37,840 nt of DNA from Saprospiraceae bacterium (GTDB lineage: Bacteria; Bacteroidota; Bacteroidia; Chitinophagales; Saprospiraceae), in contig JAIPBL010000060.1 of NCBI GenBank assembly GCA_021739645.1, positions 1 to 37,840 of the forward strand, in the 5' to 3' direction. Positions 1-37,840 of the stretch are shown here, piece after piece; the stretch's first letter is position 1, and every line of letters begins with the position of its first letter. The notes below the pieces were generated by a model, which saw nothing but the letters and a program-made list of their open reading frames with translations, made no database searches and was not told the DNA's origin. The position numbers and the translations under genes are program-made.

Positions 1-136
1 CTGACGCCTGAAAGGGAGTTTGACTTTGACCATAGTAATTGATGATTTTGCAACCACAAATTACTCGGCCAATTCCCATTCTTCAACCGATTGTCAATTT
101 TTCAAAAATCCTCTTTTGGATTTCAAAACATACTCT
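1..136. repeat. Left copy of 136-bp terminal inverted repeat (probable IS end)
   Basis: Bases 1-136 are the exact reverse complement of 37704-37839 (base i pairs with 37840-i); identity stops at 137. Read outward on the minus strand it starts near GAGTATG and holds a small subterminal stem (AAATCC / GGATTT, about 112-127). It then has an ATG at 33-31 that stays open off the window edge for 11 codons, which could be a transposase start. The bases next to the repeat fit a TNA target (TAA here, TTA on the right), as in some IS5-family groups, but I cannot assign a family. It is either the edge of one IS copy or an assembly break at a repeat. Confidence 0.85.
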
Positions 137-158
137 TAACAAAACCTTATGCTGGGGC

Positions 159-202
159 ATGACAAAAATCATGGCCATATCTTCCGGGTTTCCTGATTTT
201 TG
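159..202 (+). promoter_or_regulatory. Crp/Fnr-like box and -7 element upstream of the His-rich gene
   Basis: ATGAC-AAAA-ATCAT at 159-172 fits RTGAY-N4-RTCAY. Its centre (165.5) is 36.5 bases before the last G of GATTTTTG (195-202), a weak version of the Bacteroidota -7 element TAnnTTTG. No TTTG lies about 20 bases upstream of the -7, so the promoter would need an activator. The same arrangement recurs at 1283 and 21471. Assignment to the Crp/Fnr protein at 23948 is inference. Confidence 0.5.
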
Positions 203-222
203 CACCTAAAAAACGGCTATTC

Positions 223-615
223 GTGAAACACCAGGCATTGTCATATTCCCTCCTCTTTCTGTTTTTGTTCGGGTCACTCGTGCCCGGCCAAACGCAAGAG
301 GAATTGACACGGTTGCCAATACTCTGGAAGCACTATCAGGTACATAAATCGCAGGCTCCCACCAGTTCCCTTGAATACCTAGAGCTTCACTACGGCAAAG
401 ACTTCGCCCAACATAGCTCGGAGCATGACCACTCCAAACTGCCGATGAAAAGCGGCGACCACCACCTGCATGCGCCCGCACCTACCGATTTGCCACAACC
501 AACTTTGGTCTGTTTCCAGGCACTTCCTTTTTTGAAAATAGCCCCGAGCTTCAACGACCAGGCTTATTATCTCCTCCTCCTCTACGACATCTGGCAGCCG
601 CCGAAATCCTGTTGA
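223..615 (+). CDS. Small exported His-rich protein, paralogue 1
   Basis: A 130-residue protein starting at GTG. It has a hydrophobic signal peptide (about residues 5-24, ending near VPGQTQ), a middle region rich in His and Asp (HYGKDF, EHDHSKLP, HHLHAP), and a conserved tail DIWQPPK. It is exactly as long as the protein at 14524-14916 and shares HYG, HDHSKLP, HLHAP and DIWQPP with it. The second copy sits directly before a heavy-metal RND pump, so a periplasmic metal-binding or metal-sensing role is inferred. I do not recognise a named family. GTG is chosen because it gives a good signal peptide and no in-frame ATG lies upstream before the stop at 160. A Crp/Fnr-like box precedes it. Confidence 0.75.
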   Translation: MKHQALSYSLLFLFLFGSLVPGQTQEELTRLPILWKHYQVHKSQAPTSSLEYLELHYGKDFAQHSSEHDHSKLPMKSGDHHLHAPAPTDLPQPTLVCFQALPFLKIAPSFNDQAYYLLLLYDIWQPPKSC

Positions 616-681
616 TATTCCCACTTTTTATTTGATTTTATTTCACAAACTGCTGATTTTCAGCACTTAAAAATATCAACA

Positions 682-1200
682 ATGGACGCAACACATTTGC
701 ATTTGTTGCTCAATCACTTCCCGATTATCGGGACAGTATTGGGCGTAGGGGTGATGCTATACGGCTATATCACCGCATCCGACCAAGTTAAAAAAGCGGC
801 ACTCTGGACTTGGTTTGCCATGGCTTTGATTGCCATTCCCGTTTTCCTAACTGGAGAACCTGCCGAGGAGTCCGTCGAAGGCATCGCAGGCGTTTCCGAA
901 GGGCTTATCGAACAACACGAAGAGGCGGCCACCGTGGCCATCTGGCTCATGGAAGCACTCGGTTTGCTCTCGCTCGTGACGCTGGTTTTGGGTAAAACAA
1001 AAAACAGTTTGTCCAAGCCGCTCGTGCTGGTTTCGACCGTTTTGGGGCTTGTCGTGTTCGGGGCAATGGCCTGCACGGGCTATCTTGGCGGACAGATACG
1101 TCACAGTGAAATCAGGAGCGGTGCGGCTGCAGCTGGCACTGGCGGCGAGCAGGGTGGCGAAGTCAATGGCGAGGCTGGCGAAGACAGTGATGATGATTAG
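682..1200 (+). CDS. Four-helix membrane protein, DUF2231-like
   Basis: 172 residues with about four hydrophobic helices. The N-terminal motif HLHLLLNHFPIIGT, the central acidic loop with GEPAEESVE and EQHE, and the C-terminal TGYLGGQIRHSEI are typical of DUF2231-type inner-membrane proteins, in which conserved His residues in helices suggest heme or metal contact. The last 25 residues are a low-complexity Gly/Glu/Asp tail. The gene follows the His-rich protein gene by 66 bases and ends just before a strong hairpin terminator, so the two probably form one short transcription unit. Function unknown. The start at ATG 682 gives an immediate match to the family N-terminus. Confidence 0.75.
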   Translation: MDATHLHLLLNHFPIIGTVLGVGVMLYGYITASDQVKKAALWTWFAMALIAIPVFLTGEPAEESVEGIAGVSEGLIEQHEEAATVAIWLMEALGLLSLVTLVLGKTKNSLSKPLVLVSTVLGLVVFGAMACTGYLGGQIRHSEIRSGAAAAGTGGEQGGEVNGEAGEDSDDD

Positions 1201-1211
1201 TACCTGATTTA

Positions 1212-1247
1212 ATGCTGCGGCCTGACAACCTTGTTGGGCCGCAGCAT
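1212..1247 (+). terminator. Hairpin terminator after the DUF2231-like gene
   Basis: An 11-bp perfect stem, ATGCTGCGGCC at 1212-1222 pairing with GGCCGCAGCAT at 1237-1247, with a 14-base loop, 12 bases after the stop codon. No U tract follows, which is common for such hairpins in Bacteroidota. Confidence 0.75.
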
Positions 1248-1282
1248 AAATATTAACTGTTCCTCAAAAAATAGCTTCCAAT

Positions 1283-1344
1283 GTGACCAAGGTCACTGAC
1301 CGCACCATTTCCACGCTTGCATCTTTGCGAAGTGAATATTCACT
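1283..1344 (+). promoter_or_regulatory. Crp/Fnr-like box, -7 element and downstream palindrome before the 1365 gene
   Basis: GTGAC-CAAG-GTCAC at 1283-1296 has perfect palindromic arms. Its centre (1289.5) is 37.5 bases before the last G of the -7-like CATCTTTG (1320-1327). No -33 TTTG is present. At 1331-1344 a second perfect 14-base palindrome, AGTGAATATTCACT, overlaps the expected transcription start and could be a repressor site. Activator at about -42 plus operator at about +1 is inference from position. Confidence 0.55.
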
Positions 1345-1364
1345 AACATTAAAATCAAACTACA

Positions 1365-1778
1365 ATGACAGGCAAAAACAATCTTTCGACCGGCTTCCTC
1401 CTCATGGGTTTTTTCATGGCCTACGGCTTTTTGCTCATCTACCTCCGTGACTTTGCCCCCGGCAAGGAAGAATGGATAGCCCAGTACACCACGGGCAAAC
1501 ACTTTGAGTCGAGGCTGGCGCACGTGCACGGCAACCTGTTCGCTTTCCTGAACATCGTTATCGGCTTTCTGCTACTTCATTTTGGTGGCAGGTTGCGCAG
1601 CGCAAAAGCCATTTCTTGGCTTGCCCTCACGGGTTTGCTGATGCCGCTGGGCATTTTGGCAGAGGTCTATCTTGGCGCACCACCCATTTTCGTACTCATT
1701 GGCGCAGCCGCCATGACGACTGCCGTAGTTTGGCTGGGTGTTTCTTTTTTTAAAATGAAACCGACAAGCGAGGCGTGA
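1365..1778 (+). CDS. Small membrane protein with HVHGN motif, unknown function
   Basis: 137 residues with four predicted membrane helices (roughly 8-28, 54-74, 83-102, 108-130). The loop entering helix 2 carries ESRLAHVHGNLFAFLN. The paired His residues at a membrane edge resemble heme- or metal-binding positions in small oxidase-like membrane proteins, but I cannot name the family. It is the first gene after the Crp/Fnr-like box at 1283 and is followed 44 bases later by the T9SS cargo gene, so the two are probably co-transcribed. A role in the envelope or respiration is only a guess from context. Confidence 0.7.
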   Translation: MTGKNNLSTGFLLMGFFMAYGFLLIYLRDFAPGKEEWIAQYTTGKHFESRLAHVHGNLFAFLNIVIGFLLLHFGGRLRSAKAISWLALTGLLMPLGILAEVYLGAPPIFVLIGAAAMTTAVVWLGVSFFKMKPTSEA

Positions 1779-1822
1779 GCAGAGAAAATATTTTTCAAAC
1801 AATTCAAACTAAATCCACCAAC

Positions 1823-3433
1823 ATGACCACTAAATTAGTGCAAATTATCTTACCACTTTTCCTGGCAGTCGCATTGTCAGGGCAAGCGGAATTTCCTTAT
1901 TCGGTGACGCTGGAACCTTACTCCATCCCCGGTTTGGCTGGCATTCATTCTTACGCACATGGACAGCACGACGGGAAATGGGTCATCATCGGCGGCAGAC
2001 TGGACGGCATCCATGCCCGGCAGCCGTTCAGTGCATTTCCGGCTTCGCAAAATAATACTACCATCCGGGTAGTTGACCCGGAATCCGGGAGCGCGTGGAC
2101 TGCCTCGCTCAACGCTCTGCCCACCGGGCTGCAAGAGCAGTTGCAATCTACCAATATGCAATTTTTCCAGGACGGCGACCTGCTCGTGATAGTTGGTGGC
2201 TATGCTTTCAGTAGTTCCGCAAACGACCACATCACTTTTCCCAACCTCACCACGGTAAATGTTCCCGGATTGATTGAGGACATCATCAACGGCGAACCGA
2301 TTGCAGGGAATTTTCAGCAGATAACCGACGACGTTTTTGCCGTGACAGGCGGTTACCTCGGCAAAATCGGGGACGAGTTTTATCTCGTTGGCGGGCAAAG
2401 GTTTGACGGCAGGTACAACCCGATGAACCACCCGACTTTTGTCCAGACTTACACCGATGCCATTCGTAAGTTTACCCTCGAAAACATTGGCGGCAATTGG
2501 GTTTTTAACAATTATTCCGTCATTTCCGACCCGCTGAACCTACACCGTCGGGACTACAACCTGCTGCCGCAGATTTATCCCGGCGGGGAGTTTGGCTACA
2601 CCATATTTTCAGGCGTTTTTCAGCTAAACGAGGACTTGCCTTTTCTTTATCCGGTTGACATAACCGCTGCCGGGCATGTGCCTGTGGATAGTTTCAACCA
2701 GTATTTGTGCAACTACCACACTGCCCATGCCGCCTTGTTCGACGAGGGTGCAAACGCCATGCACAACCTCTTTTTTGGGGGCATCAGCCAGTATTACTAC
2801 AACGGGGCCACCCTGGTTCAGGACGATAATGTGCCGTTTGTGAAAACCATCAGCAGGGTCAGCAGGGTGGCAGACGGTAGCCTCTTGGAGGCTCGGCTGC
2901 CCGTCGAGATGCCAAGCTATCTCGGGGCGGGTGCAGAGTTGATATTCAACGATGAACTGCCGCAGGCAGCGCCGGGCATTGTCCGCCTTTCGGCGATAAG
3001 TACAGATTCTTTCTTGTTGGGGTACATCGTCGGGGGTATAGAAAGTCCGTCGCAGAACCCATTTGCCTTTAACGACACCGGCATGACTTCCGCAGCAACT
3101 ACCATCTATAAAGTTTACCTCAGCAAGTCTGGCGCAACACCGACCGGGGAGGCAATCATGCCCGGGTACCACGATTTTACCGTCTCGGTTTCGCCCAACC
3201 CCAACAACAGCAGCGTTTTTCGTATCAAAGCGAATGCGCCGGAGGCGGGGAACGTGGAAATTTTCATGGTGGACACCACGGGAAAACTGCTGCTCAACTT
3301 AGGTTTGGAAGGTTTGCAGCAAGGGAAAAACACTTTGGAAGTGGAAATGAAGAACCCAGTCAAAGGCATGGCCTTTTTGAAGGTGCTGTTGAACGGAAAA
3401 TATGCCGCTTCGACAAAAATAATTTTTGAATAA
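1823..3433 (+). CDS. Secreted kelch-like beta-propeller protein with T9SS sorting domain
   Basis: 536 residues from the ATG at 1823, which gives a clean signal peptide (MTTKLVQIILPLFLAVALSG); the open frame extends 48 bases upstream but that would bury the signal. The body has kelch-like strands with repeated Gly-Gly turns (WVIIGGR, LLVIVGGY, FAVTGGY, FYLVGGQ), suggesting a beta-propeller. The last ~85 residues (VSVSPNPNNS..., TGKLLLN, GMAFLKVLLNGK) are a type A T9SS C-terminal sorting domain, so the mature protein should be secreted or anchored on the surface. Substrate unknown. It lies downstream of the small membrane protein under the same Crp/Fnr-like promoter. Confidence 0.85.
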   Translation: MTTKLVQIILPLFLAVALSGQAEFPYSVTLEPYSIPGLAGIHSYAHGQHDGKWVIIGGRLDGIHARQPFSAFPASQNNTTIRVVDPESGSAWTASLNALPTGLQEQLQSTNMQFFQDGDLLVIVGGYAFSSSANDHITFPNLTTVNVPGLIEDIINGEPIAGNFQQITDDVFAVTGGYLGKIGDEFYLVGGQRFDGRYNPMNHPTFVQTYTDAIRKFTLENIGGNWVFNNYSVISDPLNLHRRDYNLLPQIYPGGEFGYTIFSGVFQLNEDLPFLYPVDITAAGHVPVDSFNQYLCNYHTAHAALFDEGANAMHNLFFGGISQYYYNGATLVQDDNVPFVKTISRVSRVADGSLLEARLPVEMPSYLGAGAELIFNDELPQAAPGIVRLSAISTDSFLLGYIVGGIESPSQNPFAFNDTGMTSAATTIYKVYLSKSGATPTGEAIMPGYHDFTVSVSPNPNNSSVFRIKANAPEAGNVEIFMVDTTGKLLLNLGLEGLQQGKNTLEVEMKNPVKGMAFLKVLLNGKYAASTKIIFE

Positions 3434-3497
3434 ACCCCGGACTTTGGGCACTCGCCTACCGGATAATGCCAAATTGACCGCTTTCAACTTGAATAAA

Positions 3498-4094
3498 ATG
3501 GAAATCAAAGACCGCCAATTAGAAATCCTTGAAGCCGCCGGCGCCCTCCTCAACGAGCAGGGCATCGGCGGCTTGACCACCAAAAACTTGGCGAAAAAGG
3601 TGGGCTTTTCCGAGTCGGCATTGTACCGCCACTACGGAAGCAAGGAAGAAATCATCGCAGCCCTGTTGCAATATCTGTATGACCGTATAAAAGAGCGTCT
3701 GCCTGCCATTGTCGCTGGACCGGACGTACCACCTGCTGAACGCCTCCGCCAGCTTTTCGGCAGCCATTTGGATTTCCGTTCGGCGCATCCGCACTTCCTG
3801 ACGGCAGTTTTTTCGGATGGAATGCTCAAATACAGCCCGGCGGTGTACGAAGGTATCATGCAACTCATGTCCGTCATGCGCAACGCTGTCGGGAGCATCG
3901 TGGATGAGGGGCAAAAAAGCGGGGACTTCACAACCGAAATCCCGGCGGAAGAATTGAGCCATATCCTCATCGGTTCGTTCCGCTTGCTCATGCTCCGGTG
4001 GCGCATTTCGGACTTTGGTTTCGATGTGAAAATTGCCGGAAGCCAACACGTGGAAAATCTTATTTTACTCATTTCAAAAAAAACTGAGACATGA
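3498..4094 (+). CDS. TetR/AcrR-family transcriptional regulator
   Basis: 198 residues from ATG 3498; an upstream in-frame start at 3426 would overlap the previous gene and add an unusual extension. The N-terminal helix-turn-helix is clear: ILEAAGALLNEQGIGGLTTKNLAKKVGFSESALYRHYGSKEEII. The C-terminal ligand domain is unassigned. The stop codon overlaps the ATG of the lipoprotein gene (ATGA at 4091), and an RND efflux operon follows directly, so it is very probably the local repressor, autoregulating the whole operon. I see no clear palindromic operator in the 64 bases before the start. Candidate TetR-like palindromes occur at 10699 and 14493 instead. Confidence 0.92.
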   Translation: MEIKDRQLEILEAAGALLNEQGIGGLTTKNLAKKVGFSESALYRHYGSKEEIIAALLQYLYDRIKERLPAIVAGPDVPPAERLRQLFGSHLDFRSAHPHFLTAVFSDGMLKYSPAVYEGIMQLMSVMRNAVGSIVDEGQKSGDFTTEIPAEELSHILIGSFRLLMLRWRISDFGFDVKIAGSQHVENLILLISKKTET

Positions 4095-4507
4095 AAAATC
4101 TAATCTTATTCCTCTTACTCGCCCTGCCGCTGCTACAATCCTGCGGCGGGCATGAACACCATGAGGGCACTTCCCCGCAAGTGCTGTTGGACAACGGCAA
4201 CCGCTGGCAAGCCAATTCTGAAACCACACAGGGCATAGCCGACATGCAGGCGATATTGGCAAAATATGAAGGTAAAACGGAAGCCCTCAGCGACCGCAAA
4301 GCGCTGAGGGAAGAACTGGAAACCGGCTTCCAAAATATTTTCAAACAATGCACCATGACGGGGGAAGCACACGAGCAACTGCACAATTTCCTGCTTCCCA
4401 TGAAGGGAATTTTTGAAAAAATAGACAGCGGAACTGCCGCTGAAAGCCAGGCTGCTATCGGTCAATTGGAAAAACATCTCGCTGACTATCAAAACTATTT
4501 CCAATGA
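4091..4507 (+). CDS. Small lipoprotein of an efflux operon
   Basis: 138 residues with a lipoprotein signal (MKNLILFLLLALPLLQSC, acylated Cys18) followed by a short His-rich stretch GGHEHHEG. The helical rest contains CTMTGEAHEQLHNFLLPM, where Cys, Met and His residues could bind copper or another soft metal; this is inference. It overlaps tetR by 4 bases (ATGA) and the cupin gene by 4 bases (ATGA at 4504), so translation is coupled across three genes. The final codons (LADYQNYFQ) recur as a remnant in front of the second cupin at 11682, showing that the lipoprotein-cupin pair was once duplicated. Confidence 0.82.
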   Translation: MKNLILFLLLALPLLQSCGGHEHHEGTSPQVLLDNGNRWQANSETTQGIADMQAILAKYEGKTEALSDRKALREELETGFQNIFKQCTMTGEAHEQLHNFLLPMKGIFEKIDSGTAAESQAAIGQLEKHLADYQNYFQ

Positions 4508-4791
4508 ACTTACTCGAATTACTGACGCCCACTGAAATGGAGGTTTTTACCCAAAACGTCCTGAAAGAAAAAGCCTCCGCTACCCTGATGCAAATAAAAA
4601 AAGGCGCTGTTTTGAAAGAACACCAAAGTATGACCAATGCCATGCTGGTGCTGCTTTCAGGCAGTGCGGTTTACGATGAAAAAGAAAGGTGGGAAGCCCT
4701 ATCCGAGCCATTGGACTTTGTGCGAATCCCCGCCCATGTAACCCACAAAGTCACCGGGCTGGAAGATTCAGTGCTTTTGCTCATTCAATAA
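4504..4791 (+). CDS. Small cupin-domain protein, copy 1
   Basis: 95 residues forming a single cupin-like barrel: KEKASATLMQIKKGAVLKEHQSMTNAMLVLLSGSAVY, then FVRIPAHVTHKVTGLEDSVLLLIQ. The His residues in KEHQ and PAHVTH match the metal-binding positions of small cupins. It probably acts in the cytoplasm as a binding or stress protein; no enzyme activity can be assigned. It is coupled to the lipoprotein by an ATGA overlap and lies 10 bases before the TolC-type gene. A second copy, of the same length and about four-fifths identical by eye, is at 11682-11969. Confidence 0.88.
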   Translation: MNLLELLTPTEMEVFTQNVLKEKASATLMQIKKGAVLKEHQSMTNAMLVLLSGSAVYDEKERWEALSEPLDFVRIPAHVTHKVTGLEDSVLLLIQ

Positions 4792-4801
4792 CATTCATTT
4801 T

Positions 4802-6115
4802 ATGAAAAATCATATCGTCATATCATTGGTCCTGTTCAGCGTAGCTGTCGCTGTCAACCTCTCTGCGCAAGCACCCGCACTGACGCTCGACCAATGCGTG
4901 GAAATGGCGCTCGGGCACAACCTCAACCTGAAAGCAACTCAACAGGACGCAATATTGGCGCAGCACAAAATTGCGGAAGCCAAAGCCAACCTGCTGCCCA
5001 AATTCAACGGAACGGTGGATTACAAACTTTATGGCGACCTGCCCACCCAACTCCTGCCCGCCACTGTCTTCGGTGGTCTGCCCGACACTTACAAAGCAGC
5101 CGAGTTTGGCGTTCCCCACAACATCGGCGCAAATGTGCAGGGTAGCCTGCCGCTCTACAACCGGGCTGCACGTAGCGCCATCGCCGCTGCCGACAACGGG
5201 GTGGAAATGGCAGAACTGCAAGCGCAAAAAGTGCGGGAAGAAATCATCTGGGAGGTGAGCAGCACCTACTACAATGCACAAATACTGGCGAACCAGCAGC
5301 TTTTTTTACAGGGCAACATCGTCAATTTGAACAAAAGCATTGATGCGGTGCAACTGCTCCTGCAACAGCAGTTGGCCAGCGGCATTGACCTCGACCGGCT
5401 GAAGGTTCAAAAAACTTCCGCTGAAACCCGGCTTTCAACGGTCACGACACAATTTGCCTCCGTCATCAATGCCCTGAAATTTTACACTGGAACGCCGCAA
5501 TCCGACTCCCTTTCCGTTGTCACCGAAACGGCAACAACCCCCGCCGTCCTGGCAGTGGAACGTACTCCACTCGACGTTTCCTTGACCGAGCAACAAATAC
5601 GCCTGCTCGAAAGCGAAAAGCAGGTCGTCCGTTCGGCGATGTACCCGTCGGTGGGTGTGTACGGGCTGTACGGCTACACCGGCTATGGTAAAACAGGCAG
5701 CAACAGCTTCCTCGATTTTTACCCCATCAGCTTTGTGGGGATGCAGGCCAACGTACCCATTTTCAATGGTACGCTGACGAAAAAACGGATGGAGCAAAAG
5801 GACGTGGAAATCATCAAGACCAACTTCCGCAAGGAGTTTTTACTCGAAAAAAATACGCTGGAAAAAGCAAACGCACAATTGCAACTCGAAACAGCCCGGC
5901 AAAATCTTGAAACATTTGAGGCCAATGTCGCCCTGGCCCAGGGGATTTTTGACAAAACCCAACTGCTGCTGTCGGAAGGTCTGGCAACCGTCACCGACCT
6001 CGTGCTAACCGATAACACCGTTCGGGAAGCCCAGCAGGATTACATCGCCGCATTGGTGCAGTTCCGCAAGGCAGAACTTGAGTACAAAAGGACCACTGGC
6101 AACCTGAGATTTTAA
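4802..6115 (+). CDS. TolC-family outer-membrane efflux channel
   Basis: 437 residues with a signal peptide (about 1-22, VAVNLSAQAP) and the two long helical repeats of outer-membrane efflux proteins: LTLDQCVEMALGHNLNLKATQQD at the start, and a C-terminal helical hairpin ending with the family signature (EGLATVTDLVLTDNTVREAQQDYIAALVQFRKAELEYKRTTG). It would form the trimeric outer-membrane exit duct for the adaptor (6322) and RND pump (7539). It lies 10 bases after the cupin gene in the tetR operon. A long palindromic element separates it from the adaptor gene. Confidence 0.93.
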   Translation: MKNHIVISLVLFSVAVAVNLSAQAPALTLDQCVEMALGHNLNLKATQQDAILAQHKIAEAKANLLPKFNGTVDYKLYGDLPTQLLPATVFGGLPDTYKAAEFGVPHNIGANVQGSLPLYNRAARSAIAAADNGVEMAELQAQKVREEIIWEVSSTYYNAQILANQQLFLQGNIVNLNKSIDAVQLLLQQQLASGIDLDRLKVQKTSAETRLSTVTTQFASVINALKFYTGTPQSDSLSVVTETATTPAVLAVERTPLDVSLTEQQIRLLESEKQVVRSAMYPSVGVYGLYGYTGYGKTGSNSFLDFYPISFVGMQANVPIFNGTLTKKRMEQKDVEIIKTNFRKEFLLEKNTLEKANAQLQLETARQNLETFEANVALAQGIFDKTQLLLSEGLATVTDLVLTDNTVREAQQDYIAALVQFRKAELEYKRTTGNLRF

Positions 6116-6133
6116 AAAAAACAAGCTGTGCCC

Positions 6134-6291
6134 CTCGTCCCGTAGGGACGGCATCTTTGTAGAATTCGCACAAAAGCCCATGTTTCCGTTCCGTAGGAAC
6201 GGTATCTAACGCTTTCAAGATGCCGTTCCTACGGAACGGAAAAGGGATATTACTGGGCATTTCTACAAAGATGCCATCCCTCCGGGACGAG
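6134..6291. repeat. REP-like nested palindromic element between TolC and adaptor genes
   Basis: Outer arms of 31 bases (6134-6164 and 6261-6291) are inverted with only 2 mismatches. Inner arms of 25 bases (6183-6207 and 6218-6242) have 1 mismatch. Each arm also contains its own small palindrome (CGTCCC-GTA-GGGACG, CGTTCC-GTA-GGAACG). The ~158-base unit would fold into a long imperfect stem with a second stem inside. This is the architecture of REP/BIME-type extragenic repeats, usually spread by TnpA_REP transposases. In mRNA it could stabilise or separate the upstream and downstream messages. Confidence 0.8.
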
Positions 6292-6321
6292 TGAGTAACA
6301 TCATTTTCTAATAAAATAAAA

Positions 6322-7383
6322 ATGAAAATCATAAAACGTATCGCCGCCCTTGTAGCCATTGTGGCCCTCATTGCGCTGACAATCTTCAAGCTAAAAAGCA
6401 ACAAGGAAACCGTGGAAACCAACATGTATCGCAACGACCCCAACCTCGCTGTGCTGGTAGAAGCTGAAGCCGTCCAGATGCGCAGCATCGGCGGCGAGAG
6501 GCGCTACACAGGCATCTTCGAGCCGTTCCGGGAAGGTAAAATCATGTCGGAAGCACAGGGTAAAATTGTGTGGCTCGGCATCTCGGAAGGGAACTTCGTG
6601 ACGACCGGGCAGGTCGTCGCCCGCCTCGACGACACCTTGCTCCAGCTTCAGTTGCAAGCCCTCGATGTGCAAATCGAAGGGCAGCGCAATGACCTTCGCC
6701 GTTACGAAGTATTGACCCCGGCAGAAGCTGTGCCTGGGGTGCAGTTGGAAAAAACAAAACTGGCGCTGAAAGCGGCAGCGGTGCAGCGCAAAACATTGCT
6801 GGAGCAAATCAGCCGCACCGCCATCCGGGCGCCTTTTCCCGGCATCGTCACGATGAAAATGGTGGAAACCGGCGCCGTGATAGCACCCGGTATGCCCCTG
6901 GCGCAACTCACCGATATTTCCTCGCTGAAACTGACCATCAGCGTACCGGAAAACGAACTATCCGGTTTTCGGAAAGGCCAAAACGTGAGCACCGGTGCGG
7001 ATGCGCTTCCCGGGAAAACGCTCACCGGGCAGGTAAGTCTCGTCGCTTCCAAAGGCGATGCGGCGCACAACTTCGCCGTGCAGGTTTTGGTGAAAAACCC
7101 GCAGCCTGATGCGCTGAAAGCGGGCATGTACGGCTCGGTCATTTTCGCTGAAAAAGAAGCCGGGCAGGCGCTGACCATTCCGCTTGCCGCCCTCACAGGG
7201 TCGGCGCAGGCAGCGCAGGTTTTTGTCGTGAAAGACGGCAAAGCAAAGCTGCGTGACGTGAAACTTGGCATTGCCGGAGAACGCTACTCCGGGGTGTTGG
7301 AAGGATTGGAGGCGGGTGAAATGGTGGTCACTTCAGGGTTGATTAACCTGCAAGATGGTACGCCGGTGCGAGTGCGGGAGTGA
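6322..7383 (+). CDS. RND efflux periplasmic adaptor (membrane fusion protein)
   Basis: 353 residues. An N-terminal membrane anchor (KRIAALVAIVALIALTIFKL) is followed by a barrel-sandwich/lipoyl half (EGKIMSEAQGKIVWLGISEGNFVTTGQVVARLD), a short alpha-hairpin, the second lipoyl half (IRAPFPGIVTMKMVETGAVIAPG), a beta-barrel, and the membrane-proximal domain (VKLGIAGERYSGVLEGLEAGEMVVTSGLINLQDGTPVRV). It would link the pump at 7539 to the TolC-type channel at 4802 across the periplasm. The hairpin is short (about 50 residues) compared with AcrA, so contact with the channel may be shallow. Confidence 0.93.
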   Translation: MKIIKRIAALVAIVALIALTIFKLKSNKETVETNMYRNDPNLAVLVEAEAVQMRSIGGERRYTGIFEPFREGKIMSEAQGKIVWLGISEGNFVTTGQVVARLDDTLLQLQLQALDVQIEGQRNDLRRYEVLTPAEAVPGVQLEKTKLALKAAAVQRKTLLEQISRTAIRAPFPGIVTMKMVETGAVIAPGMPLAQLTDISSLKLTISVPENELSGFRKGQNVSTGADALPGKTLTGQVSLVASKGDAAHNFAVQVLVKNPQPDALKAGMYGSVIFAEKEAGQALTIPLAALTGSAQAAQVFVVKDGKAKLRDVKLGIAGERYSGVLEGLEAGEMVVTSGLINLQDGTPVRVRE

Positions 7384-7434
7384 GGATTGAGAAGTTTCCA
7401 AATTCCAATTCCTGATTTTCGGTAGTTATTCGCT

Positions 7435-7497
7435 AAAGTGTTGACAAACATCTATCATCCCCGAGAAATCGGGGATGTTAGATGAGACCAACACTTT
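7435..7497 (+). repeat. Long intercistronic stem-loop between adaptor and pump genes
   Basis: A near-symmetric 63-base hairpin. AAAGTGTTG (7435-7443) pairs with CAACACTTT (7489-7497), CATCTA (7449-7454) with TAGATG (7479-7484), and CATCCCCGA (7456-7464) with TCGGGGATG (7469-7477), closed by a GAAA loop. That gives 24 paired positions with a small internal loop and one T-T mismatch. There is no U tract, so it is not a standard intrinsic terminator. It could be an mRNA processing or stability element that sets the adaptor:pump ratio, or another REP-like unit. Confidence 0.75.
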
Positions 7498-7538
7498 ATC
7501 GATTGACTACCTGATTTTCAATTTTCAAATTTCAACTC

Positions 7539-10500
7539 ATGTCTCTAACAGAAATAGCCATCAAGCGCCCATCGCTCATCATCGTGCTGTTCGGCGTGTT
7601 CATCCTCGGCGGGTTGTTTGCTTTCAAACAACTCAGCTACGAACTGATGCCCGACTTTGCGCAGCCAGTCATCACGGTGCGCACCATGTACCCTGGGGCA
7701 TCGCCGGAGGAGGTGGAAAGCTCGTTGACCAAAAAACTGGAAGACGCCCTCTCCAACCTCGAAAACATCGACTACGTGGACTCCAAGTCGCTCGAAAACG
7801 CCTCGGTCATCATCGTTACGATGAAATATGGCACCGACCCCGACCTCGCCATGCAGAATGCCCAGCGGTACATCGAAAACATACGGAGTACCCTGCCCGA
7901 AGATGTGCAGTCGCCGGTGATGTCCAAGATTTCGCCCAACGACCTGCCCATCATGCAGATTTCGGCAGTGTCCAACTTGCCGGGGATTGTTTTTTACCAA
8001 AAAATGAAAGACGAATACCTGCCGGGGCTGCAACAAATCAAAGGCGTTGCCGAAATAACGCTGCTCGGCGGCGAACAACGGGAAATCCAAATCAAGGTGG
8101 ACAAGAGCAAATTGCGCCATTACCGCCTGTCCCTGTTGCAGGTGAGCGAGGCGGTGAACAGGGCAGGATTGGACGTGCCCGCCGGAAAGGTGCGCTCCGA
8201 AAGCGAGCAAATCAACGTGAAATTGGCGGCGAAATTTAACAGCGTCAAGGATGTGAACAACATCGTGGTGGCCAACCCGCCCCACGGCAGCCCGGTTTAC
8301 CTGAGAGACGTGGCGACGGTGGTGGACGGTGTGCAGGAGATGCAATCCGTCAGCCGCTACAACGGGCAAAACGGCATCGGGATGTTGTTGAAAAAACAGG
8401 GCGATGCCAATGCTGTGGACGTATCTGCCGCCGTGAAATCGAGGTTGAAAGAAATCGAAGCCGCCAACACCGCCGACGGTGTGCAGTTCATCATTGGGGA
8501 CGACACCTCCGACAACACCATCGCCGCCGTGGACTCCGTGGTAAAAGACCTCGGACTGGCCATCCTGCTGGTGGCGACCATCATGCTGCTTTTCCTCCAC
8601 AGCATCCGCAATTCGCTCATCGTGCTGGTCGCCATCCCGACTTCTTTGGTGACTACTTTCAGCATCATGTGGCTATTCGGTTACACGCTCAACCTGATGA
8701 CGCTGCTCGCCATGTCGCTGGTCATCGGCATCCTGGTGGACGATAGTATCGTGGTGTTGGAAAACATCCAGCGGTTCCTCGAAAAAGGGAAAGACAAAGT
8801 GACTGCCGCCATCGAGGGGCGGAACGAAATTGGTTTCGCCGCCCTGAGCATCACGCTCGTGGACGTGGTGGTGTTCCTGCCCGTGACGTTTTTGAACGTG
8901 ACCGTTGCCGACATCCTCAAGCAGTTTTCGGTGGTAGTGGTCGTGTCCACCCTGACCAGTTTGCTGGTTAGTTTCACACTCACTCCCTGGCTGGCTTCCC
9001 GGCTGGGCAAGGTAGAGCATCTTGACCGCAGCAACTTGTTCCAGCGTTTCCTCCTCTGGTTCGAGCGGCAGTTGGATGCACTGACCGGTTGGTACGGGGT
9101 GCAATTGAAGTGGGTGTTGAGCCACAAACTGATTTTCACCGGCTTCATCCTGCTGCTTTTTGCCGCCACAGGCGCTATGGTAAAACAGGGCATCACTGGC
9201 AAGGAATTAATTGCCACCGGCGACCAGGGGAAATTCCTGCTCTACCTTGAATTTGATAAAAGTGCCACCCTTGCCCGCAACAACCTCGTGAGCCGGGAAG
9301 CGGAAAATTACCTGCTCGGGCAGCCGGAAGTGGCCACCGTATTCTCCAATGTCGGAGGGCCCAGCACTGGCATCGGAAGCATCGGTTTGGGAGCAGAAAA
9401 CAAAACTGAACTGACGGTCACGCTTTTGCCTAAAAAAGAACGGGGCGGCGTTTCCACCGAACAGTACATGCGCCGCATCCGGGAGGAATTGCAGCAGCAA
9501 TATGCCGGGGTGGATTTCACCATGTCTGCCCTCGGCCTGGTGCCCCGTTCTGCACCCGTTGAAATTACACTCAGCGGAGAGGATTTCCCGGAAGTGATGC
9601 AGACGGCGCAGGAATTGAAAGGGGCGCTTACCGCCATTCCCGGCGCCAATAACGTGCGTTTGTCCATCGAAGAGGGCAGCCCGGAGGTGAACGTCTCTCT
9701 CGACCGGGAGAAAATGGCCCGTCTTGGACTGAACACCGCCATCGTGGGGGCAACGCTCCGCAATGCCTTCGCTGGCAACGACAATGCTACCCTGACGGAA
9801 AATGGCACGGAATATCCCTTGCTCGTTTCTTTAGATAATTTTGAACGAAAGAATGCGGAAGATGTGAAAGGCGTACTGTTTCCAACTTCAATGGGGCAGT
9901 CAGTTTTGCTCGAAGAATTTGCCGCCGTCAATCGCAAGATTGCTCCATCGAGGCTCGAACGCCATGACCGAAGGAGTGCCGTCACTCTCACCGCCGATGC
10001 TTTGGGCAGAGGTTCGGGCAGCGTGGCCGACGATGTGCTCGCCTACCTCGAACAAAACCCGTTGCCGCAAGGCATGGGCCTGGTATGGGGCAGCGACGTG
10101 AAGCGGCAGATGGACAGTTTCGGCGCAATGGGTTTGGCGATGATTGCCTCGCTGATTTTGGTTTACCTTATCATGGTCGCTTTGTACGACAATTTCGTGT
10201 ATCCATTTGTGGTATTGTTTTCCATCCCGGTGGCGGTTATCGGGGCTTTCCTCGCCCTTAACCTGACCATCTCCAACCTGAGCATTTTCTCTTTGCTGGG
10301 CTTGCTTATGCTGCTGGGTTTGGTGGCGAAAAACGCCATCCTCATCGTGGATTTCACCAACCAGCTAAAAGCCACGGGAATTCATTTCCGGGAAGCGCTG
10401 GTGGAAGCCGGGAAAATACGTCTGCGACCGATTATGATGACCACCATCGCCATGGTCTTCGGCATGTTGCCCATTGCATTGGCAACGGGCACAGCATCGG

Positions 10501-10652
10501 AGTGGAAAAACGGGCTTGCCTGGGCGCTCATCGGCGGGCTGACCAGCTCGATGCTGCTCACGGTGTTCCTCGTGCCGGTGGTGTATTATGCGGTGGATGC
10601 GGTCGGGGAGCGGATTGGGAAGTGGCGTGACCGTGGCTTTCAAGCGGCCTGA
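7539..10652 (+). CDS. RND multidrug efflux pump, AcrB/HAE1-like inner-membrane subunit
   Basis: 1037 residues, the normal length for the family, with twelve predicted membrane helices and two large periplasmic loops. It starts MSLTEIAIKRPSLIIVLFGVF and contains the RND signature SYELMPDFAQPVITVRTMYPGASPEEVE. The proton-relay residues of the drug-efflux branch are present: Asp401-Asp402 in ILVDDSIVVLENIQ (helix 4) and Lys931 in GLVAKNAILIVDF (helix 10). It should export hydrophobic or amphipathic compounds in exchange for protons, together with the adaptor and TolC-type channel upstream. Substrate is unknown; TetR control suggests a toxic inducer. Confidence 0.95.
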   Translation: MSLTEIAIKRPSLIIVLFGVFILGGLFAFKQLSYELMPDFAQPVITVRTMYPGASPEEVESSLTKKLEDALSNLENIDYVDSKSLENASVIIVTMKYGTDPDLAMQNAQRYIENIRSTLPEDVQSPVMSKISPNDLPIMQISAVSNLPGIVFYQKMKDEYLPGLQQIKGVAEITLLGGEQREIQIKVDKSKLRHYRLSLLQVSEAVNRAGLDVPAGKVRSESEQINVKLAAKFNSVKDVNNIVVANPPHGSPVYLRDVATVVDGVQEMQSVSRYNGQNGIGMLLKKQGDANAVDVSAAVKSRLKEIEAANTADGVQFIIGDDTSDNTIAAVDSVVKDLGLAILLVATIMLLFLHSIRNSLIVLVAIPTSLVTTFSIMWLFGYTLNLMTLLAMSLVIGILVDDSIVVLENIQRFLEKGKDKVTAAIEGRNEIGFAALSITLVDVVVFLPVTFLNVTVADILKQFSVVVVVSTLTSLLVSFTLTPWLASRLGKVEHLDRSNLFQRFLLWFERQLDALTGWYGVQLKWVLSHKLIFTGFILLLFAATGAMVKQGITGKELIATGDQGKFLLYLEFDKSATLARNNLVSREAENYLLGQPEVATVFSNVGGPSTGIGSIGLGAENKTELTVTLLPKKERGGVSTEQYMRRIREELQQQYAGVDFTMSALGLVPRSAPVEITLSGEDFPEVMQTAQELKGALTAIPGANNVRLSIEEGSPEVNVSLDREKMARLGLNTAIVGATLRNAFAGNDNATLTENGTEYPLLVSLDNFERKNAEDVKGVLFPTSMGQSVLLEEFAAVNRKIAPSRLERHDRRSAVTLTADALGRGSGSVADDVLAYLEQNPLPQGMGLVWGSDVKRQMDSFGAMGLAMIASLILVYLIMVALYDNFVYPFVVLFSIPVAVIGAFLALNLTISNLSIFSLLGLLMLLGLVAKNAILIVDFTNQLKATGIHFREALVEAGKIRLRPIMMTTIAMVFGMLPIALATGTASEWKNGLAWALIGGLTSSMLLTVFLVPVVYYAVDAVGERIGKWRDRGFQAA

Positions 10653-10698
10653 TAAAAATTGCTCCTCCCATGGCAAAGGTCGCCAGCCGATAATTTTA

Positions 10699-10712
10699 TG
10701 AACGATTGTTCA
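10699..10712. promoter_or_regulatory. TGAAC-GATT-GTTCA palindrome before the DUF2141 gene
   Basis: TGAAC (10699-10703) and GTTCA (10708-10712) are perfect inverted arms around GATT, 30 bases before the ATG at 10742. Spaced palindromes of this size are typical of TetR-family operators, and a TetR gene lies in the preceding operon. No second copy is seen before tetR itself, so the link is weak. Confidence 0.3.
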
Positions 10713-10741
10713 CAAACAATTTTTGTCAAAAAACGAGTACA

Positions 10742-11191
10742 ATGAAAAATTCAATCAAAATCACACAGGTGTTTCTGGCAATGTTGCTGCTTTCTTCTTT
10801 TTCATTTCCAAATGAAAAGACTTGTTCGTTGACGGTCGAGGTGAATGGTTTGCGCAATTCAAAAGGCATTGTCCAATTTGCTTTGTACGATAAAGCCCTT
10901 CCGGTTCGGGGCAAAGAATTCCAGAACAGTTACGCTATTTTGAAGAGCGAAATCACAAGTTTTTCTTCGACCGCAACCTTTGAAAACCTTCCAACGGGGA
11001 GGTACGTGGTGCATGTTTTACATGATGAAAACAAAAATGGCAAGATTGACAAAGGCTTGGTTTTGCCGGAAGAAGGGATTGGGCTTTCCAATTATCAATC
11101 TATCAGCCCGTTCAACAGACCAAAATTCGAGAAGGCATCTATTGGCGTTCAAAATGACTTGAAGGTGACCGTTAAAATTAATTACCTGTAA
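10742..11191 (+). CDS. Exported DUF2141-family protein
   Basis: 149 residues from ATG 10742; a 12-residue upstream extension is possible but would spoil the signal peptide. Signal peptide about 1-24 (FLAMLLLSSFSFPNE). The body matches DUF2141: LTVEVNGLRNSKGIVQFALYD, LPTGRYVVHVLHDENKNGKID and a C-terminal GLSNY segment. It is a small periplasmic Ig-like beta-sandwich protein with DENKNGKID as a possible calcium loop. Function in the family is unknown. It follows the RND pump by 89 bases with no terminator in between, so co-transcription is possible. Confidence 0.85.
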   Translation: MKNSIKITQVFLAMLLLSSFSFPNEKTCSLTVEVNGLRNSKGIVQFALYDKALPVRGKEFQNSYAILKSEITSFSSTATFENLPTGRYVVHVLHDENKNGKIDKGLVLPEEGIGLSNYQSISPFNRPKFEKASIGVQNDLKVTVKINYL

Positions 11192-11255
11192 AAGGCGGGG
11201 CGACAATGGCCAGTAGCTGGTTTTTTGTTGCCAAACACAACCAATCTGTCTGTTT

Positions 11256-11663
11256 ATGAAAAACATCATCTTAAAAACAGCGGCCTTTGCAATTGGACTA
11301 TTTGCATTGCTCACGCTATTTATGAGCGGCTCCGTCATTTTCGACTTGTTTGGAATACGGGCCAAGGAAGGCAACTACGTATTGTTCGTAGTGGTTCTGA
11401 ATTTTATCTGCGGCTTTTTGTACCTGGTTGCAGCCTACGGGTTATTCACCCAAAAGAGATGGACAACCCGGTTGCTGATTGCTGCTGTTGGAATTCTTGT
11501 GGTGAGTTTTCTGGGGTTATTGTGGCATATAAATTCAGGGGGGATTTTTGAGATGGGAACAGTCAAAGCTATGCTGTTCCGCATTTCAATAACCCTTTTG
11601 TTTTCCGGAATATCCTGGTACTATATTTCTAAAAACAAGTCAGTTGAGGCTGCGTCTCGCTGA
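11256..11663 (+). CDS. Four-helix inner-membrane protein, unknown function
   Basis: 135 residues made mostly of four hydrophobic helices (about 6-29, 41-66, 71-92, 103-125) with short loops and a basic C-terminus. No motif points to a family. The stop codon lies inside a remnant of the lipoprotein-gene tail that precedes the second cupin, so this gene appears to have replaced a lipoprotein gene in a duplicated lipoprotein-cupin pair. It begins 64 bases after the DUF2141 gene and ends 18 bases before the cupin start, consistent with an operon of three. Confidence 0.7.
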   Translation: MKNIILKTAAFAIGLFALLTLFMSGSVIFDLFGIRAKEGNYVLFVVVLNFICGFLYLVAAYGLFTQKRWTTRLLIAAVGILVVSFLGLLWHINSGGIFEMGTVKAMLFRISITLLFSGISWYYISKNKSVEAASR

Positions 11664-11685
11664 TTTTCAAAGCTATTTCAAATGA
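11656..11685 (+). pseudogene. Remnant of the lipoprotein C-terminus before cupin copy 2
   Basis: In the frame that overlaps the cupin ATG by ATGA, this stretch reads LADFQSYFK-stop, against LADYQNYFQ-stop at the end of the intact lipoprotein gene (4478-4507). DNA similarity between the two loci starts at 11655 and 4477 and continues to the ends of the cupin genes with equal length (315 bases each). Only the last ten codons of the second lipoprotein copy survive, overlapped by the end of the membrane-protein gene. Confidence 0.75.
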
Positions 11686-11969
11686 ACTTACTCGAATTGC
11701 AGACCGCCACCGAAAAGGGGGTTTCGACCCAAAACGTCCTGAAAGAAAAAGCCTCGGCAACCCTTATCTCCATTAAAAAAGATGCCGTTCTGAAAGAGCA
11801 CCAAAGCATGACCAACGCCATGCTGGTGCTGCTGTCTGGAAAGGCGGTTTACGAAGAAAAGGACAGGACGGAAAACCTGTCCGCAGCACTGGATTTTGTG
11901 CGCATTCCGGCCCATGCCACCCATAAGTTGACGGGGATTGAGGATGCAAAGTTATTGCTCATCCAGTAG
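11682..11969 (+). CDS. Small cupin-domain protein, copy 2
   Basis: 95 residues, the same length as copy 1 at 4504 and sharing long identical blocks (TQNVLKEKASATL, VLKEHQSMTNAMLVLLSG, LDFVRIPAHATHKLTG). The metal-type His residues of KEHQ and PAHATH are kept. Differences are concentrated near residues 7-15 and 57-68, so both copies look functional but diverging. No enzyme activity can be assigned. It is the last gene before a 203-base gap and probably belongs with the DUF2141 and membrane-protein genes. Confidence 0.87.
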   Translation: MNLLELQTATEKGVSTQNVLKEKASATLISIKKDAVLKEHQSMTNAMLVLLSGKAVYEEKDRTENLSAALDFVRIPAHATHKLTGIEDAKLLLIQ

Positions 11970-12172
11970 CGGTTTTATTGGATTATTCACCGCCGTTGGC
12001 AACAGCGTAGCGGTGGAATTGGCTGCGAACCTTTCAGCAGTTGCTCAATATATTTCCCCAAATAACTATTTCCCTAAATTTAGAAGCCACTTCCGTGAAC
12101 GCTAAGCAACCATTTTTCCCCGTCGGGCAACCTTTTCATTTTATTCTCCGAAAACACTCCTAAGTAGCCGGC
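11970..12172. other. Intergenic spacer before the ECF sigma gene
   Basis: No open frame of note. A weak foldback (CACCGC near 11988 with GCGGTG near 12010) could end the cupin transcript. TAAATTTA near 12074 resembles a -7 element but lacks a -33 partner. No Crp/Fnr-like box is seen. Confidence 0.4.
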
Positions 12173-12733
12173 ATGAATAGCACAAAACTGAACCAAATCA
12201 TCGAAGGTTGTCGCTGCCGAGACCGGGTGTCGCAACATGCGCTGTACGAATTGTACTACCCTTTTGCCCTGTCAGTAGGGCGGCGCTATGTGGCCACGAC
12301 GGATGCCGGGCGGGAGGTCGTCAACGATGCTTTTTTCAGGGTTTTCACGAAAATAGAAAACTACGATTCGGCGCAGCCCTTTCAGGCTTGGCTCCGCAAA
12401 GTGGTGGTTTACAGCGCCATTGACCACTTCCGAAAGTACCAGCGAAGCAATTTGCCACTCGACGACCTCGCAGTGGCCGAACAAATTGCCCATGACGACG
12501 GCTGCGATGTGCTCGACAAACTCTCTTCCGACGAGCTGTTGGCTACGGTACAGCAGCTACCGCCATCGTACCGCTTGGCCATCAACATGTTTGCCATCGA
12601 AGGATACGAGCACCACGAAATTGCTGGAATGCTCGGCATCTCGGTCGGCACCTCGAAATCGAACTTGTTCAAGGCCAGGGCAAAACTGAAAGAGTTGATG
12701 AAACAGCCCGCACCTAAAATCAAAAACACATGA
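12173..12733 (+). CDS. ECF-type RNA polymerase sigma factor
   Basis: 186 residues with the two conserved sigma regions. Region 2 runs from about residue 19 (YELYYPFALSVGRRYVATTDAGREVVNDAFFRVFTKI... AWLRKVVVYSAIDHFRK). Region 4 is near the C-terminus (LPPSYRLAINMFAIEGYEHHEIAGMLGISVGTSKSNLFKARAKLKELM) with a standard helix-turn-helix. It would direct RNA polymerase to envelope-stress-type promoters. The stop codon overlaps the start of the next gene (ATGA at 12730), which encodes a membrane-anchored protein placed where an anti-sigma factor is normally found. Confidence 0.95.
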   Translation: MNSTKLNQIIEGCRCRDRVSQHALYELYYPFALSVGRRYVATTDAGREVVNDAFFRVFTKIENYDSAQPFQAWLRKVVVYSAIDHFRKYQRSNLPLDDLAVAEQIAHDDGCDVLDKLSSDELLATVQQLPPSYRLAINMFAIEGYEHHEIAGMLGISVGTSKSNLFKARAKLKELMKQPAPKIKNT

Positions 12734-14094
12734 AACAGCCAGACTTTTTTCGGCTTTTTTCTGAAAAAATGCGAGGTGCATCTCCGCCGCCGGATTTCAG
12801 TGGCGACGATTGGCAAGTACTCCAAACCCGCCTCGATGCGCACGACCGCAAGCGCTGGCGGGTGCTGCCGCTAGGCTGGCTTTGGGGCCTAACGGGGCTG
12901 CTGCTGCTCTCCAATCTTGGCTGGCTTTTCCTTTTGAAAAAAACCGACGACAAGGTGGCTGCACTGCGCTCGGAGCAGCCTGCCGTACCTCAGGAGTCTA
13001 TCACGTTGAGGGACACCGTTTTTGAAAAAACCGTTGTTTTTGAATACGATACGATTTACCGAACGGTGGTCGTGAACCGCATGGAGGCAAGCCGTTTTGG
13101 CCATAATCTTGCTTCGCAAGACAGGGCCGATGCCGCATTTTTTACCAAAAAAACAACTACCGGAGGCGCCGCTACGCCAACCAGTACACTGTTGAACCCA
13201 ACTGGGGAAAACGGCCAAGTTCAACCACCCCATCAAATAACCACAACCACAACCACAACCACAACCGCTGGTGCTGACGCCGCACCGGGCAGTTCAACGG
13301 TGGCAGGCAGGCCAATTTTGCCAAAAGAAAACGACTTATTTATTGTTGAAAATAATAGGCGGCAGCCAGTGCCCGATGCGGTGCCGAGCTTGGAAATGAG
13401 GCCGCTGTTGTACTTGCTCCGTCAGCCTGTTTTGCGGAAGAAGGAGGACTTTGCCATCGTTCCGGCGAAGGAAAACAAAACGGCATTTCCACTGATACCA
13501 CGTTCGTTTGGGTTGGGAATCGGGGCGGGCACATTAAATCCGAAATCTTCCGAACTGAAGAACACCAGTGGAAAAGTAGTTTCAATTGCTAGTGAAATAG
13601 GCTTCTCAGAGCACCTTGCATTGACCCTCATCGGAACTTATGGGGGTACTTACTTCAAAGGTTTCGATGAATATTCAGATTTGGGATTGCCTCATTTCGA
13701 ACCACCAGAAGAATACGAGTTAAAGTATTTTGAAGCAGACGAGGATGCAAAAAACATCCTCCAACTTGCTGTCGGTATGCGTTGGTATTTTGCTACAAAA
13801 AGCAAACTAAACCCTTGGGTTGGGGCTGGGTGGACAGCCCAATGGAACCCCGCTTATTTATGTGAAGTGGAGTACATCAACCCAATTTCGGGCGATGAAA
13901 TCAGTGAGGAAATATACGTGCCAGCCCTTCCAAAGCCATTGTCCTATGGTAACTTAAATCTTGGCATTCGCTATTCCCTCTATAAAAACTGGTACCTACA
14001 AGCAGGCGGTTTTTGGGACTTTAAAATCGATAAACAGGCTGGTATTGGACGATGGTCCAGTTGGCAAGCTGGCGTCGCTTTTAGGTTTTTATAA
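12730..14094 (+). CDS. Membrane-anchored protein with anti-sigma-like N-terminus and beta-barrel-like C-terminus
   Basis: 454 residues. Residues 1-45 are a short cytoplasmic stretch (MKQPDFFRLFSEKMRG... DDWQVLQTRLD), and 46-69 form one membrane helix (PLGWLWGLTGLLLLSNLGWLFLL). About 70-250 is a Pro/Thr/Gln-rich linker containing a run of nine Thr. From about 256 to the end, alternating beta strands end in aromatic Phe (FGLGIGAGTL, MRWYFATKSKLNPWVGAGWTAQW, WQAGVAFRFL), as in small OmpA/porin-like barrels. It is translationally coupled to the ECF sigma factor. I infer an anti-sigma or envelope-sensing role with one chain spanning inner membrane to outer membrane. The barrel call is by pattern only. 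Confidence 0.75.
   Translation: MKQPDFFRLFSEKMRGASPPPDFSGDDWQVLQTRLDAHDRKRWRVLPLGWLWGLTGLLLLSNLGWLFLLKKTDDKVAALRSEQPAVPQESITLRDTVFEKTVVFEYDTIYRTVVVNRMEASRFGHNLASQDRADAAFFTKKTTTGGAATPTSTLLNPTGENGQVQPPHQITTTTTTTTTAGADAAPGSSTVAGRPILPKENDLFIVENNRRQPVPDAVPSLEMRPLLYLLRQPVLRKKEDFAIVPAKENKTAFPLIPRSFGLGIGAGTLNPKSSELKNTSGKVVSIASEIGFSEHLALTLIGTYGGTYFKGFDEYSDLGLPHFEPPEEYELKYFEADEDAKNILQLAVGMRWYFATKSKLNPWVGAGWTAQWNPAYLCEVEYINPISGDEISEEIYVPALPKPLSYGNLNLGIRYSLYKNWYLQAGGFWDFKIDKQAGIGRWSSWQAGVAFRFL
13240..13266 (+). repeat. In-frame hexanucleotide repeat (ACCACA)4 coding for poly-Thr
   Basis: Four and a half tandem copies of ACCACA inside the linker-coding part of the 12730 gene. Copy-number change in steps of six would lengthen or shorten the Thr run by two residues without breaking the frame. 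Confidence 0.85.
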
Positions 14095-14102
14095 ACTTAG
14101 AT

Positions 14103-14249
14103 TCAAGTCACAAATGTAACTTTTTGGTTAACTATTTCCTTGGGCGAATGAAACCCAAATCTTTTATGAGATCTGCTGTTTAATTCATCCTCTACCCATT
14201 GAATATATTTATCAGAAAAACCATCGAAGTTGACTTTTTTGGGATGTAC
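14103..14249 (-). pseudogene. C-terminal remnant of an IS30-family transposase
   Basis: Read on the minus strand, 48 codons and a stop give a sequence with WVEDELNSRSHKRFGFHSPKEIV and the ending QKVTFVT. This is the usual C-terminus of IS30-type transposases (LN-x-RPRK-x-x-x-F-x-TP-x-E, then KVAFIT-like). The catalytic core is missing: the reading frame runs straight into unrelated cytochrome-gene sequence at about 14250. No IS30 inverted repeat is left between its stop codon and the end of the previous gene at 14094. It is a deletion scar of a former insertion. Confidence 0.8.
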
Positions 14250-14251
14250 TG

Positions 14252-14422
14252 CCTGATGAGTACATTCAAAATGTCAATTCCCTGAACGGCAAGTTGCTCG
14301 GCTCCGTCAACCATGACACTGGTTACAAGCCCATGCCCTATCCTGCTGGCACCGCCAAAATGCCGCAGTGCGAGATTGATGTTCTCCGCATTTGGATAGA
14401 AGGCGGGGCGCCAAATAATTGA
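14252..14422 (+). pseudogene. C-terminal remnant of a c-type cytochrome gene
   Basis: Fifty-six codons and a stop, with EYIQNVNSLNGKLLGSVNHD, GYKPMPYPAG, MPQCEIDVLRIWIEGG and the ending APNN. This ending (NG-x-L-x-G, PMP, I-x-x-I-x-x-WI-x-x-GA-x-NN) is typical of the C-terminal half of planctomycete-type or Bacteroidota cytochrome c domains. The CxxCH half and the start are absent, and the sequence joins the IS30 remnant at about 14250. It is clearly broken and lies directly upstream of the promoter of the His-rich gene at 14524. Confidence 0.75.
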
Positions 14423-14492
14423 CGCAACTTTTATCCCGCTCCGGTGTTATTTTGGCTCATAAACCTCATCAGACGCGGGATTTTTTTCCAAA

Positions 14493-14515
14493 AACTAATC
14501 AGATGATTAGTTTTG
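14493..14515 (+). promoter_or_regulatory. Palindromic operator overlapping the -7 element of the metal-efflux locus
   Basis: AACTAATC (14493-14500) and GATTAGTT (14505-14512) are perfect inverted arms around AGAT. The right arm overlaps TAGTTTTG (14508-14515), a full match to the -7 consensus TAnnTTTG, so a bound protein would block RNA polymerase. The ATG of the His-rich gene follows 9 bases after the -7. A metal-responsive or TetR-type repressor is likely; none is encoded next to it. Confidence 0.6.
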
Positions 14516-14523
14516 CACTTCAA

Positions 14524-14916
14524 ATGAAAAAAGTAACTGCCACCATACTCCTTTCACTTTTCCTGTTCAGTGCCCTGCTGCCTGCTCAGGTTCGGGAGGA
14601 TTTGGTGAAGTTCTCCGCCTTGCTCCAGCACTTTCAGGAGCACCAAGCGGAATCGCCCGGACTGACGTTTTTGGATTTTTACAAAATGCACTACGGCGAA
14701 GAATTCACCAAGCACCAAGGCGACCATGACCACTCAAAACTGCCCGGTAAGGAAGTTTGCAACCACTTGCATGCGCCCGTTCCGGCGGTGTTGCCTTCGG
14801 CAATATTAACGGTAAAACCCGTCCCGACAACTGCTCAAAACAAGTCAGTTTTCGCTGACCAATCCTATTCCTTTTCCCTTCCGCAAGACATCTGGCAGCC
14901 GCCAAGAGCCGTCTGA
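14524..14916 (+). CDS. Small exported His-rich protein, paralogue 2, in metal-efflux locus
   Basis: 130 residues from ATG 14524; an upstream TTG at 14419 gives a longer frame, but only the ATG gives a good signal peptide (MKKVTATILLSLFLFSALLPAQ). Shared with the protein at 223: MHYGEEF, HDHSKLP, HLHAPVPAVLP and DIWQPPR, at identical overall length. His and Asp clusters suggest binding of a divalent metal in the periplasm, fitting its place directly before the CzcA-type pump. The family has no name I recognise. It is controlled by a promoter with a perfect palindromic operator, and its stop codon lies inside the left arm of an inverted repeat that fills the spacer to czcA. Confidence 0.8.
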   Translation: MKKVTATILLSLFLFSALLPAQVREDLVKFSALLQHFQEHQAESPGLTFLDFYKMHYGEEFTKHQGDHDHSKLPGKEVCNHLHAPVPAVLPSAILTVKPVPTTAQNKSVFADQSYSFSLPQDIWQPPRAV

Positions 14917-15087
14917 TTTACGATTTACGATTTTGGATTTACGATTGCGCCTGACCGCACATTTTGAGTTAATTTCAAAATACTGCACGTCAGCTAATTA
15001 TCACGATTCATCCTTGTAAATCAAGCCTTCCGTTTGCTCATTCCTGAGCGCCCCAATCGTAAATCGTAAATCGTCATTCGTAAATCA
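14914..15087. repeat. Imperfect 34-bp inverted repeat of ATTTACG units filling the spacer before czcA
   Basis: Left arm 14914-14947 and right arm 15054-15087 match in inverted orientation at about 30 of 34 positions. Each arm consists of tandem ATTTACG-type units. Inside, CTGAC (14951) pairs with GTCAG (14989) and ATTTTGA (14961) with TCAAAAT (14975), so the whole spacer can fold as nested stems. The left arm includes the stop codon of the His-rich gene and the right arm ends 5 bases before the czcA start codon. Confidence 0.75.
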
Positions 15088-15092
15088 AGCTC

Positions 15093-18000
15093 ATGCTGGA
15101 TTCTATCATCAATTTTTCCATAAAAAACAAGGTCATCGTCGCCCTCGGCACCTTGGCGCTCATCGTCTGGGGCATCTTCGCCTTCACCCGGCTGCCTATA
15201 GATGCCATCCCTGACATCACCAACAACCAGGCGCAGGTGCTCACGGTCTGCCCGACTTTGGCTACGCCGGAGGTGGAGCAGTTCGTCACCTACCCCATCG
15301 AAAACGCCGTGCGGAGCATCCCCGGCGTCATCGAATTGCGGAGCATCAGCCGATTTGGGTTGAGCGTGGTGACGGTCGTTTTCGATGAAGACATTGACAA
15401 ATACCTCATCCGCCAGCTCGTCAACGAGAAGCTGAAAATGGCCGAGGAGCAAATCCCCGCTGGCTTCGGAACGCCTGAATTGGCGCCTGTTTCTACCGGT
15501 TTGGGTGAAATCCTGCACTACCGAATCGAGCCGAAACCCGGCTACGAAGACCGCTATTCACCCACCGAATTGCGCAGCATCCAAGACTGGATTGTGAAGC
15601 GCCAGCTCATGGGCATCCCCGGCGTGGTAGAAATCAACAGCTTCGGCGGCTACCTCAAACAGTACGAAGTGGCCGTCACGCCCGCCCGCCTCAAAGCCTT
15701 CGGCATCGGCATCGGTGAGGTCTTCGCTGCGCTCGAAAACGCCAACGAAAACACAGGCGGGGCCTACATCGAGAAGAACGCCAACGCCTATTTCATCCGT
15801 AGTGAGGGCTTGGCCAAATCGCTCGATGACATCCGCCAAATTGTGGTGAAATCGGAGGGCGGTACACCCATCAAAATAGGCGACATCGGCGAGGTGGGTA
15901 TCGGGAGCGCCATGCGCTACGGCGCCGTCAGCCACAACGGCGAGGGCGAAATCGTGCTCGGGATCGTGATGATGCTCAAGGGCGAAAATGCAGCGAGTGT
16001 TATTCAGGGGGTGAAAGCCCGCATTGGCCAAATCCAGTCGTCATTGCCAGAAGGCATCACCATCACCACCTTTTTAGACAGGGAAAAACTGGTGGACCGC
16101 ACCATCGCCACGGTTCGGAACAACCTTATCGAAGGAGCGCTCATCGTCATTTTCATCCTCGTTTTGCTCGTCGGCAACTTCCGTGCAGGGCTGCTCATCG
16201 CCTCGGTCATTCCGCTTTCGATGCTTTTTGCGCTGGGCATGATGCAGCTCACGGGCGTTAGCGCCAACCTCATGTCGCTCGGGGCCATTGACTTCGGGTT
16301 GATTGTGGACGGGGCGGTGATCATCGTGGAGGCGACGCTGCATTTCCTCCACGAAAAGGTTTTTCATCAAAAAAGACAGGAGGACGGCGGCTATGCCACC
16401 ATCCAACTTTCGCAGGGTGACATGGACGAAGCCGTGCGCTTTTCTTCCAGTAAAATCATGCGTTCCAGCGTCTTCGGGGTCATCATCATCCTCATCGTTT
16501 ACCTCCCCATCCTCTCGCTCACCGGCGTGGAGGGCAAGATGTTCAAGCCGATGGCACAGACCGTCAGCTTTGCGCTCATCGGGGCGCTGCTTTTGTCGTT
16601 GACGTATGTGCCAGCCGTGAGCGCAGCGTTTTTGAGCAAAAAACTGAAGGCAGAAAAGACCTTCGCCGACCGCATCATTGGCTTTTTTCAAAGGCGCTAT
16701 TTGCCTGCGCTCAACTTCGCGCTGAATTGGAAAAAACTGGTACTGGGCGCAACGGTCGCCGTCTTTGCCCTGTCCGTTTTTCTTTTTTCCAGAATGGGCG
16801 GCGAGTTCATCCCCACCCTCGACGAGGGCGACCTGATGATGCACGGCTTCTGTAAGCCCGGCACTTCGCTCACGCAAACGCTGGAAAGCCATCGGTTGGC
16901 ACAAAAAATCATTCTCGAAAACTTCCCGGACGAGGTGGAGCAAGTCATCTCAAAAATCGGCAGCGCCGAAATCCCGACCGACCCGATGGCGCCCGAAACC
17001 GCCGACAACGTCATTTTATTGAAACCAATGGAAGGTTGGACGAAGGCAGAAACAAAGGAGCAACTCGTCGAAATGATTGAGGAAAAAGTCTATCAAGTGC
17101 CCGGCATGGCTTTCGAGTTCACGCAGCCCATCAAGATGCGGTTCGATGAAATGATGACTGGGGTGCGCAGCGATATTGCCGTCAAAATTTTTGGCGACAA
17201 CCTCGACAGCCTCGCCCGTGCGGGGCACCGGGTCGAAAATCTCATCAAAGAAATCCCCGGCCTGCAAGACCTGAAAGTAGAGCAAATAGAGGGCCTTCCA
17301 CAAATCGTCGCCCGCTTCGACTATGCCAAAATCGCCCGATATGGCCTCCATGTCAAAGACGTGAACGAGGCGCTCCGCACGGCCTTCGCAGGTACGGCTG
17401 CCGGTGCAATTTTCGAGGACGAGCGCCGCTTCGACCTCGTGGTACGCCTCGCTGCCGACCACCGTGCGGACATCGAGGACGTCCGCCAACTGCCCATCGC
17501 CACCCCTGCCGGTCAGCTCATTCCGCTGTCCGAAGTGGCTGATGTGAACTACCGTCCCGGCGCTGCGCAAATCAGCCGGGACGATGGCCGCCGCCGCATC
17601 GTTGTCAGCGCCAACGTGCGGGGACGGGACGTGGAGAGTGCTATTGCGGATGTGCAACAGGCGTTGGAGGGAAAATTGAAACTGCCGAGCGGCTATTTTT
17701 TCACTTATGGTGGCCAATTTGAGAACCTGAAAGCCGCAAAAGCACGCCTCAGCATCGCCGTCCCGGTGGCGTTGTTGCTCATTTTTGGACTGCTGTATTT
17801 TGCCTTTAACTCGTTGAAAGAGAGCGTGTTGATATTTACTGCTATCCCCATGTCGGCCATTGGGGGCGTGTTTGCACTGCTGCTGCGGGACATGCCGTTC
17901 AGCATCTCGGCGGGAGTGGGGTTCATCGCCCTGTTCGGGGTGGCGGTGCTGAACGGCATCGTGCTGATTGCGTATTTCAACCAACTGGAGAAGGAGGGCG

Positions 18001-18248
18001 TGGCCAACGTGAACGAACGCATCGTGCGGGGTGCGCTGGTGCGCCTGCGTCCTGTGCTGATGACAGCGGCAGTGGCTTCGCTCGGTTTTTTGCCGATGGC
18101 AATATCAGCCGGAGCGGGTGCGGAGGTGCAGCGGCCTTTGGCCACGGTGGTCATTGGTGGGTTGGTTACTTCGACGTTGCTGACGCTGGTGGTTTTGCCG
18201 GTGTTGTATGCGATGTTTTTCAGGAAAAAAAAAGTTGATGAGGGTTGA
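15093..18248 (+). CDS. czcA: Heavy-metal RND efflux pump, CzcA/CusA-type
   Basis: 1051 residues with twelve predicted membrane helices and two large periplasmic domains. The start MLDSIINFSIKNKVIVALGTL and the blocks LPIDAIPDITNNQAQVLT and ATPEVEQFVTYPIENA are diagnostic of the HME branch. Helix 4 carries the HME signature DFGLIVDGAVIIVEA, and the helix 10 block is GVAVLNGIVLIAY. It should expel divalent (Co, Zn, Cd) or monovalent (Cu, Ag) metal using the proton gradient. Which metal cannot be told from this reading. CzcC- and CzcB-type partners lie at 19000 and 20267, on the far side of a minus-strand Uma2 gene. Confidence 0.95.
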   Translation: MLDSIINFSIKNKVIVALGTLALIVWGIFAFTRLPIDAIPDITNNQAQVLTVCPTLATPEVEQFVTYPIENAVRSIPGVIELRSISRFGLSVVTVVFDEDIDKYLIRQLVNEKLKMAEEQIPAGFGTPELAPVSTGLGEILHYRIEPKPGYEDRYSPTELRSIQDWIVKRQLMGIPGVVEINSFGGYLKQYEVAVTPARLKAFGIGIGEVFAALENANENTGGAYIEKNANAYFIRSEGLAKSLDDIRQIVVKSEGGTPIKIGDIGEVGIGSAMRYGAVSHNGEGEIVLGIVMMLKGENAASVIQGVKARIGQIQSSLPEGITITTFLDREKLVDRTIATVRNNLIEGALIVIFILVLLVGNFRAGLLIASVIPLSMLFALGMMQLTGVSANLMSLGAIDFGLIVDGAVIIVEATLHFLHEKVFHQKRQEDGGYATIQLSQGDMDEAVRFSSSKIMRSSVFGVIIILIVYLPILSLTGVEGKMFKPMAQTVSFALIGALLLSLTYVPAVSAAFLSKKLKAEKTFADRIIGFFQRRYLPALNFALNWKKLVLGATVAVFALSVFLFSRMGGEFIPTLDEGDLMMHGFCKPGTSLTQTLESHRLAQKIILENFPDEVEQVISKIGSAEIPTDPMAPETADNVILLKPMEGWTKAETKEQLVEMIEEKVYQVPGMAFEFTQPIKMRFDEMMTGVRSDIAVKIFGDNLDSLARAGHRVENLIKEIPGLQDLKVEQIEGLPQIVARFDYAKIARYGLHVKDVNEALRTAFAGTAAGAIFEDERRFDLVVRLAADHRADIEDVRQLPIATPAGQLIPLSEVADVNYRPGAAQISRDDGRRRIVVSANVRGRDVESAIADVQQALEGKLKLPSGYFFTYGGQFENLKAAKARLSIAVPVALLLIFGLLYFAFNSLKESVLIFTAIPMSAIGGVFALLLRDMPFSISAGVGFIALFGVAVLNGIVLIAYFNQLEKEGVANVNERIVRGALVRLRPVLMTAAVASLGFLPMAISAGAGAEVQRPLATVVIGGLVTSTLLTLVVLPVLYAMFFRKKKVDEG

Positions 18249-18287
18249 TAAAAGTTGATAACCCACTGGCTATCAACCCTTATCAAC
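18234..18287. terminator. Hairpin built of GTTGAT repeats between convergent genes
   Basis: A 17-base left arm (18234-18250) pairs with 18271-18287; the only non-Watson-Crick position is a G-T wobble. The unit GTTGATA or its complement occurs about six times between 18234 and 18296. It sits between the end of czcA (its stop codon is in the left arm) and the end of the minus-strand Uma2 gene, so it probably ends transcripts from both sides. Confidence 0.65.
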
Positions 18288-18311
18288 ATATCAACTTTTA
18301 TAAACCCAAAA

Positions 18312-18974
18312 TCACCCCATCATTTTTTTCAAAGCCTCAAAGTTGGCTTTTTCATCAAAAATGGCGGCGATGGGTATTTCAAACTCAGGCAGGACGATGC
18401 TTTTGATGTCTTCGCCCGGGAAAAATTTGCCGTAGGGCAAATAAGTAGTATCGGTCGGAACCAAGAGGGCATACTGCTCAACGCATTGTATATCGGGGTC
18501 AATAATCCAGTATTCCCGGATGCCGTGCAGGGCGTAGTCCTCGAATTTGGTTTCCCGGTCGTGCTTTTTAGTGCTGGGCGAAAGGATTTCGACGATAAAA
18601 TCAGGAGCGGGGTGGAGCATGGTATTGTCGTTGAAAGCAGCGGCTTTCTCATTGCCCCAGAATGAAATATCAGGCTCATAATCGTTTCGGGTCAAGGCAA
18701 TAAGCGCTTTTTCAACAGCTGTTGTACCCAGTTTCTTTAAGAGGACAAAGTTTCTCAAAAGGTTATTGAGTCTATCGCTAATGAGGTAATGCCCCCGCTT
18801 CACCGGAGAATGTAAAACGACTTCACCATTGATGAACTCAGCTTTGACATCCTCCGTGAGCCATTCCCGAAACTCCTCCCGGCGACGGGCTTCCTCAGTC
18901 AATGCAGTTTGCATTTGCTGGTAAAGCATCACAGCGCCGGGGCTTTTTAAAATATCACTAACTGTAATTTCCAT
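18312..18974 (-). CDS. Uma2-family (DUF820) PD-(D/E)XK nuclease-like protein
   Basis: 220 residues from the start at 18974; a longer frame begins at 18995 but that overlaps the start region of the divergent czcC gene. Core motifs of the family are present: EFINGEVVLHSPVKRGH, NDYEPDISFW, APDFIVEILSPSTKKHDRETKFEDYALHGIREYWIIDP. The Asp/Glu/Lys residues in these blocks form the PD-(D/E)XK-type active site. Biological role is unknown; these genes occur in many copies in Saprospiria and cyanobacteria. It interrupts the czc cluster in the opposite orientation, only 25 bases from the czcC start. Confidence 0.9.
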   Translation of the reverse strand: MEITVSDILKSPGAVMLYQQMQTALTEEARRREEFREWLTEDVKAEFINGEVVLHSPVKRGHYLISDRLNNLLRNFVLLKKLGTTAVEKALIALTRNDYEPDISFWGNEKAAAFNDNTMLHPAPDFIVEILSPSTKKHDRETKFEDYALHGIREYWIIDPDIQCVEQYALLVPTDTTYLPYGKFFPGEDIKSIVLPEFEIPIAAIFDEKANFEALKKMMG

Positions 18975-18999
18975 GCGGAAGATTTTAGAAAACAAATTT

Positions 19000-20199
19000 A
19001 TGGCTTTTTATAGAAACATCTATGCCTTGGTATTGGTTGGGCTGTGCCAAATGGGCACTGCCCAAACCATCCTCACCGAGCAGCAAGCCATCGAAATGGC
19101 GCTCAAAACCCACCCGGCGATGGAGGCCACGAGCCAGTACATTCGGCAGCAGGAGGTGCTGAAAAATGCCGGTACGATGTGGGAACATTCACAGTTTTTC
19201 CACAGTGTCACTGCCGACCCCGATTTGGGTCTGTTCGGAACTACGAACTTGGGCATTCAGCAAAATTTCCCTTCGGGAAAAACGACCCGTGCCAACCGTG
19301 GCCTCCACGCCAGCCTGCAAAGGCAGGCCGAAGCACGGCAGGGTTTGACAAGGCAAGAGGTTGTGAAACAGGTGCGTGAAATCTACCACCACCTGAGCTA
19401 CCTCGACGGCAAATCGGCGCTCTACAGCCACCTCGACAGCGTTTATCAACGTGTAGCCAAGGCGGCTGATGCTCGCTACCGGACAGGCGATGTGTCGCTG
19501 GCGGAGAAGCTGGCGGCGCAGGACAAGGCCGCCCAAATCCGGTTGGATGCCCGAACGGTCTATCACGAAATCGAGTTCGACCGCATTGTTTTGGGGCAAA
19601 TACTGGGACTGGGCGAGGCGGTCCAGCCTGTGGTGGAGCGCCTGCACGAGGGTGTGTTTTCCATTGCAGACACCACGCTTTTGCAGACTTCGACGATGGC
19701 GAAATACAGCAAAAGCGCCATCGAAGTGGCCCGCTCGGAGCAGGAATTGACGAAGGCGAAATTTGCCCCAACTGCCTCGGCAGGGGTGTTCGGGCAGTAC
19801 CTCGGCAATGGCGACATCTATCCCGGCTGGCAGTTGGGGCTGAACGTACCGCTGTTCAAAAAGTCGCTCAGGGCGCAATCGGAGGCAGCGGAAATCGGAA
19901 TTGAAGCAGCCAATGCAGCGTTTCGGACTGCCCTTCTGGCCCAGCAAAACGAACTTGGCCACCTCCTCCACGAGCAGGAGAAGTACCTGATTTTACTGGA
20001 ATACTACAATGCCGATGGGAAAGTGCTGGCGGCGGAATTGCTCCGCACGGGCGAGTTGAACTACTCACAGGGCGAACTGAGCTATGCTGATTTTGTGCAG
20101 TTGCTGGAGCAGGCGGCGGGCATCGAGGTGCAGCATTTAGAGAATTTGTTGGGGCTGAACCAGACGATAATTGAGTTGGAGGCACTAACCGGGCAGTAA
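19000..20199 (+). CDS. czcC: CzcC-like outer-membrane efflux protein (TolC family)
   Basis: 399 residues from ATG 19000, giving a signal peptide (MAFYRNIYALVLVGLCQMGTAQ); the longer frame from 18973 is less likely. Outer-membrane factor motifs: ILTEQQAIEMALKTHPAMEATSQY near the N-terminus, NLGIQQNFPSGKTTRANRG, and PGWQLGLNVPLFKKSLRAQSEAAEIGIEAAN in the second half. It should form the outer-membrane duct of the metal efflux system with CzcA (15093) and CzcB (20267). It starts 26 bases from the divergent Uma2 start, so its promoter must lie within or next to that gene. Confidence 0.9.
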   Translation: MAFYRNIYALVLVGLCQMGTAQTILTEQQAIEMALKTHPAMEATSQYIRQQEVLKNAGTMWEHSQFFHSVTADPDLGLFGTTNLGIQQNFPSGKTTRANRGLHASLQRQAEARQGLTRQEVVKQVREIYHHLSYLDGKSALYSHLDSVYQRVAKAADARYRTGDVSLAEKLAAQDKAAQIRLDARTVYHEIEFDRIVLGQILGLGEAVQPVVERLHEGVFSIADTTLLQTSTMAKYSKSAIEVARSEQELTKAKFAPTASAGVFGQYLGNGDIYPGWQLGLNVPLFKKSLRAQSEAAEIGIEAANAAFRTALLAQQNELGHLLHEQEKYLILLEYYNADGKVLAAELLRTGELNYSQGELSYADFVQLLEQAAGIEVQHLENLLGLNQTIIELEALTGQ

Positions 20200-20266
20200 T
20201 TAAATCAAACGTAGGGGGGGTTCAAAACCTCGCCGACGTTAAAAATTTGACAATCAATTATTTACA

Positions 20267-21460
20267 ATGAAAAATACCATCCTTTTCCTTTCCATTCTAT
20301 CCTTACTTTGGTCATGTGGCGATGCCAACCACTCGCACGAAGCTGGCGCAGACCACAACCACGACCACACCTACACCGCCCCTCAAGGTGTGGACGGCTT
20401 CGCACATCTCTCCCCGGAACAAATGAAACTGGCGGATATCGAATACGCCGTTTTGACTAAGCGGAATATCTCGGATGACCTTCGGGTGAACGCACAACTC
20501 GTTGTTCATCAAGAACATACGGCGGCGGTGACGGCCTTTTCCGACGGTATCCTCGCCGACTTGCGCACGTCGCTGAACGCCAACGTACGCAAGGGCCAGG
20601 TGTTGGCCATTGTTCGTAAGCCGGACTTGTTGGATATGCAGCAGCAGTTTTTGGAAAACAAAGACCGGCTGGTGTTCCTGCAATCGGAATTTGACCGCTA
20701 CAAATCGCTGAAAGATGCCGACGCTACGGCCTCCAAAAACTTCCAAAAGGCCGATGCCGACTTGCGGGCAGCGAAGACGACCGCCGCTGTGCTGGCCGCC
20801 AAATTGCGGCAGTACCAAATCAACCCCGACAAGCTGACGGCTGCAAATTTGAGCACCCAGCTCACGCTCACAGCGCCGGTGAGCGGCATCGTTACGGCCA
20901 TCCACACGAATGTTGGAGCAGCGGTGCAGCCGGGCACGCTCGTTTGCGAAGTGATGGACATGAGCCAACTCCACGCCGACCTTTGGGTATATGAAAAGGA
21001 TATTCTGAAGGTGAAAAATGGCCAACAGGTGCAGCTCGTTTTCCCGGCTGATGCATCGAAAACCTATCCGGCAGTGATTTACAGCCTTGACAAAACGCTC
21101 GACCCAGAGAAACGGGCGGTGCGGGTTCACGCCAAATTGCAGGGGAGTCCAGCGGCACAAACCAACTTCGTGAGCGGCGCATTTTTGGAGGCTCGCATCG
21201 CGACCTCGGACAAGGGCGGCTCGGACGCGCTGCCGGAAGTGGCGGTGGTACAGGAGGGCGAGGAGGACTTTATCTATTACCTCGAGAAAGAAAATGCAGA
21301 AGGCCATTTTTTCAATAAAATAAAGGTGGAAAAGGGCGGCTCGGCCAACGGCTTTGTGTTAGTAACACTGTCGGGGGCATTGCCCGAAGGCGCTAAAATC
21401 GTGTCGAAAGGGGCATACTACGTGTCGGCGCAGGGGGCGGGTGTGGCGGTGGAAGAGTAA
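20267..21460 (+). CDS. czcB: CzcB/CusB-like metal efflux adaptor, lipoprotein with His-rich N-terminus
   Basis: 397 residues. A lipoprotein signal (MKNTILFLSILSLLWSC, Cys17) is followed by a His-rich segment (ANHSHEAGADHNHDHTY) that can bind metal. Then come the adaptor domains: EHTAAVTAFSDGILADLRTSLNANVRKGQVLAIV (lipoyl half), a long alpha-hairpin (about 120-185), LTAPVSGIVTAIHTNVGAAVQPGTLV (second lipoyl half), a beta-barrel and a membrane-proximal domain. It links CzcA and CzcC across the periplasm and may hand periplasmic metal to the pump. It is 67 bases after czcC, in the same operon. Confidence 0.92.
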   Translation: MKNTILFLSILSLLWSCGDANHSHEAGADHNHDHTYTAPQGVDGFAHLSPEQMKLADIEYAVLTKRNISDDLRVNAQLVVHQEHTAAVTAFSDGILADLRTSLNANVRKGQVLAIVRKPDLLDMQQQFLENKDRLVFLQSEFDRYKSLKDADATASKNFQKADADLRAAKTTAAVLAAKLRQYQINPDKLTAANLSTQLTLTAPVSGIVTAIHTNVGAAVQPGTLVCEVMDMSQLHADLWVYEKDILKVKNGQQVQLVFPADASKTYPAVIYSLDKTLDPEKRAVRVHAKLQGSPAAQTNFVSGAFLEARIATSDKGGSDALPEVAVVQEGEEDFIYYLEKENAEGHFFNKIKVEKGGSANGFVLVTLSGALPEGAKIVSKGAYYVSAQGAGVAVEE

Positions 21461-21470
21461 AACAGCCTTG

Positions 21471-21514
21471 GTGATAAACATCACAGGTTTGAATTGGAAT
21501 TAGCAATTACTTTG
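21471..21514 (+). promoter_or_regulatory. Crp/Fnr-like box and -7 element of the sulfur module
   Basis: GTGAT-AAAC-ATCAC at 21471-21484 has perfect arms. Its centre (21477.5) lies 36.5 bases before the last G of TTACTTTG (21507-21514). A TTTG at 21488-21491 is only 15 bases from the -7, too close for a normal -33. This fits a class II activated promoter in front of the heme lipoprotein gene, with the regulator encoded a few genes downstream. Confidence 0.6.
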
Positions 21515-21542
21515 CCCCTGCAAAACAAAAAATTGTATCGAA

Positions 21543-21602
21543 ATGAAAAAATTCACCCCAACTGGGCTGCTTCACTTGCATGATAAAAGGCAGGAAAACT
21601 AG
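21543..21602 (+). CDS. Possible 19-residue leader peptide
   Basis: ATG at 21543 opens MKKFTPTGLLHLHDKRQEN then TAG, located between the predicted transcription start (about 21520) and the DUF3365 gene. AT-rich sequence precedes it as for other starts here. There is no homologue to support it, so it may be chance. Confidence 0.2.
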   Translation: MKKFTPTGLLHLHDKRQEN

Positions 21603-21643
21603 CACAGATTAGGGTTTGGGTTTTGTCTAAAAATAAGATAAAA

Positions 21644-22234
21644 ATGAAGGCTTTATCATCGGTTGCAATTTTGTTCATGGTACTGTTTTTGGCACAATGC
21701 ACAAGCGACAAATCTGGTGGGCAACAGCTCACTCCTGACGAGGAAAAAGCCTATTTGGAAAAAGGCAAGGCCATAGCTGAATCCACTTTCGCAGCACTGA
21801 GCGGCAAACTGGCCACAGCCATGGAGGAGGGCGGCGTGGAGGGTGCTGTGCAATATTGTAATTTGGCAGCCATGCCGCTGGTTGACAGCCTCTCGAAGGC
21901 AAACAATGCTACCATTCGGCGCACCAGCCAGAAGCCTCGAAATCCACTTGATGCACCGTCGGAATGGGAAGCTGAAATTTTGGCGGGATTTCAACAATCG
22001 ACCGCCAAGGGAGAAAAGGCAATGCCTAGGTTGAAAATACTGGACAACAATAAAGTGGCCTTTGCGGCACCAATCATCCTCCAACCACTTTGCATGAAAT
22101 GCCACGGAACAGTGGGAACGGACATTGCCGAAGCCGACTATGCCATCATTAAAAAACTGTATCCAAAAGATGAGGCCGTTGGCTACAAACCCGGTGAACT
22201 TCGGGGAATGTGGAGTATTGTGTTTGAGCAATAA
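21644..22234 (+). CDS. DUF3365-type c-heme lipoprotein
   Basis: 196 residues from ATG 21644 (a TTG further upstream is less likely). Lipoprotein signal MKALSSVAILFMVLFLAQC, Cys19. The C-terminal half carries one heme-binding motif, Cys150-x-x-Cys153-His154 in LQPLCMKCHG, preceded by the family context (AVQYCNLAAMPLVD, IRRTSQKPRNPLDAPSEWE). DUF3365 (Tll0287-like) domains are periplasmic heme sensors or electron carriers. Placement at the head of the rhodanese/YeeE genes and behind a Crp/Fnr-like box suggests electron transfer or sensing linked to sulfur oxidation; that is inference. Confidence 0.9.
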   Translation: MKALSSVAILFMVLFLAQCTSDKSGGQQLTPDEEKAYLEKGKAIAESTFAALSGKLATAMEEGGVEGAVQYCNLAAMPLVDSLSKANNATIRRTSQKPRNPLDAPSEWEAEILAGFQQSTAKGEKAMPRLKILDNNKVAFAAPIILQPLCMKCHGTVGTDIAEADYAIIKKLYPKDEAVGYKPGELRGMWSIVFEQ

Positions 22235-22256
22235 GAGAATATTATTTTAAAACGGT

Positions 22257-22264
22257 TACTTTTG
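22257..22264 (+). promoter_or_regulatory. -7 promoter element before the rhodanese lipoprotein gene
   Basis: TACTTTTG is a full match to TAnnTTTG, 54 bases upstream of the ATG at 22318. No properly spaced -33 TTTG and no Crp/Fnr-like box are visible, so it may be a weak internal promoter of the sulfur operon. Confidence 0.35.
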
Positions 22265-22317
22265 AGACCCCAAGAAAAAAGCTTGAGAACTGACTAATCT
22301 TTTCTGAAAATACTAAC

Positions 22318-22695
22318 ATGAAGCAATTTTTCATCCTTTTGTTCCTGACTTTCGCTAGCCTTACATCGTGCACATCCCAGACGGAACCTCAAGGGTACAC
22401 CGACCTGGAAGTCAACGATTTCAAAGCCAAAATAGCCGAGCCAGGCACTGTACTGCTAGATGTGCGCACACCGGAAGAAACAACCTCACTTGGCATGATT
22501 GAAGGAGCCGGCCAACTGGATTTTGAAGCGGACAATTTCGAAGCTGAAATTGAGAAACTGGACAAGGAGAAAACATACTTGGTTTACTGCCGCAGCGGTA
22601 ATCGAAGCGGACAAGCTTGTGCATTGATGGCTCAAAAAGGCTTTAAGAATTTATACAACTTAAAAGGTGGTTATAGGGCTTGGACTGCAGACTGA
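22318..22695 (+). CDS. Periplasmic rhodanese-domain lipoprotein
   Basis: 125 residues. Lipoprotein signal MKQFFILLFLTFASLTSC (Cys18), then a single rhodanese domain: VLLDVRTPEE and the active-site loop with Cys91 in VYCRSGNRSG, ending GFKNLYNLKGGYRAW. It should move sulfane sulfur between carriers on the outside of the inner membrane, for example from thiosulfate or persulfides. It lies in line with the heme lipoprotein upstream (83 bases) and the YeeE/YedE transporters downstream (47 bases), consistent with feeding sulfur to import or oxidation. Confidence 0.93.
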   Translation: MKQFFILLFLTFASLTSCTSQTEPQGYTDLEVNDFKAKIAEPGTVLLDVRTPEETTSLGMIEGAGQLDFEADNFEAEIEKLDKEKTYLVYCRSGNRSGQACALMAQKGFKNLYNLKGGYRAWTAD

Positions 22696-22742
22696 CAGCT
22701 CACTTTAGGGCTAATTCATTAAACTAAAAACGTTTATCAATC

Positions 22743-23306
22743 ATGTTAGAACTAATAAGACAACCTTGGCACTGGTCAACAGCAGGCATATTGATTGGCC
22801 TGATTGTGCCGCTACTACTGATTTTGGGCAACAAGAGTTTTGGCATCTCCGCCAACCTTCGGCATATTTGCGCCGCTTGTTTCCCCGCTGATATTTCTTT
22901 CTTTAAATACGATTGGAAAAAGGAGATATGGAACATTTTCTTTGCCGTGGGCATCATCCTCGGCGGCTTTCTGGCCGTCACTTATTTGCATGACCCCGAG
23001 CAAGTGAAAGTAGCGCCAACATTGGTTTCTGACTTGGCTCAGTTCGGAATTGACGACTATACTAACCTAGTGCCCAATCAGCTATTCAACTGGCACAGCC
23101 TGCTGACTATCAAGGGCTTTTTGTTCATCGTGGTTGGTGGATTCTTGGTGGGCTTTGGTACACGCTATGCAGGTGGGTGTACTAGCGGCCATGCCATCAG
23201 CGGCCTTGCCAATCTTCAATTGCCATCGTTGGTGGCTACCATCTGCTTCATGGTTGGTGGGTTTATCTCGGCCAATCTAATCGTACCGTTTTTGTTAAAA
23301 CTTTAA
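22743..23306 (+). CDS. YeeE/YedE-family sulfur transporter, first half
   Basis: 187 residues with about five membrane helices. The family signature is present: GFGTRYAGGCTSGHAISGLANLQLPSLVATICFMVGG, in which the GGCTSGH Cys is the conserved sulfur-handling residue. A second Cys pair lies in LRHICAACFPADI. In other bacteria a single protein (TsuA) imports thiosulfate through three such cysteines; in Bacteroidota the transporter is often split into two short proteins as here, the partner being at 23318. The substrate is thiosulfate or another sulfane-sulfur compound by family. Confidence 0.9.
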   Translation: MLELIRQPWHWSTAGILIGLIVPLLLILGNKSFGISANLRHICAACFPADISFFKYDWKKEIWNIFFAVGIILGGFLAVTYLHDPEQVKVAPTLVSDLAQFGIDDYTNLVPNQLFNWHSLLTIKGFLFIVVGGFLVGFGTRYAGGCTSGHAISGLANLQLPSLVATICFMVGGFISANLIVPFLLKL

Positions 23307-23317
23307 AAATCTAAGCA

Positions 23318-23845
23318 ATGAGCAAGATAAAATCGGGCGCAACAGCCAACATCGCAGAAACGATGAACACGGACTTTGAAGTTCGGTCCCTAGATGCCCA
23401 AACTGTTAATGGCGGCGAGAAGGATATGTCCTTCTTGCGCAACCTGAAATTCATGCTGGCAGGAATTTTCTTCGGACTAATACTGGTGAAGTCGGAGGTG
23501 ATTTCTTGGTTTCGGATTCAGGAGATGTTTCGGCTGGAATCCTTCCACATGTACGGCGTCATTGGCACGGCGGTAGTGGTTGGAATTATATCTATTTTAT
23601 TGATTAAGAAGCTGAAAATCAAGACGATACATGGTGATGCCATTGAATTTCAGGACAAAAGGTTTACCAAAGGCCAAGTCATTGGTGGGCTTATTTTCGG
23701 ACTTGGATGGGCCATTACAGGTGCTTGCCCGGGCCCATTACTTGCGCAACTTGGCTCAGGTGTTGGCGTCATTTCCATCACCATTTTGAGTGCTGTCGCC
23801 GGCACTTGGGTTTATGGCAAGTTTCGGGATAAGTTGCCGAATTAA
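23318..23845 (+). CDS. YeeE/YedE-family sulfur transporter, second half (DUF6691-like)
   Basis: 175 residues. A hydrophilic N-terminal ~40 residues is followed by four helices. The second family signature, IGGLIFGLGWAITGACPGPLLAQLGSG, contains the conserved Cys in GACPGP. It starts 12 bases after the first half, so the two are co-translated and probably assemble into one channel. The N-terminal extension is longer than needed; a later start at the Met before SFLRNLKF (about 23426) is possible. Confidence 0.88.
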   Translation: MSKIKSGATANIAETMNTDFEVRSLDAQTVNGGEKDMSFLRNLKFMLAGIFFGLILVKSEVISWFRIQEMFRLESFHMYGVIGTAVVVGIISILLIKKLKIKTIHGDAIEFQDKRFTKGQVIGGLIFGLGWAITGACPGPLLAQLGSGVGVISITILSAVAGTWVYGKFRDKLPN

Positions 23846-23947
23846 TGGCTTCGGTGTTTCGCTGTGTTATGGTTTTCTTGTTACGAAGTTTATGATTTTA
23901 CCGAACCATTGAGCAATGAAACCATCATGCAATCCAAAAATCAAACA

Positions 23948-24568
23948 ATGGAAACGAACCTATTTAACGATTTTGAACCGAGGCTAGTCGAAGAAATCGA
24001 AAAGGCGGGGACACTGAAGAAACTCAACCCAGGGGAGGAATTGATGCGCCCCGGTATGTTTGTGCGCTCCATCCCCATCATTCTTTCGGGCAGCCTGAAA
24101 ATTATGCGGCAGGACGAAAAGGGCAACGAGACTTTCCTTTATTTTCTCACAAAAGGGGACACCTGCGCCATGTCGCTCACTTGCTGCACGGCCAACCGCC
24201 CCAGCAACGTGCGGGCCGTGGCCGAGGAATCCACCGAGATGATGCTCGTACCCGTGGACAAGCTCGATGTTTGGATGACCCTGTACCCTTCTTGGAAAAC
24301 CTTCGTGTTTCAAGCCTACCAGCGCCGTTTCGAGGATATGCTCGAAGCGGTGGACAGCTTGGCTTTCCGCAAGATGGACGAGCGCCTATGGCGTTTACTC
24401 AAAAAAAAGGCGGGACTTCAAGAAAAGCGATACGTTTACGCTACCCATCAGGAACTGGCACTTGAGTTGAACACCTCACGAGAGGTAGTGACCCGCTTAC
24501 TCAAGAAGCTGGAAGGCATGGGCAGGATAAAAACCCATCGCAACCGAATTGAATTGATGTTAAAATAA
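23948..24568 (+). CDS. Crp/Fnr-family transcriptional regulator with a Cys-Cys pair
   Basis: 206 residues from ATG 23948; an ATG at 23927 and a GTG at 23864 are in frame but add no recognisable fold. Residues 1-115 form the cyclic-nucleotide-binding-type beta-roll (LNPGEELMRPG, PIILSGSLKIM, LYFLTKGDTCAMSLTCC). About 166-190 is the winged helix-turn-helix (THQELALELNTSREVVTRLLKKLEG). Cys73, Cys79 and Cys80 lie in the effector domain; the FNR-type N-terminal iron-sulfur cysteines are absent. I infer a thiol- or persulfide-responsive regulator of the local genes, acting at the RTGAY-N4-RTCAY boxes. It lies between the transporters and the persulfide enzyme. Confidence 0.92.
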   Translation: METNLFNDFEPRLVEEIEKAGTLKKLNPGEELMRPGMFVRSIPIILSGSLKIMRQDEKGNETFLYFLTKGDTCAMSLTCCTANRPSNVRAVAEESTEMMLVPVDKLDVWMTLYPSWKTFVFQAYQRRFEDMLEAVDSLAFRKMDERLWRLLKKKAGLQEKRYVYATHQELALELNTSREVVTRLLKKLEGMGRIKTHRNRIELMLK

Positions 24569-24606
24569 TTTTGCAAAATAGCTTTCAAAAAACAAATCAT
24601 AGAATT

Positions 24607-24651
24607 GTGACTTTTGCACCTGAACGGCAGCAGTGATTTTTATCATCTTTG
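24607..24651 (+). promoter_or_regulatory. Crp/Fnr-like box and promoter of the persulfide dioxygenase gene
   Basis: GTGAT-TTTT-ATCAT at 24633-24646 fits RTGAY-N4-RTCAY but overlaps the spacer and start of CATCTTTG (24644-24651), a position expected to block rather than activate that -7. A separate half site GTGAC (24607-24611) lies where an activator site would be centred, 37.5 bases before the last G. So this promoter may be activated from the half site and repressed or autotuned from the full site. Confidence 0.4.
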
Positions 24652-24683
24652 CATCATTATTTACAAAAATTAAATTGGTCAAC

Positions 24684-26153
24684 ATGAAAATCGAACAAAT
24701 CTATACTGGCTGTTTGGCACAAGGCGCCTATTATATCGAAAGCAATGGCGAAGCCGTGGTAATCGACCCACTTCGGGAAGTGCAGCCCTACCTTGAACGG
24801 GCTAAACAGGACGGAGCCAAAATCAAGTATGTACTCGAAACCCACTTTCACGCCGATTTCGTTTCTGGTCACATTGACCTTGCAAAAGAAACGGGCGCAA
24901 AAATCGTGTACGGCCCAAACGCAAAAACTGGCTTTGAGGCGCATATCGCCACTGATGGTGAGGTACTGAAAGTGGGCAATATCAGCATCAAAGTGCTGCA
25001 TACCCCCGGCCATACGATGGAGAGCACCTGCTACCTTCTGTTTGATGAAAACGGCAAGGAAAGCGCCATTTTTTCAGGTGATACCCTGTTTATTGGCGAT
25101 GTAGGACGGCCTGATTTGGCACAAAAATCAACCCTGACCATGGCCGACCTCGCTGGCCATCTTTACGATAGCCTGCGCAACAAGGTGATGACCCTGCCCG
25201 ACGAAGTGACGGTTTACCCAGCGCACGGAGCAGGTTCTGCCTGTGGAAAAAACATGTCGAAGGAGACGGTATCGACTATCGGCGCTCAGAAGGCTAATAA
25301 CTACGCACTCCGTGCCAATATGACCAAAGCTGAGTTTGTGCATGAAGTGACAGATGGCCTTTTGGCGCCGCCAAGATATTTTCCCGAAAACGTCCGATTG
25401 AACAAAGAGGGCTATGAAAGCTTTGAAGCGGTGATGAAGCGGAGTGCCCAAGCACTGTCGCCGAGAGCATTCGAGGAGGCAGTGAACGCTACTGGAGCGC
25501 TGATGCTGGATGTGCGCCACGAAAATGTTTTTTATCAAGGGTTTATCCCCAACTCAATATTCATCGGCCTCGATGGGCAGTTTGCCCCATGGGCAGGAGC
25601 ATTGGTGGCCGACGTTAACCTTCCGCTGCTGCTCATCGTGGAGCCTGGCAGGGAAGAAGAAGCTATCACTCGCCTCAGCCGGGTTGGCTTCGACAATGTA
25701 TTGGGCTACTTGGCCGGCGGTTTTGAGGCATGGAAAACTGCTGGTATGGAAGTGGACAGTTTTGAGTCCATTTCGGCCAATGAATTGGCTGTCCATTTGG
25801 AAAAATATGAATCCAAAAACGTGTTGGACGTGCGCAAGCCAAGCGAATTTGCTGCAGAGCACATCAAGGATGTGGAAAGTGTGCCGCTCGATTTTATCAA
25901 CGAGTACATGGGCGACCTTGACAAACAGAAGAAGTACTTTATTCACTGTGCGGGCGGCTACCGCTCCATGATTGCGGCTTCGATTTTGAAATCACGGGGC
26001 TTCATGGATGTCGTGGATGTGAAAGGTGGATTCACGGCGATACAAGAATCGGGCAAGTTTGAAATGACAGACTATGTTTGCCCAAACACATTAAGAAGGC
26101 AAAAGGAAAAAGAAGTTGTGGTAGAAGACATCAATTCCTATATTATAGGATGA
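24684..26153 (+). CDS. Persulfide dioxygenase-like metallo-beta-lactamase fused to two rhodanese domains
   Basis: 489 residues from ATG 24684 (the frame opens 51 bases earlier). Residues 1-235 are an ETHE1/CstB-type MBL domain. THFHADFVSGH gives His54; Phe replaces the sixth position of the HxHxDH motif, as expected for the mono-iron type. HTPGH gives His110, and FSGDTLFIGDVGRPDL gives Asp133. About 265-355 is a rhodanese-like domain with no active-site Cys (LLIVEPGREEEA at that place). About 363-470 is a second rhodanese with Cys422 in HCAGGYRS. It should oxidise persulfide to sulfite and transfer sulfur in the cytoplasm. Confidence 0.95.
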   Translation: MKIEQIYTGCLAQGAYYIESNGEAVVIDPLREVQPYLERAKQDGAKIKYVLETHFHADFVSGHIDLAKETGAKIVYGPNAKTGFEAHIATDGEVLKVGNISIKVLHTPGHTMESTCYLLFDENGKESAIFSGDTLFIGDVGRPDLAQKSTLTMADLAGHLYDSLRNKVMTLPDEVTVYPAHGAGSACGKNMSKETVSTIGAQKANNYALRANMTKAEFVHEVTDGLLAPPRYFPENVRLNKEGYESFEAVMKRSAQALSPRAFEEAVNATGALMLDVRHENVFYQGFIPNSIFIGLDGQFAPWAGALVADVNLPLLLIVEPGREEEAITRLSRVGFDNVLGYLAGGFEAWKTAGMEVDSFESISANELAVHLEKYESKNVLDVRKPSEFAAEHIKDVESVPLDFINEYMGDLDKQKKYFIHCAGGYRSMIAASILKSRGFMDVVDVKGGFTAIQESGKFEMTDYVCPNTLRRQKEKEVVVEDINSYIIG

Positions 26154-26178
26154 CTTTCATCAAAATTCTCTGGTTTCA

Positions 26179-26317
26179 TTTGTAAAGTAGAGAAGTTTAA
26201 TTCATCTTTGCACACACATTATATCAAAAAATTCAGCGCTACTTGCGTTTAAGATAAATTGTTTTCATTTGGTTTTTTAGGGTTATTCAGGGTAGCTTCG
26301 GCTACCCTTTTTTTTTT
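26179..26317 (+). ncRNA. Candidate ~100-nt small RNA or terminated leader
   Basis: A complete promoter, -33 TTTG (26179-26182), a 20-base spacer and -7 TCATCTTTG (26202-26210), is followed 80 bases later by a strong intrinsic terminator (26290-26317). Expected transcript is about 26216-26317. It contains no ATG, so it is not a hidden peptide gene. It could be a free small RNA, or a leader that controls read-through into the rhodanese gene at 26360. No known RNA family is recognised. Confidence 0.45.
26290..26317 (+). terminator. Intrinsic terminator GGGTAGC-TTCG-GCTACCC plus T tract
   Basis: A perfect 7-bp GC-rich stem (26290-26296 with 26301-26307), a UUCG tetraloop and ten T residues (26308-26317). 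This is the best intrinsic terminator in the window. Confidence 0.95.
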
Positions 26318-26359
26318 GCAGTCTTTCAACGTGCCAAGTGACAATCATCCCACATTTCC

Positions 26360-26689
26360 ATGCTAAATATTTTAAAATCCCTGTTTAAGAACGATGCTTA
26401 CGAAAACCTCCCAGCCACCGATTTTTTGAGCCAACTCAAAAACACGCCCGACGCCGTCCTATTGGACGTGCGTACCCCCGGCGAGGTAGCTGCGGGCAAA
26501 CTGAAAGGTGCCAAAATTATTGACTTCTATGACCCTGGTTTTGCGGCAACAGTGAGTAAGCTCGACAAGGAAAAACCCTATTTCATTTATTGCCGGAGCG
26601 GCGTCCGAAGTGCCAATGCGTGCAGGATGATGCATAAAATGGGTTTTACGAAGCTATTCAACCTATCCGGCGGATACCTGTCGGTTTGA
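26360..26689 (+). CDS. Cytoplasmic single-domain rhodanese
   Basis: 109 residues without a signal peptide. DAVLLDVRTPGEVAAGKLKGAKIIDFYD is the usual rhodanese entry, Cys78 lies in the active loop IYCRSGVRS, and the tail is GFTKLFNLSGGY. It should accept and pass on sulfane sulfur in the cytoplasm and fits the persulfide enzyme upstream. It is separated from that gene by a promoter and a strong terminator, so its expression is either from read-through or from a promoter between 26318 and 26359 that I cannot see clearly. Confidence 0.93.
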   Translation: MLNILKSLFKNDAYENLPATDFLSQLKNTPDAVLLDVRTPGEVAAGKLKGAKIIDFYDPGFAATVSKLDKEKPYFIYCRSGVRSANACRMMHKMGFTKLFNLSGGYLSV

Positions 26690-26735
26690 AAAAGAAAACG
26701 GACTGAAGGCGGAAGCTTCAGTCCGTTTTCTTTTT
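26689..26735. terminator. Bidirectional 20-bp stem terminator
   Basis: A perfect 20-base stem (26689-26708 pairing with 26716-26735) with a 7-base loop and A/T-rich ends that give a T tract on either strand. It overlaps the stop codon of the rhodanese gene and ends transcripts from it and from the convergent adhesin gene. Confidence 0.92.
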
Positions 26736-26769
26736 CATAAAATACGATGCCCCAAAATTTGAGACGCTA

Positions 26770-29700
26770 TTACCTACCTACTACCATCCGTTTTATCACC
26801 ACTGTTTCATCCACGATTATCCGCAAGAAGTAAACACCGGGCGCAGCGCCGCCAAGGTCTAGTTCAATAGACTTGGAAGAAACGAATACCGTCTGGAAAG
26901 GCAATATCGCCTTGCCAGAGAGGTCAAAAACTTGGAGGGTTGCTGGAAGTTCTTGGCCTAAGTCAAAGTCAACGAAAACCCGCCCTGTGCTTGGGTTTGG
27001 GGCGAGCGTGATGCGGCGCTCCAAAGTCAATTCTTCACTGGCGTCCAGCAGCTCAATGGCTACAGTCAATGATTGTGCACAGCCGTTTTGGTCGGTGGCT
27101 ATTAGTAGGTACTCCCCAGCCCCCAGCCCGTTAATGTCTTCCAGATTAGAGTAGAAAACGCCGTTCAGCAGCCACTCGTAGGAATAGTTTCCTGCACCGC
27201 CGCTGACAGTCACCTCGATGAATCCACTAGGGCCGCCGCTAGCATTTTGCATAGCATCTACTTCAATTGACACGGTAGTTGGTTCTGTCACTTGGACTGT
27301 TTCTACGGCTTGGCAACCCTGTGAATCCATCACACTGACGTTGTAGGTGCCAGATGGAAGGCCAGTCGCAGTCTGTGTGGTTTGGTTGGTTGGGTCGCTC
27401 CAGGCGTAATTGTACGGTGGCGTTCCGCCAATGGGTGTGGCCGTGGCAGTGCCGTTGCTGTCACCTTGACAAGCAGGCATTGCGAAGCTGGTTCCAACTG
27501 AAAAATTACCGATAACCGTCACCGTGAAGGAACAAGTGGCCGAGTTACCATTGCCATCGTCAGCGGCCCATGTCACGGTTGTTGCGCCACTAGGAAATGT
27601 CGTTCCGGTCTCCGGGCCGGTCACTAGCATCGGCGTTGGGTTGCCGCAGTTATCAGTTGCCGTAGGCAATATGTAGTCAACAATGGGCGCACACGAGCCG
27701 TTGTCCACGGTCATGTTTTGTGGGCAAACAATCACTGGAGCGGTTTCATCCAAAACCACGACGGTTGCTGTGGCAGTTGCTGTATTTCCGGCTGCATCCG
27801 TCACGGTCAGCATCACGGTATTTTCGCCCACTTGGTCACAGCCAAAATCCATGACGTCAATTGCCATACTTGCGATGCCGCAGTTGTCCGAACTGCCTCC
27901 ATCTACCATCGCAGGTGAAATAGAAACCGTGCCGGACAGGTTCAGGCCGACCGAAATATCCATGGCCATTGCCATGGGAGCTTCCGTATCTGGCAGCACC
28001 ATTATCTCATAGCTCATGCTAGCGGCGCAATCGTTGTCATCGCTGACATTTACTTCGTAAACGCCCGCTGTCAAGTCTGAAATAGTCGGTGTTGTTTCCC
28101 CATTTGACCAGGAGAAAGCATACCCGGGTGTGCCACCAATGCCGCCCACAGACAGCAGTCCGTCATTTCCGCCCGCACATTCGAGGTTGTTTTGGGTCAA
28201 AATTTCAACTGAAAGCAAGACCGGCTCTGTGATTTCGATGCTCTCGCTCGACTGGCAGCCATTGGCGTCCGTCACGCTCACGGTATAATCACCAGCAGTC
28301 AGGTTGCCGACCGAACTGCCATTTTCACCGTTCGACCAAGCAAAAGTCAGCGGGTCGGCGAAGCCAGTGGCAGTTACTTGGGCAGTCCCATCATCGGCCC
28401 CAGCACACAACACATTTTCACTTGAAAACGTCAGCGTCTGGCCGGTGCAGCCGAATGCTATCACCGTTTCGCAGCCCGTGAACGTGCAGCCGTTGGCGTC
28501 CATAGCGCTCACGCAATAGCTCCCCGGCGCCAAACCCGTGATGGCCGATGTGGTGGCATTATTGTTCCATAAATACGTGTAAGGCGCCACACCACCCGAT
28601 ACAGCTACGGAAGCTGTGCCGTCATTTGCCCCTACACCCGATTCGCCGGAGGCGGACAATGTTCCTGTGAGGATTGGTGGTTGTGATATGACGACCTGAA
28701 TCGTGGCCAAGCAGTCGTTCGCATCGCTGACGCTCACGGTGTACGTGCCTGCCGGGAGGCCGTTTTGCGAAGCACCACCACCACCATTTGGCCATGCATA
28801 TTCATAGCCCGGTGTTCCACCCGAAGCATTGACCGTGGCCATGCCGGTGCTGTCGCCGTGGCAGGCTACGTTGGTTTGTTGTACGGTGAGATTGATAGCC
28901 GTTGGCGAAACGAGTGACACGTTCCCCGTAACATCGCATCCGTTTGCGTCAAGTATGGAGACCGTGTAGTTCCCTGCGGTTAGATTGACGATGCTGCTGG
29001 TTGTGTCACCGTTGGGCCAGGTAAATTCATAGGGCCCCATGCTACCGCTAACCGTAGCAGTAGCCGAACCATCCGAGCCGCCGTTGCAACTCGGGTTGAT
29101 GGCCGCTAGGTTAACGCCAACACCAGCGCAGCTAAAGCTAGCGACCGTGACGGTTTGGCTGGCGGTGCAATTGTTCGTATCGGTGACGGAGACCATGTAG
29201 TTGCCAGGGGTAAGGCCCGTGATGGTTTGCGTAGTAGCGCCGTTGCTCCAAGCATAAGAATAGCCTGGCACGCCTCCCGAGGGACTAGCGGTGGCAGTAC
29301 CATCGTTTTCCCCAACGGAAGTTTCCCCGGTGGCCGAGGCATTAGGGTTGAGGACAGGCGGTTGGGTGATAACCACGCTGGCCGTATCAACGCAGTCGTC
29401 CGCATCCGTGATGGAAACGGTATAGGTGCCTGCGGCAATGTTTGTGATTTGGGGCGTATTGGCGTTGTTTGACCAAGCGTAGGCATAAGGCCCAGTGCCG
29501 CCACTGGCCGATGCAGTGGCGCTACCCGTGTTGGCGCCGTTACAGGCCACGTTTTGCGAAGCAGTAATTGCAGCAATGAGTGCCGAGGTCTGCGTGACGA
29601 TAGCCGTGTCGGTCATGGTACATCCATTATTGGTATTCGTAACCAAAATGGCATAGCTGCCCGCTGCATTGACTGTCGGATTCGGCGTGTTTTCGCCTGA

Positions 29701-31590
29701 TTGAATGCCAGGGCCGGTCCAGTTGTAGCTGAAATTCGGGCCTTGTGATGAGCCAGAACCGTTGAGTACAACTGACGTATTGTTGCAATTGAGCGCCCTG
29801 TCGGGGCCAGCACTGGCCGTGGGCGGCGTAGTGTTGGAGCCAACCGTCACGCTGGAGCTTGCGGTGCACCCATTGTTCGAGTTGGTGACGATGAGTGTGT
29901 ATGCCGCTGCCACGTTCACCACGGGCATGAGCGATGTGGCGCCACTGACGATATTGCCGCTGGTTGTTGTCCACAAGTAGCTGAAGTTGGAGCCTTGTGA
30001 GGAGGCCGAGCCATTGAGCGTCACCTCCGAGGTGGTGCAGGTGAGCGGCGATGCACTGCCTGCATTTGCCAGTGGTGGTGTTACGTTTTCGGTGACGCTT
30101 GCGCAATCGGTGGCCGTGCAGCCGTTGAGGGTGTTCGTCACCTTCAGGCAATAGCTGCCAGGCTCGTCCACGGAGGGCATGAGTGTGGTTTCCCCGCTGA
30201 CGATATTGCCATTGGCGGTGGTCCAGAGGTAGGTGAAATTCCCGCCTTGCGAAGACGAATTTCCATTCAATATAAGGCTGGTGGTGGTGCAGTTGAGCAG
30301 CCCGTCCGACCCCGCATTGGAGGTGGGTGGCGAGTTGTTCACCGAAACGGTGGTCAGGTCGCTGGCCGTGCAGCCGTTGGTTGAGTTGGTGACAGTGAGG
30401 GTGTAGCTTCCCGCTCCTCCGACTGTTGGAGTAAGTGTCGTCGCCCCGCTAATAATGATACCGCTGATAGTCGTCCAGAGATAGGAAAAATTGCCACCTG
30501 TTGACGACCCCGCACCGTTCAACATTGGGTTGGGTGTCGTGCAGGTGATGACAGCCGGAGGCCCTGCCTCTGCTGCTGGAGGCGTTGTGTTTGAATTGAT
30601 ATTGACAGTAGTAGTGGCAATGCAAGCGTTGCCATCCGTTACCGAAACAGTATGTGTGCCAGCATTCAAATTCGCTGTTGGACCTGACTGTCCGTTCGAC
30701 CAAGTGTAGGTGTACGATGGCGTACCGCCATTTGCCAGTGCCGTAGCTGAGCCGATTGGGTTTATGCAGGTAATGTTGTTTTGATTCACAATGGATACCG
30801 AAAGTTGTGTCGGCTGGGTGATCATCACTGAGCCAGTGCCAGACCCACCCACTCCGTTCGTCACGCTGACCGTGTAGGTGCCCGCCGTGAGGTTGTTGAT
30901 GGTGGCACCGGAGCCGCCGTTTGACCACATGAAGGTGTAGGGTGGGCCGCCGCCGCCAGAGGCCATGGCCGTGGCCGAGCCATTGTTTCCGCCAAAGCAG
31001 TTTACGTTGGTACCTGAAACTGATACGGTGATTGGGCCACCGCCGCCGACCAGCGTTGTAGTGGCGGTCGAGGTCACAACGACATCGCCTGAGTTATTAC
31101 CGTTCAAGTTGACCAGATTGGCCGCTGTGTAAAGCCGGATATCACCGTTGGAGGAGGTAGGAGCCGTCCAATTCACCGTGAAAGAAACCATGTCGTTTGT
31201 GAACCCCTGGGGCGATGTTTGCTCAAAATAATATTTACCCCCATCTAACTGCACCGTTGAATTAGGGCCTGGGTTGGTCAGTGTTCCGGCATTGCTATTG
31301 TTGCCAATTTGTTGTGCAACGAGCTGAAAACCAGCAGCCTGTGGGGCATTATTTGTTCGGGTGATGGTAATGGTGAGGGGATATACCGTGTTTGGGGCCA
31401 CCGTGGAGGGCAGTCCGATGATGGTCACCATCCCCGTGCCTGTTCCACCTGAGTGGCAATTGCTACAAGTATTATTGGTGGGAGGTGCTCCAGTGTAGCC
31501 ATTAGGGGGGTCAGTGGAATAGGACAGTTGGAAATACGCTGCCAGCAGAACAAAGAAAAATACGTAAACTGATTTGAGTTTGCTTTTCAT
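26770..31590 (-). CDS. Giant T9SS-secreted adhesin-like protein with SprB and HYR repeats
   Basis: 1606 residues. Signal peptide 1-25. Residues 26 to about 184 are a choice-of-anchor V-type domain with a CxxCH motif (Cys42, Cys45, His46 in CSNCHSGG). There follow two SprB-type repeats (CFGGNNGSATA... GTYTVSVT), about four Ig/PKD-like repeats each with TC or NC and SYLWTT (about 340-670), and several more SprB repeats (to about 1215). A HYR-type segment follows (TAPVIVCPQNMTVDN... TATDNCG), then one more SprB repeat. The last ~80 residues are a T9SS type A sorting domain (LAPNPSTGRVFVDF... GVYFLRIIV). It probably forms a long surface fibre for adhesion or gliding. Confidence 0.9.
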   Translation of the reverse strand: MKSKLKSVYVFFFVLLAAYFQLSYSTDPPNGYTGAPPTNNTCSNCHSGGTGTGMVTIIGLPSTVAPNTVYPLTITITRTNNAPQAAGFQLVAQQIGNNSNAGTLTNPGPNSTVQLDGGKYYFEQTSPQGFTNDMVSFTVNWTAPTSSNGDIRLYTAANLVNLNGNNSGDVVVTSTATTTLVGGGGPITVSVSGTNVNCFGGNNGSATAMASGGGGPPYTFMWSNGGSGATINNLTAGTYTVSVTNGVGGSGTGSVMITQPTQLSVSIVNQNNITCINPIGSATALANGGTPSYTYTWSNGQSGPTANLNAGTHTVSVTDGNACIATTTVNINSNTTPPAAEAGPPAVITCTTPNPMLNGAGSSTGGNFSYLWTTISGIIISGATTLTPTVGGAGSYTLTVTNSTNGCTASDLTTVSVNNSPPTSNAGSDGLLNCTTTSLILNGNSSSQGGNFTYLWTTANGNIVSGETTLMPSVDEPGSYCLKVTNTLNGCTATDCASVTENVTPPLANAGSASPLTCTTSEVTLNGSASSQGSNFSYLWTTTSGNIVSGATSLMPVVNVAAAYTLIVTNSNNGCTASSSVTVGSNTTPPTASAGPDRALNCNNTSVVLNGSGSSQGPNFSYNWTGPGIQSGENTPNPTVNAAGSYAILVTNTNNGCTMTDTAIVTQTSALIAAITASQNVACNGANTGSATASASGGTGPYAYAWSNNANTPQITNIAAGTYTVSITDADDCVDTASVVITQPPVLNPNASATGETSVGENDGTATASPSGGVPGYSYAWSNGATTQTITGLTPGNYMVSVTDTNNCTASQTVTVASFSCAGVGVNLAAINPSCNGGSDGSATATVSGSMGPYEFTWPNGDTTSSIVNLTAGNYTVSILDANGCDVTGNVSLVSPTAINLTVQQTNVACHGDSTGMATVNASGGTPGYEYAWPNGGGGASQNGLPAGTYTVSVSDANDCLATIQVVISQPPILTGTLSASGESGVGANDGTASVAVSGGVAPYTYLWNNNATTSAITGLAPGSYCVSAMDANGCTFTGCETVIAFGCTGQTLTFSSENVLCAGADDGTAQVTATGFADPLTFAWSNGENGSSVGNLTAGDYTVSVTDANGCQSSESIEITEPVLLSVEILTQNNLECAGGNDGLLSVGGIGGTPGYAFSWSNGETTPTISDLTAGVYEVNVSDDNDCAASMSYEIMVLPDTEAPMAMAMDISVGLNLSGTVSISPAMVDGGSSDNCGIASMAIDVMDFGCDQVGENTVMLTVTDAAGNTATATATVVVLDETAPVIVCPQNMTVDNGSCAPIVDYILPTATDNCGNPTPMLVTGPETGTTFPSGATTVTWAADDGNGNSATCSFTVTVIGNFSVGTSFAMPACQGDSNGTATATPIGGTPPYNYAWSDPTNQTTQTATGLPSGTYNVSVMDSQGCQAVETVQVTEPTTVSIEVDAMQNASGGPSGFIEVTVSGGAGNYSYEWLLNGVFYSNLEDINGLGAGEYLLIATDQNGCAQSLTVAIELLDASEELTLERRITLAPNPSTGRVFVDFDLGQELPATLQVFDLSGKAILPFQTVFVSSKSIELDLGGAAPGVYFLRIIVDETVVIKRMVVGR

Positions 31591-31817
31591 AACAGGATGT
31601 GGTTAGTGTATATTGAAGTGAGAATTAGCGCATTTAAGCAATAATTTTTGATACCAAATAGGGCAGGCTTAAAGGAGGCATTTCGTTTTAGCAATATTAA
31701 AGTAAGCTGACCAAATATCAATAATTATTTAAGTGTACCTACATCTTTTTTCTCCAAAATGTAAACAGCCGACAGTTATTTCCAATTCCATTCACTTCCA
31801 AGACGTTATGAAAAAAC
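31591..31817. other. Divergent intergenic region between adhesin and TonB receptor genes
   Basis: A 227-base AT-rich stretch that must hold the minus-strand promoter of the adhesin gene. I see no confident TAnnTTTG on the minus strand, no open frame and no palindrome of note. Confidence 0.5.
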
Positions 31818-31847
31818 TTTGTGTCTAAAATCTAGTGCTTACCTTTG
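31818..31847 (+). promoter_or_regulatory. Promoter of the thiamine receptor operon
   Basis: -33 TTTG (31818-31821), an 18-base spacer and a perfect -7 TACCTTTG (31840-31847). The predicted start near 31853 falls right at the 5' edge of the TPP riboswitch. Confidence 0.8.
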
Positions 31848-31854
31848 CACTGTC

Positions 31855-31936
31855 TCATTTGGGGTGTTCCAACATAATGTAGGGACTGAGATCATACCCA
31901 TCGAACCTGCCCGGGTAATGCCAGGTAGGGAAATGA
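31855..31936 (+). promoter_or_regulatory. TPP (THI-box) riboswitch
   Basis: The conserved core is present in order: GGGGTG, then ACTGAGATCATACCC, then GAACCTG, then CGGGTAATGCC, then GGTAGGGAA. Outer stem P1 is TCATTT (31855-31860) with AAATGA (31931-31936). A competing pairing, AATGAAG (31932-31938) with CTTCATT (31962-31968), would use the 3' strand of P1, giving a plausible switch upstream of the start codon at 32037. TPP is expected to turn the operon off. Confidence 0.95.
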
Positions 31937-32036
31937 AGAAAAGTCCTGTATTTAGGCAGCACTTCATTCAAGATTGGTAACCCATCGTGCCACCGGGCAA
32001 GCTGTTTGGTGGAATTTTTTCACTAAAAATTACACG

Positions 32037-34523
32037 ATGCAAAAGTTACTTCTGGCAGGTATCGCCCTGCTGTTTTCCACCTTCCTTTTTTCACAAAAAA
32101 TCACGGGTAAAATCACCGATGCCGAGGGCGTTCCTTTGCCCAGTGCTACCGTGCTACTGCTCGAAACTCGGCAGGGAGCTATCGCTGATGAGCAGGGAAA
32201 TTTTGAGCTTTCACCTTTAAAGCCAGGTGTTTACACCCTACGAGTCAGCTTCGTTGGCTTCGAACAGGTGACACAAACCGTGGAGACACCGAGTCTCGAA
32301 CCGCTCAAAATTGCCCTGGAACCCTCCGCAAACCTGCTCCAAACCCTGACGGTAACGGCGGTGCGGGCAGGGGGGAAATCGCCCTTCACCTACACCAATA
32401 TCAGTGGTGAAACGCTCCAAACCCGCAACCTCGGCCAAGACGTGCCCTACCTCCTCGACGCCACACCCTCGGTCGTGGCGACGAGCGATGCCGGGGCGGG
32501 TATCGGCTACACGGGCATTCGTATCCGGGGAACGGACGCCAGCCGCATCAACGTGACCATCAACGGTGTGCCGCTCAACGATGCAGAGTCGCAGGGCGTC
32601 TTTTGGGTGGATTTGCCGGATGTGGCGGCCTCCACCGAAAGCATCCAAATCCAGCGGGGCGTGGGCACTTCGACCAATGGGGGCGGGGCGTTCGGTGCTT
32701 CTATCAACTTGAATACCAATGAGTTGCAGGCTGAACCTTATGCCGAGGTTTCAGGCACTGCCGGTTCGTTCAACACTCAGAAAGTAAGCTTGAAACTCGG
32801 TTCAGGGTTGATAGGAAAGGACGCAAAGTCGCTCAAAACAGGTTTCACCGTGGACGCTCGTGGCAGCCTCGTCAACTCCGATGGGTACATTGACCGGGCA
32901 AGTTCGAAGCTGCGTTCGGCCTACTTTTCGCCCGCTTTTATTGGTAAAAAATTCACGCTGCGGGGCATCTTGCTGCACGGCGACGAGCGGACTTATCAGG
33001 CGTGGTACGGCCTTCCGGCACAGTACATCGGCATTGACTCGCTGCGCACCTACAACCCCGCTGGCACGGAATCAGGAGGGAAGCCGTATGAAAACCAAGT
33101 GGACGACTACCGCCAGACACATACGCAACTCATTTACAATCAGGAACTTAACCGCAATTGGCATTTCAATTTGACGGGGCATTACACGAGGGGGATTGGG
33201 TTTTATGAGGAGTACAAAGCGAACCAGCACAACTCAGATTATGGGTGGATACTGCCGAACGGGGTTAACCACCTCATACATTTGATACGCCGCCGCTGGC
33301 TCGACAACCATTTTTTTGGTGGCGTTGGCTCCGCTAATTTCACAAGCAACGACAAGCGGATGGAGGCCACGATTGGTGTGGCAGTAAACCGCTACCTCGG
33401 CAATCACTATGGTACCGTCGTTGATATTATTCAAACGGAATACACCTTTCCTCCCGGTCACCGTTATTACGACGGAGTTGGTGAAAAGACTGATGCCAGC
33501 GCTTTTTTGAAACTGCAATATGGCCTGACAAATCGGTGCAACATCTTCCTCGACTTCCAGGGCCGTGGGGTAGATTATTACGCAACGAACGATCAACCCT
33601 ACGTGGTAAACGGCCCGATTTACAATATCCATACCGCCAACTATCGGTTCTTCAACCCCAAGGCGGGGCTTTTTTACGAAGCCAACAAAAACACCTCGCT
33701 CTACGCCTCCTTCGCCGTGGCACAGAAAGAGCCAAACCGGGACGATTTCACAGATGCGCCCCGTGACCGGACACCAAAGCCAGAGCGGCTTTTCAACACG
33801 GAAGCTGGACTGAATTACAAGGCGGAGAAAGGCGCTTTTGGCCTCAATTTTTACCACATGTACTACCGTAACCAATTGGTGCTAACGGGCAATATCAACG
33901 ACACCGGGGCACCCATCCGCATCAACGTGCCGAGCAGCTACCGCATGGGCGTGGAACTGACAGGGAAAACTTGGCTAAGTCAGCACTTTGTCGCTGACGC
34001 AAATGCCACGTTCAGCAGGAACAAAATCAAGGAGTTTACGGAGTTCGTGGACAACTGGGACACGGGCGGGCAAGGCGCTCGGCTCCAGCGTTCCAGCAGC
34101 ATCGCCCTTTCCCCAAGCGTGGTGGCCTTCGGCAGGCTGACTTGGGGTGCTTCGCAAAGTTTTGTCAAGGACGGCTTGGGGCTGTCCATTGCGCTGGCTG
34201 GCAAGCACGTGGGCAAGCAGTTCATTGACAACACCTCCAACGAAAACACGGTGTTGGATGCTTATGCCACCTTGGAAGCACAGTTGCGGTACGTCGTTCG
34301 ACCCAATTTTTGCAGGGAACTAAGTTTCAATTTGTTGGTGCAAAACCTGCTCAACGCCCGCTATTCTTCCAACGCCTGGACGTACCGTTTTTATGCACAG
34401 AGTGATTTTGGCCAAACCAGTGACCCTTATGTTAGGCGAGAATCTGGCAATTACTACAACATGACAGGTTACTACCCACAGGCTGGCCGCAACTTTTTGT
34501 TGGGGGTGACGGTACGGTTTTGA
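32037..34523 (+). CDS. TonB-dependent outer-membrane receptor, probably for thiamine
   Basis: 828 residues from ATG 32037, which gives the signal peptide MQKLLLAGIALLFSTFLFSQ; the frame opens at 31974 but that part lies in the riboswitch leader. About 21-95 is a carboxypeptidase-regulatory-like domain (KITGKITDAEGVPLPSATVLLLE). About 105-230 is the plug (NLGQDVPYLLDATPSVV, GIRIRGTDASRINVTINGVPLND). The rest is the 22-strand barrel ending in GRNFLLGVTVRF. It should import a scarce ligand with TonB energy. The TPP riboswitch in front makes thiamine, or a thiamine phosphate or precursor, the likely substrate, as for other riboswitch-linked receptors in Bacteroidota. Confidence 0.93.
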   Translation: MQKLLLAGIALLFSTFLFSQKITGKITDAEGVPLPSATVLLLETRQGAIADEQGNFELSPLKPGVYTLRVSFVGFEQVTQTVETPSLEPLKIALEPSANLLQTLTVTAVRAGGKSPFTYTNISGETLQTRNLGQDVPYLLDATPSVVATSDAGAGIGYTGIRIRGTDASRINVTINGVPLNDAESQGVFWVDLPDVAASTESIQIQRGVGTSTNGGGAFGASINLNTNELQAEPYAEVSGTAGSFNTQKVSLKLGSGLIGKDAKSLKTGFTVDARGSLVNSDGYIDRASSKLRSAYFSPAFIGKKFTLRGILLHGDERTYQAWYGLPAQYIGIDSLRTYNPAGTESGGKPYENQVDDYRQTHTQLIYNQELNRNWHFNLTGHYTRGIGFYEEYKANQHNSDYGWILPNGVNHLIHLIRRRWLDNHFFGGVGSANFTSNDKRMEATIGVAVNRYLGNHYGTVVDIIQTEYTFPPGHRYYDGVGEKTDASAFLKLQYGLTNRCNIFLDFQGRGVDYYATNDQPYVVNGPIYNIHTANYRFFNPKAGLFYEANKNTSLYASFAVAQKEPNRDDFTDAPRDRTPKPERLFNTEAGLNYKAEKGAFGLNFYHMYYRNQLVLTGNINDTGAPIRINVPSSYRMGVELTGKTWLSQHFVADANATFSRNKIKEFTEFVDNWDTGGQGARLQRSSSIALSPSVVAFGRLTWGASQSFVKDGLGLSIALAGKHVGKQFIDNTSNENTVLDAYATLEAQLRYVVRPNFCRELSFNLLVQNLLNARYSSNAWTYRFYAQSDFGQTSDPYVRRESGNYYNMTGYYPQAGRNFLLGVTVRF

Positions 34524-34550
34524 TTTTTAAAAAATGATGACGTAAATTTT

Positions 34551-35117
34551 ATGACAAACAACCAGCACCTCTTGGCCATGCTGGAACGGCATGAGCCGAC
34601 ATTCAAGGAAGAGCTGAAATTCCGGTACGACACCTTCAATTTCGTCAAGGAAAACCTGGATTTTTGGCAGCGCTCCAACCTCGCCGGGCACATCACCGGC
34701 TCTGCGTGGGTGCTCAGTCCCGATGGCGAAAGCGTCCTGCTCATCCACCACAAAAAGCTCGACCGATGGCTTCAACCCGGTGGGCATGTGGACGAAACGG
34801 ATGCATCAGCGGCTGACACGGCATTGCGGGAGGCGACGGAGGAATGTGGCTTGAGTGGTTTGACGCTGCTCTCGTCCCGCTTTTTCGATGTGGACGTGCA
34901 CGAAATCCCGGAGCGGGGGCACGAACCAACCCATTTTCACTACGACCTCCGCTTTGCTTTCCGGGCTGCGAGCATGGATTTTGACGCCAATTCTTTAGAG
35001 GTGAAAAACATCCGTTGGGTGCCGCTGGCCGAGTTGATTGCCGAAGGCACGGAACAATCCATCCGGCGCATGGCGCTGAAGTCGGTAGAAGGAAACCACA
35101 TATTCAGCGGATTTTAG
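34551..35117 (+). CDS. Nudix hydrolase
   Basis: 188 residues. The Nudix region is GGHVDETDASAADTALREATEECGLSGL: the catalytic REATEE-x-GL half is intact, while the first Glu of the canonical G-x5-E spacing appears as Asp. It hydrolyses a nucleoside-diphosphate-X type bond. It follows the TonB receptor by 27 bases with no terminator, so it is probably under the same TPP riboswitch. Some Nudix enzymes (E. coli NudJ) cleave TPP or HMP-PP, so a thiamine salvage role is a reasonable guess. A general housekeeping hydrolase is the alternative. Confidence 0.88.
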   Translation: MTNNQHLLAMLERHEPTFKEELKFRYDTFNFVKENLDFWQRSNLAGHITGSAWVLSPDGESVLLIHHKKLDRWLQPGGHVDETDASAADTALREATEECGLSGLTLLSSRFFDVDVHEIPERGHEPTHFHYDLRFAFRAASMDFDANSLEVKNIRWVPLAELIAEGTEQSIRRMALKSVEGNHIFSGF

Positions 35118-35131
35118 CGTGACTTTCAACT

Positions 35132-35155
35132 TGTTAAGGCAGTTTTGCGTTAACA
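35132..35155 (+). terminator. Stem-loop after the Nudix gene
   Basis: TGTTAAGGCA (35132-35141) pairs with TGCGTTAACA (35146-35155) at 9 of 10 positions around GTTT, 15 bases after the stop. There is no T tract, so it is a possible rather than certain terminator. Confidence 0.45.
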
Positions 35156-35169
35156 GCAACCGTAGCCCC

Positions 35170-35204
35170 AACTCGAAACTCGAAACTCATAACTCACAAC
35201 TAGA
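35170..35204 (+). repeat. Five tandem heptamers (AACTCGA type) before the ABC ATPase gene
   Basis: Units in order are AACTCGA, AACTCGA, AACTCAT, AACTCAC and AACTAGA, ending 2 bases before the ATG at 35207. They fill the place of the ribosome-binding region. Similar to cyanobacterial STRR-type heptamers in unit size; a change in copy number would alter the leader length. Confidence 0.85.
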
Positions 35205-35206
35205 AA

Positions 35207-35866
35207 ATGTTAGAAGTCCAACAGCTCACGAAAACTTATGAATCAGGCAGCAAATCGCTGACCGTGCTTGAAGACGTCAGCTTCACGCTGGAAGCAGGGC
35301 AGACCTTTGCCATCGTTGGCCCATCGGGTAGCGGCAAGACGACCCTGCTCGGCCTCTGCGCTGGTCTCGACCGCTCCAGCAGCGGCTCCGTCACGCTCAA
35401 CGGCATCCGTCTCGACGACCTCGACGAGGACGAACGGGCAGCAGTGCGCAGCCAGCACGTGGGCTTTGTTTTTCAAAACTTCCAACTCATACCCACCCTC
35501 ACCGCCCTCGAAAACGTGATGGTGCCCATGGAACTGCAAGGCCAGAAAGGCGCTGCCAAAAAAGCGATGGAACTACTCGACCGGGTGGGCCTCGCCGACC
35601 GAAGCCACCACTACCCAGCGCAGCTTTCCGGCGGGGAGCAGCAGCGGGTGGCACTGGCACGGGCATTCAGCAACAGCCCCAAAATCCTCTTCGCCGACGA
35701 GCCGACCGGCAACCTCGACCCCGAAACCCACGATGTGGTGGAGCGCTTGCTCTTCGAACTGAACCGGGAGGCTGGCACCACGCTCGTGCTCGTCACCCAC
35801 GACCACGAATTGGCGGCCAAAACACAGCGGATTCTGCGGCTAAAAGGGGGCAAGGCGGTCAATTAA
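35207..35866 (+). CDS. LolD/YbbA-type ABC transporter ATP-binding protein
   Basis: 219 residues with all ABC motifs: Walker A GPSGSGKTT, Q-loop in VFQNFQLIPTLTALENV, signature LSGGEQQRVALARA, Walker B ILFADEPTGNLD and H-loop VTHDHEL. The ENVMVPMEL segment after the Q-loop places it in the MacB/LolD/YbbA branch, which works with FtsX-type permeases for lipoproteins or peptide export rather than import. No permease gene lies on either side in this window, so its partner must be elsewhere. It is flanked by tandem heptamer repeats on both sides. Confidence 0.92.
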   Translation: MLEVQQLTKTYESGSKSLTVLEDVSFTLEAGQTFAIVGPSGSGKTTLLGLCAGLDRSSSGSVTLNGIRLDDLDEDERAAVRSQHVGFVFQNFQLIPTLTALENVMVPMELQGQKGAAKKAMELLDRVGLADRSHHYPAQLSGGEQQRVALARAFSNSPKILFADEPTGNLDPETHDVVERLLFELNREAGTTLVLVTHDHELAAKTQRILRLKGGKAVN

Positions 35867-35871
35867 GTTCG

Positions 35872-35900
35872 CAGTCCGACAGTGGGCAGTTGGCAGTCAG
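35872..35900 (+). repeat. Tandem CAGT-heptamers after the ABC ATPase gene
   Basis: CAGTCCGA, CAGTGGG, CAGTTGG and CAGTCAG follow one another directly after the stop codon. They differ from the unit before the gene but have the same 7-base period. Confidence 0.6.
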
Positions 35901-36023
35901 TTGCTGCTACAACCTCATTGACTGCCGAGCGCAATTGTTTTTACACCTATTTTCCATTATTTTTGCTGGCAATTTGAAGCAAAACCTGTTTCAGTCTTCC
36001 TTTTTCAAATTAAAAATTCAACC

Positions 36024-37406
36024 ATGAAGTCTTTGGCCTTTACGTTTTTAACTGCGCTGTTCGCAACGGTTTTCCTCTCGTTTATTTCGCCAGCGGCGGA
36101 AAAAGAGGTTGTGCTCACTTGCAACGTGAACGCCTGTGACAAAATCGACTCCATTTACCTCTACGAGTTCAACGGTATCAATTTCAAAAAAGCCAGTACT
36201 GCCCCAACCACCGACTGGGCGACTTATAAGTTCAAGATGCCCGCCTCCACGCCCCGTTTCTACTACGTCGGGCTGGATGCAGCGAACATGAAGCCCATCA
36301 TCCTCGGCACGGAAAACAACCTGACGCTGAACGGGACTTGTGCCCAGTTTCAAGGTGCACAACTGCCCGACTCCGACCTCAACAAGGATTACGAATTGGT
36401 GAAAAACCGGTTGAACATCGACAAAAGTGAGTTCAGCTCCTTGCTCCAACAGATGCAGGCTGCCGACCGCTCTGGCAATGTGGACATGACGAACGCTGTC
36501 ATCCTGAAAATTGCCGACCTCGATAAGCGCCGTCTGAACTACCTCGATTCTCTGAAAAAAACAAACCCCTACCTCCACAAAGTAGCTGCCATCAATACCT
36601 ACGTCAGCTACCAGATTCACGGCAATGCCGACATGACGGAGCTGGAGTATTTTGCCACTAAATACTTCCAGTTTGTGGATTGGAAAGATGTCGATTACAA
36701 TTACATGCCTTGGGTTTTTGAGCAAATGAAAAGCTATACCCAAACGCTTTCCAGTGTAGGTTTTCCAGAAGGTGTACAGAAAGATTTTATGGATAAAATG
36801 CTGGCGCAGATACCCTCCAACAGCCGCACCTACATGCTGGCGATGGGCGGCATCATCAATGGCCTGCAAGCTGCCAAAAGCCCGCTGCTCGGTAACTATG
36901 CCCAGCGCTACCTCGAAAAATACCAAAAGACAGAACCGGAGGCCGCCGCTCAGGTCGCCCAGTTGTTGAAGATGTCCGGCAGCTTTGTCAACGGTGGCGA
37001 GGCACCCGACTTCACGATGAACGACACCGAAGGCAACCCCGTCAAGCTCTCCGATTTTAGGGGGAAAGTGATGTTGGTGGACTTCTGGGCAAGCTGGTGC
37101 GGCCCCTGCCGCCGGGAGAATCCACACGTCGTGGAACTGTACAACCATTATCACAAAAAGGGCTTTGACGTGCTCGGTGTCAGCCTCGATAAATCGAAAG
37201 AACCTTGGTTGAAAGCTATCAAGGACGACGGACTAGTCTGGAACCACGTCTCCGACCTGAAATATTGGAGCAACGCAGCAGCCCAACTCTATGGTGTCAC
37301 CTCCATACCCCACACGGTGCTGGTGGGCAAAGACGGAAAAATTATCGCCCGAAACCTGCGGGGCGAACAACTGACGGCGAAGTTGAAGGAGATTTTGGGG
37401 GAGTGA
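36024..37406 (+). CDS. TlpA/ResA-like thioredoxin-fold protein with DUF4369-like N-terminus
   Basis: 460 residues. Signal peptide about 1-25 (TFLTALFATVFLSFISPAAE). About 26-110 is a beta-rich domain like those found before Bacteroidota TlpA proteins, and 115-320 is helical. The C-terminal ~140 residues are an AhpC/TSA-type thioredoxin domain: APDFTMNDTEGNPVKLSDFRGKVMLVDFWASWCGPC, with active-site Cys359 and Cys362, and cis-Pro loop VTSIPHTVLV. It probably reduces disulfides in the periplasm, for example for cytochrome c maturation or repair. It appears monocistronic. Confidence 0.93.
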   Translation: MKSLAFTFLTALFATVFLSFISPAAEKEVVLTCNVNACDKIDSIYLYEFNGINFKKASTAPTTDWATYKFKMPASTPRFYYVGLDAANMKPIILGTENNLTLNGTCAQFQGAQLPDSDLNKDYELVKNRLNIDKSEFSSLLQQMQAADRSGNVDMTNAVILKIADLDKRRLNYLDSLKKTNPYLHKVAAINTYVSYQIHGNADMTELEYFATKYFQFVDWKDVDYNYMPWVFEQMKSYTQTLSSVGFPEGVQKDFMDKMLAQIPSNSRTYMLAMGGIINGLQAAKSPLLGNYAQRYLEKYQKTEPEAAAQVAQLLKMSGSFVNGGEAPDFTMNDTEGNPVKLSDFRGKVMLVDFWASWCGPCRRENPHVVELYNHYHKKGFDVLGVSLDKSKEPWLKAIKDDGLVWNHVSDLKYWSNAAAQLYGVTSIPHTVLVGKDGKIIARNLRGEQLTAKLKEILGE

Positions 37407-37703
37407 AAGCTCTCTGTTTGATTGCCGACTATTTTGTGTTAAATTTTGTGGTGCTTCTTGGTGGTTTTAAAAATTCCCGCTACTATTGCCTAATAGTAGT
37501 AATTTAAGTATGATGTAAGCCCAAACCACTGGCGGTGTGTGCACACACTGCCCAAGATAAACACGAATACACACGTTACTTTAACAGCCGAACCCCGACG
37601 ACCAACGATATAGTCTTCCCTGACTCCTACCTACTTGTTCCTGCCGAGTTAATCTTTATTTTTTCCTCACTTTTAAATGTTTCACAACATGAAAAAGACT
37701 TTT
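37407..37703 (+). other. Non-coding tail region with palindrome and a start codon cut by the IS
   Basis: No long open frame. GGC-G-GTGTGTGCACACAC-T-GCC at 37531-37552 is a 22-base palindrome with one mismatched pair (perfect over the central 14). At 37689 an ATG begins MKKTF, typical of a signal-peptide gene start, and the IS-like repeat begins at the next codon, so a downstream gene may be interrupted there. Confidence 0.4.
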
Positions 37704-37839
37704 AGAGTATGTTTTGAAATCCAAAAGAGGATTTTTGAAAAATTGACAATCGGTTGAAGAATGGGAATTGGCCGAGTAATTTGTGGTTGCAAAATCATCA
37801 ATTACTATGGTCAAAGTCAAACTCCCTTTCAGGCGTCAG
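37704..37839. repeat. Right copy of 136-bp terminal inverted repeat (probable IS end)
   Basis: Exact reverse complement of 1-136. Here the element reads into the window edge on the plus strand, beginning at about GAGTATG (37705). An ATG at 37807 opens MVKVKLPFRRQ and stays open to the end, a possible transposase N-terminus. Confidence 0.85.
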
Positions 37840-37840
37840 C

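Follow-up and report, generated by a model that had tools for sequence, protein, structure and literature searches.

The window, the whole stretch of 37,840 nucleotides analysed here from a Saprospiraceae bacterium, carries the boxes, −7 elements and genes listed below on its forward strand. An operon behind position 21471 encodes as its first gene product a Tll0287-like protein (21623..22234), followed by a rhodanese (22318..22695), a YeeE/YedE-type sulfur transporter half (Sulf_transp; 22743..23306), TsuA-like at a score far under the cut-off of that model, the second transporter half (DUF6691/Sulf_transp; 23318..23845) and a Crp/Fnr regulator, termed P_E (23948..24568), with the recognition helix TSREVVTR (R178, E179, R183) and a ligand cassette containing Cys73, Cys79 and Cys80. 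Behind the regulator gene, an MBL-fold protein with rhodanese domains (24684..26153) is, by its domain make-up, of the persulfide dioxygenase/sulfurtransferase type. A small His-rich protein (223..615; HDHSKLP) without Pfam family and a protein without Pfam or NCBIfam match (1365..1778), which looks from its sequence like a membrane protein and is the product of the gene directly following box 1283, are encoded near the start of the window.

The window contains exactly four matches to RTGAYN4RTCAY (159, 1283, 21471 and 24633), versus a chance mean of 0.38, and none of 100 shuffles gave four occurrences; all four are intergenic, the intergenic share of the window being about 10% by our own gene list. 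The four intergenic 14-mers which an earlier note had described from the sequence are thus real, and at three promoters they do keep a constant spacing from the −7 element. Box 159 (ATGACAAAAATCAT, 159..172, ATGA..TCAT subtype) lies 26 bases ahead of the TTTG of its −7 element (GATTTTTG, 195..202), box 1283 (GTGACCAAGGTCAC, 1283..1296, P_E subtype) 27 bases ahead of that of CATCTTTG (1320..1327) and box 21471 (GTGATAAACATCAC, 21471..21484, P_E subtype) 26 bases ahead of that of TTACTTTG (21507..21514); recomputed from the box centre to the last G, the distances are 36.5, 37.5 and 36.5 bases, and the same spacing recurs genome-wide and in relatives. No correctly spaced −33 TTTG was seen at these three promoters, that of 21471 possessing a TTTG just 15 bases ahead of the −7 element, and the −33 TTTG is present, with spacing counted by eye, at the box-less promoters at 26179 and 31818, as had been noted before. 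Judged from these letters, spacing and absent −33 TTTG agree with class II activation, in which a site near −41.5 would replace the −35/−33 contact.

The fourth box departs from this geometry: box 24633 (GTGATTTTTATCAT, 24633..24646, mixed subtype) overlaps the −7 element (CATCTTTG, 24644..24651) of the MBL-rhodanese promoter. It was considered as class II site and discarded, as no TTTG is found at such a spacing and a conserved site pair is seen instead. The class II site of this promoter is probably the degenerate box GTGACTTTTGCACC (24607..24620), with the left half intact and three mismatches in the right half, 27 bases ahead of TTTG.

Conservation upstream of orthologues, proposed in the earlier note as a check, differs between the promoters. 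The box at 21471 is kept in 6 of 13 named relatives and the site pair 24607 and 24633 ahead of the MBL gene in 7 of 13. The 21471 operon, regulator gene included, and the MBL-rhodanese gene are the best-supported targets of the window. Box 1283 is poorly conserved, being found upstream in two of six orthologues, the window counted; one of these two sits in a genome with Val-type P_E (G030) and has a GTGA class II box, and all six orthologues carry a repeat like AGTGAATATTCACT, imperfect in several, near the promoter. The protein behind box 159, its probable target, is present in 9 of 100 genomes besides two copies in its own genome; the homologue search listed 10 places after the window's own, some of them weak, and a script placed the gene in G023, G061, G031 and G058 as well as at 14542 in the own genome, while four others were not located. 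Among those located, a box precedes only the G023 homologue, a match with an internal stop, and this box is of the GTGA..TCAC class II type.

At the level of the whole genome, 125 RTGAYN4RTCAY sites are opposed to 45 sites of the reversed control pattern, and among 78 matches to CAAA-N10..40-box, 11 have a spacer of 26 and 5 of 27, versus 2.1 per other spacer. At 58 P_E loci, part of them picked with a known box, the spacer from GTGA box to TTTG is 26 in 42 and 27 in 8 cases. Of 60 promoters whose spacer is 26, 83% have the A of TAnnTTTG, which had not been selected for, and 4 have a TTTG within the first 10 spacer bases. All locus-based totals, whether of spacers, boxes, promoters, targets or covariation, stem from non-random samples in which some loci were chosen or widened for a known box, and the locus and spacer counts include the window protein twice under P_E, the P_A counts below likewise.

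The consensus separates into two subtypes with different regulators in the vicinity. Among the first 150 places listed per search in genomes of the family, which do not represent totals, 43 GTGAY-N4-RTCAC class II sites have P_E at a distance of at most 10 kb and none has P_A so close, versus 2 ATGA sites near P_E and 17 near P_A (Fisher test for the subtype split, 2e-13). P_A, to which ATGAY-N4-RTCAT is linked, is a receiver-domain Crp protein encoded elsewhere in the genome, with a Lys-Glu-x-x-x-Arg helix and with ATGA boxes of the same spacer around it. Mixed boxes at spacer 26 were found 8 times near P_A and never near P_E, at loci partly picked for boxes (for P_A, 20 out of 74 hits, about half of them so picked), and ATGA sites number 193 in 68 genomes with and 65 in 32 genomes without P_A (p 0.017, a weak test). 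As RTGAY-N4-RTCAY merges the GTGA..TCAC sites of P_E with the ATGA..TCAT sites of P_A, box 159 probably belongs, by its letters, to P_A, which it fits better than P_E.

The box letters change with one residue of the regulator. Among 124 P_E proteins searched within 3 kb, many loci being shorter, 37 with Glu179 have GTGA boxes only and 20 with Val179 have GTAAC-N4-GTTAC only, crossed combinations being absent; one Glu and one Val protein have both box types and 65 neither. Motif finding near P_E without a preset motif returned GTGAT/GTGAC or GTAAC half-sites. Whole-genome counts, given with reversed controls whose sums were read from tables by hand, follow the same division: 212 GTGA (control 15) and 9 GTAAC sites (24) in 49 Glu-only genomes, 8 (3) and 29 (5) in 23 Val-only genomes, 7 (4) and 1 (9) in 23 genomes without P_E, and 20 (1) and 8 (6) in five mixed genomes. 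Over all 100 genomes GTAAC does not exceed its control (47 versus 44), its excess being confined to Val-only genomes, and exceptions exist with a GTAAC site in 8 of 49 Glu-only and a GTGA site in 7 of 23 Val-only genomes. Twenty-seven further P_E loci, 26 from outside the family, show consistent pairing of residue and box, bar one with both. On the tree, Glu/Val and box agree fully, the fewest changes being eight for the residue and four for the box; since independent pairs number two on well-supported branches and four on all, a sign test of the switch is unusable.

Members of the P_E clade occur in 67 of 198 sampled Bacteroidota genomes. P_E scores over the cut-offs for PF00027 and PF13545, the cNMP-binding β-roll and the Crp-type winged helix, and its palindromic box consists of two 5-base half-sites 4 bases apart, both as in the CRP/FNR superfamily. 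Its AlphaFold model (mean pLDDT 84.3, pTM 0.60) has CRP/CAP chains at the top of the 50 Foldseek matches listed, with TM-scores of 0.5–0.6 to CRP chains. Cys73, 79 and 80 are its only cysteines, an N-terminal cluster being absent; Cys73 is found in 97 and all three in 72 of 98 P_E proteins of the family, with at least one of them absent in 26 of the 98 and in 8 of 27 further ones. The location of the three cysteines at the cAMP-binding place of CRP, as placed by alignment and model, suggests a thiol or sulfane-sulfur sensor. When the target is taken as the longest open reading frame starting 40–400 bases behind a box, which yields none for 17 of 71 boxes, the 54 frames near P_E comprise 16 rhodanese, 8 MBL, 7 SulP, 5 Sulf_transp, 4 thioredoxin, 4 Crp-type regulator and 2 cysteine dioxygenase genes; some of the 54 have no evident sulfur link.

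From the computed box, geometry, linkage, residue–base covariation and target classes we infer binding, activation, read-through, start sites and signal as follows. It is likely that P_E activates sulfur-handling genes as a class II factor from GTGAY-N4-RTCAC. The signal, detected by Cys73 together with Cys79/Cys80, would probably be sulfane sulfur or some other species that reacts with thiols. A P_E dimer would bind the box centred 36.5–37.5 bases before the last G of TAnnTTTG, near −42, and substitute for the −33 contact that these promoters lack. It would act on the 21471 operon, that is on the Tll0287-like, rhodanese and two YeeE/YedE genes and by read-through on its own gene, and via box 24607 on the MBL-rhodanese gene, whose promoter may be limited by box 24633, the additional site covering its −7 element.

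Chance palindromes as the source of the boxes have a negligible probability: the pattern is short and degenerate, and 45 reversed-pattern sites exist in the genome, yet enrichment, spacing peak, linkage and covariation in the comparative data contradict this reading. That the local Crp/Fnr protein reads boxes, as the earlier note held, is very probable given linkage and covariation. Its further proposal of one regulon, activated by this protein through all four RTGAY-N4-RTCAY boxes, is improbable and was rejected because GTGA..TCAC sites show linkage to one regulator and ATGA..TCAT sites to another; the four boxes are intergenic and beyond chance and the G023 homologue does have a GTGA..TCAC class II box, but box 24633 overlaps the −7 element, and the mixed boxes with spacer 26, at partly box-chosen loci, accompany P_A and not P_E. 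Even less credible is that another paralogue such as P_A reads all boxes with P_E merely adjoining. The own genome does encode four Crp-type proteins besides P_E, and the P_A helix and its equally spaced ATGA boxes would fit such a reader; however, none of the listed GTGA class II sites is near P_A, the box letters track residue 179 of P_E, and GTGA sites are scarce in P_E-less genomes as compared with Glu-only genomes.

More weight, though still rather unlikely, has the possibility that P_E reads the boxes but answers to oxygen, nitric oxide or the redox state in general, the sulfur genes then responding further downstream. Known CRP/FNR sensors of O2 or NO include FNR and DNR, the latter being NO-responsive (PMC1274295), and in the own genome Usp and CBS genes, assigned as targets by position alone, follow neighbouring boxes of the P_A type. 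Against it stand the three cysteines without N-terminal cluster and the commonest target families near P_E, sulfur transport and transfer.

A CRP/FNR clade sensing reactive sulfur in many Bacteroidota would provide this phylum with a sulfur regulator, account for the grouping of Crp genes with those for MBL-rhodanese and YeeE, and illustrate class II activation on its unusual −33/−7 promoters. P_E-type regulators, common in Bacteroidota and little-studied, appear to switch on sulfur-handling genes; the literature matches listed, with most subscription journals outside their scope, included no description of such a regulator. To our knowledge, bacterial reactive-sulfur sensors all belong to other families (ArsR-type SqrR/BigR/YgaV, CsoR-type CstR, FisR, OxyR, PerR). 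As the box letters change with one regulator residue, targets and signal of P_E are directly testable, the residue–box pairing offering a ready specificity test via a single-residue swap. Tentatively, and with somewhat less than even confidence, a Bacteroidota clade might be envisaged in which the CRP ligand cassette turned into a Cys site for sulfane sulfur (persulfide or polysulfide), genes for sulfur detoxification and sulfur transport are activated from −42 without −33, and a Glu/Val switch at a single helix residue rewrote GTGAY to GTAAC.

The best PDB sequence match to P_E, 3DV8 (E 1.3e-14), is a Crp/Fnr family protein of Eubacterium rectale, a source outside Bacteroidota, and is annotated as a putative regulator; two of the three cassette cysteines of P_E have a Cys counterpart in it. 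CRP of E. coli performs class II activation, recognizes TGTGA-N6-TCACA and contacts cAMP through Glu72, Arg82 and Ser83. P_E shares its fold, the Arg-Glu-x-x-x-Arg helix, a box equal to the core of the CRP consensus and a predicted centre near −42, but among the cAMP contacts only Arg is matched, Glu standing opposite a gap and Ser opposite Pro85; P_E further differs in its Cys trio, in its targets and in an NCBIfam CRP score of 50.6 versus a cut-off of 266. FNR, an O2-sensing iron-sulfur protein, is characterized by an N-terminal Cys cluster and a TTGAT-N4-ATCAA box, unlike P_E with Cys73, 79 and 80 only and GTGAY or GTAAC boxes. NtcA, the nitrogen regulator of cyanobacteria, with Val at the equivalent helix position and the box GTA-N8-TAC, shares the Arg-Val-x-x-x-Arg helix with Val-type P_E, but the NCBIfam NtcA score of P_E is 33.9 versus a cut-off of 244.95. 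The CRP/FNR protein HcpR2 has Pro at 181, the box GTAACnnnnGTTAC and predicted control of hcp, and its box is reported to vary with residue 181 (PMC1274295). P_E of the window differs from HcpR2 by having Glu together with a GTGA box, and the Val types lack the Pro. The neighbours of P_E are sulfur-transfer genes, and the 25 target families listed, out of 34 for frames behind boxes near P_E, include none of hcp type. The box of Val-type P_E is identical to the one reported for HcpR2, and in both regulators the box follows the helix residue.

The four 14-mers fitting RTGAY-N4-RTCAY lie where the earlier note had placed them, at 159, 1283, 21471 and 24633, against a count of 0.38 in shuffles of the window, and all four are intergenic, in a window that is about 10% intergenic by the gene list made here; the distances to the -7 element (TAnnTTTG) given for the first three are likewise correct. 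In the organism's own genome, 125 box sites stand against 45 for the reversed control pattern, and CAAA, which is TTTG on the other strand, occurs 10-40 bases from a box in 78 matches. Spacers of 26 and 27 bases between box and TTTG account for 11 and 5 of these, versus 2.1 per other spacer; the window contributes 3 of the 16, and without its sites 9 and 4 are counted. The observation on the boxes is confirmed and is larger than originally claimed. In 60 non-redundant spacer-26 promoters, in whose choice the A of TAnnTTTG played no part, this A is found at 83%, and a TTTG in the first 10 spacer bases, the expected place of the -33 element, in 4 of 60. The scarcity of this element fits a class II activator that would replace the absent -33 contact, a role with which the promoters, at their inferred start sites, are compatible. 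The first interpretation is right at its core, where it lets the local Crp/Fnr protein act through class II-like sites, but it fails at the margins: two boxes with two regulators were taken as one, the site at 24633 overlaps the -7 element, and the boxes at 1283 and 159 are weakly conserved.

Five Crp/Fnr-type proteins of the own genome exceed the Pfam cut-off. In CRP, Glu and Arg of the recognition helix read TGA, and both residues are found in two of the five, P_E (TSREVVTR), the proposed box reader encoded at 23948-24568, and P_A (TAKESVIR), a receiver-domain Crp encoded elsewhere. When 100 family genomes (99 genera) were searched for both proteins and for boxes with spacer 26 or 27, P_E was found in 77 and P_A in 68. 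Among the matches listed, 43 of 150 GTGAYN4RTCAC sites have a P_E gene within 10 kb and 0 have P_A nearby, while for 150 ATGAYN4RTCAT sites the counts are 2 for P_E and 17 for P_A (Fisher 2e-13 for box subtype versus nearby regulator). The linkage of GTGA sites to P_E and of ATGA sites to P_A indicates that the original consensus merges two boxes, so that instead of the single regulon proposed there are two boxes with two regulators. The first contact residue accompanies the first box base, Arg with G for P_E and Lys with A for P_A, the Lys being present in 20 of 21 entries, among which the own genome's P_A appears twice. The P_A gene (G000:C67:13828-14874; L181, L065) adjoins a histidine kinase gene, ATGA..TCAT class II boxes surround P_A homologues, and CBS and Usp genes of the own genome are preceded by mixed or ATGA-type boxes.

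Conservation differs between the sites. In 6 of 13 named relatives the box at 21471 is present between diverged flanks, with the regulator gene following 1.7-3.9 kb downstream; its spacer is 26 in L221, L222, L223 and L224, TTCG or TTTA takes the place of TTTG in L226 and L227, and the first gene behind it varies (Tll0287-like in the window, rhodanese in L222, porin in L224). At the MBL-rhodanese promoter, a two-element arrangement is kept in 7 of 13 relatives (L221-L225, L227, L228): the element at 24607 combines the left half-site GTGAY with a right half that has decayed, and in the window its spacer is 27; the second, the 24633 box overlapping the -7, is decayed in L223 and L228. L229, apparently the same contig as one in the same-genus genome G061, shows another order, a GTGATGAAAATCAT box followed by a degenerate GTGACAATTGTCGC 26 bases before TTTG (counted by eye). 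An activator half-site next to a box over the -7 (24607-24646) could possibly act as a switch from activation to repression. A near-box, ATGACTTTCATCAA (26150-26163), lies where the MBL gene ends, and its centre precedes the last G of the following -7 by 53.5 bases.

Support from relatives is weak for the box at 1283 (2 of 6 orthologues, the window included) and for that at 159, which is ATGA..TCAT and so of the P_A type; the G023 homologue of the 159 gene carries box GTGACAAATATCAC with spacer 26, and four other located copies have none. Directly behind the -7 of the 1283 promoter lies AGTGAATATTCACT (1331-1344), and a similar, partly imperfect repeat is close to the promoter in 6 of 6 orthologues read; it may serve as operator for the TetR-type repressor encoded at 3426-4094. 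Two related small His-rich proteins (HDHSKLP; 223-615 and 14419-14916), 41% identical, are both encoded near RND efflux genes, and two very similar small cupin-like ORFs lie at 4504-4791 and 11682-11969.

Many of the genes behind the boxes are sulfur genes. Of 71 boxes taken, 54 had an ORF downstream, to which Pfam (several families per protein possible; 25 of 34 families listed) assigned rhodanese 16 times, MBL-fold 8, SulP sulfate permease 7, YeeE/YedE Sulf_transp 5, thioredoxin and Crp-type regulators 4 each, and AhpC/TSA, cysteine dioxygenase, YgaP-type membrane domain, fatty-acid hydroxylase and porin 2 each. The window holds the same kinds of genes, in the order Tll0287-like, rhodanese, two YeeE/YedE halves, P_E and MBL-rhodanese, and another MBL-rhodanese gene of the own genome, located on contig C119, is preceded by box GTGATTTTGGTCAC (spacer 27) some 270 bases ahead of its ORF. 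P_E contains only three cysteines, Cys73, Cys79 and Cys80; of the 98 family proteins, 97 have Cys73 and 72 have all three, and of the 27 further ones, 27 and 19. Alignment with CRP places them in the cAMP-holding cassette, whose Glu and Ser in CRP are not kept in P_E. In a structure model built from 14 sequences (mean pLDDT 84.3, pTM 0.60), with which Foldseek returns CRP/CAP structures first, Cys73 immediately precedes the short cassette helix and Cys79 and Cys80 lie within it; no NCBIfam model scored P_E above its cut-off. Sulfur-gene targets together with cassette cysteines make a putative thiol-based sensor of sulfane sulfur the most likely reading of P_E, as judged from sequence. Paralogues of P_E (e.g. 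L175, L177, L178, L179, L180) have lost Cys79, and some also Cys80, but keep Cys73; several of those lacking Cys79 adjoin GTGAC-N4-GTCAC boxes.

Residue 179 of the recognition helix varies together with the box. All 98 P_E proteins (77 genomes) keep Arg178 and Arg183, with Glu at 179 in 67 and Val in 31. When 5+4+5 palindromes standing 26 or 27 bases ahead of TTTG were sought with no motif preset, GTGAT/GTGAC came out on top at 55 Glu-type loci (33, runner-up 2) and GTAAC at 22 Val-type loci (7, runner-up 1). Whole-genome counts of GTGA (GTGAY-N4-RTCAC) and GTAAC (GTAAC-N4-GTTAC) boxes, with reversed controls in brackets, were 212 (15) and 9 (24) in 49 Glu-only genomes, 8 (3) and 29 (5) in 23 Val-only genomes, 20 (1) and 8 (6) in 5 mixed genomes, and 7 (4) and 1 (9) in 23 genomes without P_E; rank tests between Glu-only and Val-only genomes gave 2e-9 (GTGA) and 1.4e-5 (GTAAC). 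Over all family genomes GTAAC shows no excess (47 versus 44 in the control) and stands out in Val-only genomes only. P_E occurs in 67 of 198 genomes of a wider phylum sample, which supplied 27 further loci, 26 outside the family and one inside (G006): a GTGA box is present at 6 of the 13 Glu-type loci, together with a GTAAC box at one of these six, and of the 14 Val-type loci 8 show GTAAC and 0 GTGA. For the 124 proteins combined, Glu goes with GTGA only in 37 and Val with GTAAC only in 20, with 0 crossed; one Glu and one Val type have both boxes, and 65 lack any box within 3 kb. A tree from which the helix was left out yields no more than 2-4 independent pairs for this covariation, and they all agree. 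One unexplained exception is L235 (G030:C123), where a genome with Val-type P_E carries a GTGA class II box before the orthologue of the 1283 gene. In PMC1274295, residues 180/181 are described as pairing with the box in HcpR, HcpR2, DNR and NnrR, and there a GTAAC box accompanies Pro, whereas in P_E it accompanies Val.
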